Origin: Gracilaria domingensis | Taxonomy: Eukaryota > Rhodophyta > Florideophyceae > Gracilariales > Gracilariaceae | Assembly (NCBI GenBank): GCA_022539475.1 | Contig: VCMS01000030.1 | Coordinates: 186,001 to 250,000, forward strand | Length of the DNA: 64,000 nt | Direction: 5' to 3' | Shown: positions 1 through 64,000 of the stretch, one piece after another | Position numbering within the stretch: position 1 is the stretch's first letter | Layout: every line of letters begins with the position of its first letter | The notes under the pieces: model-generated | What the model was told of the DNA's origin: nothing | Seen by the model: only the letters and a program-made list of their open reading frames with translations | The model's database searches: none | Program-made: the position numbers and the translations under genes

Positions 1-2
1 GA

Positions 3-1232
3 GAGCCGCTTTTGACTCTGATGCCACGTCCAGGTTCTGCAGAACTCTTTCCTGTTCGAGAATCTCTTAAAACATTGGTTTCTCTGCCAGGCACCTTGAA
101 CTTGGGTGCTGTTAGGAAGAAAAAAGCAGTTCTGTCTACTTTTCAACTATCCCGACACATCGTTGCCACTTGTTTGTCATTACTTTTGGATGCAAGCTCA
201 GTAACTCTACATTCTAGTAGCAAGAAACCCAGGACAATAGCTTCTGTGAATGCTCGTGTTAGTGAAAAAATTGTGACAAGGATATTTCAGAAGCAGAAAG
301 CCATGAAAAAGAAGAACGGTGGAAATGTAAATGGCATGAAATACATGACGTTGATCCCTACTCAGCTACAAAAGAAGAACATGATCTTAGAACTACCGTC
401 TCTTGAGCTTGTACGAAGCAACACAGAACCCTACCAACTTTTACGTAATGAACGAATTTCGACCCAGGTCTCAAAGGCGAGCAAGAACCATAAGGAGACC
501 AACATCGCACTATTATCATTTATGTTAATGAACGAAACTGGGAATACGAGCATTCGAGAAGACATGGAAACTTTTGCATTAGAAGGACTTCAAAATTGCA
601 GAAAGGTTTTAGATTGCAGAAAAGAATGTACAAATCGGTCTCTATTCAAGAATGGAATATATAGAAATGACGTTCATACCGAAGATGAAAAGCTTGGTGT
701 CGGTACAGTTGATCCATTCGCCACTTACATACTGGGCCAAAGGATTCCTCTGCACTCATTGTTAGTGAATTTCGAAAAATTGGTTAACCCATTGCTGCTT
801 GAGAATACGAAAGATTTAAGCGTTAAGGTGGATCAGATCGTGAGGTATCCTGTTACTTGGGAACGAAGTGCTATAAGTCGAGTACTGGTGAAAAGCGAAT
901 TCTCTAAAGATCTAGGGACAGCAATTATGGTACGGGAAACACTGGTAGAAGGTCCAGTTTCAGAGAACAACAATATGGATATCAGTTATGCATGTGAACT
1001 TTGTGATTTCAAGCTTTTCGAAGATCCAAAACATGTAATTCAACCACGTGGTGAGACAAATATGTCTCACTGTGAGATCTTGAGCATAAGGTATCCGTTT
1101 TTGGAATGGTACAGTTTGAAAAGCTTTTCTCATCTCAGAAAGAAACATTTTGAGAAAATGCCAGTTACAGTTTCACATTTGCTGAAAAGCAGGGCCTTCA
1201 TATGGCACAAAAATTATATCACAAAAATTTAA
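3..1232 (+). CDS. Partial unknown protein of the KDZ-type element (5' end outside window)
   Basis: The frame is open to the window edge, so the start is missing; at least 410 residues are visible up to the TAA at 1230-1232. I do not recognise the family. The first half is basic and lysine-rich (clusters such as RKKKAV and KKKNGG). Near the C-terminus there is a CELC pair followed about 28 residues later by an HCE, which could be a small zinc-binding site. The last 60 residues are aromatic and basic. A copy of the element palindrome lies in the coding sequence at 1053-1068 and another just downstream. The gene converges with the Pif1-type helicase gene. It is probably an accessory gene of the transposon; that is inferred from position and the shared palindrome only. 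Confidence 0.6.
   Translation, partial: EPLLTLMPRPGSAELFPVRESLKTLVSLPGTLNLGAVRKKKAVLSTFQLSRHIVATCLSLLLDASSVTLHSSSKKPRTIASVNARVSEKIVTRIFQKQKAMKKKNGGNVNGMKYMTLIPTQLQKKNMILELPSLELVRSNTEPYQLLRNERISTQVSKASKNHKETNIALLSFMLMNETGNTSIREDMETFALEGLQNCRKVLDCRKECTNRSLFKNGIYRNDVHTEDEKLGVGTVDPFATYILGQRIPLHSLLVNFEKLVNPLLLENTKDLSVKVDQIVRYPVTWERSAISRVLVKSEFSKDLGTAIMVRETLVEGPVSENNNMDISYACELCDFKLFEDPKHVIQPRGETNMSHCEILSIRYPFLEWYSLKSFSHLRKKHFEKMPVTVSHLLKSRAFIWHKNYITKI
1053..1068. repeat. Element palindrome copy (inside partial unknown gene)
   Basis: The sequence gagacaaatatgtctc differs by one base from the perfect palindrome GAGACATATATGTCTC. It is in coding sequence and reads ETNMSH there. Confidence 0.8.
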
Positions 1233-1329
1233 GGATGCAAAAAGAGAGTGAACAAAAGAGAAACTGAAAAATACATTCATAAATTAGTTGAAATTGCTTC
1301 TGAGCAAAAGCCGCATTTTGGAAATATCC

Positions 1330-1345
1330 GAGACATATGTGTCTC
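1330..1345. repeat. Element palindrome copy (convergent spacer)
   Basis: The sequence gagacatatgtgtctc lies between the 3' ends of the partial unknown gene and the Pif1-type gene. The spacer 1233-1530 is AT-rich and otherwise shows nothing I recognise. Confidence 0.85.
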
Positions 1346-1530
1346 AGGGACAGTATCGACAATATATATTTTTTATAATTGACACACATTTGTAAGAGGA
1401 GATTCAAATAAAACATAAACGTATCCGTACAAAGACTTGGAAATCTTATCTTATCATTTCAAACAAACAGTTCAAATCAAACAACTGTTCTGAGCGGATT
1501 TTCGGTTTTACTACATGGTTGGCCTCAGTG

Positions 1531-3018
1531 TTAGTTATCCAAAATTACCCTTCCAGGATAATGCTTTTGAAGCTTCTGAATGTATTTCATGTAGTCCTCA
1601 GCAGCCTTACTATACTGAATATGTTCTTTTGTGAGACCGCTGACCCATAATCCGCTTAATGACTTGCATCGCGAAAGGGCAACATAGACCATACCGTTCG
1701 GTTTCCAACGGCTCGGAATGAAATCAACAGCAACATTCTGGAGCGTTAGACCTTGGCACTTGTGAATAGTTACGGCATATGCAGGTATTATTGGAAACTG
1801 CTCTCGGGACGCCAAAATAGATGCATCCCTAGCACGAATCGAAAAAGTTTCCTTCCGTAGAATATATTCATCGTAGCCATCCTCAAGCCTATATTTCAGA
1901 TATTGTACTCGTGCTGATGTTCCAAGCGTAACTTCGGATATAATTAACTTTTCCCCAGGAAGAAATGAGCCCGATTTTCTAGTTAACAACACCGCAGCTC
2001 CTATTTTGACGTCGACAACTTCTGGCGCCGCGTTGTGAAGCCTCTCTCTCAGCACTCGGTGAGAAATGTGACCCGCAGAAGATATTGGGACATATGTGTC
2101 TCGAGCAGTGCAATGATACAGTTTTCCAGACAATCGACCTAAAACACGATCATTATATTCGGATACCTGTGAACGATAAAGGAACAGCTTTGTGTGAGAT
2201 CCAGGTGGTTTCAGGATTCCTTTGCTTGTCTTATTTATGCGGTGGACATCATCTTGTGTAACCTTTCCACGACCAATACGTTGGAGAATTGCAAAGAACT
2301 CTTTATCATTCTTTTGTCTATGATTTGCGGAAAGCATGGATACAATGCCCGTCCCAAAACCACCGAAAGTAAGAGACCACGGACGGGAAAGATGAGCGTA
2401 TCGATTTTCCGATGGGAGAGAATCAAATTGCTCAACTGGCCCCAATTGGAAGATATCTCCTGAAAGAACTACTTGTCGGCCTCCAAATGGTAGAGCACAG
2501 TCTACATCATTTCGAACTAAATATCTTAGTATCGCATCGATTGCGTCCAAAGTCTCTGAGTTGAGCAAGAAAACTTCTTCAATAATCAAAACACGAGCTT
2601 GACGAATTTCATTCATTCTCCATTTGTTCTTTTTAATTTCATCAAGAAGCTTCTCTTTCGAGAGAGCCCAGTTAGCATGAATACCAAAAACTGCGCTTAC
2701 TGTTCTTCCTCCGATTGGTCTTGAAGCTTGGTGAGTATGGGAACATGCAATCACTACAGGATACTCTCCAACATTTTTTAATGCGTACTGAATCATAGAT
2801 TGAACCAGCACCGACTTTCCACTTCCTGCACAGCCAAGGAGAGCAATAGATTTTCCACTCTTGAAGGCCTCCATTGTGCGGCGTTGAAGAGGATCCAGAA
2901 TATCTTTCATGACGTTCTCGAGACAGAAATGTCTGATGAGGCACACGAATATTACGGACACGCTTTGCTCAAGAGAGGGAGCAACATGAGATATTTGCCT
3001 CCGTTGGTAGCATGTCAT
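1531..3018 (-). CDS. Pif1-type superfamily 1 DNA helicase of the transposon
   Basis: The 495-residue product is a Pif1-family 5'-3' DNA helicase. Motifs run in order: Walker A GCAGSGKS near residue 63, Walker B VLIIEEV, motif III VVLSGDIFQLGPV, and the C-terminal pair TIHKCQGLTL and VYVALSRCKSLSGL. The Pif1 core is essentially complete, with only a short N-terminal extension. The ATG at 3016-3018 gives the longest protein; an internal ATG shortly before the conserved DPLQRRTMEAF would also work. The gene is divergent from the transposase (373 nt apart) and convergent with the partial unknown gene. Pif1-type helicases are recurrent cargo of large eukaryotic transposons, including Helitrons, but no Rep/HUH motif is visible here. 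A likely role is replication or repair during movement. A host Pif1 origin is less likely because the palindrome also lies inside this gene. Confidence 0.88.
   Translation of the reverse strand: MTCYQRRQISHVAPSLEQSVSVIFVCLIRHFCLENVMKDILDPLQRRTMEAFKSGKSIALLGCAGSGKSVLVQSMIQYALKNVGEYPVVIACSHTHQASRPIGGRTVSAVFGIHANWALSKEKLLDEIKKNKWRMNEIRQARVLIIEEVFLLNSETLDAIDAILRYLVRNDVDCALPFGGRQVVLSGDIFQLGPVEQFDSLPSENRYAHLSRPWSLTFGGFGTGIVSMLSANHRQKNDKEFFAILQRIGRGKVTQDDVHRINKTSKGILKPPGSHTKLFLYRSQVSEYNDRVLGRLSGKLYHCTARDTYVPISSAGHISHRVLRERLHNAAPEVVDVKIGAAVLLTRKSGSFLPGEKLIISEVTLGTSARVQYLKYRLEDGYDEYILRKETFSIRARDASILASREQFPIIPAYAVTIHKCQGLTLQNVAVDFIPSRWKPNGMVYVALSRCKSLSGLWVSGLTKEHIQYSKAAEDYMKYIQKLQKHYPGRVILDN
2087..2102. 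repeat. Element palindrome copy (inside Pif1-type gene)
   Basis: The sequence gggacatatgtgtctc has two mismatches to the perfect palindrome and lies within the helicase coding sequence. Confidence 0.8.
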
Positions 3019-3391
3019 CCTTTCTCAAAACGTGAGGTTTTGAGAAAGGATGGATCTGCACTTTCTGTGCCATATGTTTCTAGAACAAAGCTCCCTAACT
3101 TGGATAATATAGTGTAAGTGGTTTTGAATTTTGGCGCCAAAGGCTTTCCATCCTGTTCTGGTGGCCAGCAGTGCCAGCATGATGTCAGTATTTATCGTAC
3201 GTGTACAGGTAGAGGCACCGAGAATACGATTTGGAATCTGCTGCACATCAGAAGGAGCAAACCCAAATCCTTCCTTGTTCATTCATTCATTCCACGCATC
3301 TGCCCCACATCTGAAGGAGCAAACCCATATCCTTCCTTGTTCATTCATTCATTCCACTTTGTCTCACTGCTCTCCTTTCGAGGCTACTCCA
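3019..3391. promoter_or_regulatory. Divergent spacer between helicase and transposase, with a tandem repeat
   Basis: This 373-nt spacer should hold both promoters. Its notable content is a tandem duplication: about 51 nt starting at 3244 recurs at 3306 (period 62), each copy ending in a run of ATTC repeats. The two copies read in different frames, which argues that this stretch is untranslated leader and supports starting the transposase at 3392. No TATA box stood out. Confidence 0.5.
3244..3356 (+). repeat. Two-copy tandem repeat, period 62 nt
   Basis: Each copy has the core cacatc-gaaggagcaaaccc followed by tccttccttg and an attc-rich tail. The copies differ at only a few positions, so the duplication is recent. 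It lies in the presumed transposase leader. Confidence 0.85.
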
Positions 3392-6300
3392 ATGGATTCT
3401 GAATGGACCGAGTCTGATATCCATCGCATGAACATTGCGGTAAATCAGATAGAATTGGATACCGGAGGGAAAGATTTATCGAACGAACCCTATACAATAC
3501 CACACCCCTGCATTGCCACAAATGATGGAACAGAGCAACATCAAGACATATCTGTACCCACAAATGAATCCTATCAAGCAATTCCTGCCTTCGGCTTTGA
3601 TCTGCAAACAATTATTCAAATGAACACCGCTATGAGAGAGCTCAATCAGAAAAAGCAGGAACTACAAGCAGATGAAGATTTCGTCGATGAAACTGTTTAC
3701 TTAAGTAGCAATGATGTTATCTTTTCCTATCAAACTCTGTTACAATCACGACCAGGCACGAAACATGGGAAAGGTGGGCGTCGTCATGCTGCTGGGGCGG
3801 CAGAGCAGAGAGCCAAAATCCCCGAGTCCCTGAAGACGATGGTGTGGAAGTTTCTTTCTCACGCTCTAGGAGGCATCGAAAAGGCCATTCACAGAATTTT
3901 CGAAGGATTGCGATTTCGATCTTTGGCCGTTCCTCTATCACCTGGATGGGAAAATAACTTGAAAACTTATCTTGGGCAGCTCTTGCGAAATGTGGATCGT
4001 GTCGCTGCGTCTATGTTTCAACTGGTTCCAAACTGCCCAGTTCTATGTCTCTGCACAAGAACGCAGTTCTCACAGGTTGGAATAGATGAATGTAACGCAA
4101 TGGAACGTCATGTGGCCTGCACATGGATATCACTCGATGGTGTGGTTCTTTGCACATGTATTGGACTGACTCAATTTCGGATCCTTGGCACAGATGGACA
4201 GCCGGAAGAGAACCAATGCCTACATGTAAAAGGATTGTATGGATTTCTTCAAGGTATAGCCAGTACTTGTGGGATCAGGCCCCTTGATGTTGGGCAACTT
4301 CTAGCCGAGATGTATAAAACTATATTTGGATCTCATCATGAGACATATATGTCCCGTTCTAATGCTCATATTCTGTTTAATAATAGAATATGCGTATTGT
4401 CTTCTGTCTCAAAAGTTTCCGTCAAGGATGTGCTTTGCATGATTCCTGTTCGATGCATGCGCCATGGGCAATATATTTGTGCATTTTGTGACACAGCATA
4501 TCATGGAGGATGTGAACACACTCGTGGAGTTCAAGCCGAACTACAGGCTCGCAGTGATGACTCAGAAAGCACTTTGAAAGTCGAAAGTATGGGCGAAGAA
4601 GAAGGGGTGTTCGGAACTCCGTTTTATACGAAGTCTTTGTCCTATCTACCCCTACCACCAGTAAGTTGCTCGAAAGCAATACAGGTAGACCTGAACGCTT
4701 GCAACTTAGCATCTATGGGGAAACCGTTTCAGATACATGCACCGACACACTGTCAAAAATGTGGCTCTCGGAGACAAGAAAGCTCGCAAAAACTTTGGAA
4801 AGATGGGGTGCTCATGTGTACAAGAGAACCTTGTGCACTTCATGTAGAAGAATATGTTTGTAGTAATCAAACATGTAACTCACCAATTCAACCAGAAGGA
4901 CGAGAACAGTTTGTTTTGCTGTTGAACATGTGCACTGCCGGGACTCATGCCTTGTTACGACAAGAACTTATCGGAGTCGTGCTAGGAAACGGGACATTGA
5001 ACAGTCGTTTAAAACACTTCCATTCACAGGTGCAAGCTAACGTAAATGCTGGATATTTTGGCTCCAGTACTGTTCCATGCAGATCGGTTCGAACCATTCA
5101 GGACATGTGTATCTTGATGATTAAGCTCATGACGATGGAACCAGATGTCGCACTGTTTAGGTGCGACACTTGTGAAGATTCTTCTGAAACTATTCCGATC
5201 ATATGTATAGACGGTATCCAATTGGGGTATCTGAAGAACAAACAAGTTAGGCTTAGGAATATTTCTCAGAAATGTGAGCCACTTCCGCGGTCAATGGCCA
5301 GGTCCAAAGGGAGCACATATCGACCACTAACTGGACTCATACGAAAGGACACGGCGGTCAAATTGTTTATGTCCACATTGAAAGGAAATATTGGGACTTG
5401 CACGAGAACAAATGTGAAAGAATTTGTCATGTGTATTCGACTCGTTAGTGACAATATTATTCCTCACACGTTTTGTACGGAATCCATATGCGGTAGTACT
5501 CCGAATGATACCTCAAATGATATTGGTAATCATTGCCACTTATTCTCAATTCGAAGGCTGGCAAGCTCCTTCTTCGATCAAGCTTCTCTTTTACATCGTT
5601 TTCTGCTACCACTCCATTATTTTATCTCTGGTCTTTCCCCAACCACATTGGAAACTTTTGGGGCTCTAGGATCGGATCCTCATTCGATTACAGACATAAT
5701 TTCAAACAAGCTTGATTTGCTGCAAAACGAATCTAGGTTACAGAATACAGGTATACCTTGGCTCAATTCGGACTTATTGGGCTCCCAGGGAAGAAGTGAT
5801 CGAAGGAAAGAGTTGTTTCATATGTTTGCTATGTTTTTCAAAGGGCCAGTATGTCAGTTTATTAGAAGATCAGATCTGCCGGCAGTTTGGTGCCTGGGAC
5901 ATATATGTCTCGAACCAGAGACGCAATCAACTCTCTATGTTCTTAGCAATCCCGAGACGCTGGTTAATGCCGTGGAACAAACCAATATTCTATCCACATC
6001 CCGTTTGCTTCAAGCAGGACTACAGACAATTGTCGAAATTGAGCTTCATGGATCTGTCGAAAAGGGAAGAGAAATGCGGTTTGCAGTGGGCTGTATACTA
6101 CTACGTTGTCACGATTGCGTACAGAAGTTTTACGGATATTATGAAGATCCTCCTCGAAAAAGCTCAGCATTTACATATGCTCAAGAATGGAGTTCAACAA
6201 ACAAAGACGAACTCTTACAAAGAATGTCTAACAAATACAGAGCAGACAAATTGGAAAAAGTTTCAAGTTTAGATGAAGCTCTTTATACTGGATCATACTT

Positions 6301-6934
6301 TCCAGGACGTGAGCAAGTCAGACCACTCCCATTCAACAACGATGAAGTTGGAGAATCTGAAATGGGGGTCTTTGGTCTATGTTCAAAACAGTTCTTTCAA
6401 AAGCAAAACAGTTTTACACCCGGCGCTATGACAATATCTTGTGCATGTGCTAGCCCTGTAACGCTTGGTATTAAAGTCCTTTATCGTAACGAAGGTCCAA
6501 AAGTGGTATTGGATATGATTGTGTCCCGATTTCCAAAGATCCCAAGGTTTATCGTGTACGATTTTTCATGTGGGCTTTTTAATTCCTGTGTTAACACTCT
6601 ATGGTGGGCATTAGCGGAGTCAACAATCGTAAGTGACAAATTCCATATTGAAAACCACAAGCACTGCTCTCCCTCGTATAATCCAAGAGTTTACGTTGAA
6701 CTCGACACAAAGAACACTGTGTCCCATGAACAGAGAAATAGCGGCATTAGAGTTATTGGACGATCGTTACGAAATGGCGGTCATGGCTATTATATTGCTT
6801 TGCTCGCTTACCAGGCATTAATTCAGAATATTAAGGCCAAAGCAAAGCTGACCAAGAAGTATCAAACGAGAGAGAGCTTCGTTTCAGAGCATGATTTAGA
6901 ATGGTCTTATTTTCACTGTTTGAATATGAACTGA
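3392..6934 (+). CDS. KDZ-superfamily (Kyakuja-Dileera-Zisupton) transposase
   Basis: This 1180-residue protein is the probable transposase. An N-terminal region with DE-rich stretches is followed by a Cys/His cluster of CxxC...CxH type (CAFCDTAYHGGCEH from about residue 363) and a second one (CQKCG...CTREPC...CSNQTC) near residues 450-495. The C-terminal core has the KDZ signature: YDFSCGL, then SDKFHIENHKHCSPSY from about residue 1081, then NTVSHEQRNSGIRVI. In KDZ proteins these aligned Asp, His/Cys and Glu-Gln-x-Asn-Ser positions form the catalytic region. I start at the ATG at 3392; the frame is open further upstream, to about 3131, but that part is a tandem repeat. Two palindrome copies lie in the coding sequence. 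The frame is intact, so it may be functional or only recently silenced. It is divergent from the Pif1-type gene. Confidence 0.87.
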   Translation: MDSEWTESDIHRMNIAVNQIELDTGGKDLSNEPYTIPHPCIATNDGTEQHQDISVPTNESYQAIPAFGFDLQTIIQMNTAMRELNQKKQELQADEDFVDETVYLSSNDVIFSYQTLLQSRPGTKHGKGGRRHAAGAAEQRAKIPESLKTMVWKFLSHALGGIEKAIHRIFEGLRFRSLAVPLSPGWENNLKTYLGQLLRNVDRVAASMFQLVPNCPVLCLCTRTQFSQVGIDECNAMERHVACTWISLDGVVLCTCIGLTQFRILGTDGQPEENQCLHVKGLYGFLQGIASTCGIRPLDVGQLLAEMYKTIFGSHHETYMSRSNAHILFNNRICVLSSVSKVSVKDVLCMIPVRCMRHGQYICAFCDTAYHGGCEHTRGVQAELQARSDDSESTLKVESMGEEEGVFGTPFYTKSLSYLPLPPVSCSKAIQVDLNACNLASMGKPFQIHAPTHCQKCGSRRQESSQKLWKDGVLMCTREPCALHVEEYVCSNQTCNSPIQPEGREQFVLLLNMCTAGTHALLRQELIGVVLGNGTLNSRLKHFHSQVQANVNAGYFGSSTVPCRSVRTIQDMCILMIKLMTMEPDVALFRCDTCEDSSETIPIICIDGIQLGYLKNKQVRLRNISQKCEPLPRSMARSKGSTYRPLTGLIRKDTAVKLFMSTLKGNIGTCTRTNVKEFVMCIRLVSDNIIPHTFCTESICGSTPNDTSNDIGNHCHLFSIRRLASSFFDQASLLHRFLLPLHYFISGLSPTTLETFGALGSDPHSITDIISNKLDLLQNESRLQNTGIPWLNSDLLGSQGRSDRRKELFHMFAMFFKGPVCQFIRRSDLPAVWCLGHICLEPETQSTLYVLSNPETLVNAVEQTNILSTSRLLQAGLQTIVEIELHGSVEKGREMRFAVGCILLRCHDCVQKFYGYYEDPPRKSSAFTYAQEWSSTNKDELLQRMSNKYRADKLEKVSSLDEALYTGSYFPGREQVRPLPFNNDEVGESEMGVFGLCSKQFFQKQNSFTPGAMTISCACASPVTLGIKVLYRNEGPKVVLDMIVSRFPKIPRFIVYDFSCGLFNSCVNTLWWALAESTIVSDKFHIENHKHCSPSYNPRVYVELDTKNTVSHEQRNSGIRVIGRSLRNGGHGYYIALLAYQALIQNIKAKAKLTKKYQTRESFVSEHDLEWSYFHCLNMN
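4340..4355. repeat. Element palindrome copy (inside transposase gene)
   Basis: The sequence gagacatatatgtccc has one mismatch and reads ETYMSR in the transposase frame, the same peptide start as in the 502-aa gene at 22.4 kb. Confidence 0.85.
5896..5911. repeat. Element palindrome copy (inside transposase gene)
   Basis: The sequence gggacatatatgtctc has one mismatch. It is read in a different codon phase from the copy at 4340 (GHICLE), so a shared peptide does not explain the motif. Confidence 0.85.
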
Positions 6935-6975
6935 TTTTATTCCAAAGTCGTCTTTTAATTAAAAGAATACTACTC

Positions 6976-6991
6976 AAGACATATATGTCTT
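6976..6991. repeat. Element palindrome copy, 41 nt after the transposase stop
   Basis: The sequence aagacatatatgtctt is a perfect 16-bp palindrome, extended to 18 bp by flanking C and G. Confidence 0.9.
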
Positions 6992-7364
6992 GGTTGTTGA
7001 TCGCAATTTATTTCTTTGATCTCCCCTTGGAAAGGCAGCATTATACCTTCAAGCATTCTTGACAAATTCTCTTCTTACGTTGCAAAGACGAACAGTATAG
7101 ACTTGTACGTATGACAAAAATTACCACAACTATCATTTGTGGGCTTTTAACACAAAGTTGCTTTCCAAAAACTTAGTAGTCGGTGGAAGATAAATTGATT
7201 TTCTGCTTGCAAAGCGAAATGTTCTTGCTTTGCTGCGTTGTCAGATGCTTGGTGACTAAAGATCTGCTCTGGAAAATAGGAAGCAGCATGTGAAAGCAGC
7301 TTTTGCGTGATCCTTGCAGTCGCGGATATCTGTGTGTGGTTTCTGTAAAGCAAAAATTTTGGCT

Positions 7365-7380
7365 TAGACATATATGTCTC
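7365..7380. repeat. Element palindrome copy
   Basis: The sequence tagacatatatgtctc has a perfect GACATATATGTC core. It lies in the noncoding interval between the full transposase gene and the first relic. Confidence 0.88.
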
Positions 7381-7559
7381 GCAGTACTGGTTTGCGCACT
7401 TTGGTCCAGGATGGTGTCTGTGACCTAAACTAATTCCGTAAATGACTTGCTGCTATTAACTGTACACTATTTTACAAGAAAAAATTTCGCCCACCTTTGG
7501 GCAATCTAGGTACACAGTTGCGGTGGTGGTGCTCACGAATGCCGTGCAATGAGCAAATT

Positions 7560-7700
7560 AAATTTTCTTGTTTCTGCCAAGCGTTAATTCGAAACATTAA
7601 AGCCGAAGCAAAATTGACAGAGAAGTTTAAGACAAGAAGCAATTCATTATCTGAACATGATCTAGAATGGTGTTACTTTCATTGCTTACAAATGAAATGA
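7560..7700 (+). pseudogene. Relic of a second KDZ transposase 3' end
   Basis: This is a diverged copy of the last 45-50 codons of the transposase at 3392-6934. Its readable tail QALIRNIKAEAKL...SEHDLEWCYFHCLQMK matches QALIQNIKAKAKL...SEHDLEWSYFHCLNMN. The rest of that copy is absent. A decayed palindrome (agcatatatggattg) follows the stop by about 38 nt. It is either the remnant of an older insertion or a tandem duplication of the element end. Confidence 0.8.
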
Positions 7701-7737
7701 GATAGGCAAATAATTTTGTATATCTAAACCTTGATTT

Positions 7738-7755
7738 AAGAGCATATATGGATTG
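7738..7755. repeat. Decayed element palindrome after second transposase tail
   Basis: The stretch aagagcatatatggattg resembles caagacatatatgtcttg with several changes. It is called mainly because of its position, 38 nt after the relic's stop, matching the other two tails. Confidence 0.5.
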
Positions 7756-7949
7756 TACATGTTTAGAGAAAGTTGAAGTTAATTCATTGCAAATGTTTGG
7801 TTCTACTTAGTATAGGAACGTGTGAAAGTGTTGTGCAGTTATTTAGGCAACGTTAGTTATGACATAGTGGCTTTATTTGTCATTCTATGTTGCTCTATTA
7901 CGAGGAATGAGCCATGCAACTCAACGTGATAAAAAGGTGTAGATGAACT

Positions 7950-8000
7950 GATGTTTCAAGCGTAGAGTGGCGTTACTTTTATTGTTTGGAAATGAAATAA
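7950..8000 (+). pseudogene. Relic of a third KDZ transposase 3' end
   Basis: About 12 codons are recognisable, reading VEWRYFYCLEMK then TAA. This corresponds to the transposase end LEWSYFHCLNMN. Its short length makes it weak alone, but the next palindrome lies 33-35 nt downstream, as for the other tails. Confidence 0.55.
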
Positions 8001-8034
8001 ATTGTGAAGGTTTTGAATGGAAAGGATGTGAGGT

Positions 8035-8048
8035 GGACATACATGTCC
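8035..8048. repeat. Decayed element palindrome, last in the left block
   Basis: The sequence ggacatacatgtcc keeps the outer arms with a changed centre. It is the last copy before an 11-kb stretch where I found none. Confidence 0.65.
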
Positions 8049-8050
8049 TG

Positions 8051-8558
8051 CAAGATGTGCGAGAGAGATTCCCCGCTGCCTACTTGCGCTGTGCAGCAGG
8101 ATGTCAAGTTGCCATGGACCTTGACTCATGGGAATGAATTATATTAAAAAGTTGAATAATATTAATAAATTTGCAATGCGGTGCGAACTGGCAGATGTTG
8201 TATGTATGATTCGAAGCATTCAGATTCCAAGTTCGCCTTCTCTAGACTTACCTCAGAGTCGGATGATCCGACAAAGCGTCTGCAAGAAAGTCCAGCGAGA
8301 ACTCAGCGCGAAGTCGAGATGTAGGGGATAGCTTGAATGAGCTTCAACATTTGCTGAGCGTCCAGCTTCATTCCATCAGCTCCTTGGTCAGTGCTGTCAC
8401 TCCGTCTCACCAGCGCATCGTTTCTATGGAGGAGGCCCAAATCGTGACAAACCTCGGATCTCAATAAAGCGTGATGCCGCTACTATCATGTACAGACGCT
8501 TGAGCTCCGTCCGGAGTGATTAGAAGCAGGTTTGTACGCACTAAAGATATCTCTGTCC
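8051..8558. other. Spacer with coding-like remnants upstream of the REJ-like gene
   Basis: No intact gene is visible. On the plus strand two short stretches look like former coding sequence: about 8210-8325 (contains SESDDPTKRLQESPARTQRE) and about 8330-8467 (contains LQHLLSVQLHSISSLVSA, ending at TAA), in different frames. They could be remains of an element gene or an upstream exon of the REJ-like gene. I cannot decide between these. Confidence 0.35.
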
Positions 8559-11500
8559 ATGAGTGGAACAGTTTTGGAGAACGAAATCTTCTTGCTTCGC
8601 GAGCATATTGTTTCAATTGGAGCATTTATCTTGAAGCCTCCGGATCGCTACATTGCGAGTCCCGCTACTCTTCTTCGACTTTCGGCGGTCGTAACACCTC
8701 CGGGAGAGTGCTACGTGGGAAACTCTAGCATGATTTTCGAGTGGGAAGCATTTGGCCAAGTTCAGCGGTACTCAGCTCTAAATACTACTGGCACTCCAGC
8801 AGTTGGTGAACTAACCAACACTCCAGCGCGACTGGGGTGGGAATACGTTGTTCCTCGAGAACGTTTAACAACCGGGAATCACACGGTAACCGTTAAGGTG
8901 TGGATGCGGGAGCGTGATATGATTTTAGGACAAGCTCAGTCATACGTTCTCATTGATCCCTCGCCTCTGGTTGCAGTCATTCGGGAAGCGGAAGAATCTA
9001 TTACAGTGAACAGTCATACTACACTGAGTTCGTATGGCAATAACTCGTATGATCCCGATGTACTATCTGGCTCTCGTAACTCCGGCTCTCGTAACTCCGG
9101 CCTTTCGTACGAATGGCTTTGTCGTCAGTCGGCGAAGAACAACTTCACCCCGGAAGAATCCAGTACTTGTGACGATGTTCTTGTACCAGACTCTTTCACG
9201 TCGTCATTCACCATTCCTATCTACGTAGTGGAAGCGCTTGGGGACGTGAACTTCATCCAGTACAAGTTAATTGTAAGAAAGGGGATGGATCGAGTATCAA
9301 GCGCTCAATCTTTGACAGTCATTGTGCAAAATGGTGGTTCCCAACCGCATCTAGATGATTATTCTCTTCAGCTGACCAATGTAGATGACAGCGTACTGGA
9401 CTGGAACCATGTCCCGCATTACGAGCAGACAATCATCAATGTGGGGGCAGGATCTAATATAACATGGACCTACGAACTTTTGGAACCTTCAGTTCCAGAT
9501 TTCTTTTCTTCTAGTGTCATCAACAATCCTTTGTTTTACTCAGAAGAATCGAATATCTTCTCGGTTTCGGGAAATACGAAGCCCCTTGGCATAGAGGCTG
9601 GGAAAATGAAGCCGTCAACAACATACAGGTTCAAGATTGTGTTTAGCGCGTCTACCAGGGAGGTGGAAGCAACATCTCTGGTTCTCTCTGTTCGAACTGC
9701 AGATGCACCGACTGTCGGTTTCCCAGAACCCTCTGTCACAAATGGAACCACAGATACTGTCTTCACTGCTACGGCGGGCATTCCTTCAACTAAGTCTACC
9801 TTTTCTTATTACTTCATCATGACCGACGAGAACGGAAACAAGTTCTGCCTCGGAGTTTGCACTGGTTACAACGTTGTGTACTTCCAGGTCGGTAGAGCAG
9901 GAAGTTATGAGTTGAGTGTTTTACTGTTCGATATGCAAGGAAAAGCTCTACTCAATGAGGCTACGCTCTCGAAGAATGTAACTGTACATGAGTCTAGCAC
10001 AGCTCGTGACTACCAGTCGTACTTGAATGTGTTGTTTAACTACGGTGATGACCACACATGGACGCAACTCGTACATGACTTGGCCTTGAAACTTCTTGAT
10101 TCAGAATTCCTGGCAGGAAATCTGTCATCGACTCGAAACCTAATCGAGCGCCAAACAATCTCCACAGAGGAGCTGTTGGCAGCAAGAATGGAGTATTCTT
10201 TCGATCTCTCTAGTGGTTCTTGTAAGATTTACTGCAGTTCTTTCCCGAATTCTTATCACGATCGCGACTGTTTGGCGTTTGCTCTCGATCTGGCTAGGCA
10301 GTCAACATTGGATGAAATGACAGTCTACAACATTATCCAGACTGTAGACTGTTTTATTAAGAACACACCGCTACGAACCATCAATTTGATGGGTATTGAG
10401 TTTGCCTCATTCCTCGCAGAACTCAATCGTTTAGCTCTCAACTTGTTCCAGAGAGGTAATAGCCGCCGAAGGCTTTTGAGCACTGTTGGAGAGCCAGCCA
10501 ACATGATAGCCGATGTGAACAACATAACTGGAGTTCATTACGCTGAAGCTGCGTCGTCCGGAAAGCTGGATGGTTTTGTTTCACAGATAGACATTGGTTC
10601 AGGAGGAGAGTTCGCACAAGTCAGCATTGTAGTCGCCTCCAATGCTGCCCATCTTCCTGCTCAGGTTCTTAATGGACAACAGCGCAAGATTGTCATGGGA
10701 CCATCTGGGAACGAAATGTTTTATGCAACCGAGGAATGTCTGCGTAATGTGTTTTCAGTACAGGGAAGCGAGCGTTTTGTGTTCTTGTTTCACACAACAG
10801 ACAATTTTGTTCTTCTTGGTTTCCAGGATCCTCCCACTCGTTCAAATCTTGCTGACAAGTTATACTGGACTCAGGTATACAGGAGGAATGAAGCTGGAGC
10901 GTTTGTGCCCTCAACAATTCCTGACCAGGACTTCTGCTTCTGTTGGAGACTTCCGGTACTGAGAAAAGTGCAGCATCTTGCAAACTCAACCGATGACATG
11001 CCTGGACTATATGCAATCTCGAAGTTGAAGGCGTTTAACGAGTCTGTGTTTGAAAACGGATCGGAATCCTTCTCCTACGTCTATGAGAACAGCAAAACTG
11101 TTGACTACAACCTAACGGAAGGGTGGGTTGAAGCTTGTAGTACAGAAGTAGGCCTTGTAAGTACAACTGTCGTTGCGAGGACCGAAAAGAACATTCTTGT
11201 TAACGTTAATACTGGGAGAATTCTGGGCTTCCAAGCAAGCATCATCGTTGGGCTGGCGCTCGGCGGATTGTTATTGTTGGTTGTCGCCTTAGCTGAATCG
11301 TGGATGATAGCAGTTCGAGCAATGTCTGATGGACTGGTTCCTTTAGCATCGACGGTACCGAATGAGCTGTTCCTGGAACGAGACGTTCATGGCAGAGGGA
11401 CAATATTGGACGCAAACGCAATGACTGCCAGAGCCGAATCAGTAGCGCAATCCATAGCTTATACTTTCCATCGTAAATGCTCACTTCTGAGACGAAAGGT

Positions 11501-11813
11501 ACGCAACTGTTTCCGGGAGAGCAGATACGTTTCCAATCCGACACACATGCAATATTTGTCACAGGACATTGTGCAGAATATATTAGAGGTTCTGAATATT
11601 GTCACTGGTAGTACCATTCTCTGTCCTTTATACATTGGCCCACGCGTTTGTAAACCTGATAGTGATCGAGCTCAGAACACCTCGCCGAGGACTTTACCAC
11701 CTACATTGATACAGGACAACAAAAGGCATCGAGTAAGAATATCAGATGACCGCTTTCCTTGGCGGCAGACAGCGACAACGGCAATTCCCGTTTGCTCTTC
11801 TCCTACAAGTTAA
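8559..11813 (+). CDS. REJ/PKD-like (polycystin-related) single-pass surface protein
   Basis: The 1084-residue product is mostly an extracellular-type sequence rich in Ser, Thr and N-glycosylation sequons. Early segments resemble REJ/PKD immunoglobulin-like modules of polycystin-1 and sea-urchin sperm receptors: RLSAVVTPPG, IFEWEAFG, TLSSYGNNSYDPDV...LSYEWLC, then YKLIVRKG. Paired cysteines lie around residue 560. One strong membrane segment, SIIVGLALGGLLLLVVALAE, lies at about residues 894-913, followed by a basic cytoplasmic tail of about 170 residues. The ATG at 8559 lacks an obvious signal peptide, so an upstream leader exon is possible. A short tandem repeat (SGSRNSGSRNSG) lies near residue 180. 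Family assignment is from pattern only; GPS and PLAT modules are not evident. A role as a surface sensor or mating/adhesion receptor is inference. Confidence 0.6.
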   Translation: MSGTVLENEIFLLREHIVSIGAFILKPPDRYIASPATLLRLSAVVTPPGECYVGNSSMIFEWEAFGQVQRYSALNTTGTPAVGELTNTPARLGWEYVVPRERLTTGNHTVTVKVWMRERDMILGQAQSYVLIDPSPLVAVIREAEESITVNSHTTLSSYGNNSYDPDVLSGSRNSGSRNSGLSYEWLCRQSAKNNFTPEESSTCDDVLVPDSFTSSFTIPIYVVEALGDVNFIQYKLIVRKGMDRVSSAQSLTVIVQNGGSQPHLDDYSLQLTNVDDSVLDWNHVPHYEQTIINVGAGSNITWTYELLEPSVPDFFSSSVINNPLFYSEESNIFSVSGNTKPLGIEAGKMKPSTTYRFKIVFSASTREVEATSLVLSVRTADAPTVGFPEPSVTNGTTDTVFTATAGIPSTKSTFSYYFIMTDENGNKFCLGVCTGYNVVYFQVGRAGSYELSVLLFDMQGKALLNEATLSKNVTVHESSTARDYQSYLNVLFNYGDDHTWTQLVHDLALKLLDSEFLAGNLSSTRNLIERQTISTEELLAARMEYSFDLSSGSCKIYCSSFPNSYHDRDCLAFALDLARQSTLDEMTVYNIIQTVDCFIKNTPLRTINLMGIEFASFLAELNRLALNLFQRGNSRRRLLSTVGEPANMIADVNNITGVHYAEAASSGKLDGFVSQIDIGSGGEFAQVSIVVASNAAHLPAQVLNGQQRKIVMGPSGNEMFYATEECLRNVFSVQGSERFVFLFHTTDNFVLLGFQDPPTRSNLADKLYWTQVYRRNEAGAFVPSTIPDQDFCFCWRLPVLRKVQHLANSTDDMPGLYAISKLKAFNESVFENGSESFSYVYENSKTVDYNLTEGWVEACSTEVGLVSTTVVARTEKNILVNVNTGRILGFQASIIVGLALGGLLLLVVALAESWMIAVRAMSDGLVPLASTVPNELFLERDVHGRGTILDANAMTARAESVAQSIAYTFHRKCSLLRRKVRNCFRESRYVSNPTHMQYLSQDIVQNILEVLNIVTGSTILCPLYIGPRVCKPDSDRAQNTSPRTLPPTLIQDNKRHRVRISDDRFPWRQTATTAIPVCSSPTS

Positions 11814-12355
11814 TGAATGAGTACAAACGTAGGTACGCCGCTGAAGCAAGTAATTCAGCACTCAAATCTTCCCAAACACAGCGCAGAGCAGCTCGAGCAT
11901 CTGGATCAAAAGCATCCTGAAAAACATGCCCGAAGATCTGGCGAGGAATGGGGTGAAGTGCAGGATATGTGGTCATTTTTGCATCAACGGCAACTGTGTC
12001 TATTACGCACAGCGTTTGGAGTAGGCTCCGATTTTGAAGTGCACCCACAGGGTTTTTGACAACATAAGAGAAAACCGGAGTGCCATCGACGGAACTAGAT
12101 GAGCCCAGATTGGGACCAGTAGAGATGGGAAGAATATGATATGCCAGGGAGAGTTCCGGCTTCGTCTGCATGAGTTCGACCAGTTTCCGGTCGTCTAACG
12201 TGTCGATGGCAGCTAGCGTGCGCACGAAAAAATCTCAGGTCTTCGTTGCGAAATTTATGCTTTACACCTGTTGGTGTCAAGCTGAGATTCAGTGTGTCTA
12301 CGAAGCCAAGCAAACAAACGGCATGCGTAACGTAAACCGTACGTTTTAAGATCAT
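11803..12355 (-). pseudogene. Unknown minus-strand gene in two frames, probably broken
   Basis: An ATG at 12353-12355 opens a frame with a hydrophobic start (MILKRTVYVTHAVCLLGF), and a 140-codon frame follows (LAAIDTLDDRKLVELMQTKP... to TAG at 11803). The two join smoothly in sense across a run of six T residues (minus-strand reading) at about 12227-12232, where the frame changes by one base. Both halves have good coding character, for example NPVGALQNRSLLQTLCVIDTV. No family was recognised. The 3' end overlaps the stop codon of the REJ-like gene. A sequencing error in the T run, a tiny intron or true decay are all possible. Confidence 0.45.
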
Positions 12356-12468
12356 TTCTCTACTTCTGTTAAACGTACCAAGACGTTTGGCTCAACCTGT
12401 GTTGGCTGTGTTGCATACCGGCAATTTTGAAGTCGGATTCTTGATCGCTTTCCTTTCACACGACTATC

Positions 12469-13530
12469 ATGGGCGACGTTTCTATTTACGCAAAGAGTAA
12501 ATCAAACAGATGGTTTGAGGAGTTGCAAAAAGAAGGACGTCAAGGTCTCTTATGGTCAGACTTTTCATTGTTTCTCCACGGTTACCGTGATGTTCACCTA
12601 GATGAGGATGATGACACCTCTACAATAGAGTCCGCAGAACTGAGATCAAACGGCTTATTCTTCTCTAATTGGAAGCAGAATGTTACTGTGTCTAAATTAG
12701 AATCGGAGCTAGACGAAGAATCTAACAGCTCTTGGTTGAGTCGGAAGGAATTGTTCGAATCTGAAGCCTACATTTCTGCCATAATGAAAAACATTTCACT
12801 TCAATTTGAGAAACAGTTTTCAAAGACGTTCCATTTCTCAGCTCTACAGATGCTTGTACCGTCTTTTAGTGGCTTTTCTTCATCTTATTTCCTCGATCAA
12901 GACCCTGTTCCTGATTATCGCATATTTTTGTATCTTGGAAATGAAACGATGCCCTCTGCAGAGATTCAGCGACAAGTTGGTTGGGAGTTCCAGTACGCTA
13001 CTGTTTCACTTGCTTCTAGCGAATCGATTGTGACTTCGTATTCTCAAAACGATACAAAGCGGCTAGGTCTTTCATTGGAGGCATATTATTCAGAAGGAAA
13101 GCGCACATATCGTATGCACATGGGAGACATTCTTGTAGTTATTGGAGGGCAGCCTTTCTCAGTTCAACTAGCTATGAAGCACCGTATGCAGAGCACAAGA
13201 ATGATTTCTTGGTGTATGAAAGCAGGTTGTTCGCCTGAGGGCATAAGCAATGTTACACCGTTGAAATTAAGTCCTATCTATGAAGTTGCGAACAGTTTAA
13301 ACGATGCTCGTTTGATATATGAAGCTCAGAAGCGGGAAACGGACAGCCGTATAGAAGCCTTTACAAATGTTATTCCTGGTCTTATGGAGAAGGTTAGGGT
13401 TACGCCTAGAACCTATAAACCTTGGCTCATTGCTCGAATCGTGAAAGAAGAAGCTTATATCCACTGTTTCAATTCGAAACACTTCTTTGAAGGCGCTCCG
13501 GTGGGGTCGTCATTCATGGCTACGAACTAA
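12469..13530 (+). CDS. Unknown 353-residue protein
   Basis: The frame is intact from the ATG at 12469 to TAA. I do not recognise the family. It is acidic near residues 43-60 (DVHLDEDDDTSTIESAE) and has mixed secondary structure with no clear membrane segment. A run of N-x-S/T sequons (NVT, NSS, NIS, NET, NDT, NVT) hints at an extracellular or lumenal domain. Because it follows the REJ-like gene on the same strand and shares that glycosylation-rich style, it may be a partner or a separated part of a surface protein. That is inference. Confidence 0.55.
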   Translation: MGDVSIYAKSKSNRWFEELQKEGRQGLLWSDFSLFLHGYRDVHLDEDDDTSTIESAELRSNGLFFSNWKQNVTVSKLESELDEESNSSWLSRKELFESEAYISAIMKNISLQFEKQFSKTFHFSALQMLVPSFSGFSSSYFLDQDPVPDYRIFLYLGNETMPSAEIQRQVGWEFQYATVSLASSESIVTSYSQNDTKRLGLSLEAYYSEGKRTYRMHMGDILVVIGGQPFSVQLAMKHRMQSTRMISWCMKAGCSPEGISNVTPLKLSPIYEVANSLNDARLIYEAQKRETDSRIEAFTNVIPGLMEKVRVTPRTYKPWLIARIVKEEAYIHCFNSKHFFEGAPVGSSFMATN

Positions 13531-14073
13531 CAAAAATATGAAGAACGGAAAGTGTTTAGACTTTCATCAACTGTATGTAAACCATTTTTATCAGCCGGGA
13601 TGAACCCTTGTTGAATGCTGCCGTGCGAAAGGTGCTCGAGTGCAGCGGAAGACTCATCACCCAGGTCGTGGCGCTTTTACAGGACTTGATTCACTCTAAC
13701 GCAACACAAGAGGGCGGCGCAACTGTTTTCATTCATTTGCTTCGTTTAATTTGTGTCTCTCTGGGGAGCGTTGTTTGTGGTAGTATGTACGATGTGAGTG
13801 AGGTCATGCCCTCAATGTTAGGAGCACCTATAGCTGCTTCGCATCAACTGTTGAACAGTACTTGAATTGATCCTTCCCGATTTTGCAGTGGCCTGAGTGC
13901 ACTGCACTCTCAGCGAACGCGCGTGACTCACATGCGCCAGAGGGCTACGCATCATCCATTGTCATGCCAAACTTCCACAGTCAAAGGCTACATAAATCGC
14001 TTCACCAAGCAATCGTACCAGAAGGTCTGCAGGTCGCCACATCCGGACGAACTTCTGCCGTAAAATTCGAATC
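13531..14073. other. Spacer with a short plus-strand coding-like fragment
   Basis: Between about 13587 and 13865 the plus strand reads SRDEPLLNAAVRKVLECSGRL and onward to TGA at 13863-13865. It has coding character but no usable ATG at its start. It could be a 3' exon of the preceding gene or a gene fragment. The rest, 13866-14073, shows nothing I recognise. Confidence 0.3.
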
Positions 14074-16792
14074 ATGGCTCCATCGCAACCCGTCCCTGTC
14101 ACTTCCGACAGGTCTAAACCGCACGTCTTGACCGACGAGCAAAGAGCGATTGTCACTGCCGTAGCACAAAAAGGCCGTAACGCGATCGTCAATACGGTGG
14201 CTGGATCTGGAAAGACGCGCACAGCGCTAGCCACTTCCCCACAATAGCTGAGTACTCGTCCGGATTATGCTAAGCCAACACAACAGGTGCTGCTCGTGGC
14301 CTACAACAAGCACCTAGTGGAAGACATGTCCGCACATGTGAAGCGATGATACCTAGTGCATTTCGACCTTTCACCCACGTGCGGACCATCCACAGCCTCG
14401 GTCATCCTTTTTTCGGGGGGTATGGGCAAACCTCGGACTGCGAGCTTTCAAACTGGACAAATGACCGGAAGCGGTCTAGGATTTCCCTTCCGGCCTTCGG
14501 GCTGGTCATTGTAGACGAAGCACAAGACCGGAAGCCTGTGCTGTTTGAGTTTCTTTGACACTTCTTACCTCTGCTCAGTTTTCGGCCACAGCTACTGGTC
14601 CTCGGCGGCCCTTTTCAACTGCTCTACCGTTTCAGAGGCGCCGATGAGGCATATATTCTTGAAGCGGATACCAACTTCAAGGATCTCGTAGCCAATGCCC
14701 CTTTCGAGCATTTCAGGCTCAGTATCTGTTTCCGGATCACGCATGAAATGGCTGCATGGATCAACGAGAGAATCTAAAACCAAACAACTTGCACCGCGCG
14801 CGCATGCCGTATCCAGGCTGGTTTGAGCAACACAAGAACAATATCGAGCAGTGGTGGGGAGATGGCATCCGGACAAACCCGAAGCGACCACCATCACCAG
14901 GGTCGGGAAGCTACTATAGACGCCCTCAGACGTCCCAAAGAGAAGCATTGGACCGCGTAGTCAACAAGGTTGAAACGGTCTTTCAGAACTACGACACGGA
15001 TTCGTCGGCGCTGCTGTCCCCTTCTATCTCCTCCAAACCTTATAGCCCGGTCCGTCTCATCACGAATAAGCTGTATAGCGTAAAAAAAGTGGAGCAGTCC
15101 TGGTTCATCGATGATAGCCGTAGAGCGGACGATCCTGTGTCAGACGCTGTGCGCCGTAACAAACGCATCGCTAGCAGTGTACATAAGTTCAAGGGTCGCG
15201 AGAGTGACGCTATCGTCTTCGTTGGGTCTAATAGCTTCGCAGAGCACGTCGAAAAGGTCGACCCACGTAACGTGTTTAACATGTTCTATGTCGGCGCCAC
15301 TCGGGCACGAAAACAATTGCTCATTGTGCAATGGTCGGAGCAGGCACATGCTACCCATACGTCCCGTGTGAAGTACGTAGAAGACGAAGATTTTGTGCCT
15401 GCACCCTGCCCAGTAACAAAGGCACTGGAATACAGCCCGTATATCAAGATGCTGTGCGAGGAGTCACCGGCATGTATTGAAGCGAAAACGACGGAAACCA
15501 TAGCTGCCGTCTCGCTCGGCCGTCAAGACCACTTAGTGAGCGGTGCACACACACCGCAACGGCTGAGTACGATGAGGAATGGGGCGCCATCATTGAGCTG
15601 GGGATAGAAGTGCGGCTCCAGCTGCTCCTTGACGACGGTAAGCTTGAAGTGCCACCAGAATGGGATGGTGATGAAGAAATGCCGCTCGATCTGCAGGTCT
15701 TTTTCACACACTTGAGGAGTCAAGCTGAAAAAGCGCGGTCTTATTCCTGGGCGAGTGTGCCGGAGATTGCGACGGCCTTTTTGACGAAGAGGGATCGGAT
15801 GTATTATCGCTGGAGACAGGTGCGCTACTTCGCACGTTGGCAGATCGTGATGAACTCAGTGAAGCTGAATGAAGTGGTCCGCAACTTGGTAATGTTGTTG
15901 GAGGTCGTGTGCGGGGGAAAGGGAGCGGAGGCCATGAAAGGTGTGGACGATGTGGAGGCAACACTAGTATACGCAGAGGTGTTGACGCGTTTGAAGAGGC
16001 TTCGGAATGATATGAGAATTTTGTTCCATGATGCGTTCCAGTTTGATATGGGATGCAATCCAGGTTTTGTGCAGCGATGTGCACCGAGCTTAATAGGCGA
16101 ACCGGACTTCATCGTTCTTTCTAAAGAGGAGGCGGATTTAGATGCGGAAATGGAGAGCGAAGAGAGAAAAGAAAGATGAGGATGGAAAATGTGATAACGA
16201 TGTTGATGACGGTAACGGAGATGGTGTTAGACTTGTTGAAGTAAGTGTGGCGTCGAAGACGAGTCACGACCACTTGCTACAGGTAGGATGTTACCGAGCC
16301 ATGCAACGTGATATGCGCATAGCGAAGAGAGCGGACCGGTTGAAGCTGTCGTCGAAGGCGGTTGAGGTGGATACTAAAATGCCCAAGATGTTTGTGGCAT
16401 ATGCGAATATCGGGTTGTTGAAGAATGTGAAGCTGCACATGAACTCGTTTGAGTTCTTGCACCGCGTGGGCTGCCGTAAGATCAACGTTCCATTCGAAGC
16501 TCTCAGGATAGAGCGCCCGGATCGGAAGGAGAGCGCAGAAGGGCAGTTGCAGCAGGGGATCAATCGGTCGCAGGATGCAACGCGCGCGCATGAGCTATCT
16601 CAGCGCGTGATGAATCTGTCGCAGGATATGTCGGACGCGGACAAGCTGTCTCAGCAGATGGTAAATCCATCGCAGGATATAGGTCCGGGACCGTCTCAGC
16701 AGCCGGTCAATCTGTCCCAGCCTATGCCGGATACTAGCAGTTCATCTCAGCAGGTGATCAATGTGTCCCAGAAAATGCCCGACGCGTCATAG
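14074..16792 (+). pseudogene. Decayed UvrD-type helicase with PD-(D/E)XK-like nuclease tail
   Basis: The region reads as one former gene of about 900 codons, now broken by several stops and frame changes. Superfamily 1A motifs survive in order: LTDEQRAIV and AGSGKT (Walker A, about 14205), VRTIHSLG, VIVDEAQD (motif II, about 14510), LLVLGGPFQLLYRFRGA (motif III), FKGRESDAIVFVG (about 15190) and YVGATRARKQLLIV (about 15290). Downstream, GEPDFIV and LVEVSVASK (about 16096-16257) match the Asp and Glu-x-Lys pattern of a PD-(D/E)XK nuclease, as in helicase-nuclease fusions. The tail carries SQ-rich repeats. It lies between an intact gene and another decayed gene and lacks the KDZ palindrome. Origin (host, mobile or viral) is undecided. 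Confidence 0.7.
16549..16791 (+). repeat. Five-copy repeat of about 17 codons (SQQ-V-N-SQ-MPD type)
   Basis: The end of the decayed helicase-nuclease gene encodes about five degenerate repeats, for example LSQRVMNLSQDMSDADK, LSQQMVNPSQDIGPGP and SSQQVINVSQKMPDAS. Each contains two Ser-Gln steps. Ser-Gln clusters can be ATM/ATR-type kinase targets in repair proteins, but here this is only a resemblance. Confidence 0.75.
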
Positions 16793-17188
16793 TGGAAAAG
16801 CAGTTGGTCGGCAGGAGTGGTAATTTCCCAGAAACGATAGTAGAAGCTTGTTGTTCAACTACGCACCAAAGGTACCAAGCGCAGAACGTATTGTACACAA
16901 AAGCCAGGTTCGGAGAGCCCACCGATTTCCCGAGTCGAATAAGGTCAGATGCAACTATCCACAAAGTCAACAATATCATAGGATGACCATCTTGCTTCTT
17001 CCTGAAATTATTTCCTGCTCATACCCCTTCCAGGGATTGTGCGGTTCACGACATCGATGGTATCGCTGGACACTGCAGTACGCAGCGTGTCCACTTAGTA
17101 CAACATGGTTTCAAATGCCATTAAATAAAGATCTCGTTCGTTCGTTCGTAATCATCCATAATGATCAGCATCTTCACCATGAATACCG
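16793..17188. other. Spacer between two decayed genes
   Basis: I see no gene, repeat or clear signal here. Confidence 0.4.
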
Positions 17189-18589
17189 TCACCCATCGCC
17201 CTTCATAGAAGCGGAGAGCCATTTGGGCGGGGTATTCTCAAGGTCGACAATTCGTGCCTCTGGATGTTTTGCAGGACTCTGCGCGTAGTCGTCATCAACC
17301 AGCCGCGGCACAGACCGCGCCCGAATCTTACCATCCTTGTCAACATGCAGCCGTTTATCAATCCCGTTTCGCTCCTGGAACATAACAGAAGTTATCGTCG
17401 TGTCTTCGACAACAACCTCTGTTTCAATCACAGTTAGCACCGTGTCGTGCTGCACCTCGCCAACTGCGCCAAACTCCTGTGCTAGAGCGGGCGGGTCGAC
17501 CAGCGCCTCTACGTCGCCACACCAGCACAGCGATGCGCCCTTCTCCGCGATCGTCACTTCTCGGATAGCCTCATCTACGAAGTCCTCACGTGCTTCAAAA
17601 GTCATCGGCTCGCGCTGCAAGCGCAGCGCTTGCTCGACATCCGTGACTCCTAGCTAGTCCCACTCGACTTGAAGCACCTGCTCACGGTCCGACGCCCATG
17701 TGATACCCTGGCTTGTTCCAACCGACGTAACAAATGCCCTGGAGTATAGATCGTCACCTTTGGGAATCGCATAATATACGCTATCTCCCGTATCGTCCGT
17801 TAACCAAGCTCCGAAGTAGTGTGCCCCCGTCTTCCGCTCTACCGTCGGCCAGAAGCGTTCAGAGATGCTCTGCTTTCGTGAGAGGTTGAGCACAACAACC
17901 AGCCCCTATAGGTACGTGTCGAGGCCAACTTCGGCCCATTCAAAGTCTTTGAGTTCCGGCGCTTTCCTAGCGTACTTTCGGAGCCGCGTGTCTGTCTAGA
18001 ACTTCGTTTGGGTCCACCTATAAGGGTGAACAACATTCTTAATGGAATACACAGCGCAAGTCCAGTAGTCAAACGTTATGCGATTCCGCCCATACTTGTG
18101 ATGCCTGTGCTTGACAATGATGTGCCCAGCGTCGTCATCCTTGTGCATCCCAAGTGCCGAGAACAAGCTTTCTTCTTCCTGGTCATCTTCAGGAAAGATA
18201 TGCACGAAACTCCCTGGATCGGATAGCTCATTCAGCGTGATAGGGCGCGACAGAACATTGTCAAAGTGGCTGGCGTCCTTGATAAAGCAACCGTCGGCTA
18301 CGTGATTTCGCGCAACTCGTCGACCTGGGTGTTCAATATTGATTGAAATCCAATGCCATCGTCTACCGTACTTGCGAGCGATGTGACAGTCAGATCTGCC
18401 TCGTTTTTTCACAACAGCGCCGAATACCGAGGCGACACAGCCCCAAGGCGCCTTCTGAACCGTGTCAAGCGTGCGGTCTGATGCTACGAATATTTCATAT
18501 GTCATGTCAACCTCGTACACGGCATGATTGGACCCGACGAGCAAAGGGCGCCCGACCTGACAGATGGCCGTTATGAACCCCTGTACCAA
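17189..18589 (-). pseudogene. Unknown gene, nearly intact but broken by about three in-frame stops
   Basis: A single minus-strand frame of about 467 codons keeps good coding character throughout and is interrupted only by about three stop codons, with no frame change seen. Readable stretches include GRRWHWISINIEHPGRR, SRPITLNELSDPGSFVHIFP, HYFGAWLTDDTGDSVYYAI and TVLTVIETEVVVEDTTI. No family was recognised. A run of aromatic and acidic residues in the first half suggests a folded globular domain. It converges with the helicase-nuclease relic, and both lie in the palindrome-free segment. It may have entered with that relic. Confidence 0.5.
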
Positions 18590-18931
18590 GAATCATACAT
18601 GCATAACTATCATGACACAAAGCATTATACAAGCTTGTGATTGCCACAGGTTTATCAAGAACGGGATATTCAGAGTTGGGATCATACTGCAACACATACG
18701 AGGAAATGGAATGAGTGACAGTGAAAATGACATCGAGTTATCGAACGAGGAGATGAGACGAATGCTTGGGTACGTGCACAAAGTGTGCACGAACATGGGA
18801 GGGAAAAGTGGTGGCCTGAAAGGTGTTTGAGGAGACATCAGGCTCTGGGGATGGTGGAAGAGAGCGGTGTGGTTTATCTCGCGGTGATTGGCGGCGGCGT
18901 GCTCTAGTCAATGAGACATTGTGGGACACAG
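18590..18931. other. Spacer at the junction with the right element block
   Basis: No gene is supported. This is where motif-free sequence gives way to the palindrome-bearing block, so an insertion junction may lie here, but I could not identify a target-site duplication or inverted repeat. Confidence 0.35.
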
Positions 18932-20176
18932 TTATCGAAACCTTTTCGGTGGCCTTCTTATTCGTTTGGATGGTACCTCTTGGTTCTGTTTCATATTACT
19001 ATCAGACTCCTTTGATTCGTTCATTATAACATTCAGATTAAGTTTGTTGCCTGGCTGAGACATATGTGTCTCGTTCTTACTCACCAAATTTGTTGAAGGA
19101 CTAGGATTCGTTTCACGATCGTTTGGTGTGGATTCTTGCTGAGTTGTTACACCCCGTACCGATGTAATTGAATCTCTATCTTCGTCGTTACACGCTTCTG
19201 AAATCTCTTTCGGGCTTTCGGTAACCACTTCAGTCTTCACACTACGCAGAGTCGGAGCAGAAAACATTTCCAGAGGTACGCACGAATAGCCCTTAATAAA
19301 CAGTTCCGCTCTTGAACGCAATACTTCTATATCATGTTGCTTAAACAATGGAACAGCCCCACGCTCCAAATTCTCCATTACCCATGCTACGAAAATACCG
19401 CAAGAACCGCCATCTGTTTGCCTTGGATACGCAGACTTCTCCAAAACCACCCATTCCCGTTGTGGGCGCTTCAATTTAGATTCCATGAAATCCAAAAAGT
19501 CCTTCATCAGCTGAGACGCTTCCGTTGCAGTGTTCGTTATGCGCAAAAAAGAGTCGTATACCGTAATCATCGAGTAGTCCATATTGATTGCTAATAAAAA
19601 CCAATGACGATCTGCAAGAAACGGAGAAAGAATTACTTCGGTGTCTTTGAACGACCAGGATGTCTTCTGAAACCAACGGTGTAAGTCCTCAAACACTTCG
19701 CAACGCTTTTCTGAACCTACTACATGCCCTAACCGCGAGATAAAAAAACTGTCTAGTACGACTACTTTCTTGCAATTCCCAAAACCTTGAAAACGATCTA
19801 TGTTTCGCTTTCTTAGCCGAGCGGCGAACAGATCCATAAAGTCGTTATCTACCCACCCTTCGCTTGTGCGAAGTTGCGAAATTACAGATGCAGAAACGGT
19901 AATGTTTTCAAATGAAAATGACTCAGGGTCGAAAGCGATCACAGACTTTTCTTTTGCAGTAAGATCTCGAAGTAGTAAATTATCTTTTCTTTCGTTAAGA
20001 TCTTTCTCCTTCGAAAATGCTTTGCGTTTCCTACGTGATCTGATAGCTAGACTAGAACTTGAAATAGTTGCGCGGGAAGAACTTACCCCTGCCAAACTGC
20101 CCTCTTGAACAACACGTCTTCTAAGAAATAGTTTCTCAATGTCCTCTTCGAATTGCTGAAAGATATTGAAGTCCAT
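18932..20176 (-). CDS. Ulp1/SENP-type (C48) cysteine protease of the transposon
   Basis: The 414-residue product is a C48 peptidase, the fold that processes SUMO and related modifiers. The catalytic set is complete: His in DRHWFLLAI, Asp in ITVYDSF, the oxyanion Gln in PRQTDGGSCGIF and the Cys in the same motif. The N-terminal 110 residues are basic and charged (RSRRKRKAFSKEKD), which suggests a nuclear location. A disordered polar tail of about 110 residues follows and ends in RPPKRFR. The ATG at 20174-20176 is the only good start. The palindrome at 19057-19072 lies in the part encoding the tail. Ulp1-type proteases occur in several large DNA transposon groups; the substrate, perhaps the transposase or a host SUMO conjugate, is unknown. 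Confidence 0.88.
   Translation of the reverse strand: MDFNIFQQFEEDIEKLFLRRRVVQEGSLAGVSSSRATISSSSLAIRSRRKRKAFSKEKDLNERKDNLLLRDLTAKEKSVIAFDPESFSFENITVSASVISQLRTSEGWVDNDFMDLFAARLRKRNIDRFQGFGNCKKVVVLDSFFISRLGHVVGSEKRCEVFEDLHRWFQKTSWSFKDTEVILSPFLADRHWFLLAINMDYSMITVYDSFLRITNTATEASQLMKDFLDFMESKLKRPQREWVVLEKSAYPRQTDGGSCGIFVAWVMENLERGAVPLFKQHDIEVLRSRAELFIKGYSCVPLEMFSAPTLRSVKTEVVTESPKEISEACNDEDRDSITSVRGVTTQQESTPNDRETNPSPSTNLVSKNETHMSQPGNKLNLNVIMNESKESDSNMKQNQEVPSKRIRRPPKRFR
19057..19072. repeat. Element palindrome copy (inside Ulp1-type gene)
   Basis: The sequence gagacatatgtgtctc is identical to the copy at 1330 in the left block, linking the two blocks. Confidence 0.88.
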
Positions 20177-21610
20177 GACCGGTCAGCGCAACGACTCCAA
20201 CTGAGAGTTTTCAGATTCCTCAGACAGTGAAGGTGATCACGCAATGGAACGCGGAAGAGAGCAACTCCTTTCCAGCTTATGATGTAACGTGGCTGAGATC
20301 CACGAATCATTTTCTGAAAAACTGAATTTTGCTTTCAGCGGCTGCATGCCGAGCAGCGGCAAAGTGTACAGCACTAGCAGCGTGGCGTGGTTCCACGTAG
20401 GATATTGCTGCTGCCGTGGCAGCGAGCCGGCGGCGGCACCCACCGCCTGTCATGAACATGGCCGTCGTTGAGAAAAGTGCGTAAGCTCATAGAGAGAGGA
20501 CGTGAAGTGGGCGTTGGTGTGGCCGGGCACAAGCGCCCGCGGCGCAGAGAGAAACCTTGCGCTACACCACCTCTAGCGTTCTCTGTCGCTGCCGCGCTTG
20601 CGGGCGCGTGTGCGCGTGCGTCGGGGGAATCAACATGCGCCGCGCGCCCCGCCGGGCCTTTGCGCTTGATGCCATCGCCACCGGCTGTCGACCGCCTGCA
20701 CGTGAAGCTGCCAAGGCACGTGCGCCAGGCATGGTGCCTGCAGCCCATCGAGCTGCTGCCTATCGAGCTACCGCAGCAAGTCTGGCACGCGTTGTTCCGC
20801 CCGTGGTCTGTTCGCTATGCCACCGCTTGGGTTTGGTGTTGCTGCCACGCTCGCAAGATCGTGGGCGCGGGCGCTGGGAGATCAACAATCACAGCGCGCC
20901 CGGACGGACTGGACACTTGCTCGACGACATCGCCGTCAGGCACCGACCGCCGGCCCATGGAGCTGCCGCCGCGCATTCGGCGGCATGGTGCCTGTCGGGC
21001 GTAGAGCAGCAGCAGCGTGTCGACGTGCGCTGCTGCCCCCTTTTGTCTAAATTCTTTGCGAGGCTGGCGCTCCCTTCGTCCGACAAACAGCGCTGCGCGA
21101 CCGTGCGCTGCCCGACTTGACGTGTTACCAAACGACTACGTGGTCTTGATCTGCGCCGTTGTGCTGCTCCTTAAGCTCACCGCTACGTCGTCGTTGTTCA
21201 TGGCTGTGTCTCTTCTGACCCTTTTTTCCCGTCAGTGTTACGAGCCGGAGGCCCCTCGCGGCTACCCATTTCACGCTGGAGCAGCAGCAAGCTTGTTGCT
21301 TCGCGTCAGTTGCTTGCCGTTTTCTTGTGGCTCTCGCTTGCTGTCCATTATGTGCTCCGAGCGTAGTGACACGCGAGCATGCGTCGGAACATGCGAGAGA
21401 ATCGCACGCACATTTTTGAAACTGGTGAACTCAATTTTATCATCCACATCTTTCTCTCAACATGTGATCGTAACTTTTCAAAGCGTGCGTACGGAAAGCT
21501 TTAACAGACCACCCGAAAACAACAAAAAAATACAAAAGCTGTGATTCCAGTTGCTGTACAGGGAGGAAACTTCCCGCAAGTTGACGACGAAGTTCATTCT
21601 GCGCCCAGAG
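20177..21610. other. GC-rich spacer inside the right element block
   Basis: Between the Ulp1-type gene and the 502-residue gene lies 1.4 kb that is clearly GC-richer than its neighbours from about 20340 to 21120. It has long open frames in several phases, but these follow from base composition and none matches a known protein. A two-unit imperfect repeat accounts for the core. Promoter function for the Ulp1-type gene is possible. Confidence 0.5.
20577..21020 (+). repeat. Imperfect two-unit GC-rich repeat, period about 255 nt
   Basis: A unit starting near 20577 (tctagcgttctctgtcgctg) recurs near 20824 (cttgggtttggtgttgctgc). The parallels continue for about 190 nt, including gatgccatcgcc versus gacgacatcgcc, ccggctgtcgaccgcc versus caccgaccgccggcc, and a shared catggtgcctg. 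The two copies are well diverged, so the duplication is old. Confidence 0.6.
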
Positions 21611-23119
21611 TCATTCTTGAGTTATTTCATTCAGTCGTCTTTCTATTTCAGTCTTCATTCTGGATAAGTCTGCTCGGCTCATGGTATTTAAACTAAATTC
21701 AAATGGGGTGATAGAAAGACGCCTGGTACCGGAGCGCGTGACGCGTCGGTCCTTCCTCAAGTTTCGAAGTTCAGATTTCAAAAGTTCAATCTCCTTCAGC
21801 AATGCCTTTTCAGTCTTCTTCTTTTCTTTAAGCGTCTTCCTCAGTTCCTCCAAATCAACCATGCCGGACATGCTGCCTTCGACATCGATACCTCCCTCAT
21901 TTTCTGCCGCTGGGTGCTTCGACAACTCCGTAACCCTCTCTGATGTAGATGCACTGTTCCTGCTTCCGTGACGTCGTCCTTCAGACCAAGTTTTCTTTCT
22001 TTCTTTCTGTAAAGACGGCACCTCCCCTAAAGCCTTTGCCTTCCTTTTCTCGCCACGAGTGTCAGCACTTGGAACTGTTTCCTTGCTTTCTTTTCCCAAT
22101 AGTTTCAGAACTGTGCTCTGCAAATCACCACGCTTAACAGCTTTGATGAACTGAGTGCAAAGCGGAGCGAGCTTCAAAGCGCCATTTTTACCAACCATAT
22201 GATTCCTTAACCGCAGTCCCTCTGAACAAAGCTCAATAATAGCTAATAATTGTGGAGAGGAAAGTTCCCCTGCGTACCCTATATGAGTGCTCTTGAATTC
22301 GGGCATCAGATGGTAGTTTTCCCATAACACAAGTATATCCAAAACCGATTTCCTAGCACCTAAATAAGACATGGTCTTGGACATATATGTCTCAATTAGG
22401 CGCATACACCCCAACAACTGTCGATTCAAATGTCGCGTTGTATGGGAGTAGTTGTACAGAAAGTGATTGCGATCATGATCCTCCGAAGAGCCTAGTCCCG
22501 TGTAACCAAAAAAGCGAGCTCTCAGAAACTGAAAACCACCATATACCTGACGAGCCTTAGAATAAGGTTTTGGTATTAATGGATCCTCATTAACCATTGT
22601 GCGCAGTACTACAGCTTGGTTCAATGGTGTGTAAGATTTTGGAGACACATCTCTAGTATTCGTCACAATTGCCAAATATCTAAGTGCACGAAACACGAGA
22701 GATTTCGTCCCTTCACGAGTCATAGATTCCCTTTCAAAGGATGTATGCAGTCTTCGCACAGACTCGAATACCTCCAGAATATGCTCTTTTGTAATGATAT
22801 GCGAATAGACAAGATGAATCAATGCTTCTCGGGCTGAGACTACACGATGATTACCTGCGATTACAAAGCATGGTAAGGTGAACGAGAATCCGTTCAGATC
22901 AAATATAGGTTCGGTCAAAGTGATAGGTTCATGCTGACGGAAAAGCTCATTGTTCATCTTTCGGCAGTATGATAGAGCATCAAACTTGTTCACGGGGCGC
23001 ACGATTGTTTCAAAATGAGGAAGATGATGGATCAATTTCACAGGAAAGGGGACAATTGGGCTCTTACGTACTACCATCTTGATGCGGTCGGCTACAATGA
23101 GTGGGTGTTTGAAGTTCAT
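21611..23119 (-). CDS. Unknown 502-residue protein of the KDZ-type element
   Basis: The product starts at the ATG at 23117-23119. The first 330 residues are a globular, helix-rich domain with motifs such as LPHFETIVRPVNKFDALSYC and FFGYTGLGSSEDHDRNHF. A basic disordered linker (EKRKAKALGEVPSLQKERKK) follows. A coiled coil of charged heptads (LEELRKTLKEKKKTEKALLK onward) leads into RKDRRVTRSGTRRL. The protein ends with a short helical segment. I do not recognise the family. The basic linker plus coiled coil suggests a DNA-associated, self-assembling protein, which fits an accessory factor that binds the palindrome; that is speculation. A palindrome copy lies in the coding sequence at 22378 and another lies 270 nt upstream. 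Confidence 0.65.
   Translation of the reverse strand: MNFKHPLIVADRIKMVVRKSPIVPFPVKLIHHLPHFETIVRPVNKFDALSYCRKMNNELFRQHEPITLTEPIFDLNGFSFTLPCFVIAGNHRVVSAREALIHLVYSHIITKEHILEVFESVRRLHTSFERESMTREGTKSLVFRALRYLAIVTNTRDVSPKSYTPLNQAVVLRTMVNEDPLIPKPYSKARQVYGGFQFLRARFFGYTGLGSSEDHDRNHFLYNYSHTTRHLNRQLLGCMRLIETYMSKTMSYLGARKSVLDILVLWENYHLMPEFKSTHIGYAGELSSPQLLAIIELCSEGLRLRNHMVGKNGALKLAPLCTQFIKAVKRGDLQSTVLKLLGKESKETVPSADTRGEKRKAKALGEVPSLQKERKKTWSEGRRHGSRNSASTSERVTELSKHPAAENEGGIDVEGSMSGMVDLEELRKTLKEKKKTEKALLKEIELLKSELRNLRKDRRVTRSGTRRLSITPFEFSLNTMSRADLSRMKTEIERRLNEITQE
22378..22393. repeat. Element palindrome copy (inside 502-residue gene)
   Basis: The sequence tggacatatatgtctc has a perfect GACATATATGTC core. 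On the minus strand it reads ETYMSK, close to the ETYMSR encoded by the copy at 4340 in the transposase. Confidence 0.88.
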
Positions 23120-23388
23120 GATGTATGAGAGGAGGTTAAAAGTTGATGAGATGAAGTGGTTTTTGTTGTTGCTAGGGGAAAGATGATGGCAACAGGAAGT
23201 GATTCGGGTAGGAAGCGTTTTGAAAGCCAAGACTAGGAATCTGAAATACGCTGTAGAGGACTAAAGTTTTGGGACGAATTTGAAATTTGTTTCTTTTAAT
23301 AAATTTGGGTTATTTGCTGTTTTATGATCACAATGTGATTTACGTATAATTTCTGTGAATCAACTGGTTGAAAATAAGTTTGCAGAGT

Positions 23389-23404
23389 AAGACATTTATG
23401 TCTT
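23389..23404. repeat. Element palindrome copy, last before host genes
   Basis: The sequence aagacatttatgtctt has one changed central base and lies 270 nt upstream of the 502-residue gene. Confidence 0.8.
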
Positions 23405-23880
23405 TAGGATTGGTCACGGTGTGACCTCATTCCAACATCAGTGGAATGACAGATATGGGTCACAATGGGCACGTGTACAGCATACTGGGATGCGGATGAA
23501 GCCGCAAAGACTGTGTTAGCCAATTACAGCCGGGTTGTTTTACCTTACCAGCCAATTGTTTCACTTTTGCGCCGTTCCAGTTGACCAATGGGAATATTTG
23601 TACGGCCTCTACAGTTTCTTCTATTGAGCGTCCATGCAAGCTTTTAAAACTAGATTTCCATTGCACGGTGACATACAAAGCACTCAACGTTACATTTTCT
23701 CTTAATTCTGCCGACCGACCATCAACTCCTGAATGGATACGAAACCAAGTGTCTAATAGACTGTTACCCTTCACACTCGAGACAATCAACGGCTTCAACT
23801 ATGTCGTGCTCCGTGTGTCTAGGTGATCTGTATGAACTCAGCTCGAAAGACGTTGGCTTGACGCTGACAGCTGTTGGAAA

Positions 23881-23924
23881 CGGAATATCCGAAAGCTTCC
23901 AATGGAACGCTTTCGGATATTCCG
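23881..23924. repeat. Inverted repeat, 16-bp perfect arms
   Basis: The arms cggaatatccgaaagc and gctttcggatattccg are exact reverse complements separated by 12 nt. Pairing continues into the loop (ttcc/ggaa) with a single bulge, leaving a 3-nt loop. Confidence 0.92.
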
Positions 23925-23962
23925 GTTCAGTTTTGGGCTTCCAGGTCACTGACATTGTCAAA

Positions 23963-24009
23963 AGGCAGGTTTTGGAATATCTATTTATTAGATATTCCAA
24001 AACCTGCCT
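23963..24009. repeat. Inverted repeat, 21-bp perfect arms
   Basis: The left arm 23963-23983 and right arm 23989-24009 are exact reverse complements around a 5-nt loop (tttat). Flanking attgtcaaa and tttgacaat extend the pairing imperfectly. With its neighbour at 23881 it looks like a foldback or MITE-like remnant. Confidence 0.92.
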
Positions 24010-24607
24010 AAGGCATTTGACAATACATTGTGCCAAATTTGTGCAAAATAGGATTATCTTTAAGGGTAGCGGAATGATAAGACTTTGACATTTAAATACA
24101 AAGCCATGAGAGGACACCCGGTTTTCTTGATCAAATCGTGCTTCCAAGCACTGACGGTACACTTGGCAGCCGAAACGTATCACATCACAGCAAAGGTATC
24201 TAGTTCAGCTTTCATCTTTGACAACAATTGTTTCGTCATTTCTGCTGCTCAGTTTGAAGCTGAGATCTGGACGTTCGTCGTTCTCAAACTCTTTTGCATT
24301 AAGTCAGTTCCGGGCTGTAAAGGAACTGCGACTCAAAAGTCAATCAACCTTGCAGTCTCGTCTCGTCATCGTTCTAGACTTGCACGCAATCGCTTGTATG
24401 CAACAGGATGGTTTTAGCTTGACGATCAGGTAAACCTCAAGTTTCTGAGTGTCTCGTGGTTTCTTGCTACTTCTAGTGGACCGTTAGCCTAGATTTCATG
24501 AGATCAAACGACTTTATTGGAGAAGGTAGCATGATCTAGATCGTTGGAAATCAGTTCGAACGCGAGACTTTGCGATACAGAGGCCAATAATCTATATCTG
24601 TAGAGAA

Positions 24608-26596
24608 ATGGCTGCGAGTTTCCTTTTTTTTTCCCTCGCTTTGACGATGCTTGCTTCCACAAGGTGTTCTACAGAATCGGCGCAAATTAACTCCTGCTTC
24701 CGCACGAAAGAAGGTGTTACCATTCCTGTTCAGGTTCATATAACCTTCGCTGGCACCCTTCCCCTTTTTATGCGTGAAGCCACATGGACCCCGGTAGCAA
24801 AGAAGCTATTCTTAAGCCAGCTAGCTGCCAACGTTCGTCACGTCGCGCTGCCGAGTACGGAAGAAGATGACATCTTAGGTTCTTTAGTTGGAAAACTGCA
24901 TCCGAACATTTGTTCGGTAGTTGAATATTCATATTTTTATGACGTGGCTATAGTGCATGAGAAAACTTCGTCAGCCTTGGATGCTGCTCTTGAATCTACT
25001 CGGAAAGAATCTACATCAATATTCGTGAATGGAGCTGCAGTTGCTGACAAGTTCTGGGAAATTCTTCATTCCGATATAAACTTCAGCCCGAGCGAGGATC
25101 CAAATGTGTATAATGTGTTGGTTTATGATGCCATATCAGTAGCACCACAGTATGGCTATCGAGCTGAGGAAGGTGGGTCTATCGGTACGCTCGCAATGGC
25201 GAGCGAAAAGCGTTTCGCTGTGATTGATGTCGGGGCAAAACCCTTTTTCCTAGCCGCAGAGTCTCTAACTGTTGGAGACCTGCTCACTTCAAATTCGAAA
25301 GCAGCGCGGGAGTACGCTTTGGAACTACATAGGATCGTATCCAAACTTCTTACGCCACGCCCATCGACTAAAATGCGTCGATTCCCGCAAGAAACAAGAC
25401 TTGCGTTTAAACTCAACCTGGTCGATGCCAGTGCTGTGATTGGAAGGATGTCTGGAATAGCTGGAGACAGTGAAGGCAACAAACCTCTGGGCTCCAGCTT
25501 TAGTGCAAAGCAGTTCATCAAAGTTTTGAATACGGTCTTCCATAACCATGTCATTCCAGACAAAGAAGTTTCAATCTCAACGGAGAATGTGGACATGATA
25601 CAGGATTCTAGGATGGCTATGGCGGTTTCAAGAGCTTTTTCACTGAAGGGGTTAGAAATGGTTTTGGACAGTGAGCGGTTGATTAGGAGCCTGATATGGA
25701 ACTCAACACGACGTTACGGCTATTTCGTTGACTCCTCGTTTGTAGCGCACATACCGATGTACTTGTTTTCGTTTGCTGACGACTCCAGGGTAACGCACTT
25801 CAACACGGGAGAGCAGGTTCGAGCACGAGTGGTGGGAAAGGAAGCCGTAGTGATGACGGAGAACAGACTTCGAGATGGACTAGATGAGCACGTTAGCACG
25901 ACATCAGAAGCAACGAAAGAAGTACTAGAACTCCTATGCGGTTTAGATGAAGATAGTTTATCGATGTTGAGCTCGCAAGCTGGAGTGGTACCTCTAATCC
26001 TGAGAGACATAGCAAAGCGAAATGTTCTTGTTCAAGAATTGGATTGGTCTCAAGCGGTGGCGTTATGGAAAGCCAAGGAGTTGTTGGACTTCGAAGGTTT
26101 GGATAGCCGTTTGATCCCACATCGAAAGGGAAGTCAGATTGAAGTTGCTAGGGATGAAGTTCGTGACGGCCTGCAAAAGCTCACAGACCAATGGCGCAGA
26201 ACGGCATTATCCTTGTCGCTTGAAGATGTCGAATCCGCTACAGTGCATCTCATGGGAATGTCAACTAAATTGGCTGATTTGCTCCACGAGGAAGTTTGCA
26301 ACCAGGCTTTGCCAGAGGAAATACTTCTTAAGGCCGAAGCAGAAGTACTGGGTGGCAAAGGCTTTTCATCGAAGCAGAAGAAACGTTCACGTTTTCCCAT
26401 ACTTCTCATACTGTCAGGCATTGCAGGGATTGCGGTCGGGACGTACTTGCACCGGAAAGCAATGAAACAGTCGAACTTCCGCGGAACATATCTCGATGAT
26501 CTATCAATTGCACCGGCAATGCGAAACCTGGATGTTACGGCCCCTACACAGTGGTTCAGCACTTTAACTTCTTCATATAAATCCAAGACTCACTAA
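24608..26596 (+). CDS. Signal-anchored membrane protein, possibly DUF7906/SPOT1-like
   Basis: The 662-residue product has a clear N-terminal signal peptide (hydrophobic core SFLFFSLALTMLAS) and one C-terminal membrane segment (FPILLILSGIAGIAVGTYLH, about residues 597-616) followed by a short cytosolic tail. It is therefore predicted to be a type I membrane protein of the secretory pathway with a large lumenal domain. The opening VPVQ-type strand (VTIPVQVHITFAG) and overall layout recall the plant DUF7906 family (Arabidopsis SPOT1-type proteins), which carries similar signal and tail segments. That assignment is tentative and based on layout more than motif. The stop lies only 36 nt from the convergent end of the eIF3l gene. 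Confidence 0.7.
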   Translation: MAASFLFFSLALTMLASTRCSTESAQINSCFRTKEGVTIPVQVHITFAGTLPLFMREATWTPVAKKLFLSQLAANVRHVALPSTEEDDILGSLVGKLHPNICSVVEYSYFYDVAIVHEKTSSALDAALESTRKESTSIFVNGAAVADKFWEILHSDINFSPSEDPNVYNVLVYDAISVAPQYGYRAEEGGSIGTLAMASEKRFAVIDVGAKPFFLAAESLTVGDLLTSNSKAAREYALELHRIVSKLLTPRPSTKMRRFPQETRLAFKLNLVDASAVIGRMSGIAGDSEGNKPLGSSFSAKQFIKVLNTVFHNHVIPDKEVSISTENVDMIQDSRMAMAVSRAFSLKGLEMVLDSERLIRSLIWNSTRRYGYFVDSSFVAHIPMYLFSFADDSRVTHFNTGEQVRARVVGKEAVVMTENRLRDGLDEHVSTTSEATKEVLELLCGLDEDSLSMLSSQAGVVPLILRDIAKRNVLVQELDWSQAVALWKAKELLDFEGLDSRLIPHRKGSQIEVARDEVRDGLQKLTDQWRRTALSLSLEDVESATVHLMGMSTKLADLLHEEVCNQALPEEILLKAEAEVLGGKGFSSKQKKRSRFPILLILSGIAGIAVGTYLHRKAMKQSNFRGTYLDDLSIAPAMRNLDVTAPTQWFSTLTSSYKSKTH

Positions 26597-26632
26597 CAAT
26601 CTTTCTGACTTGTGACGTATCATTTATGCTCT

Positions 26633-28270
26633 TTAAGATGCACGAACTGTTCTTCGTCCTCCCTTCGTGCTGTGCTTACTGCTGTCTACGACCAGCTTGC
26701 GCTTCAACTGATTGTGCAAATCGTCTAATTTCTTGATGTTTTCGATGAAGTATTCACCGTATCGAGATGATTGTCTCGTGTCAGAAATGTGCACAACATC
26801 ACCTTCAATGTAAAACCCAACATCTGAGGAAGTAGAGAACACTCCGTTGAGAGGTGGAATTGCAAAATTGCCTGTAATGGTCCAACTCCTGTGCTTCAAC
26901 GCATGTAAATGACTTCTGAAAGTTCCTGATTCAACATCCATTAACGCAGCAAGTTTCCCAATCTCAATAGTCGTGTACAACTTAAGGTACGAGCGTACTT
27001 CGGGCAACACAAGTTGGGACTTGACCACTTTCATGAAGAGCTTAGTTTGCAGTCTTGGGGCTTCCATGTTTGTATCATTTGCTGCGTCATAATCCGGAGG
27101 AGCCGGAGAGATGAACTTCGGACTAGCATAGTTAAACAAGTCTTCAAACGCTTGCATCTCTCCCTGTCGCAGACGAGAGAGCCTGTCCCCAGACTTATCT
27201 CTTACCATGGACATCATGCTCTCATCGACTTGTTGGGGTTGCATTGCTAAGCATAACGCCAGTAGTGCCATCATCTGGTCATTCCGTTTGTTAATCTGCT
27301 CGTACTGGTAACTGCGCGTATGATTGTGCTTAATGCGACCAATATGGATGATGGTTGAACTGAAGACGCGGACAGCATCCTCGTATCGTCGAAGCATAAT
27401 GTAGCAAAATCCCATGTAATAGTAAATCGATACATGACAGGCAGTAACATGGGTGAATAACGCCGTGGAAACATCGAAGTCAAGAGGTTGCAATACCATA
27501 AGCGCAAGGCGATAGTCGCCTAGCAAGGTATTGACGCGCAGCAAGCCGATGATAGAAAAGTAGCCGATGTAACGATACACCGGTAACGTGCTGATGTCGA
27601 AGTTTGAGCTATCAGGATCGTTTGATCCGCTTGGTTCGCCGCGTAGGAGCCACGATATGATGTTGGACTTGTGAACCAAATAAGTCAGCAGCGACAAGAC
27701 TGTCTGCACATTCCAGATCTGATCGTTTTCTCGAAGGTACTGAATCTCCTCCGGTGTCTTGCTCTTGAGCTTTGCTCGATATTGGCACCAGCTCTCAAAC
27801 TGGTAAATGAACTCGTCAATCATATCCCAGAGCCATGACGGAGGAAGGTCATGATCGATCATACCATCCTTCAGAAACAGCTCAAATAGATTACAATAGT
27901 TCTGCCATGAGTCCACGCGTTGGGCCAGGCTGGGGCTCATCTTTGAAAAGAGATGGCGATAGTAAAGTTCATTGTAAAGCAGTAGAAATACTTGATCGTT
28001 GTCAACGTATTCAGCAACAAAATCTGCAGAAGGCCAACTGGAAGATTTGAAGTAGCGATCCGTAAGTCGCGAGAAGACCTGCTCGTACAAGCTGTGCAAC
28101 TCGACTGTGTTGCGATCCAGAAAAGTTTTGTGCATATAGCTCAGGAACTGGCCGACAAACTCGGGCACTTCGCTATATGACTCATTGGCTGCCATTTCTT
28201 CAGCAGCATCGATGTCTGCGTCGGTAAAGGTCATTTGAGGAGTGCCTCCTCGACGCCACGAGCCTTCCAT
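26633..28270 (-). CDS. Translation initiation factor eIF3 subunit L
   Basis: The 545-residue product matches eIF3 subunit L (eIF3l), part of the eIF3 complex that brings mRNA and Met-tRNA to the 40S subunit. The family pattern is plain: VPEFVGQFLSYMHKTFLDRN near the start, the WPSADFVAEYVDNDQVFLLL block, FELFLKDG, the central helical repeat region (RYIGYFSIIGLLRVNTLLGD) and a PCI-type C-terminal part with KLYTTIEIGKLAALMDV. The length is usual for the family. No intron is visible, and the ATG at 28268-28270 precedes a normal N-terminus. eIF3l is widespread in eukaryotes but absent from budding yeast, so the gene argues for a host with a full eIF3 complex. It is convergent with the upstream membrane-protein gene. 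Confidence 0.93.
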   Translation of the reverse strand: MEGSWRRGGTPQMTFTDADIDAAEEMAANESYSEVPEFVGQFLSYMHKTFLDRNTVELHSLYEQVFSRLTDRYFKSSSWPSADFVAEYVDNDQVFLLLYNELYYRHLFSKMSPSLAQRVDSWQNYCNLFELFLKDGMIDHDLPPSWLWDMIDEFIYQFESWCQYRAKLKSKTPEEIQYLRENDQIWNVQTVLSLLTYLVHKSNIISWLLRGEPSGSNDPDSSNFDISTLPVYRYIGYFSIIGLLRVNTLLGDYRLALMVLQPLDFDVSTALFTHVTACHVSIYYYMGFCYIMLRRYEDAVRVFSSTIIHIGRIKHNHTRSYQYEQINKRNDQMMALLALCLAMQPQQVDESMMSMVRDKSGDRLSRLRQGEMQAFEDLFNYASPKFISPAPPDYDAANDTNMEAPRLQTKLFMKVVKSQLVLPEVRSYLKLYTTIEIGKLAALMDVESGTFRSHLHALKHRSWTITGNFAIPPLNGVFSTSSDVGFYIEGDVVHISDTRQSSRYGEYFIENIKKLDDLHNQLKRKLVVDSSKHSTKGGRRTVRAS

Positions 28271-28937
28271 GCTGAAACCGACGGTAGTATGATTATTCTC
28301 CTACGAAACAATATCGCAAGCTATACGGTTGCGTCAAAAGAAACTGCACAATCCAGGGGAAGACGGAACTCCACTTTGTCAAACTGGGGTACGTAGCTGC
28401 GTATCATGAGCGTTGAGTTCGGCGACTTCGCTCGATGTCCGACGACGACATGGCCACAATTATTAAACTTTCGCCAATTAATTATAACTATATAGTAATG
28501 ATGAGTTAATTCCTGCACCGCTGCCACAGTCACTGTGGAGTCCGCAGTGTGGAGTCCGCAAGCTGGACTACTTTGAGTTCATCCCCACCGGTGCCGATTC
28601 TTCAATGCAGCCTGTAACTGCAGACCAGTGCAGACTCTACCTTTGACACGAACTAAACCGTTCTCCATAGAACCATTTATAAGACTATCGTGCGGATATC
28701 CGCCTCAGCTCCATCACATGCATCACAAATGTTTCTCTTCGTCTCCATGACTGTAGGTGGGCGAATCTGCTGGACGCATTCGTCCCTGTCGTCGTAGCCC
28801 ATTCTAGAAAGATTTCGAAGGGGACGAGCCTTCGTAGACTCCAATACTCCCTGAAACCTGGCTATCACAATCACTACACGTACACGGCATTGCAGAACGA
28901 TTGTAGGGTTCACTGTTTCAGCACAGTACAAGATAGT
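28271..28937. other. Spacer between eIF3l and SNW genes
   Basis: The 667-nt spacer should contain the eIF3l promoter. A 12-nt direct repeat, gtggagtccgca, lies at 28535 and 28549. A short AT-rich stretch (ttaattataactatatag) lies at about 28477-28494. No gene is supported. Confidence 0.45.
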
Positions 28938-30578
28938 TTACTTTCCACGACTCCTAGCTTCTTCAAAGAACTTGTCCATACCATATGGATCATCACCCGC
29001 TCCGCGTTTTGAAGGAACGTCACGTTCAAACTCAACGGGTTTGTTTCGTGGTCCGTCAGCCGCTGGGGCTTCCTCCTTATCATTGCCTCCCCCAAATCCA
29101 CGATCAGCTCGAAATCGCCGTTCTCTTTCATCCACATCATTCGCAAGAGATGTTTGGTACTGAAACTTCGCGGCCGAATTCGACCCAACAAATAAAGGTT
29201 TGTCGTATATATTGTACGCATCATCCGCACCATAACCTCCAACAATAGATATACCACCTCTTCTGCTACCGCCAGCTTCCTGGTTGAACAGGCGCTGGTC
29301 GTACATAACCTCGCCAGACGGCTTCCCAGTCGCAGATTGACCCAGTGCCACGCGCTCGGCAATATCTCGATCCTGATCTCGAGTTAGTTTGGAACGCTTC
29401 AGTGTCGGTCGGTCCATGTCCAGGTTGTTCTCCTCTCTTCCACGCAGTTCCCTCTCTCGCTGAATTCGTCGTTGCGTTCTCACTTCATCTCTTCGTCGCA
29501 TGTCGTCATCTACACCTTCGCCACCTTCCCCGCGATCACCAAACCTCGTTCGCCGCCGCCTCTTCGTAGTCTCCGGAGCCTCACTACTCGAAAGCAGTGG
29601 TGGTGCCTCATCTTCTACAGGAACGGCAGACCCCACCGCGGAATATTCGCCGAACCCACGCACCTCCGAAGGAGCAGCGGAACTGGGTATATCGGTCCTC
29701 TCAGAAAGACCAAGGTATCCCTTTCTTTCACGACGGGCTTTTTCCGCCAGCTCGCGAAGCTCTCGCTCTTTGGCCTCCTTTGCTTTGGCACTGACCTGCC
29801 GTTGTAGTCGAGCTCTTCGTTCAACTTGTTCCCGTGCAACGCGCTCGGCGTTGTACAGTGCCTCAGCCATGTCCGCAAACCTGTCGTTGATGGAATGATC
29901 AACATGCGCGCGACCGTCGGCAGCCAGGCGTTTATCAAGAGCAATGGTATAGCCCCTGTTGTTCTTCCAGTTTGAGACAACTGGCGGAATTTTCCATTCG
30001 GCGGCCTCGGCCTTGGTGGGCTTGCGATCAGGAGAGTGCATGACTGGGACAGGGGGGCTCGGAGGGTTTACGGGAGCTTTACGGTGCGAGAACTTGGGAG
30101 GCTCCATGGGATCAGACGGAGCTTCAACCATCCTTATGATGCGCTGTCTGGAGCCGGTGGCGGCGGTGGTGTTGGTGTTCGCCGGAGTGTAGCGCACGAA
30201 GGAGGGCTTCTCCTGAGCGTGGCTGCCACTGGTGGCTGCGAGCTTTCCGGAGAGGACCTGCTCAATGGCAGCGCGCGTTCGACGGGCAGTTTGCTCGATC
30301 TGGTGGGTGCTAGGCATGGGCTGGAGCACCTCGTCGCGGGGCTTCTCGACTAGGGCGTCGTACGAGGTGTGCACGACTCGGGAGGCATTCTCGCCCTGGC
30401 GGACAATGGCGGCGTAGTCGGGTCCATCGTTGCGGACCGGCAGCGAGAGCACGCGGGAGACGCCTGCGTGGGCGGACGGCTGCGCAGGGCGGACGGCGAG
30501 GGCGCGGGCGGGCGGGCGGTCGCGCGGCGCGGGGACGTTGCCGTCCGAAGGCGGCGGAAGTAGCTTGAGGAGCGACAT
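28938..30578 (-). CDS. SNW-domain splicing factor (SKIP/Prp45 family)
   Basis: The 546-residue product is an SNW-domain protein, a core spliceosome component of the Prp19-related complex and, in animals and plants, also a transcription coregulator. The defining SNWKN motif is present in PPVVSNWKNNRGYTIALDKR at about residues 200-220, followed by the conserved DGR and the long charged helix RVAREQVERRARLQRQVSAK. Upstream is the PPPYG-region equivalent, here replaced by Pro-rich sequence. The C-terminus has RRRRTRFGD and the YDQRLFNQ motif, then GADDAYNIYDKPLF, typical of the family. The protein should act in the nucleus. Keeping it despite few introns fits a reduced but working spliceosome. 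The gene is divergent from the SNF2 ATPase gene. Confidence 0.95.
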   Translation of the reverse strand: MSLLKLLPPPSDGNVPAPRDRPPARALAVRPAQPSAHAGVSRVLSLPVRNDGPDYAAIVRQGENASRVVHTSYDALVEKPRDEVLQPMPSTHQIEQTARRTRAAIEQVLSGKLAATSGSHAQEKPSFVRYTPANTNTTAATGSRQRIIRMVEAPSDPMEPPKFSHRKAPVNPPSPPVPVMHSPDRKPTKAEAAEWKIPPVVSNWKNNRGYTIALDKRLAADGRAHVDHSINDRFADMAEALYNAERVAREQVERRARLQRQVSAKAKEAKERELRELAEKARRERKGYLGLSERTDIPSSAAPSEVRGFGEYSAVGSAVPVEDEAPPLLSSSEAPETTKRRRRTRFGDRGEGGEGVDDDMRRRDEVRTQRRIQRERELRGREENNLDMDRPTLKRSKLTRDQDRDIAERVALGQSATGKPSGEVMYDQRLFNQEAGGSRRGGISIVGGYGADDAYNIYDKPLFVGSNSAAKFQYQTSLANDVDERERRFRADRGFGGGNDKEEAPAADGPRNKPVEFERDVPSKRGAGDDPYGMDKFFEEARSRGK

Positions 30579-30834
30579 GCGTGCGGCGGGGACTCCGCGG
30601 GGCGCGGTGGGGATGCGGGGGCGCTGCGAGGGGCCCGTGCATAAAAACCGAAATCAAAAATGGCGCGCTCGCAGCCGTGCCCAATGGGCTGGGGCTGAAA
30701 TGCGGCGCGCCCATGGAATAAACGGTGGGCGCGACGACTTGTGGACTGCCGCGCTGCTCTTGACTCGGCAGCTTACGCGCGTACGCTGTTTCGATCCGCT
30801 CAGTTGTCCAAAAACGGCTCGTGCGAGCATCCCA
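30579..30834. promoter_or_regulatory. Divergent promoter region between SNW and SNF2 genes, with a CCAAT box
   Basis: A CCAAT box lies at 30681-30685 inside the near-palindrome gcccaatgggc. The same 11-mer recurs upstream of the phosphate translocator gene at about 46.52 kb. NF-Y binding is the usual meaning of CCAAT in eukaryotes; it is inferred here. Confidence 0.5.
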
Positions 30835-33800
30835 ATGGCGTCACAACAGGCAGTTCGTCTACTTGAGGCACACCCTCACCGTACTCCGCTCGACGTTGAG
30901 CAGCTGCGAGCCCTCTGTACCTGCTATCACCTGGCCGCCTGGCGCTGCCGCCCGCCAACCCCGTGTACAATGCCATCCTTCGTGTCCTCAGGCGCACACT
31001 GCCCCCCTAATACCACCGTTGCTCAGGTCCAAGCAGCCCGTCTCCAGCTTCTCGCCGAAAAGCTCTATCGCGAGCAGAAGCCTTTCCCTCAGGAGCTCAA
31101 TGCTGCCATCACGCAGGGGCTGGTTTCTGGCTTCGACCCCGCCACGGGCCTTCGCGTTCCGCCAGAAACTCAGAATGTGCAGTTAGCTAGACAACAGTAC
31201 CAGGAGCAGGAGGAAATTATGAAGGAGAGGCAGCGCCTCCAGGAGCTTCAAGCAGATTTTCACAAGTCCCGTGCAAGTTGCGTAGAAGCCGCAAGGGCCC
31301 ACGAACCAGAACTGCCTACCCCTGAGGAGATGCTCCCATGGGAACAACGCCGAATCCCCATTCCTCGACAAGGACCACAACGGGGAAGGTATATGGGACT
31401 GGACCAGAACACCCTTATTAACGAACGCTACAGGTCTCTCAAAGTCAGAACTGACGCCATTTGTGCCGATATAGCTCGTATTCTCACAGACCACAGCAGT
31501 GGCGTCAAGACTCTTAGTGCCCGTAACGCCGCCCTGCTTGAAACCCGAATCCGACATGTCAAGCTCATGTCCTTACAGAGTCGAATTCGGCAGTCGGTGT
31601 GGAACGAGTATCAAACGGGCACCCTTGACGGTCGCCGTACGTCATCTAGGGCCAAAGTCCGAACTTTAAAGCAATTGCAACGTGAGTATGAAAGAGTGGA
31701 GCGTGCGAAGCAACGTCAAGTCGAAACGGAGGAAAAAGATGCTCGCCGAAAGAGGCAAGCTTGGATCAATGCTATGGCGGACCATCTCAATAAGTTTAGA
31801 AGCTATCACAGGGACACAGTGAGAAGAGGTGTTCGCGCAATGAACAAGGCGCTTTTGAAGTATCACGAAGAGCTGTCGAAAAACGCAAGTCGTGCAGAAA
31901 GAGAAGCTGAAAAAGCCCGTATCCAGAAACTCAAAGATGATGACGAGGAAGGCTATCTTGAACTTGTGAAGCAAACTAAGAACACCCGCGTCTTGGAACT
32001 TCTCGAACAAACTGACAAGTATCTACGAGAGCTAGGTGCCGTTGTCAAGGATGAAAGAGCCCGAAGCGGTGTCGTAGAGTACAATACTACTGCGAAAGTT
32101 GGAAACCGTAGTAATTACTACGAAATTGCTCAGAGGTGCGAACGCAGTCTTCTTTGTTAGTGGGTGGGACTCTCAAGGAGTACCAGTTGCACGGTATCCA
32201 ATGGATGGTTAGTTTGTACAATAATCGACTCAACGGCATCCTTGCGGATGAGATGGGTCTCGGGAAAACGGTTCAAACTTTGGGTCTTATAGCTCACCTT
32301 ATGGAGCGAAAAGACAACCCTGGCCCGTATTTGATCATTGTTCCTCTATCTACAGTCAGCAATTGGGAGATGGAGTTTGCAAGATGGGCACCAGTTATTA
32401 GAGTTATAGTTTTCAAAGGAGACGCCCGAACTCGCAAAAGATTATACGAAGAAGTTATCGAGAAGAAAAGTTTCAATGTATGTCTCGTTACTTATGAGTA
32501 CGTTGTGCGGGGGAAAAACTTGTTGAAGCGCGTCGAATGGCAGCATATCATCATTGATGAAGGACACAGAATCAAGAACCATGAGAGCAAGCTCAGTTCA
32601 GTTCTTCACGCACACTACCGAAGCCGGAACCGTTTGCTGCTCACCGGAACACCATTGCAAAACTCTTTAACTGAACTTTGGGCATTGCTGAACTTCTTGC
32701 TCCCCAACGTATTCAAGAGCGCTGAATCTTTTGAGAGCTGGTTTGCACTGCCTTTTGCTAACATGGGAGTCGATAAGAGCCCCCAGACGGAGCAAGAGAC
32801 CCAGCTTACCGAAGAAGAGAGTCTGTTGATTATTCGGAGATTGCATCAAGTGCTGCGACCATTTCTTTTGCGAAGAATGAAATCGGACGTTCTTCGTATG
32901 GGGGAGCAATTGCCTGCAAAGCAAGAACATATCGTACTTTGCGAAATGTCTGCATGGCAAAGGTACATGTATGTCAGGATCCTCAAAGCAGAACGCCTCC
33001 TGTTCACTGACAAACATGGAAGGCAAAGATACGACAAGCTTCCGAATCCAGCAGTGCAGATGAGAAAGTGCTGTAATCACCCTTATTTGTTCTATTCCGA
33101 TCATTCGAACCAAGTTATTGATTCCCATATGTTGTGGAGGGCATCTGGAAAGTTTGACATGTTGGACTCCATAATTACAAAGTTGCTGAGAACCGGTCAC
33201 CGTATTCTTATCTTTAATCAGATGACGAAGGTAGTGGATTTGCAAGAAAGACTTCTACGGTATCGCAATATTCCGTTTTACAGACTAGATGGAGGAACAA
33301 GCAACGATGACAGAAAATCAATGGTAACGGATTTTAATTGTGCTGGCTCAGATGTTAATGTATTCTTGTTGACAACTAGGGCTGGTGGTCTTGGTGTTAA
33401 TTTGCAGACAGCGGACACTGTTATCATTTTTGATAGCGACTGGAATCCATCCATGGATGAGCAGGCCCAAGATCGAGCTCATAGAATTGGTCAACAAAAA
33501 GAGGTCTTGGTGTTGCGTATGATCACAGCAAAGTCGATTGAAGAAAATGTCATGGAAAGAGCTTCTTTCAAGCGAGGCTTAGAGAAGAAAATCATTCGAG
33601 CTGGAATGTTTGACGAGCAAAGCAAGGACTCTGAGAGACAAGCGATGTTGCGAGAGCTTCTTCGGGTAGAGGGTGGGGCAGGAAGCGAGGAAGAACAAGA
33701 GGATGGGCTTCCGACAGAGGAGGAGATTAACAGAATACTGGCTCGCAGCGAGGATGAGTACCACAAATTCATGGAAATTGATGAAGAAAGAAGCCAAGAA

Positions 33801-36716
33801 ATCGCTCCTCGTGCACGACTGCTAGTTGACAAAGAAATTCCTGAGTGGGCAACGAAAGTTCCTAAAGCGCTTCTAAAGAAAGCAACAGTAAGCGGCGCCG
33901 GTAGCTGGGGTTCCTACGGAGGTATCGACATATCTCTAATAAATGGACCAAAGAAGAGGAGAGCTGCAACAGAGAACGTAAGCTATGGTGTTGACCAATT
34001 GAGTGATAGAGCCTATATCAAACTCATAGAGCGATCAGAAGCAGGAGAAGAAGTGTCTTTGCAGGATGCTATTCGAAAAGAGACAACTCGGCGTAAGAGA
34101 AGAAAGAAGAATGGAGTGGATGCAACCGGAAAGAGTAATCTCTCATCAGAAAAGCGGCAGGGATCACATGCTGTTTCCGGGGATGAGGGTGGTACAGATA
34201 CAGTGGCATCAGCTGAGAACATTAAAGAGTCCCCGGCTAGCGACTCCTTGACGGCAACACGACTTGCAAGCGCAGGGGTGGCTGCGACCGCGCAGGACAA
34301 CGATGTTGAAGATGGCAATGGAACAGGTGGCGAAAACAGTTTTGTACCGTCAGCTGCAGATGACATGGTGATAGAAGAGGATGAAGATGACGACAACGAT
34401 GAAGACAAAGCAGCTCTACATACTGAGGTAGTTGCCTTGACGGGCGGGTTTGGGCATCTGAAATCTGAGGAGGACAGAAACAGTTCATCGTCGGATGAAG
34501 CAATCATCCGTCCGCGGTCTCTAAAATCAAAAAGGCGCAGCTCTAGTATTAATCGGAAGAAGGTTATTGAAGATAGCGACTCATCTGATGTGACAGAAGA
34601 ACCTCCCAAGATGAAACTTCCACGCAGGAGAAGAAAGAGAGCAATGATTTCAAGTAGCGAAAGTGTCAGTCCTAATATCACCGAGTCGTCCACTCCCATG
34701 GAGTCTAAACCGAAGAGGGCGAGGCGATCTCGAGCAAGTGACATGCAGAGCGAAGATGAAGAAATTATGGAGAATAGTAACAAAGAAAAAGACAAGAGAA
34801 CATCCGAGAAGAAGGCAGTGAAGTCTACTGTGGATAGTTTTAAGATTGTGGATGATCTACCTAAGCCTCCAAGGAAGAAGAACATCCCCTCAGATTCATT
34901 GAAAAGGGCAGAGGGTCCAGAAATGCAGAAGGGAAAGAAGTTTGCCAAGGATGTGCCAAAAGACAGGAAGAGTGGCGCTGCCACAAGGGACAAAAGAGAC
35001 GCATCAGAAGGGGTAAAGGATCGCAGTTTGACTAACACGACATCGTCTTTACGATCGAAGAAAGAGAGTCAAGAATCATCAAAAGAAATGAAAGGAGGGG
35101 AGCCAAGAAAGGCCAAAACCGATCCCAGCCCATTTGATGAGTTGCCGGATATCCCTAGGATTCCCCGTGTTGCAAGGGTGAATACGACGTCGCAGAACAA
35201 GGACTCTAATAAGAATCCCCCCACTGCTCCAACGAATGCCAGACCTCCGATTCCTCCTCCGCCTACTACACAAGCTTCAACTTCACAGCCACGAAATTCC
35301 AGTCAACATCGCAATGCATCGCCACCTTCAGGACCGTCCCCTCCTAGAGTTTCTCCACCTCGCAGAATATCTCCACCACATTGGGGGTCTCAACAACACC
35401 GCTCTTCTCCTCCGCATCGCCCTTCACAGCAGCACTACAACAGTCCTCCCCGTATCAATGCACCCCCACCGCATCTGGTGAACGTCCAACGCATGGGCCC
35501 ACCGAAACATATGGGACCCCCTCCTCATATGGGACCACCACCGCCTATGGGACCTCCACCTCACTTGGTTGCAGCTCAGCAGATGGCGCAACAAATGGCA
35601 GCACGTCAGCGAATGGCCATGGCCCCGCAGATACATCCGCACATGCCACCACCTCCACCTCCGCCACTGCCTCAATCACACATGCAACTTTCGCAGCACA
35701 TGGCGCCCCCACATATGGGCCATCCGCAAATGATGAACGCCATGCCGCGCATACCGCCGCAGCAGATGAACAATCCGCAGCATATGCCTCCCATGCCAAT
35801 GATGCCACCGCCGCAGCACATGGGTGTGCCACAGCATATGGGAGCACCTCGAAGAATGCCTCCACCTCCACGCCACATGGGCGCCCCTCCTATCATGGGT
35901 GCGCCACCGAGCATTGGGCCACAGAACATGCCACATTCCCAGGCTTTCATGCCTCCAAACCACATGGGACATCACGGCGGTCCCCACGCGATACCGCCTC
36001 CGCCTCCGCCTCCGCCTCCGCCTCCACCACCCCCACCTGGCATGCCCAGTCAAAGCCACCACATTAGACCAAATAGTGGACCACGAGGACAATCATTCGT
36101 TCGACAAGGAGGCCATCCCCCTCGTCATCATGCTGGTGACCTCAGTAAGAATACTGCAGTTGGAAACGCTAACCGTGGTGACGAGAGGGATCTAGGTGAA
36201 GATGGCACCAATGCTCCACCTCGAATGGGTTATCCTCCCTTTCCTCCAGGATTTCCGAATGTACAAGGTGGTATGAATATAAATGGTCCTCCCCCGATTC
36301 ATCGCCCTTCTATCGGACATTTTTCAAATCAGGACGGGGGATCGATTCCAATGTCGCGGCAAAGACACGAAGCACCCAAGTCTAGTCCACCGAGACCTGG
36401 GCCTCCCCAAGGTCCTCAACGGAACCAGAATGCTCATAAGCATGGGAACGCGAGGTACACAAGAGGTTTCGGTAATTGGGCGGACGGCAATGGTACACGT
36501 TATGATTCGATCCAAAACAAGCAACGTTCAGGCGTAGTGTCCAACAAGACGAATGCTTCAGGCACAGAAAGGAACGAAGGGAGGCCAGAAGGCCAAGAAG
36601 CAATAGCTGGTATTCCTACAAGAGACGGCGAACGTGGGCAGACAGGACCGGCGAATGAAGGTAGTAAGGAAGGGAGCAAAGAAGATAAGGAGCATGGAAA
36701 GGAACAGGAGAGGTGA
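30835..36716 (+). CDS. Brahma/Sth1-type SNF2 chromatin-remodelling ATPase (frame change inside)
   Basis: This gene encodes the catalytic ATPase of a SWI/SNF-class remodeller. From the ATG at 30835 come QLQ-like segments, an HSA domain (KRQAWINAMADHLNKFRSYH) and NYYEIAQR. After that the frame shifts back by one base near 32134-32136 and continues with LLVGGTLKEYQLHGIQWMVS, DEMGLGKT (Walker A), IIIDEGHRIKN, the helicase C part (HRILIFNQMTKV, TRAGGLGVNLQTADTVI, DRAHRIGQ) and a SnAC-like segment (EEINRILARSEDEYHKFM). The tail of about 900 residues is acidic and basic in turn, then Pro/Met/His-rich. No bromodomain is visible, unlike typical Brahma proteins. The shift could be a sequencing error, a hidden intron or true frameshifting; it is not at a clear slippery site. 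Total length is about 1,960 residues. Confidence 0.9.
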
Positions 36717-36858
36717 GGCGCATTGATGTTACGACATATAGCTTAGCACGCTTAATTTTGTTTATATGTACGGGTCAGGGCTTTTTTAAAAGGATAAAGC
36801 TCGTGACGAGACAGGCACACAAGCCTTGCAAAGATATACATCTCTTATTAGCTAAAAC

Positions 36859-36894
36859 TGGAGCGCAAATGTGCAATGTTAGATTTGCGCTCCA
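36859..36894. repeat. Inverted repeat at the convergent ends of the SNF2 and SDR genes
   Basis: Arms tggagcgcaaat and atttgcgctcca (12 bp) flank a 12-nt loop. The right arm is the last four codons of the SDR gene and the loop holds its stop codon. The hairpin may work as a bidirectional 3' end signal. Confidence 0.8.
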
Positions 36895-37736
36895 ACCAGG
36901 TCGAATAGAGGAACTGGGCTTTCAGTTATGGAGCCATCACCTTTTGGTCTTGCTGCCACGTCCATTGCTTTTTTCTTCGAGTTGGGAGCGAGAAGAGCGG
37001 AGACGACTACCCGGGCAACATCTGCACGCGGAATTGAACATTGACCTTTCTCAAAGACTGTGAACAAATCATCATTTCTACCGACAACAAGCTCTCGTTC
37101 TTGTTCGGGTTCGTTGGACAATCCTGCTGGGTTGATTATTGTGTAGGGAATTCCAGATTCGATTAGATAGAGCTCTGCCTTTCTTTTAAACCTTAGAATA
37201 TTTCCGTTCCCTAGGCGATTGAGGGGATTGTTGTCATCAGTGCTGCCCATTGACCCGACCATAATGACGTGCCTCAAGCCCAGACGGATGGCAGTGTCTA
37301 TCTGATTCTTTGCCCCGAGCCAGTCGACAAATTCTGGCATGCCGTCTTCATCATACTTGAACTGAGGGGGAGTTCCTTCCGGAGCTGGAATAATTCTTGG
37401 TACTGCACTCGTCAGGATTATGAGAGCATCCTTTCCTGCGAAGGGTTCTTCTAAAGTTTCGGGCTTTGTTATGTCTCCTTCGACTAGGTTCTCCGTAGAG
37501 GGTAAGATCTTGCTAGCAGATTCGATGTTGCGTACTAGGCCTGTCACAGAAAAGTTGGATGGGTCGGATTGCAATTTTTCAAAAACTATGCGGCCGGTTC
37601 GACCGGCGGCGCCAGTCAGAATGACATCGAGCGTCATTGTCGCCGATCGATGGTGACGGAGATTGAGCCGGCGGCTTGATGTCGAAGTTGATGTTGGCGA
37701 CGGAATGACAAGCGGAGTAGAGGTAATGAAAGCCAT
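36879..37736 (-). CDS. Plastid-type NAD(P)-binding SDR protein (At5g02240/At2g37660-like)
   Basis: The 285-residue product is an atypical short-chain dehydrogenase/reductase. After a Ser/Thr/Arg-rich leader of about 33 residues that looks like a plastid transit peptide, the Rossmann motif appears as LTGAAGRTGRIVFEKL. LVRN, EGDITKP, ALIILTSAVP, HVIMVGSMGS and KRKAELYLIESGIPYTIINPAGL follow, the hallmark order of the NmrA/YwnB-like subgroup that includes plant At5g02240 and At2g37660. A second ATG (MTLDVILTG) could give a cytosolic form. The substrate is not predictable from sequence. The stop codon sits in the loop of the inverted repeat at 36859-36894. The gene is convergent with the SNF2 gene. 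Confidence 0.88.
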   Translation of the reverse strand: MAFITSTPLVIPSPTSTSTSSRRLNLRHHRSATMTLDVILTGAAGRTGRIVFEKLQSDPSNFSVTGLVRNIESASKILPSTENLVEGDITKPETLEEPFAGKDALIILTSAVPRIIPAPEGTPPQFKYDEDGMPEFVDWLGAKNQIDTAIRLGLRHVIMVGSMGSTDDNNPLNRLGNGNILRFKRKAELYLIESGIPYTIINPAGLSNEPEQERELVVGRNDDLFTVFEKGQCSIPRADVARVVVSALLAPNSKKKAMDVAARPKGDGSITESPVPLFDLVGAQI

Positions 37737-38882
37737 TTGTTAACTGATGACGATGGTGATGGCGATGAATGGCGGGGAGAAAATTTTCGGCTCACGGTTG
37801 AAAATGGCGTGAGCCTCAGCGATGATATATCTACAAGGGTCGGAAGATGAAGAGGATGGATGGGGGGGATTCGTCGGAGGCGCAGTCTCTGCGGTGGATT
37901 GTGTCTACCGAAGGTATCACAAAACGTGTGTGATTGATCTCGAAAGGCGTGGTTTAGGGTTGCGGCGTTGGCACGTGCATGTGCGATGTGGAAGAAGTGC
38001 TCAGATTCTAATCTCACAGTAATGTACTGTAAATTCTGCACCTCGAAGGATCCGAGCAAATGGTTGTTGCATCGCTTGCGGTATAAGCAGTTAGCGCATG
38101 GGCCTGAGATAGCCCGACATTGCACAACTTGCGCAGGCACCGGGTGCATGTTGCCTTGACCTATTCTGGCAGGAAAAGTTGCCCGCCGGTATCCTCCTAT
38201 AGACTGGCGTTGAACGCCAACGGGAGAACGCGTAGCAATGCTATGTTCGTGAAAATCACCGAAGTCGGCCTCGATCTGCAGCGAACTACACGCCTCGGGA
38301 CGGCTTTAATAATAATAATATATCTACAAGAAAATAGATTCCAGATACTGTGACAGAACCTCTGTAATGACATTACAGAGGTTCTGTCACAGTATCATTG
38401 TTAATTCGCGTTGGCCGGAAAACCATAACGGATTGAACAAATCTTGGATATTGTGGTTCAGATATCTTGACATCGCGGTCGTCATGCAGCGTCAGACGGC
38501 GTCCCCAAAATTTTTCCCACGGCCTGTAATCGATCAACACGTTGCACGGCGCGTACGCTGCGAGAGCCGTGTCTCCGGAACCCTGCGACTTGCAGCCTCC
38601 AACTGAAATCGATGCGCATGCAATCGCGCTCTCTGGTGACCAGAGTCTGGTCGTGCTTAGACCCTGTTTCTGATTGCTCTGATCCGTGCGACTTTCAAGC
38701 TCTTGCCTTCCGGTGCACTTGTACAATCCCCCTGGTACGTGTTTCCTTCGTATATATCTGCGCTAGATATCTGCCGGGCGGTCACTGCGAGTGCAGTCTT
38801 CGTCGTTGCGTGGCTCCTTTCGTCTTGTTCTCGCGCCCCTTTGTACCTCTTGCTTGATCTGAATTTGGCCACATCGACCACC
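37737..38882. other. Divergent spacer between SDR and metacaspase genes
   Basis: This 1.15-kb spacer should hold both promoters. Its main feature is the 53-bp near-perfect palindrome at 38344. A short TAA-repeat tract lies at about 38309-38321. No gene is supported. Confidence 0.45.
38344..38396. repeat. Perfect palindrome, 26-bp arms with a single central base
   Basis: The arms 38344-38369 and 38371-38396 are exact reverse complements around one A at 38370. The left arm begins gatactgtgacagaacc. As RNA it would fold into a hairpin with about 25 base pairs. Confidence 0.95.
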
Positions 38883-40304
38883 ATGGGGAAGTATGCCGTT
38901 ATCATTGGAATCAACTACGTCAACAACCCGGAGGCTGCTCGTAAGTATATCTTGTCTCTTTTTGTTTGACATTCAACATAGAGTTCACATGGCCACTAAC
39001 GGTATCGCTTGTCTACCCCAGTCAAGGGTTGTTGCAATGACGCTCGTATTATGTACGACCTGGTAAAAAGTAAGGGCTTTGAGGACGAGAACATTAAGAT
39101 GCTTGTCGATGACGATGACAGCTGTGATTTACCAAACCACAAAAACATTAAGAAAGCCTTGGATTGGCTTTGCTCCGATCGCGAGGAGGGAGATGTGATC
39201 TTCATGCATTTCAGCGGACATGGAACGCAGATACCTGCTGATGACGATGATGTCGAAATCGATAATCTCGATGAGGCTATTGTTTTGGATGAACTTTTCT
39301 TGATGGCTGATGATGACCTCAAGCAGTTCTTCTCCAAGCTTCCGCCTGGTGTCAATGCTACAGTTGTCACTGATTGCTGCCATTCTGGATCCATGCTTGA
39401 TGGGAAAGAGGTTGCTATTGAAGGTGCAAAGGATGACGAAAGCGCAGAGCCGGAACAGGAGAGTTCTTCACTGCTAAGCATCCTTGGCGGAAGTCGCGGC
39501 TATGAAGTGGAGCAGAGTGCGCGTTCGCTTCCGATAGCTACCATTTGTCAGGTCATGTCTGAGAGGCTTGGAAAGACTGTGGAGCCTACTGGTTCCGGTG
39601 TTAATGGTGCTATGGCACAGATCTTTGGAGGTACTGCTGGGAAGCTCATGATGAAGTTCGCCCTGCAACAGCTTAAGAAGCAAGACGGTCAGTCTAATAA
39701 TCCTCTATTCGGTCTGCTTGGTTCCGTCCTGTCTAGCAAAATGTCTGCTTCGGGTGGAAATTCTTCCTATTCCAGTGGTGGCGGCTATTCCAGTGGTGGT
39801 GGCGGTGGTGGCAACCCACTCTCCTCTCTCCTGGGTGGATCGGCAGGTGGTATGGTTGGTTCCCTCTTTGGAGGCGGTGGTTCTTCTGGCGGTAATCCCC
39901 TGTCTTCTTTACTTGGCGGTGGTGGTGGTTCCACACAACATTCCTCTCAATCAAATGACCCTGTTGGTGCTCTTAGTGGGTTATTGGGCGATTTTGGTCT
40001 CGAGGCGCAAACCGATACGGAAGCGCCGCAATATAACCCGAGTCATCAACCAATGACACCAGATGTGTGCACGCTCATCACGGGTTGCCAATCGAATGAA
40101 ACAAGCGCTGATGTGCGTCCGCCGGGAGGAGATGCATTCGGTGCGTTGACTAAGACGCTTACATCAGTCCATGAAAAGAACCCAGAGATATCCTACTACG
40201 ATCTTGTTTCGCAAGTACGCAAGGAATTGTCAAAAGGTGGCTTTGCGCAGAATCCATGCTTAGAATGCTCGGACTCGCGGGCTAGGGATGTGTTTATTTG
40301 TTAG
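38883..40304 (+). CDS. Type II-like metacaspase with a glycine-rich linker (one intron)
   Basis: Metacaspases are caspase-fold cysteine proteases that cut after Arg or Lys. Exon 1 is 38883-38940 and exon 2 is 39022-40304; splicing gives NPEAALKGCCNDA, the conserved family start. The product is 446 residues. The p20 part has the catalytic His in HFSGHGTQ (His86) and Cys in DCCHSGSM (Cys139). Acidic loops (DDDDSCD, ADDDDVEID) suit calcium binding. A linker follows, ending in a Gly/Ser-rich stretch (about residues 250-325). The p10 part has TLITGCQSNETSADV and NPCLECSDSRARDVFIC, which match plant type II proteins. A long linker between p20 and p10 is the type II mark. Activity is likely calcium-dependent with self-cleavage in the linker, from family knowledge. 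Confidence 0.92.
38941..39021 (+). other. Spliceosomal intron in the metacaspase gene (81 nt)
   Basis: The donor is GTAAGT and the acceptor is CCCCAG. A branch-like cactaac lies near 38994-39000. Removal restores the conserved frame. Confidence 0.92.
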
Positions 40305-41402
40305 CAAAATGCAAATGATAATGAAGAAACCATTGCTTTCTTTGATGGCAGTGGTGACGAGGCTTGTGCGCTGTTGCCTAGGAAAAATACCGTGTTCTGC
40401 CTAGCGAGTGTTAGCTGTGTACTAGAGTATCAGGCTACTTGGGCTACGAGAGAACGTAAACAATCCATAAAACCTAAACCTGTCCATCAAACTATTGTTA
40501 ATGTTGTCCAGAGTGCGAGTGTTTTTCCATTTGGAGGTTTGCTTCTTCCGACTAGATTACATATGGCGTAGATCGCTCAGCAGCATGATGCTCAGCACAT
40601 CTCGATCGTGATAGCTTTATGTCGCTGTCCCCTTGGTGTCTTAAATTAAGTTGATCACTATTTTGCTAAGACGTCCGATATGAGCACATTCAAGACGAAT
40701 CAGCTTGCCACCTCAGGGCGAACGTCAAGTCTTCCTGCGAATAACATCTTTTCTAGGTAGCCGAAAAAGGTGTTGTCCTTTCCAGTGAGATAGTGCGTCT
40801 TTGAGGAACGCTCTGCTGTGCAGAGTCTGCACTTAGCCGTAGTTCAGTTAGAGCGCCGTTAGGCGAGAAAGAGGGAGCTTGATTCGCATACCCAATGACT
40901 ATAATGCATTGATTTGAACTGGTCTTGTTCGGCGAAAGCCCAGCACTTGTCGTGCATGCATCCATTCGCAGCTTGGTGAAACACAATAGAAGCGACAGAG
41001 AGCATGTTTGAGTGTGGCTTTGTTGAAAAGGGCATCAGTTCACTCAGTGAACTTCACTGTTTGGAGCGCACGCTGTAGAGCTTTGCTAGCGAGTTAGGAG
41101 CTGTGGAACTTCTAGTGTAGAAGATTAATCCTACTGCAGAGCGGCTATCCTACTGCAAACTTTGCAGTGCAAAGTGCAATAAAGTTGCACATTTGTCCGT
41201 TCTGGAACGGCGAAAAGAGTATGGGCCCGATACCGGCCACAGGATAGGACCTTTTCTGGCTTCCTTTACGCGAACGCGAAAGTCGCTGGGAATGAAGGCG
41301 ACGTTATTGAAAAGGTGAAGCGCCATACGGCGGCGTACCACTCCAAAAGACAGTTCTCACAAAAAACATAAAAAGGTAACGTTGTCTGGAAACACTTTGT
41401 CA
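40305..41402. other. Spacer with two short odd palindromes
   Basis: No gene is supported in this 1.1 kb. Two short perfect palindromes with a single central base lie at 41037-41053 (agttcact-c-agtgaact) and 41159-41175 (actttgca-g-tgcaaagt). Confidence 0.5.
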
Positions 41403-42824
41403 ATGACATCAAAACAAAGCTCAGCGTTTCGAAAGATTCTCTTAAGCAGCATTGTGATTCTCATTGCCGCAAGAAGCACAACATCTCAAACTTCCGAGGC
41501 ACCTCCGCCCGACCCAGAGCCAGATCTGCAAGATGGTCATACAATTTTCGCATTATCAATGAGCTTCATTTCGGTGAAGCTCGGATTTTCTATTGCCGTC
41601 ATAAACGCGATCAAGCTTCTTCTTTCAGAGAATGTTGGACTGCCATTGAAGAGCTGGGTGTATACGCAGGGCTTGGTCATTGATAGTTCCAAGTCTTTGT
41701 TCCTAATCACGCTCAATGTCCTCGTCTCATCAGAAGGAGCCACTGAAAAGGAAGCTTTAGCAATTGATTTCATCACCAGTGGCAAACTCGATGAGGAGTT
41801 TGCGAACTTGGGGTTGCCAGACATGTCGTTCACGATAACGAGCCCAGACGCGACTGACAACGACGTTAGCCTTCCCCAAACTCCTCAGTCCGATCTTGAG
41901 GAACTTATAGATGCGTGGCCTCTTGCTGCAGAGGGGGAAGAATTTTCGCGCCTGTTTGATCTATACGTCCAATCTCCATCAATATTCTTCCCTCCCAAGC
42001 TCAAGGAAGCCATTCTATGGTTTGTTGGAAACGAGACAGATACATTAACAGAGCCCCCAAGCTGGTACATGCCTGAACTCGCAGTGCTCAACTCAACGCG
42101 CGGGGAATATATCGCAACTTTAGTACACATTGGAGAAGAGAACACAACAGAAGCCGTCTTGAAGAACAGTGCGGACTATGTTGCTCGCGGAGGACTATCG
42201 CAGGCGATACTCGATAGGGGCGCCCGTGATGTGAACATTACTCTACTTCCAAACGTGACGCTCGTCAACGCGGAAAGCGAGCCGCCCAAAGCTGGAGACC
42301 AGGTGGCCGTAGTGTCGCGCTTTAGAATGTCAGCACCTATTAGCGGAATTCCAAAGGAAGTGGTGGCAATCATAAAGTCATCATGTGCAGTTGTAACGAA
42401 CACACCTGAAAACGCTTGGTGGGTCAGTGAGGTCGAACCAGAGGTTGAAGAGAACGCGAATGGACCATTCAAACTTGATATGGGAGCGATAGTATCCGAA
42501 ACGCAGAGAATCGAGACGGTTCGACTCGTGGCAGGTCTTGTGCGGTCAAGAAAACTAGATCACGACTTGTGGGCGTCTGGACGAAATGACATTCTGGTGC
42601 GGCTAAGACCAAGAATGACCAGGTTCAAGTCGAACGGGAGTGGAGGAAATGCAATTCGGTCCACAGCAGCGACTGTGGCCGCAAGTATAGCTGGAATGTT
42701 GCTGATAGTTGTGATAAGCGCTGCCATACTGTGTTTGTTGCCAAGGGAGGGCAACTTTGGGCCGGTACGCAGCTTCCTCGGACAGGCTGAAAAGACTAGG
42801 AAGCTGTGGCCGTTCGGTAGGTGA
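41403..42824 (+). CDS. Unknown secreted or type I membrane protein
   Basis: The 473-residue product starts at the ATG at 41403. A signal-type hydrophobic stretch (ILLSSIVILIAARSTTS) is followed by a Pro-rich region (APPPDPEPD), a lumenal domain with several N-x-S/T sequons, and a C-terminal membrane segment (AATVAASIAGMLLIVVISAAILCLL). A short basic tail ends in RKLWPFGR. I do not recognise the domain. Its layout resembles a cell-surface or Golgi-anchored protein. The two genes flanking it are on opposite strands; the TMEM53-like gene converges on it with 346 nt between, and that spacer (42825-43170) shows nothing I recognise. Confidence 0.7.
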   Translation: MTSKQSSAFRKILLSSIVILIAARSTTSQTSEAPPPDPEPDLQDGHTIFALSMSFISVKLGFSIAVINAIKLLLSENVGLPLKSWVYTQGLVIDSSKSLFLITLNVLVSSEGATEKEALAIDFITSGKLDEEFANLGLPDMSFTITSPDATDNDVSLPQTPQSDLEELIDAWPLAAEGEEFSRLFDLYVQSPSIFFPPKLKEAILWFVGNETDTLTEPPSWYMPELAVLNSTRGEYIATLVHIGEENTTEAVLKNSADYVARGGLSQAILDRGARDVNITLLPNVTLVNAESEPPKAGDQVAVVSRFRMSAPISGIPKEVVAIIKSSCAVVTNTPENAWWVSEVEPEVEENANGPFKLDMGAIVSETQRIETVRLVAGLVRSRKLDHDLWASGRNDILVRLRPRMTRFKSNGSGGNAIRSTAATVAASIAGMLLIVVISAAILCLLPREGNFGPVRSFLGQAEKTRKLWPFGR

Positions 42825-43170
42825 GGGGGCATACTGGCTAGTTGCGGTGCTGGTTACGTTAGATGATTAGCTAAGTGTGGGCCTGTGCACATACATACTA
42901 GATACTTGTCCACAGTTGTGTTAATTGAAGAAATTGAGGCGATGAACACATCAAGATACTCGGTATGATCTAGTACGAAAGCATATGTTATTGAGTTATG
43001 ATGGTTTCTCGTGCATGTCGAAATCACTTGAAATTGTGCGGCGTTGTTCCGCTTCAAACTGTCATGGCACACTGTGAGCTGTAGCAGTTGTGCGACGAAC
43101 GAGATGGCCAAATTTAGACGTCCGTACAATGCGATTAGAATATGTACGTAGCAACTTGAGCAACAGGGCA

Positions 43171-44094
43171 TCAAAGCTTTGCTGACTGATTGGTAGAAGA
43201 TTGCTGGGTGGATGAATCTGAGGGTAACTGCCATGGTTGCGCATTATTTCGTTTCCGCCAGGTGTTGACGCCCCACTCGTTCAGTGCGCGAATAACTTCG
43301 ACATACTTGTCAGGATGTTTTCTGAGGATGAGCACATGACTTGCGTCCTGCACTCGGAAGACGCGGGCGTCTACTCCTTCCCTCTTCCTACGCTCTATCA
43401 GAGATTCCAGGGCGTCAGAGTCAAGCAACTGGTCGGCAGATGAGAAGATGTATTGCTCGGGACAGAGATATCTGGCATGTGTGACGCCATGCCAGAACAC
43501 AACCGGCGCGTCGACGATGAAAACGCGCTGCACCCACGCGATGAGCGCATAGAGAGTTACGATAAGATTGGAGACCATGCCCGGTGAAAGGCGCAGCGCC
43601 TGGGTGAGAGCAGCGGCCGCGACGTCGACATGCATATAACACGGAGCGGAATCAAACACGACGGCGGCAATGGCATCCTTGCACTTGTTGACGACAATCT
43701 GATCATCTGCCTTGACAATATGGGAGCAATTGCCGGCAAAAAAGTCGGACAAATGCGGCGAGACAGTAGCGCCGCCGTTGGAGAACTTGTGGAACACGAG
43801 GCCGCCCGCGGTGAGGCGGTCATCGGCGGACAGAATTCGCAGGACGGACAGCAGAAACTTGGCGCTGGCAACCGGGCGCATGGCGAAAATGACGGACGGC
43901 GGCGCGACGAGCTTGACGGTGTTGTAGCCCATGGCTTCGTAGATGGTGGCGTACTTTGCGAGGTTGTTCATTGTGGCGCCGGCCCAGCCGAGCAGCACGA
44001 CGGTGGGAGCGGCGCTGGCTGCGGGGTCGAGGATGCGGATAAGGACGGGGTCGCCAGTGTTGGTCTTCTTCTTGTACTGCTCAACGGCGTCCAT
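43171..44094 (-). CDS. TMEM53/DUF829-family alpha/beta-hydrolase-like protein
   Basis: The 307-residue product matches the DUF829/TMEM53 family: VVLLGWAGATMNNLAKYATIYEAMGYNTVKLVAPP near the start, HKFSNGGATV in the position of the nucleophile-elbow-like motif, and AAVVFDSAPCYM. The end has ASHVLILRKHPDKYVEVI, where the His lies where alpha/beta-hydrolases have their catalytic His. TMEM53-type proteins are membrane-associated in animals and their chemistry is unsettled. I choose the ATG at 44092-44094 (MDAVEQYKKK) because upstream sequence is GC-rich low complexity with no ATG in frame, although a longer leader from a non-AUG start cannot be excluded. The gene is divergent from the Vps51-like gene, with 303 nt between. 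Confidence 0.82.
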   Translation of the reverse strand: MDAVEQYKKKTNTGDPVLIRILDPAASAAPTVVLLGWAGATMNNLAKYATIYEAMGYNTVKLVAPPSVIFAMRPVASAKFLLSVLRILSADDRLTAGGLVFHKFSNGGATVSPHLSDFFAGNCSHIVKADDQIVVNKCKDAIAAVVFDSAPCYMHVDVAAAALTQALRLSPGMVSNLIVTLYALIAWVQRVFIVDAPVVFWHGVTHARYLCPEQYIFSSADQLLDSDALESLIERRKREGVDARVFRVQDASHVLILRKHPDKYVEVIRALNEWGVNTWRKRNNAQPWQLPSDSSTQQSSTNQSAKL

Positions 44095-44397
44095 GGCGCG
44101 GCGGCGGGCGCGCAGCGGCGGCAGATGAGGGCAGCAGCAGGCGTCAGCGGGGAGGGGATTTGGGGGGGTTGGGGTGGTGGACGGCGGTGGACGCCGCAGG
44201 GGGAGCACGGCGAAGAGCGCGCGGCGCGGTGGGCACGGCCGGCGCTGCGGCGCGGCACTGGCGGCGCAGACGAGCGGTGCCACGCGGCGCGCTGCAAACG
44301 GCGGCGCGCGCGGCGCTCAATCAGCGCCAAAAAGCGCCCTCTTCGCCGCTGCTCCGCGCCATGCGCCGCGCGCCGCCGCCGTCGCGCCGCGCGCACC
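44095..44397. promoter_or_regulatory. GC-rich divergent promoter region
   Basis: This 303-nt spacer between two divergent genes is extremely GC-rich, with many CGCG steps. A G-rich strand (ggggatttgggggggttggggtgg, broken here for length: ggggatttggg plus gggttggggtgg) at about 44153-44176 could form a G-quadruplex. No gene is supported. Confidence 0.4.
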
Positions 44398-44458
44398 ATG
44401 GCCGCGCCGTCCTCCTCGCGCCGCGCGTCGCGTCTCTCCGCGTACTACACGCGCGAGC

Positions 44459-44509
<51 letters not shown>

Positions 44510-46392
44510 TCCCCGATGCCGCGCCGCCCGAGCTGCGCGGGCGGCAGGCGGCGCTGCAGCATGCTGACAGCCTCTCGCGCTCGCTGCCGCTGGATCAGCT
44601 GCTGTCGCACGCCACGCACGTCAAGTCGCGCTCGCACGCGCTGCAGCAGACGGCGCGCTCCTCCACGCGCCGCCACTACGCGCAGCTTGAGGCGGCCATC
44701 GCGGCGGCGCAGAGCGCGCGCCGCATCGCCGCGCACGTGCTTGGCGATCATGACGCCGACGAGCCGGCGCTCGCCAGGCTGCGGCGCAGCACGGACGGCT
44801 GCGCCGCGGTGAACGGCCGACTGCAGCCGACGCGCCAGCGGCTGGCAGAGCTGGACGGCGTGAGGGTGGTGCAGTTGCTGCGAAGCGCGGCGGAGATGCT
44901 CGCGAAGCAGCTGCCCGCGCTGCTCGCGGAGCTCGCGTTGTGCACGGACCCGGAGACGGCGCGCGACAACATGCTGACGGCGGCGAGACGCTTTGACGCG
45001 GTGAGGCCGGCCGTGCAGCACCTGGCCAAGAGCGATGGCGAGTTTGCGCGCGTGCTGCACGACTTGTGCGGCGCGGCGCAGCGCGTGAACGAGGCGTTGA
45101 GGGAGGAGTCGGTGGAGGCGCTGACCAACGTGGAGACGGCGCGCGTGCGGCTGCTGCTGGGCGAGCCGTTGGAGGCGCTGCGGGAGCAGTTTCTGGCGGA
45201 GGCGGGCGAACGCATTTGCGCGCACAAGATGAGCGAGGCGGCGCTTGGGGAGGGCGCTTGCGGCAGGGCGGCGGCGTATGTGCGCTTTGCGGGCGCGGAG
45301 ATTGTGCCGCGGCTGCGGCAGACGGCGCGCGAGTATCAGGAGCTGTTTGGGGTGAAGGACGTGGTGGCGTGGGAGCCGTTGCTGCTGTGGGCGGCGCACG
45401 TGGCGGATGAGGCGTTTGCGGGCGACGTAAGGCGGCAGTTGGACGCGGACGTGCTGCGGAACCGCGATGACGTGCTCGAGTTGCGCGCGGCGCTGGACGG
45501 GTTGGGACAGGGCGGCGGCGGCGGCGGCGGCGGCGGTGAGCAGGTGGACGAGCTGCTGCGAAGCGTGGCGGACGGGCTGCGCGGCGCGCTGGCGCTCGCG
45601 GCGGAGACGCAGCGCGACGACGCGCTGCGCGCTCTGGTGGACGGCGCGCTGCGCGGCGCCGAGGCGGACGGCGGCGCCGAGGCGGACGGCGGCGCCGAGG
45701 CGGACGGCGGCGCCGAGGTGGACGGCGGCGCGGTGGTGGCGGCCGTGAGCGGCGTGGCGCAGAAGGGCGAGTGGTTTGGGCGCGAGTGGCACGGCGACGC
45801 GCTGCTGCTGTGGCTGGCGCGGCGCGCCGCGGCCGACGCGCTGCGCGGCGCGGACGGCGACATGGCGCTGGGGCGCGCGGCGCAGCTGTGCGCGCGCGCG
45901 GCGCGCGCGGCCGGCGCCGAGCGCGCCGTCGGGCGCGCGCTGCGCGCCGCGGCCGACACGCTGACGGCGCGGCTGCTGCGCGCGCTGTGCGAGCGCGCCG
46001 ACGACCTCATCCGCGCGCGGCTGGCGGGCGGCGACGCGCCGCGCGGCCGCGCCGCCGGCGACGCGCTGCTGGCGCTGCTGCGCCGCGCCGCGCGCGTCGG
46101 CGACGCGTGCGGCGTGGAGTGCGTGGCGCCGCCCGCCGCCGCCGCCGCGCCGCACGGGCTGCTCGCCGACGAGGCGCGGCTGGACGCGTGCGTCGCGCGC
46201 CTGCTGCTGCACCGCGTGCGCGAGCGCGCCGTCGACGCCGCGCAGGCGCGCGCGCTGCGGCGCGACGTGCTGCGCCTGCAGCGCTTCGTCGCGCCCGCCG
46301 CGGCCGACGACGTCGCCGCCGCGCTGCGCGAGCGCTGCGTCGACGCGCCGCGCCTGCCCGACCGCGCGCGCGCCGCCGACGCCGCCGGCTGA
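44398..46392 (+). CDS. Very GC-rich protein resembling Vps51-type tethering subunits
   Basis: The 664-residue product starts at the ATG at 44398. It opens with RRASRLSAYYTRE and a polyproline run of about 15, then a helical region (LPLDQLLSHATHVKSRSHALQQ and THYAQ-like repeats) that resembles the N-terminal coiled coil of Vps51, part of the GARP/EARP Golgi-endosome tethering complexes. The next 500 residues are almost all helical, Ala/Arg/Leu-rich. They include ELFGVKDVVAWEPLLLWAAH, a Gly run and four EADGGA-type repeats. The Vps51 call rests on the layout and weak N-terminal similarity; other COG/exocyst-type subunits are possible. Base composition is far more GC-rich than neighbours, with nearly all third positions G or C. 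Long frames on the opposite strand are a side effect. Confidence 0.55.
45658..45729 (+). repeat. Four tandem 18-nt units encoding EADGGA
   Basis: The unit gaggcggacggcggcgcc occurs about four times in frame, the last one changed to EVDGGA. It indicates recent slippage or unequal exchange. Confidence 0.9.
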
Positions 46393-46745
46393 GCGCGGCC
46401 GCTGACGCGCGCGCCGCGTGCGCGCTTTCACATCGCTGCCGCCGCGCGCGCAGAAACGCGCGTATGAGCGCGCCGCGCGCCAATCGCCGCGCGCGCCGCG
46501 CCGCGCCGCGCCGCGCCGCCCAATGGGCGCCGCGCGCGCCGCCGCTGCGCCATTTTTCGCGCGCTCAGCAGCGCGCTCATCGCGCGTTCGGGATCATCTC
46601 ACCTCGTCGCCGCCGCGCCGCCGCGACGAGCTCGCCGCGCCTTTTCTTCGCGTCTTAAAGCGCGCCGTGCTTCGACGCGCCGCCCCCCGTTGCGCGCCGA
46701 TTGCTGTGTGTGGCGCCCCGTCGCCTTGCTTGTTTGTTGTGCACC
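46393..46745 (+). promoter_or_regulatory. GC-rich spacer with CCAAT boxes upstream of the phosphate translocator
   Basis: CCAAT lies at 46520-46524 in gcccaatgggc, the same 11-mer as in the SNW/SNF2 promoter region; a second CCAAT lies at about 46480. The rest is GC-rich low complexity with alternating CG steps. Confidence 0.5.
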
Positions 46746-47957
46746 ATGCTCGCGTTTGTCAACCCGCTCGTCGCCGGCGTGCGCGCGTCGTCGGCGTCGC
46801 CGCCGCGCGCCGCCGCCGCCGCCGCCGCCGCCGCCGACGCCGCGTCGCGCGCGCGCCGCGCCGCGCCTGGCGCCGCGCTGCGCTGCCGCTCCTTCGTGCC
46901 TGCCTGGCGGGGCGCGCGCGCGCGCGCGCGCGCGCGCGCGCGCTCGCCTGCCGCCGCGCGCGACAACGTGGTCACGATGGTGGCCGGCGAGGAGCCGACG
47001 CGCGCGTCCAAGCCGCTGGGGCTCTCGATGCCCAGCACGAGCACGCTGTACGTCGGCCTGCTGTTTCTGCTGTGGTATGTGTTCAACATCATCTTCAATC
47101 TCATGAACAAGACCGTGCTCAACGCCTGGTCCAACCCGTGGATTCTGTCCACCGTGCAGCTGGGCGTGGGCTCGATCATGGTGCTCATTCAGTGGGCGCT
47201 GCGCCTGCAAAAGCGCCCCAACCTGTCGCCCAAGCTCCTCAAGGCCTTGTTTCTGCCCACCATGAGCCATCTCGTCGGCCATGTTTCCACCTGCATCTCC
47301 TTCAGCTATGTCGCCGTCAGCTTTTCGCACATTGTCAAGGCCTGCGAACCGGCCTTTGGAGCACTGGGAAGCGCCCTCGTGCTGGGCGAGGTCTATTCGC
47401 CCGGTGTGTACGCCACCTTGTTGCCCATTATCTGCGGTGTCGCTCTTTCAGCCGTCACGCAGCTGCAGTTCTCGTGGCCGGGCTTCTTGTTTGCTATGCT
47501 GTCCAACGTCGCGTTTGCCTCGCGCAACATCTTCAGTAAGCTCACCATGGGCGACTTTAAGAGTGATCCTACCCTGTCGCCGCAGAACATCTACGGCATC
47601 ATGTCCGTCATGGCGTTTTTGATTGAGCTGCCGGTTGCACTGGCTGTGGAGGGACTGCCAGCATTGCCTTCGAGCCATATTGCTCGCTTGCTGGCGGGAT
47701 CGGGAGTGTTTTATACCTTGTACAATACTGTCTCGTTCATGGCGTTGGGCAAGACTGGTGTCGTCACGCATGCGGTGGGAAATATTTTGAAGAGGGCCAG
47801 CGTCATTGTTGTCAGTATCCTGGTGTTCAGAACCCCTGTCAAGCTGTTCAATGCTGTCGGAATGGCTGTGGCGCTTTCTGGAACTTTCCTGTACTCCATT
47901 GTCAAGCAACGCTTCTTGTCGAAGAAGAAGGCGCAAGCTCAGGCAAAATCAGCATAA
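46746..47957 (+). CDS. Plastid phosphate translocator (TPT/PPT/GPT family)
   Basis: The 403-residue product is a plastid phosphate antiporter of the drug/metabolite transporter superfamily, which exchanges triose or hexose phosphates or PEP for inorganic phosphate across the inner envelope. An Ala/Arg-rich leader of about 75 residues is a transit peptide. The body shows the family's membrane segments: FLLWYVFNIIFNLMNKTVLN, the VSFSHIVKACEPAFGALGS motif, GVALSAVTQLQFSWPGFLFAM, NVAFASRNIFSKL, YNTVSFMALGKTGVVTHAVGNILKR and VVSILVFRTPV. The Lys and Arg in the last two (KR) are the conserved phosphate-binding pair. The exact substrate class cannot be assigned. The ATG at 46746 gives the leader expected of a plastid precursor. 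It supports a photosynthetic or plastid-bearing host. Confidence 0.93.
   Translation: MLAFVNPLVAGVRASSASPPRAAAAAAAAADAASRARRAAPGAALRCRSFVPAWRGARARARARARSPAAARDNVVTMVAGEEPTRASKPLGLSMPSTSTLYVGLLFLLWYVFNIIFNLMNKTVLNAWSNPWILSTVQLGVGSIMVLIQWALRLQKRPNLSPKLLKALFLPTMSHLVGHVSTCISFSYVAVSFSHIVKACEPAFGALGSALVLGEVYSPGVYATLLPIICGVALSAVTQLQFSWPGFLFAMLSNVAFASRNIFSKLTMGDFKSDPTLSPQNIYGIMSVMAFLIELPVALAVEGLPALPSSHIARLLAGSGVFYTLYNTVSFMALGKTGVVTHAVGNILKRASVIVVSILVFRTPVKLFNAVGMAVALSGTFLYSIVKQRFLSKKKAQAQAKSA
46912..46943 (+). repeat. (GC)16 microsatellite in the transit-peptide coding sequence
   Basis: Sixteen uninterrupted GC dinucleotides encode an alternating Arg-Ala run in the leader of the phosphate translocator. 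Slippage there would change the frame, so the tract should be constrained. Confidence 0.95.
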
Positions 47958-49923
47958 AGTGCTTCTGTGATCCTGATAGGTTTTTGTTTCTTGTGCTTTT
48001 GTAAATGAGATCAGATGCGTTCCATTCTGCGCCAGCCTTAGCACTGACCAAAGGGTTACCGTCATACCCTGCGTGAAATGTACTAACTCATTCGGTGGCC
48101 ACTGAGCACTTGTATAATTATGCTCTCAAGTTTTTCTGCAACTGTCTGTGCCCTGCACATCATTTGCCGGGTGGCGTGATGATTCGTTACGCGTTTTCAA
48201 GTACGAGTCTTCTCGCGTGTGTTTGGAATCGATGAGAATTGAATTGGCTGCGCGTGGTGACCAGTGGTCACTTCACCACGCCGTGGTCCTTCTCATGAAT
48301 TACGACTTGTTCAAGGATGGTACCTTCATCATCATGGCGCCATGCTTTCGATGAGGTCAAGGCTTCAACGTATCCTCATCTCCTCACAAAACTCCTCACC
48401 GCTTCATCTTTGTTAGGGCGTCTTCGACAGGCTTCAGTGCCTCAAGGATTCTGTGGCATAGAAAGAGACGTCGCTTGGCAACTGCCCTATCGTCAGCCAT
48501 GGTAACGCAGCAGGTTCCTAAGCTACAGTGTCGATTTCTATTCCATTGTTCCACACTGCCTTGGCCAAGAATCTTATGAGAGTGCATCTGATGTACCCTC
48601 ATATACACATGTTATGAATCATATCACGCACGGATAACTGTCTTCTATGCCTACCAAAACACTGTGCTCCTGGTTTGGGATGAGGCAGATCGAGAGACGG
48701 GCAATCCCTTTTAGAGGCATTGAGCCGTTCCAAGAAATCTACAGAAATACCAAATGTTAGGCTGATTCCAGTTCTTGCGGTTGAGGGTATGAGTGTGAGT
48801 GGGATATCACCTTCTGCAGTGACGAAGAAGAACACCTCTCCTCATTCCATTCAAATGCATTTGATTTGACACTAAGATTCCTCGCAGGATACCAACGGCC
48901 GCAAACGCCTGTAACGTCTTTTGAGTCCGTTCAACGTGACAGACGTATCTAGGTTCAGCTCTGATAATTGTCGTGAGGGCCGCTTTTCTTGTGCAGATAA
49001 AGATAATAACTACGTCTCGGGTGATTAACGGAAAAGTTGTCAGAAAAACTCCGGTCAAGATGCCGTTGCAATGTGGACCGAAAGGCGCGTGTGGAACGGG
49101 TGAAGCAATCAACTCGAAAGAAAGCATATGAAATGAGTGTCGCTCAACCCGCTCCAAGTTCTCAGCCTTCCAGACTAGAGAGACTCTTTTTGTTTCAAAG
49201 TTGTACTACGCTTATTAGTAGAAAGCAGTTGTCCACAGTGCAGAAAGAACCAAGGAGCTACAGTTGGTGTGGAAGGAACACAGCACCTCACATATGTGAG
49301 ACGGTGCTTCTCGAACCTTCCCTCGGGCTCCCTCCTGACTTGTGCGTACACATTTTCGAGAAGCCACGCTGCAACATCTAGCTTGGACGACTCCTCACAT
49401 TTTCGCTCTCGTGAAGTCTCAACATGTTTTCTATATTATCCACGGCCACAGCGATATCCATCATGTAACAGGGATGAATATTTGAAAGAGACGCTCACAC
49501 TATTCTTCTTAGGCACTCCATAATGAAATCACACATCTATAAAATGTGATGTCCATCTGTTTCCTCTTGTGACCATGGAGCTCTTTCCCGATCATCACGT
49601 GCAGCTTTCGTGGTTGCCGATAACAAGCCAAGTGTGCGGTTGCTGGCCTGCCTAACACCATAAATAATGAATGCATGATAAAGTGATATAGAAAACCAGG
49701 CCGAATGTAATGGTCCGCTCTATGCTTCACCTTCGAACAATAAAAAACGGACCTTCCTGAGAAGTGAAGGTTTATGTTGCTGCATACTGCTTATGGCATT
49801 AAAGGATTGTATAGATCAATACATTTCTGATCTAATAAGCATGATTTATTAGGCTATGGGGCTCGATGTAGGAGGGCCAGCCCTCAGAGGCCCTCAGAGA
49901 CTTTGACAGAGGCCCTTTTGTTA

Positions 49924-49960
49924 AACAGTCGCTATCTGAGACTCTCAGATAGCGACTGTT
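49924..49960. repeat. Perfect palindrome, 18-bp arms with a single central base
   Basis: aacagtcgctatctgaga and tctcagatagcgactgtt flank a single C at 49942. Confidence 0.95.
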
Positions 49961-50099
49961 GCTCTGGCTCCCGAATTCTCTTTTGCAGAAACTCTCAGCC
50001 CTTCGATTCCGCATTCTCTCTGGCACAAGAAGATCGCACGCACAGTTATCGTTAAGAGAGGTAGTATGAGAATATTAACTGATCGTATTTGTGCAAAAA

Positions 50100-50160
50100 A
50101 GAATAAAGTTCTGCGACGTTGAATTGTGACTCACATTTTAACGTCGCAGAACTTTATTCT
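50100..50160. repeat. Inverted repeat, 21-bp perfect arms, 19-nt loop
   Basis: The left arm 50100-50120 begins agaataaagttctgcg and its exact reverse complement is 50140-50160. The size resembles a small-RNA precursor stem. Confidence 0.95.
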
Positions 50161-50232
50161 TCAAGAATATGACAAGAATGTGACTCACAATTTGTGAGGT
50201 GCCACGAGCTGCAACGAAATGCAAAGGAAACG

Positions 50233-50281
50233 GTAACAGGCACAGACGCACGGATAATATCCGTGCGTCTGTGCCTGTTAC
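50233..50281. repeat. Perfect palindrome, 24-bp arms with a single central base
   Basis: The arms 50233-50256 and 50258-50281 are exact reverse complements around an A at 50257; the left arm begins gtaacaggcacagacgc. Confidence 0.95.
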
Positions 50282-50332
50282 TCTATCATACAGAACCTCT
50301 ATCTATCTGATAGATACCGGTTCTATGATATC

Positions 50333-50346
50333 ATAGATCCTAATAG
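50333..50346. repeat. 14-bp palindrome
   Basis: ctatgatatcatag is self-complementary. It follows a weaker foldback built of repeated atctatc/gatagat blocks at about 50297-50330. Together they close the hairpin cluster. Confidence 0.7.
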
Positions 50347-51800
50347 AATCATAAGTGTTGGACGGTCTCCAGTTGTCTCCTGAGTTTGAACATCTGTGTC
50401 GGAGACTCCGACGCGGAGATGAACGCATCGTCGCGCGCTTTTAAGCTTGACGCATGGAACAACGGATTTCCGGAAAATATCGATGCATCTTTAAGTTAAC
50501 ATGGACAGCGTACTTCGTACAACGGTGGCTGCAGAGACCAAATTGGGGCAGTATCACGCAATTCGGACGGGCTGTTTTTGTCTCGAGAATCTCGAGATTC
50601 GAATTGAACACAGAACTACAAGACTTCAAGGCTTCGACGCGGTGCACCAATTATAGCGCGCGTCCGCATCGGACTCCTTTTTTGGGTTTAGTTGTTGTTG
50701 AGGTTAGACATAAAGTGGTTAATGAGACATGGAGTTTTGAAATGACTTAGCACTTGAAGCTATGCTTCGAGACTTGACATTGGCAAGGTCAGGAGAGCTT
50801 GATTATCATCATGGTTTATACACATCTCGCGTGTTCGATGATCATCATGCACACGTGATGCCGATATGGAGAAATTAAGGAGTGTTTTTAATGAATATCA
50901 CGAGCTCGCAGACGCGTTCGCGCTCGTCTTGACGCGGAGCAGAAACTGTTGGTGCAGGTTGGTTATATGAGCGTTGTTATCTCCGCGATGCTTTCTATTT
51001 CTGCTTCACTTGTCAGGATATATAAAATCGTGAGCCTAAAGCCGCCATTGCTGTGAGGCTTGCTGTTATTCTCTTGTGAAGCGGAGGACAATGGAAGGGA
51101 CGATGCTGGAAGGGACGATGCTGGAAGGGAGCGTGATATTGAAACTCTTGAGTTGATCGAAGAGGGCAAAGCTAACTGAGTGCGGCGAGATGAGTGGCGG
51201 AAAGCCAGGGTTTGAGTTTGGTTCGGGGAGTGCAACGGATGTATGCGAGCTGAGGCTTGATCCGGCGCTGCTTGCAGGTCGGGCACAAGCGAGCTTGACG
51301 GTCCGTGGCCGGCGGGGGCTGCCGGGCGTCGTCGGCGTCCGTTAATGAAGTTGGGCACAATAATAATCAAGCACTTCAGCCCCTGATGATGCTCAGGCGG
51401 TTCCGGCTCACGTGCCCGGTCCGCACTGCAACGGCTCGCCAAAAACAGCGATCTCCAACGCGCGCGCGCCGTATAATCGGAGCGCGCAACAGCGCCAGGT
51501 AGCCGCGGCGCATGCGCAAAAATTCCAAAATATCGGCCAGACGGAGCGCGTGGTTGGGCGCCGTTGCGCGACACCGCCACGAGCGCCCGCGCCGCTTCGC
51601 GGGCGCCCGCGGTAGCCGTGGCCCGTGCGCCGGCGCACATCCCGTGCAGCGGCTCCGCTCGTGGCGCGCTGCGAGCGCGGCAGCGCGCCCGCGCGCGCGT
51701 CATTCGAGAGCGCTCAATGCGCCAAACTTCGACAGCCGCCGTCGTACATTCCACACATATCTGCGCCCGCACCTGCCCCTTATTCCGCCTCCGTCATTGT

Positions 51801-51815
51801 CCCCCCCCCCCCCCC
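51801..51815 (+). repeat. Fifteen-C tract just upstream of the GST-like start codon
   Basis: An uninterrupted run of 15 C bases ends 8 nt before the chosen ATG. It probably lies in the 5' leader of the GST-like mRNA. Confidence 0.95.
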
Positions 51816-51823
51816 TTCCGCGT

Positions 51824-53326
51824 ATGCACCGCTACCCCCGTGGCGCCGCCTTTGCGTCGCCTTTCTTTTTGCAACGCTCCTCGTTTGTTGGCGCTGCGCT
51901 TTGCAAACAGCCCGCGCCTCGCGCTGTTTGTCTGCCGACGGCGCCTTCCCTCGCCGCCATTCATGCCGCTTGCTCCATGACCGATACCTTGGCTTCGCCT
52001 TTTGTCGTGCCCTCTTGGCGCGCCTTGTCCGCATTGACCATTGCCCAGGACTATGTCAACGGCCCCAACTTCATGACCCCGCCCAGGGAGCTGCAGTCCT
52101 TCAGACTCTTTGGCCAGAAGGAGGCCGATGTCAGACTCGTTCTGTACAGGGATCATGCCGCCTGGTGTCCGTACTGTCACAAGGTGCAGCTGCTCATGGA
52201 GGCCAAGAGAATTCCTTACCTCATCAAGAAGATCAACATGAGTTGTTACGGGTCAAAGCCGCAGGAGTTTCTCAAGAAGGTCCCGTCCGGCTTGCTTCCC
52301 GTCATTGAACTGGACGGCAAGGTTATCACCGAGTCCATGGACATCATGTTTCTTCTGGAGGATACCTTCCAAACTCCGTACAAAAAGATGATTCCTACCG
52401 ATGATAACGACATGATGCAATCCTTTCACAGATATCTCAGACTCGAGCGCGTGTTCATTGGTTCCTGGTTGTCGTCGCTGCGCGGCCCTATGGCAATGCT
52501 TCCAAGGGGATTGGAAGCGGTTCACCAGACGCTCGATGTCATTGAGAAATCCCTCTCCGAGTATGCTGGCCCATTCTTTTACCCTGGCGATGAGCCTTCA
52601 TTTGTAGACATCAATTTCTGTACGTTGCACACTCACCTTATGCATCACTGATTCCACATGTACCTCCCCCATGTTCTAACTTGTTTGTTTGCTCTTCGCT
52701 TGCAAATATATTTGCGTCAAACAGCTACCGTGTTCGAAAGGGCTCGTTCCTCCCTCAAATTTTGGAGAAGTATGGACATTACAGAGGGGAGACCAAATCT
52801 GGCCAAGTGGTTCTATAACTGGGACAGGTGGCAGCCGGCCCTTCTTACACGCAGCGATGACTGGACGCACATTGGTGCACTTCCGCCTCAAATCGGGCCG
52901 GTGCAGTTCACACCTAATCGTCTCGCTATTTCACATTCCGTCTTCTCAGCCCGCGCCAAACACGTGCTGAATGATGGGCCCGAACGCAAGATGATGCGAA
53001 ACATTGCGGGGGAAACCATGTGCAGAAACGCGGCGTTGGTGGTCAAAGATGCCATTCGCGGAGGAAACGTTCCAGAGAAGGATCATGGCTACATTGATCT
53101 GGCGTTTAGAATCATGGCCAACGCTTTGTTTGAGCCCGATTTGCTGGAGGTTTTGGAAGACACAGCGAGGGAACAGATCCCGCAGGACAGCTGGAAACAT
53201 GTAGGGGACGCTATTAGATTCGAACGTGCACGGTGCTGTTGTCCGAGAGATATGCCTCTGTTAGCAATGCATCAATTTTGTGGGGTGATCAACTGGCTTC
53301 TTCGAACGCTTGCACAAGAACTGTGA
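51824..53326 (+). CDS. Plastid-type glutathione S-transferase-like protein (CPYC active site, one intron)
   Basis: Exons 51824-52619 and 52725-53326 give a 465-residue protein. The leader MHRYPRGAAFASPFFLQRSS and onward looks like a plastid transit peptide; a start at MTDTLASPF would remove it. The thioredoxin-fold domain has DHAAWCPYCHKVQLLMEAKRIPY, with the CPYC at residues 115-118 as in glutaredoxins and dehydroascorbate-reductase-like GSTs. The cis-Pro and Glu-Ser motifs follow (VPSGLLPVIELDGKVITES). A helical C-terminal domain carries the substrate site (DEPSFVDINFSTVFERA after splicing, then RDMPLLAMHQF). Glutathione-dependent reduction or conjugation is the family role; the substrate is unknown. 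It ends 57 nt from the convergent Tab2-type gene. Confidence 0.87.
52620..52724 (+). other. Spliceosomal intron in the GST-like gene (105 nt)
   Basis: The donor is GTACGT and the acceptor AACAG. Splicing joins INF to STVFERA in one frame; the unspliced frame reaches a stop. Confidence 0.85.
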
Positions 53327-53383
53327 ACATACATATAACGCATACGGTAGCTGCCGTCCTTTTATTTTGTCTTTGCAATACGC

Positions 53384-54433
53384 TCATAATAATTCCGATA
53401 GTAACCACATTCCTTCTACTTCTTCGGATTGCTGGTCGGTTTGTACGGCAAGAAAGTGAATTCCGTTGGTTTGTTGTTTTGCTTGTTGAAACGTGCGTAC
53501 ATCTTGTTTAAGGTCTTGGGTAATCTGTGCGAATTTATACACTGTACGTAGACCACACTCAAATAAGATTTGTTGCTTTTCGAGTACAACTCTTATAAAC
53601 GCCAACTCCGTACCACTTATCCACGCTGATAACGCTTTTGCACGCTTTGAGAATATGATCATGCCGGGAACCACTAAATCATCTTGCAGCTCTGGGTCCA
53701 CAAGACAAGCCTCGCCAAAGTATTGGTCCGGGTCGGCCTCGTCGAAAAATTGCTTTAGCTGGCCGAGTGGGAAGCTTCCGAACGCAAAGCTGTCGCAACG
53801 CAGCGCGTCTGGCAGTGGCTGTGTGATGTTCATGTCAAGCGAGGTGAAAATTGAAGTCTGTGTTAGGAGCGATTGCTTGAACCCCGGCATGTTGGTGTAG
53901 ACGTTTTGTTGACGATATTTGAGCAGTTGGTACAGCGCGTAAGTTCGCCTTGAAGGCGAGACCTGCACGTCCATCTCAGAGAGCGCAATGTTGATCATGT
54001 TGAACATTTGCGAACGGAAGAATCGAATGGTGGTGGGCCTTACAGATGCGGAGTCGATGACAGCCTGCACCCGTTTCTTCAACTCGCGGGAATTTACCAT
54101 GGAGTTGGGAATGGCTTCCACATGCTCGAAGGTGGCTTGCGCGTCGGTGATGATGAGCTCCCACAGCTTCTTGCCGTCCAGCCCGACCACCGGGCGGGAA
54201 TAGAAATCAAGCTCCCATATGTCGGAGGTCTTCGGCGCCAGCGGCACCGGCAGCTGGCATCGGATCGCAGCGCGGCGGCGCCCCACACGCACGCCGCACG
54301 GAACATTCGGTCGGTGGCGAGTGGTCGTCCCCCGGCCGAAGCGCGTGGCGTAGCGGACGGGCGACCATGCGCTCGGGACGAAGGACGCTCGCGACGCAGC
54401 TTGGCGGCGCCTCGGCGCGACGCAGACGCTCAT
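53384..54433 (-). CDS. Tab2/Atab2 family plastid protein (DUF1092)
   Basis: The 349-residue product matches the Tab2 family, needed in green algae and plants for translation of the psaB mRNA and other photosystem transcripts. The signature WELDFYSRPVVGLDGKKLWELII follows a basic leader of about 70 residues that fits a plastid transit peptide. The FEHVEAIPNSMVNSRELKKRVQA segment and the C-terminal FSKRAKALSAWISGTELAFIRV, which carries the family RA and SG motifs, are also present. RNA binding is known for the green algal protein. The start at 54433 gives an Arg/Ser-rich leader. The family is limited to oxygenic phototrophs, which is strong evidence that the host has a photosynthetic plastid. 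It is divergent from the OSCA gene. Confidence 0.92.
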   Translation of the reverse strand: MSVCVAPRRRQAASRASFVPSAWSPVRYATRFGRGTTTRHRPNVPCGVRVGRRRAAIRCQLPVPLAPKTSDIWELDFYSRPVVGLDGKKLWELIITDAQATFEHVEAIPNSMVNSRELKKRVQAVIDSASVRPTTIRFFRSQMFNMINIALSEMDVQVSPSRRTYALYQLLKYRQQNVYTNMPGFKQSLLTQTSIFTSLDMNITQPLPDALRCDSFAFGSFPLGQLKQFFDEADPDQYFGEACLVDPELQDDLVVPGMIIFSKRAKALSAWISGTELAFIRVVLEKQQILFECGLRTVYKFAQITQDLKQDVRTFQQAKQQTNGIHFLAVQTDQQSEEVEGMWLLSELL

Positions 54434-55124
54434 GACGCTTCAACGGGAATCGGCGCGCGTGCGACGGCAGGCGCGGCGCTGCCGGACGAAGCGGCGCGCT
54501 GCGTGAGATCAGCCGCGGAGCTGCACATGGCACCAGTTCGGCTGCGCAGGGCGGTGGACAGCGTGCCACGTGGCGCGCACACTGAGCTCAGACGTGCGGC
54601 GGGACGAGAACTGTAAGCGCGGTGCGTTACGATGCACCTTCAGAACGGTCCGCTGTCGCGACGTGCCACGCCAACGGCCCGTTCGCGTTGCGTTCACCGT
54701 CGGCACCGACGCCCCTTCGCGCGAGGCCGTGAATCATCGCCGTCATCAGCGTGATGTGATGCTCATAATTCGCGGCGAACCCTTCTAAGCTTGGAATCAT
54801 ACGGCGATGACCCCGCGTCCTGCACACGACACATAACTGTCCATTGCAAATCTGCGCAGCGAGGCCTCCGTTTTTACAAACACTGTACGCCTTTCCTCAA
54901 TATTGAAGCTGCTTCCATACAATCGCTCTTGCCCCGTGTGCCCATTGCCCGTCAGCCACTCCTTTAAACTGCAGCCGCACTGCCCGCGTTATAAGGCTAC
55001 TCCCTGTATCTACAGCAACCCGACCCCCCCTTCTTACCCTCGCCACTTCTCAACCACACTTCAACACCCGCATTCGTAAAGCTTCCCCACACGCTCTCGC
55101 CCCGCGTTTGCGAGCCCTTGTCCA
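54434..55124. promoter_or_regulatory. Divergent promoter region between Tab2 and OSCA genes
   Basis: The 691-nt spacer turns pyrimidine-rich toward the OSCA start (54870-55120 with CCTT and CCAC runs), a pattern also seen at 63.85-64.0 kb. No TATA box or gene is supported. Confidence 0.4.
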
Positions 55125-57491
55125 ATGGCCGAGTTGGACAGTCAAACATGGGGTCTCATCATCAATCTCTGCGTGGGAACGGCCACCGTACTAATCTGCC
55201 TCCTCGTATTCGACATTCTCCGTCGAAGAGTACCCTCCGTCTTCGAGGCCCGTCGCGCCTTGAACAACGCACGATTGCGACTAGATTACTTCGGAAATCG
55301 CGTGTTTAGTCCCCCACCACCTTCGTACCGATTGCTTGGGTGGCTCGCTCCATTGATTCGAATCGAATTGGATACCGTGGCTGTTACGCATGGTCTCGAT
55401 ACTGCCTTGTTTCTGCGATATTTGCGCACCATGGCGGCTTTGTTTTTCTTGTTGTTAATACCAACACTCGTGCTTTTGCCCATATTTAAAACGGCTGATT
55501 TTCTCCGGGAGTCCGACTCCAATACCGTTGGCGTTCAGATGTTTTCGCTGTCCAACGTCGATCCGGATGACAAATGGAGGTTCTGGGTGGTGCTTGCCAT
55601 GGACTATCTTGTCCTTCTCATCACCTGTCACGTCATTAGTAGAGAGTTCCAGGTGTATGCGAAGCATCGCAGGAGTTATCGTGCTTCTAGTAATCCTGCG
55701 AATTATGCACTCGTTGTTCAGGATATTCCCGAGCAAAATTGTTCCGAACAAGCCATATACGAATATTGGAATACTCTTTTGCCTAACAAGGTTGCCAAAG
55801 TGTTTTTCGTCCGAGATGCTTCCAAGCTTGTAACCAAGCATCAAAAGTTTTGGGCTGCCGTGAAAAAGAGAGAACGTGCCGAATGGGATCTTCAGTTCAA
55901 TGAAAAACTGCAGGGCAGACGCCCTACGCACAAAGTTGGATTCTGTTCTTGCTGCCGTGGGTCTTCTACTGCCGTTGACTCTATAAACTACTGGGCTGAA
56001 CAACAACATCATTATGCCAATAAGATAACTCTTTATCAACAGCCGACCAATGCTGAATTCTCCCCGCCAACCAAAGCTGCCATTATCGTCTTCACTACCC
56101 GCAGAGCTGCCAGCGACGCTGCGCAAGTGTACTTTACTCGCGTACCCAACGAATGGCGAGTCGAACGTGCCCCGGAACCAAATGCCGTCAACTGGCCAGC
56201 TTTTGGCATTCCAGGATGGCAGACGGGAATACGATCAACCATAACCATAATCTCTTCCATGCTTCTTGTTATATTTTGGATTATTCCTGTCACCTTTATC
56301 ATGAGTTTAACCAATCTCCAGCAACTTGCCGACCTTGAAATTCGTGGTCAGACTCCTTTTTCGTTCCTGGATGGCGTTCAAGATTGGCTACCAGCGCTCA
56401 ATGGCTTCATTGAAAGTTTCCTACCGGCCATTATTCTGTCTGTATTTTTGAGTATGATACCGACCTTCTTCCGCATACTAGTGTCCATATCGAGGGTTTC
56501 TTCGGTTGCCAAGATTGACATGTATATCAGGGACTGGTACTTCACGTTTGTTGTGTTCTCCAACTTTTTGTTTGTCATTGTCGCGGGATCTCTGTTGGAA
56601 AAACTGGTGGAAATCATTCAGGAGCCTGGTCAAGCGGCAGAGTTTCTCGCATCTTCCGCTCCGAAGCAAGGTGCATTCATGATGAATTTCATACTTCTTA
56701 AAGCTCTCTCCGAAACGCCCAAAGAAATCCTTCAGCTAGGACGAGTGATTGTTCGTGCCATTTTTCTTAAATACTTTGCACGCACAACTCGCGAAAAGAA
56801 TGACGTTGAGACAGGTTCTACTGTGTTTCAATACTATCGTTACTATGGTATGGCGCAACTCGTGGCTCTTCTTGGTCTCATATACAGCACGATCGCACCT
56901 TTTATCATTCCCATTACGTTTGTTTACTTTGCCGTCATGTACGTGGTGTGGAAGTATAACCTGTGCTTCTCGCTGCATAACGAATACGAGGATGGAGGTC
57001 GAATGTATGGCGGGGCTCTTTACGCATTGTGGTTGAGCATGTTCTTGCATTATGTTACCATGATTGGAATCTTCGGTGTGAATGAGAGTCCGGCACAGAC
57101 TGTGCTTGTCATACTTCCAGCAGTGATTGCCGTGGTGTTCTTATTTTACTGCCGCAGAAGATTCCTGACAGTTTGCGAGCACGGCTCGGTCCTCGAGACT
57201 CAGATTATCGTGGAGGAGCAAGACGGTACTGATATGATACCTGATGAACTCACTGCAAAATACTTACATCCAGGTTTTGAACCTTTGCCTGATCCAATTG
57301 AGAATCTCAACGGTGTGGACGACAAGAACGGCGAACGAACACCTGAACTACAGGAGGACGTGGAAATGGGCTCGATTTCTCCCGCTGCCAAAAAGGGGCT
57401 GGAACCGCCTCCTCCACACTCAGCTTCAAGCGAAGAATGGAAAGATGCGTTCGGAACCGTACCTCTGGACGAGAACGCCCATCCCCCATGA
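55125..57491 (+). CDS. OSCA/TMEM63 (CSC1-like) mechanosensitive or osmosensitive channel
   Basis: The 788-residue product is an OSCA/TMEM63 family channel (DUF221 core), calcium-permeable cation channels opened by membrane tension or osmotic stress in plants. The N-terminal module has a membrane segment, then EARRALNNARLRL and the YSLLGWL-type motif (here YRLLGWLAPLIRI), followed by two more segments. A cytosolic loop (about residues 190-375) has the RNA-recognition-like part with NYALVVQDIPEQ. The pore region follows: SLTNLQQLADLE, the FLPAIILSVFLSMIPTFFRIL helix, DMYIRDWYFTFVVFSNFLFVIVAGSL, and PITFVYFAVMYVVWKYNL. About ten membrane segments are visible. The acidic tail is disordered. The start at 55125 gives a normal-length protein. 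It is probably in the plasma membrane; ion selectivity is not predictable. Confidence 0.95.
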   Translation: MAELDSQTWGLIINLCVGTATVLICLLVFDILRRRVPSVFEARRALNNARLRLDYFGNRVFSPPPPSYRLLGWLAPLIRIELDTVAVTHGLDTALFLRYLRTMAALFFLLLIPTLVLLPIFKTADFLRESDSNTVGVQMFSLSNVDPDDKWRFWVVLAMDYLVLLITCHVISREFQVYAKHRRSYRASSNPANYALVVQDIPEQNCSEQAIYEYWNTLLPNKVAKVFFVRDASKLVTKHQKFWAAVKKRERAEWDLQFNEKLQGRRPTHKVGFCSCCRGSSTAVDSINYWAEQQHHYANKITLYQQPTNAEFSPPTKAAIIVFTTRRAASDAAQVYFTRVPNEWRVERAPEPNAVNWPAFGIPGWQTGIRSTITIISSMLLVIFWIIPVTFIMSLTNLQQLADLEIRGQTPFSFLDGVQDWLPALNGFIESFLPAIILSVFLSMIPTFFRILVSISRVSSVAKIDMYIRDWYFTFVVFSNFLFVIVAGSLLEKLVEIIQEPGQAAEFLASSAPKQGAFMMNFILLKALSETPKEILQLGRVIVRAIFLKYFARTTREKNDVETGSTVFQYYRYYGMAQLVALLGLIYSTIAPFIIPITFVYFAVMYVVWKYNLCFSLHNEYEDGGRMYGGALYALWLSMFLHYVTMIGIFGVNESPAQTVLVILPAVIAVVFLFYCRRRFLTVCEHGSVLETQIIVEEQDGTDMIPDELTAKYLHPGFEPLPDPIENLNGVDDKNGERTPELQEDVEMGSISPAAKKGLEPPPPHSASSEEWKDAFGTVPLDENAHPP

Positions 57492-58146
57492 CCGAAAGGG
57501 CCGAAGAGGTCACCGTTGCACAAATTCATTACCCCGCAAACTGTGGGGAAGAGTGGAGAAAAAGGTTGTGTTGAATTGCCCTATTGATCTTTTCGATTCC
57601 TTTCTCAGTTTTCGTCTTCAAAGCACCAAGTGGTGCATTTCGTGGAACTATATGCTATGTTCGAAGAATCAACGCTTCGCATCTTGTTCTATCCACCTAG
57701 CTTTTCGTATGCGGATCCTATGCTTCAAGCATGCAGGCGTTGACGAAGTTTTGTGAAGATACTCAGTGCGGGATGTATGGAAAGAGTTACATTTGTGACG
57801 TGTACAAAACGAAGGAACTTAACTCTTGAAGACTCAATATACAAGAAAAAGTGGAAAGTTACAACAGCTGCAGCCCTTAACATCGCACTTACTCCCAAAC
57901 TGCAGTAAACTGACATTCGTACTCCCTGAGTCCGTCATCAACGCCAAGGCGAATTCTTTTGTGAGAAAGACAGCTTTCGTCCCCTCCTGTCCTAATTCTT
58001 CGCAAGCTCGTAGACATTTGTGTGCTCATCCACATTTGAGAGACCCTTTGGCAGTGTAGGTGCTCACGGTCGCAGCACTGCGAGTGCGAAAAAAATATAT
58101 ACAGGTATGACTGTGCAGGTGGTATGGATGCCATAGCGAAACATTG
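57492..58146. other. Convergent spacer between OSCA and glycosyltransferase genes
   Basis: The 655 nt between two convergent 3' ends shows no supported gene or strong hairpin. Confidence 0.45.
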
Positions 58147-60147
58147 CTAATAAGGATAACTCTTGAACTTATATCGCAGAGCTTCGTGGACAGTATCCAT
58201 ATCGCACGTCTTATTGTCCGATTGCAAGAACCAATGACCAAAGGATATTGCTCTTGCTTTTTTCTTTTCTGTTCCTGAAATGAAGTTATTGTTGATGATG
58301 ACTGGTCGTCTCGACTCTACTGTTTTGTACTTTCCGAAATACCATGAACCGCCTACAAACAGTTCAGCGTTTAGGAGTCCTAGTGCGACGGGAAAATCTC
58401 GAATGAACGAAGGATTGAAAAGAAGAAGGTCGCTTAAATGGTGCTGATCATGCTTAACGAAAGTCGATTCATGTCTCTTCATCTTCTCAACATTTTTGAA
58501 ATCGTAATCAGCTTTGAATCGCGTGTACACCTCACTCCACATGCGACGAGTTGGAAGAATTGATCTCAGCATTATTGTGTTGCCGGCAACGTTGTGCTGT
58601 GTGTCAAGCGTTCCAACCATATCTGATCCGGCTTCGAGTTCTTTTCGGATGTAATCAAACGGATTCTGCAACCAGACTTGATCGGTTTCAAATAGAAACA
58701 CATCAATGCCACGATCAAGCAAGTCGCGGATCAGACGAGTACGCATGAGCATGAGCCTCCAGTACGCCGGTTGGCCGTATATGATGTTCTGTGAATCCAT
58801 GTTGTCTGCGCTTAGAGCATCCAAGATATCAATAGTGTGACCTATTCCCAATTCCTTCACTTGCGCTTTTGATCTCTCGTCCAGTGTGATCCAGATAATA
58901 TTAGGAGGAGCAAATCCTCCACCTTCGACATTGCACAGCCAGCTCCGAGTCAGCTGCATGAACTTGTGATTCACAATTGTCAGAGATACCATCTTAGGCT
59001 TATGGCTGACAATCTTCTTCAAAGCATTGAAGTATCCACTTCCTAGATCGCCATCAACTGGCTCATACCAAACTCTACCGACGCTCAACACATCTCCATA
59101 GGATGTGGAATAGATACCAAGAGTGGAATCATTACGAGTAGGACGTAGGGGCGCCGCAGTTGGCTCACGTAGATCGGGAAGCGTAACCCCGAGGTTGCTC
59201 TCCGCTGTCAAAACCCGTAGTGTGTAGTTGCTAGCCCAGCGCGGAAACCATCGCTCCCATGAAAGGTACGGGTTGTTGACGTACGAATAGTCCTTACCGA
59301 CCACTTCTCCAAACTCAATGAGGCGTCTGTCCCTGGAATTCTTGTTAGTTCCCTTCCAAAACTCGGGGACTGAGTTAAGTCTATCCCACGTGTGCGGCCA
59401 TGAAACCCATTCTCTTCTCCGGCTTGCAAACCAGTGAGAGAAGAATTCCCACACGTTAGGTCCATACGCTCGAATAGGAGAAAACGCGCATGTTGTATTC
59501 AAAGAACCAACCGACATTGACCACCACGGAGTGTAGCCACCCTCACCATGACACCCAATTGCCGCTCCACCAATGTCGTGCCGACCTCCATCTGCATAGA
59601 GTCGTTGGGTGGCTTCATGAGCTAATTTGATCCAGGCAAGGGCTCGATCCGTGAACGCAGCGCCATCGCGCAAGAATATGATTTTAGTACTGTTTGCCAC
59701 ATCGCGAAGTGACAAATCTCCCCACATATGAGCGTCATTGTGCAAGTGAATTTCCACGGCACATCCATTTCCGAGAGCAGAACATGAGCCATGATAAAGG
59801 CTCAGAGTACTAAAGTCACGTTCAGCGGCAACGTACATTCGATGTACGCATGTGCTGCTTGCGATATTGAGCTTTGACAGAGCTACCAATGATAGATGTG
59901 CTGTGGTCGCATTGACTAGAGACACGAACATGTAATTCGGTGCCATTGCTATCAATGGATCTTTTGAAGCACGACATCTTGTACTTGATCGCGAAGCATA
60001 TGTTGCTCGTCTCAAAAGCTTAGCAAGCCAAGAAGAGAAAAGTAATAGAAACGCAACTGCTAGTAATGCTAGAAAGAGAAGAACGGCGGCAATGAGCCTG
60101 CGACGAGCTCTGCGGTCACGTCGTGTGCTCTTGCGGTGACTGCGCAT
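58147..60147 (-). CDS. Golgi type II nucleotide-diphospho-sugar transferase (GT77-like)
   Basis: The 666-residue product has a basic cytosolic stub (RRDRRARRR) and one signal-anchor segment (LIAAVLLFLALLAVAFLLLF, about residues 18-37), then a lumenal domain: the Golgi type II layout. The C-terminal part fits the nucleotide-diphospho-sugar transferase family PF03407 (GT77 in plants): WRLMLMRTRLIRDLLDRGIDVFLFETDQVWLQNP, where the TDQVW stretch (Asp at about 489) stands in for the DXD metal site, then GTLDTQHNVAGN and LLLFNPSF. The first 350 residues are less familiar and may be a second domain. Secreted glycans and wall polymers of algae are obvious substrates, but this is inference. It is convergent with the OSCA gene and divergent from nicotinamidase. 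Confidence 0.85.
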   Translation of the reverse strand: MRSHRKSTRRDRRARRRLIAAVLLFLALLAVAFLLLFSSWLAKLLRRATYASRSSTRCRASKDPLIAMAPNYMFVSLVNATTAHLSLVALSKLNIASSTCVHRMYVAAERDFSTLSLYHGSCSALGNGCAVEIHLHNDAHMWGDLSLRDVANSTKIIFLRDGAAFTDRALAWIKLAHEATQRLYADGGRHDIGGAAIGCHGEGGYTPWWSMSVGSLNTTCAFSPIRAYGPNVWEFFSHWFASRRREWVSWPHTWDRLNSVPEFWKGTNKNSRDRRLIEFGEVVGKDYSYVNNPYLSWERWFPRWASNYTLRVLTAESNLGVTLPDLREPTAAPLRPTRNDSTLGIYSTSYGDVLSVGRVWYEPVDGDLGSGYFNALKKIVSHKPKMVSLTIVNHKFMQLTRSWLCNVEGGGFAPPNIIWITLDERSKAQVKELGIGHTIDILDALSADNMDSQNIIYGQPAYWRLMLMRTRLIRDLLDRGIDVFLFETDQVWLQNPFDYIRKELEAGSDMVGTLDTQHNVAGNTIMLRSILPTRRMWSEVYTRFKADYDFKNVEKMKRHESTFVKHDQHHLSDLLLFNPSFIRDFPVALGLLNAELFVGGSWYFGKYKTVESRRPVIINNNFISGTEKKKARAISFGHWFLQSDNKTCDMDTVHEALRYKFKSYPY

Positions 60148-61197
60148 GTTCCCGTGGGTATCAGCAGCAAACCGGGAGGAAATGGTATCAGAGAGAACAA
60201 TACTCGTGTAACTCGAACGTGAAGCAAGTTTTCTCCAAGTTCATGTCAACTGCGTAAGTGTCTACAGTACTAGTATGTGGGCACGCAAGAGTGTGCGACA
60301 CACCCCGATAGAATGAGAAGTACCAGAAGACATCTGGGTTGCATGTGGTGTGACGGCCCGCCATGTTTCAATTCTGTGGGTCAAGATCGCCTGGGAAGGG
60401 GGTAAAACTTGTAGATGCGACATTACCGCAGCGACAAATCTTGCACGAATTCTCTGCATATCCGTCACAATGAACGGAAGGAAACGCGAAACCAACAGCC
60501 GTTGACGTGGGTGAAATATGGGACCAGAAAGGCCTTGAGAGTAGGTGAAGCTGACGGGCCCGAGGAAGCTCACTTCTGACAAGCGGCACTCACTAGTACG
60601 AAGCGAAGGATTTGGAGATGTAGAGGTAGATGACGCATGCTGCGTCGGCGCGGCGTGACCACGGCGTTACTCGAGCGCTTGACATGGTCAAGTTGAGACA
60701 GGTAGACCGGAAGACCCATGCCTGTCGGACTCAAGGAGAGCCAAAGACTGGCATATTATGCTGTCGTTTGATGGAGGAAGTAATGGCGGTTTGTAAGCTA
60801 TACGGCTGCAGCCCGCGATAGCGCCAGCAATCACGCAAGTCGAGAATTCGGAGGTGGAGATTACGGCGCGCAAGGAGGTAGCGAACGTGCTCGGATCTTC
60901 GGGTTTGCGTAAGGTCGAGGCATGTCGGTGCCAGCACAGCAGGCGCAGTTACGATGGTGCATGTAAAGCGCCGATCATGCACGCATTGTTGTCAAACCGC
61001 AAACTAAACGCGCTTTTCCTCTTTTTTCGATTGTTTTTGGGACAGCCGAGGGCATAGCGTGCGTGCTACGAAGGTAAGCGATATCTCACGGGCGCTCGAG
61101 GCGTTTTACACCCACCTTCCTCGGCCCTTGCAAAGACCATTGGTCCTTGTCTTCAGTACCTGGGAACAAGCTCAAACTCCCCACAACCAATGACATC
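60148..61197. other. Divergent spacer between glycosyltransferase and nicotinamidase genes
   Basis: The 1.05-kb spacer should contain both promoters. Short frames in it have no coding support, and no strong repeat was seen. Confidence 0.4.
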
Positions 61198-62054
61198 ATG
61201 AGCTCTTCACGAAGCGCGCTCATCATTGTTGACGTTCAGAACGATTTTCTTCCGACAGGCAGCCTTCCAGTGCCAGGAGGCGATGAGGTCATCCCCGTGA
61301 TCAATCACCTTCTCAGAAACATTCGCTTCACAGGTGGTGTGTACCTCTCAAAAGATTGGCACCCCTCAAACCATAAATCCTTCGCCAGCAATCATCCCGG
61401 TAAATCACCATTCGAGAAAATCATAATCGAAATAGAGGGCGTCCAATACGAACAAACTCTCTGGCCTGATCACTGTGTTCAAAACTCCAAAGGTGCAGAG
61501 CTTGCTTCGAACTTGCTCATCCCTGACAACGCTGTCATTATTCACAAGGGCATGGATGTTCGTTACGATTCGTACTCTGCATTTTATGACAATGCGAAGA
61601 AGGGGCAGACAAAACTTGGCGCCTTGCTCAAGGAGGCAGACGTACGTACGTTGTATATATGCGGACTAGCGCTCGATGTATGTGTGTATTTCACCGTGAT
61701 GAATGCCATCACGCTCGGTCATGACGTCGTACTGATTTCAGATGCAAGTGTAAGTTGAGTTCCCCCTTCCCCAACATTGCGCATACCCCTGTACGCCTGC
61801 TGTCAAACGAGCACGCTCGCCAGTACAGCTGTACGTCGCGAGTACAGCTCGCCAAGAGCGTAGTACAACACTTTGTCCAGTTCCAATCAAATTTACGACC
61901 ATCATGTACGCGAAATCTAACTAATGGGAACACCAATCCGCAACACCAGAGAGGTCTATCACCCGCATCAAATGACCAGACTATCTCCAAAATGAGGGCT
62001 GCCGGTGTGAAGATAATGACAGCCGCAGAGCTAGAACAGCATATGAACAGTTGA
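61198..62054 (+). CDS. Nicotinamidase (isochorismatase family, one intron)
   Basis: Nicotinamidase hydrolyses nicotinamide to nicotinate and ammonia, feeding NAD salvage. Exons 61198-61749 and 61950-62054 give a 218-residue protein of normal length for the family. The catalytic triad is visible: Asp12 in LIIVDVQNDF, Lys117 in IIHKGMDVRYDSYSAF and Cys162 in GLALDVCVYFT. The metal site is in DWHPSNHKSF. Splicing gives SDAS-RGLSPASNDQTISKMRAAGVKIM, the usual family ending. The ATG at 61198 starts just before the first conserved strand. The enzyme is common in bacteria, fungi, invertebrates and plants and absent in mammals. It probably acts in the cytosol; no leader is seen. Confidence 0.93.
61750..61949 (+). 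other. Spliceosomal intron in the nicotinamidase gene (200 nt)
   Basis: The donor is GTAAGT and the acceptor is CACCAG; joining keeps the frame and restores the conserved family C-terminus. Confidence 0.88.
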
Positions 62055-62371
62055 CAAACGCGCCGCTTCACACGGCTGCCGTAAAACAGAATATCGGTAC
62101 CAGCGCGACAACCCAGGGGTAACAACAAAACAATGGATCCACGCGACAAAGTACAGTACTGTGTAAATGAAAGCATTCGTCACTGCTGAAAGCATCGCAG
62201 ACATACAAGTACGTCACGGAAGTCTTCGGTAAACGCATCAAGAACGCTATAATACTGCACCGACAAAACGTCTTCAGAACGCAAAACAACAAAGCAGTAC
62301 CCTTGTACATCACAACGTCCTTGCGCCTTTAAACCAGCTCGAGTAGGCACAGCAAAAACTAAGTCGTGGCG
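62055..62371. other. Convergent spacer
   Basis: I see nothing beyond ordinary intergenic sequence in these 317 nt. Confidence 0.4.
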
Positions 62372-63373
62372 CTACGTGCTCGATTGCAGCTCCGATATCT
62401 TTTGACAGAGATTCTCGTCGTAAACCCTTGCATCCTCAATCATATTCATGACAAAGGCAGTAATCTTCCCAAGCATGAGCAAAGCAAAGCTGGAATTAGG
62501 ATCCCAATGCAGCATAGAAGGTGCCACACACTTGGCCAAACAATGGGCGTTCATCTTGGATACCTCCACATTGGCCGACACACGCCCCAGCAACCTCATA
62601 AATCTAGCCAAAATATACGCGCGCTTCGGCGATGAAAGGCGTGCGGTAGCATCCACGGTACGTGCAAGATGCGAGTCGCGATAGGTTGCTGATGTGTTAA
62701 CAATAGAAGCGCCCTGAGAATCGTCAGACGGCTGTGATTCGATGTAGGCACGCAGACAATCTTTTGCCACTAGGGGCTCATTGGCGTGGCGAATTTGTGC
62801 CTTGATAACACCGGCCGCAACGTGCGGGTCTGTGCTGGACGGAAGACTGGCACCGAGATCGACACGCATGTTTCGAACCAGGTCATCTACGGCGCTGACG
62901 GCGAACAAAGTGCGTTCACCAAGGCCATTGAGCTCAAGGAAATCTATGCAAGCTAGAATGAGCCATTCCATGTGCGGCGTCCACGGATGGCGGGCAGGCT
63001 GGACCGAGAGATTATCCGGATAATATTCGCGTCTCGGGCGTGTGACGTGACTGGAAACATGCCGAGTTTGAGGACGTCTCGAGGGCTTAGAAGATCCGAA
63101 ACACAGACAGCCAGGCTCGACGGGTGGGTCGTACTGCGAGGAAGGTCGGGGCGGCAGGGAAGTTGGAGAGAGAGTGTGGGGCATCTGTCTGGCCTGGTTT
63201 GCAGCCGGCTGCATCCTCATAAAAGCGTTGAGTGCCTCAGCCCGCGCGATGAGACTTGTTCCGTTGTCTACAATGCCAGTGCCGCCGCCGCCCATCATGC
63301 CGGCCATCATATCCTCCTGGCGCACGATGGCCGGCTCGCCGAGGGCGTCGGTGTGCAGGCCGGCAGTAGCCAT
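62372..63373 (-). CDS. Divergent RhoGAP-fold protein lacking the arginine finger
   Basis: The 333-residue product starts at the ATG at 63371-63373. An N-terminal disordered region with a Gly/Met-rich part (MAGMMGGGGTG) and a basic stretch is followed from about residue 130 by a RhoGAP-like fold: PHMEWLILACIDFLELNGLGERTLFAVSAVDDLVRNMRV, then ADPHVAAGVIKAQIRHANEPLV and SKMNAHCLAKCVAPSMLHWD, which parallel the family's KxxxR-LPxPL and NxMxxxNLAxxFGPxL elements. The catalytic arginine finger of RhoGAPs (Gly-Ile-Tyr/Phe-Arg-x-Ser-Gly) is here Leu-Phe-Ala-Val-Ser-Ala, so GTPase activation is not expected; a Rho/Rab-type binding platform is more likely, as known for OCRL-like domains. The family call is moderate. 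It is convergent with nicotinamidase. Confidence 0.72.
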   Translation of the reverse strand: MATAGLHTDALGEPAIVRQEDMMAGMMGGGGTGIVDNGTSLIARAEALNAFMRMQPAANQARQMPHTLSPTSLPPRPSSQYDPPVEPGCLCFGSSKPSRRPQTRHVSSHVTRPRREYYPDNLSVQPARHPWTPHMEWLILACIDFLELNGLGERTLFAVSAVDDLVRNMRVDLGASLPSSTDPHVAAGVIKAQIRHANEPLVAKDCLRAYIESQPSDDSQGASIVNTSATYRDSHLARTVDATARLSSPKRAYILARFMRLLGRVSANVEVSKMNAHCLAKCVAPSMLHWDPNSSFALLMLGKITAFVMNMIEDARVYDENLCQKISELQSST

Positions 63374-64000
63374 GTGGCGGTGCGGGCGGGGTGGTGACAA
63401 TCAAAGGCGTGAACGAGGCGAAAGCTGAAGGAGGAAGGTGCTGAAGCGGGGGGTTGGGGGGGATGGGGGAGATTGTGGGGGGTATGGGCTTTGGTGGGCG
63501 GGGGTGGGGTGCGGCAGTGCGGACGGAGCAGGGGTCGAGGGTGGGCAACGTCTGGCGGCGCGCCCAAAAGCGCACAACTGCAACGGGAGCGCAACGCAGC
63601 AGCGCGCATCGCGCACGACGCGGAGGCGGCGCGTCGTAACGGGCGTGGCGCAGCGCAGCGGCGCTCGGCGCCGAACGGACCGCAGCGGCGTCATCGTCCA
63701 CGGCGCGCGCGATTTTCAAAGTTTCAAACGGGCGCGCCGCCAATCATACGCCAGCGCGTGCGACGGCGCCCAATCATACGGCGCCGTGGATTCGAAATTT
63801 CAAAAACTGCGCTGCTTCACGCCGTGGCGTCAGGCGTGCCTTCCATTGCGCGGCGCGTGCCGTTTACCTGCTGCTGATCTTCGCCCCTTGGCAGTTGTTT
63901 CTTCTTCTGCCACCGACACCCACCGCCCTCCCTTCGCCGCCCTTCTGCGCTCTTGCTCTCCTCTTCAACGCACTTCTTCTCCACTGCCCTCCTCGCCCTG
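63374..64000. promoter_or_regulatory. Promoter region with paired CCAAT repeats; likely start of a gene beyond the window
   Basis: The 11-mer ccaatcatacg occurs at 63740-63750 and 63770-63780, a direct repeat 30 nt apart in GC-rich sequence. From about 63850 the strand becomes strongly pyrimidine-rich (runs of cttctt and ccctcc), like the leader of the OSCA gene, which suggests a plus-strand gene starting beyond 64000. The minus-strand side serves the RhoGAP-like gene. Confidence 0.5.

Follow-up and report, generated by a model that had tools for sequence, protein, structure and literature searches.

A dispersed palindromic word retained in the native backbone of a large gene-capturing transposon of Gracilaria domingensis

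The window (that is, the whole 64,000-bp stretch of the red alga Gracilaria domingensis that was analysed) opens inside a 25,499-bp transposon, the left end of which lies approximately 1.9 kb before the window (L030:8128) and the right end of which falls at 23626. The element is flanked by a 7-bp target duplication (AGCGTCC), and pairwise alignment of its ends reveals imperfect terminal inverted repeats over approximately 60 bp. The left ends of several copies align, each after a different flank, and the right end is common to two places on C117 and to C436. With terminal inverted repeats, a target duplication and differing flanks all found, the carrier is an inverted-repeat DNA transposon, with the following features.

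1..23626, no strand: part of the transposon inside the window (ends, inverted repeats, length)
1..1232, plus strand: gene A (582 aa; reading frame starts at −516, left of the window; no Pfam family)
1531..3018, minus strand: PIF1-like helicase gene (495 aa; Pfam PIF1, E = 1.6e-22; copies in the genome)
3131..6934, plus strand: gene T, presumed transposase (copies at nine places; no Pfam family)
8532..11813, plus strand: piece of a captured host gene with a REJ domain (Pfam REJ; no motif site)
12469..13530, plus strand: probably native open reading frame (ORF) (353 aa; similar stretch in C111; no motif site)
13519..18873, limits approximate, no strand: nested, different mobile element (copies on C169 and C4; no motif site)
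18932..20176, minus strand: Ulp1-type (C48) protease gene (414 aa; Pfam E = 4.1e-17; copies in the genome)
21611..23230, minus strand: gene o21611 (539 aa; nothing above the Pfam family cut-off)
23565..23626, minus strand: right terminal inverted repeat, matching the left end imperfectly
23627..23633, no strand: right copy of the target duplication (left copy, L030:8121-8127)

Gene T, which encodes 1,267 aa if translation starts at a TTG codon or 1,180 aa if it starts at the ATG at 3392, adjoins the PIF1-like gene in every copy in which both were read, and likewise in a relative element on L039. A protein search with the whole of T recovered no relative; its C-terminal part recovered five outside relatives and a second query two more (seven in all). 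Two scans of viral contigs found no relative, a PDB sequence search with T gave 0 matches, and two low-confidence AlphaFold models (pTM 0.35 and 0.46) were set aside, the second giving no Foldseek match in the PDB at E values up to 0.001. The family described here consists of large, gene-capturing elements whose presumed transposase is foreign to Pfam.

An earlier note on this stretch had called the element KDZ-type, a membership that is unproven, as the Pfam profile PF18758 matches neither T nor the genome. KDZ elements are likewise long and carry a large presumed transposase, and the C-terminal pattern of T (YDFSC...KFH..NH..C...HEQRN) resembles that of KDZ; unlike KDZ, however, T lacks a Pfam KDZ match, none being found by hmmscan of T and of its C-terminal half at E values up to 10. 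The genome-wide negative with PF18758 is weak on its own because control genomes gave no match either. Among the element ORFs scanned with Pfam, no TET/JBP gene was found. PMC12730594 gives target duplications of 7 bp for Kyakuja and 8 bp for Zisupton and Dileera, and describes Kyakuja families as having ends CA..TG and no terminal inverted repeats; measured against this, the duplication observed here has the Kyakuja length, and the imperfect, approximately 60-bp inverted repeats are unlike Kyakuja and compatible with Zisupton, which has inverted repeats. Among the open-licence PMC papers listed by our searches, none unites this motif, red algae and KDZ.

The word that recurs in the element consists of two inverted half-sites, RGACA, around a 4-bp spacer that is mostly TATA. 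Its shared core, GACA-N4-TGTC, occurs at 12 exact places within 1–23,626, and a further two well-flanked exact cores precede the window, at −883 and −64. The coordinates below refer to the 12-mer core (the numbers of the earlier note are 2 lower), and one-base remnants in T are included.

1055..1066: GACAAATATGTC, gene A, phase 0
1332..1343: GACATATGTGTC, intergenic between A and PIF1
2089..2100: GACATATGTGTC, PIF1, phase 1 (exact core in 6 of 6 copies compared)
2922..2933: GACAGAAATGTC, PIF1, phase 2
3545..3556: GACATATCTGTA, one-base remnant in T (exact in C118, C124 and C178)
4342..4353: GACATATATGTC, T, phase 0 (present too in C118, C124 and C7)
5102..5113: GACATGTGTATC, one-base remnant in T (exact in C118, C7 and C99)
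5898..5909: GACATATATGTC, T, phase 2 (exact core in C118, C124, C7 and C99)
6978..6989: GACATATATGTC, directly past T
7367..7378: GACATATATGTC, intergenic
8036..8047: GACATACATGTC, intergenic
19059..19070: GACATATGTGTC, Ulp1 gene, phase 0
22380..22391: GACATATATGTC, o21611, phase 0 (exact core in C99 and C111; one mismatch in C7)
23391..23402: GACATTTATGTC, 235 bp from the right end

All ten copies that the earlier note had listed are present, but the exact core at 2922 was missed; of two copies it described as decayed, the copy near 8035 is an exact core and that near 7738 is not a match to the core. A search of the window that allowed up to three mismatches found 11 places (the ten noted and 2920), giving 22 strand-matches against a shuffle mean of 0.77 (0 of 100 shuffles reached 22). 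When inverted tetramers were ranked (256 half-sites × 13 spacers), GACA-N4-TGTC came first in three diverged copies of the element.

Seven of the twelve exact window sites are in coding sequence, dispersed singly and occupying all three codon phases, and intergenic sites occur too. On average, sites are 0.9–1.5 kb apart across the left-hand genes, the density being highest in the module formed by T and PIF1, and the right-hand genes have three sites only. By a strict test, three of five element copies have sites spaced more evenly than chance would give, and evenness is not significant in C7 and C99 (P values were smaller in a version that counted one-base remnants as well). No site lies in the terminal repeats, the nearest being approximately 1 kb from the left end; as the real ends carry a different sequence, the motif is not a terminal repeat, in agreement with the earlier note.

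The claim that every gene bears the motif was too strong, given that the ORF at 12469-13530 and the REJ ORF have none. The stretch from 8.05 to 18.9 kb is indeed free of the motif and consists largely of the captured host gene (a 95% match to C13:186232-189114) and the nested transposon, although the native-looking ORF at 12469-13530 also lies there. In the single complete element read, the sites are confined to the native backbone. The supposed absence from 23.4 to 64 kb does not hold strictly, as window positions 23,627–64,000 contain three bare cores (27693, 43300 and 61525), each preceded immediately by C or T rather than a purine.

Protein content does not explain the excess of sites: the coding sites number 7 against 0.79 expected from codon shuffling, with a maximum of 5 in 2000 shuffles. 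Among copies that are 67–71% identical, sites are kept at matching positions, and the coding sites are retained in 3 of 5 and 4 of 6 cases against backgrounds of 3.4% and 4.0%; compared with the 80%-identical C118, retention in the window element (3 of 5; background, 24%; P = 0.09) shows no significant excess. The earlier note had also asked for codon conservation inside the motif to be compared with that in flanking codons; for codons of the same amino acid, 14 of 18 motif codons are unchanged between the window element and C7 (others, 491 of 1153), but the comparison with C118 (20 of 23 against 1128 of 1545) is not significant (P = 0.16). Across the 77.9-Mb genome, GACATATATGTC occurs 50 times and its reversed control 7 times, and 36 of the 50 places fall no more than 3 kb from element genes, a zone that makes up 0.29% of the genome (in a second co-location count, 38 of 58). 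This test used 39 gene intervals, with the pieces of some copies merged, and omitted nine host-helicase-like PIF1 rows, three weak Ulp1 rows and three short repeats of the end of T. The word is therefore neither equally common genome-wide nor randomly placed relative to element genes, the two outcomes that the earlier note had set against its proposal. Together, the codon-shuffle, retention and co-location results support its view of a dispersed site network under selection.

A palindrome that recurs in and between the genes of an element and is missing from its host cargo suggests a protein that recognizes and marks element DNA. We tentatively favour, with somewhat less than even confidence, the reading that the word is a binding site for a homodimeric, probably element-encoded protein that marks the element and maintains its chromatin in an open or unsilenced state. 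Among the binders that the earlier note had offered, an element-encoded DNA-binding protein fits best, as a candidate only. A host silencing factor or DNA methylase that reads the word as the mark of a parasite would suit its element-specific and even spread, but fits poorly because a parasite should lose such sites and these are kept; Pfam also found no methylase in the element ORFs scanned (which says nothing on host enzymes), and we give this proposal a low probability. It is unlikely, though worth weighing, that the sites serve transposition or replication, for example in the loading, pausing or bridging of T or the PIF1-type helicase during movement of a long element. The adjacency of T and PIF1 and the density of sites there would agree with such a role; however, the sites avoid the terminal repeats, and the element on L039 has both T and PIF1 without the word. 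A scan of L039 for another over-represented palindrome gave nothing convincing, the top counts resembling low-complexity GC-rich DNA. Enhancer-like or insulator-like sites, bound by an element or host transcription factor, could account for the intergenic sites near the 3′ ends of genes as well as for those within genes, but sites that run through gene bodies, at intervals more regular than random in three of five copies, and are not clustered upstream make this quite improbable.

We give hardly any credence to the idea that element transcripts fold the word into an RNA hairpin (7-bp stem, 4-base loop), although the more variable centre of the palindrome would speak for it. Arm complementarity at 38 sites (near-duplicates from C124, C99 and C178 left out, together with a single odd C111 site and a chance match in the left flank) does not support a stem overall: one of five pairs is nominally above shuffles (−2/+2, 22 against 17.2, P = 0.025), whereas −1/+1 (22 against 20.4) and −3/+3 (13 against 15.8) are not, and covariation between the arms is not clear beyond that one pair. 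The core is silent on RNA pairing because it never varies. Equally remote is a by-product of a repeated peptide, an inserted mini-palindrome or functionless shared ancestry. Phase-0 sites do read as ETYMS-like in four proteins and close copies share sites by descent, but the remaining sites occupy phases 1 and 2 or are intergenic, and codon shuffles and retention contradict this origin; phases and shuffles together rule out a peptide repeat. Against insertion, at most coding positions the alignment of occupied with unoccupied copies shows no 16-bp gap (2922 aligns badly).

In the anti-silencing reading, a sequence-specific homodimer, most likely encoded by the element itself, would bind the dyad-symmetric word; the element would keep its sites regularly, coding sequence included, so that bound protein marks the element body and may keep its chromatin open or unsilenced. 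We infer that the word acts as DNA, that the element makes a dimeric binder and that the outcome is anti-silencing. The logic would be that of VANC proteins, which VANDAL transposons of Arabidopsis encode for sequence-specific anti-silencing (described in PMC5735166 and PMC10398659), with a different site architecture. As in VANDALs, a short word is concentrated in a single transposon family and scarce outside it, and here an element protein is proposed to recognize it. In PMC5735166, the VANC21 word, YAGTATTAY, is not written as a palindrome, is mainly non-coding and forms dense one-orientation tandem-repeat arrays that change fast; unlike it, the word described here is palindromic, dispersed, located in coding DNA irrespective of phase and retained in diverged copies.

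A bolder form of the anti-silencing reading, which we consider doubtful but conceivable, is that the palindrome, held in all codon phases at a cost in synonymous freedom, would be a self-address by which an element dimer tells native DNA from captured cargo and coats or opens only the former. If true, this would be a solution different from VANC arrays and kept over much greater divergence; if comparable in function, a palindromic code dispersed through coding DNA would mean that the anti-silencing strategy also has an origin in other eukaryotes. This raises the question of how far the protection of one bound site would reach and whether that reach sets the spacing of sites.

Pack-type elements are transposons that capture host genes, and host gene capture is likewise seen here, in the REJ piece and in an Arf-like gene carried by copies C118 and C117. 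Unlike in Pack-type elements, the cargo lies within large multi-gene elements, and that of the window is free of the element's word.

The palindromic word carried by the window's element has an invariant part, GACA-N4-TGTC, with a purine before it and a pyrimidine after it; among 38 sites drawn from several elements, TATA predominates in the spacer, and the prevailing outer bases are C or T followed by G on the left side, and C followed by G or A on the right side. All ten places listed in the earlier note were recovered at ≤3 mismatches, together with an additional place at 2920, and dinucleotide shuffles gave a mean of 0.77 matches. In a census made with no motif chosen beforehand, covering every inverted tetramer with spacers of 0–12 in 10-kb stretches of three diverged element copies, GACA with a spacer of 4 ranked top in all three (11, 10 and 8 occurrences).

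The carrier is an inserted transposon of 25,499 bp, given that both ends are defined, form imperfect inverted repeats and are each flanked by AGCGTCC. The left end lies ~1.9 kb outside the window, where the copies on contigs C118, C124 and C178 begin alike after differing flanks, and the right end lies at 23,626, where two C117 places stop (as does C436, possibly just at the end of that contig). Nine contigs of the host genome (77.9 Mb, 680 contigs, the window being on C30) hold copies bearing T, the presumed transposase, and additional places hold right-hand element genes only. Judged by recurrence in other copies, gene A, the PIF1 helicase, T, the Ulp1 protease and o21611 are native to the element. 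Three further features of the element are:

8532–11813: REJ ORF, a 95% copy of a host gene on C13 over the first 966 residues
12469–13530: ORF, probably native to the element by the same criterion of recurrence
~13,519–18,873: another mobile element, of a different kind, nested here and including a UvrD-like helicase piece; it also occurs on C169 and C4

In place of REJ, C118 and C117 have an Arf-like gene with 91% similarity to one found on C7, and the C7 copy has a piece, shared with C99, that bears a condensin-subunit domain; the elements thus acquire genes from the host. A ~90-bp piece at 17061–17153, perhaps a short interspersed repeat, matches >20 other genome places.

Exact sites up to 23,626 all fall within native genes or between genes, and a search of the REJ ORF, ORF 12469–13530 and the nested element found no exact word; the claim that the word marks every gene was therefore too broad, as the first two are without sites. 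The 40 kb to the right of the element, in which host genes include Paf67, SKIP and SNF2, contain three bare GACA-N4-TGTC matches that lack the preceding purine, a correction to the reported absence of the motif from 23.4–64 kb. The stretch 44001–48000 differs from the remaining window in being very GC-rich (77% and 68%) and full of tandem repeats.

Genome-wide, 36 of 50 places of GACATATATGTC and 38 of 58 places of GAGACANNNNTGTCYC lie ≤3 kb from element genes, a zone that makes up 0.29% of the genome, which argues against the motif being equally common everywhere or random relative to element genes. The places far from such genes (14 and 20, respectively) exceed the reversed-control words (7 for one word; 7 per strand for the other), and part of them look like relics (for example, a pair on C69 and a pair on C11). 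The C69 pair adjoins terminal-repeat-like DNA; tandem units of this type near two motif sites (5700–5960 of L028, a stretch of C69) are perhaps a non-autonomous relic.

Codon shuffling that kept each protein (twelve sequences, the REJ cargo among them) predicted 0.79 sites in the six native window ORFs, where 7 were observed; gene by gene, only PIF1 and T in the window, T in C7 and T in C99 were significant. All eight fixed bases are kept in C7 (67–71% identical to the other two copies) at 3/5 coding sites of the window copy and 4/6 of C118, whereas the background over all coding positions is 3.4% and 4.0%, respectively; between the window copy and C118 (80% identical), retention (3/5 and 3/6 versus a 24% background) is not significant. 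Amino-acid-matched codons were unchanged at 14/18 inside sites versus 491/1153 outside for the window copy and C7 (P = 0.003), and at 20/23 versus 1128/1545 for the window copy and C118 (P = 0.16); the synonymous conservation proposed as a check is significant in the former pair and not in the latter. The PIF1 site is exact in 6/6 copies and the o21611 site in the window, C99 and C111 (one base off in C7), and in the decayed C54 copy, which has many stops, two of three placeable T positions match seven of the eight fixed bases. Gaps between sites are more even than random in C118 (CV 0.26, P = 0.0003), in its close relative C124 (CV 0.26, P = 0.001; thus not an independent result) and in the left module of the window copy (CV 0.44, P = 0.0075); evenness in C7 and C99 is not significant (P = 0.15 and 0.18), and over the 4.7 kb of right-hand genes in the window the sites number just three. 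These selection and spacing tests concern one genome, draw for most copies on the left part of the element and, as the element copies are related, are not fully independent.

Because the word is symmetric with degenerate edges, and occurs in any codon phase as well as between genes, we suggest that a dimeric protein would read it on DNA; since the word is retained, binding of this protein would be expected to benefit the element. This protein would mark or open the element's chromatin, by analogy with the VANC proteins that do so for Arabidopsis VANDAL elements (PMC5735166), although the word described there is of another kind. Such marking or opening fits the site distribution better than end recognition, given that sites spread along the element body and are absent from cargo and from the terminal repeats, the latter absence being in keeping with the earlier note's view that the sites are not ordinary terminal repeats.

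A search for a Pfam family for T found none, and seven relatives were found among 5.8 billion proteins searched. On L039, an 11.5-kb contig (62% GC) that is filed under a bacterial (Gracilibacteria) MAG and may be a eukaryotic contaminant in it, a relative of T lies close to a PIF1 gene. The conserved CELCDF...KKHF stretch of gene A offers only a hint that it could bind zinc. Behind the T gene, at 7578–7697, lies a second copy of T's last 40 residues (70% identical), and such a repeated end is also present in C178.
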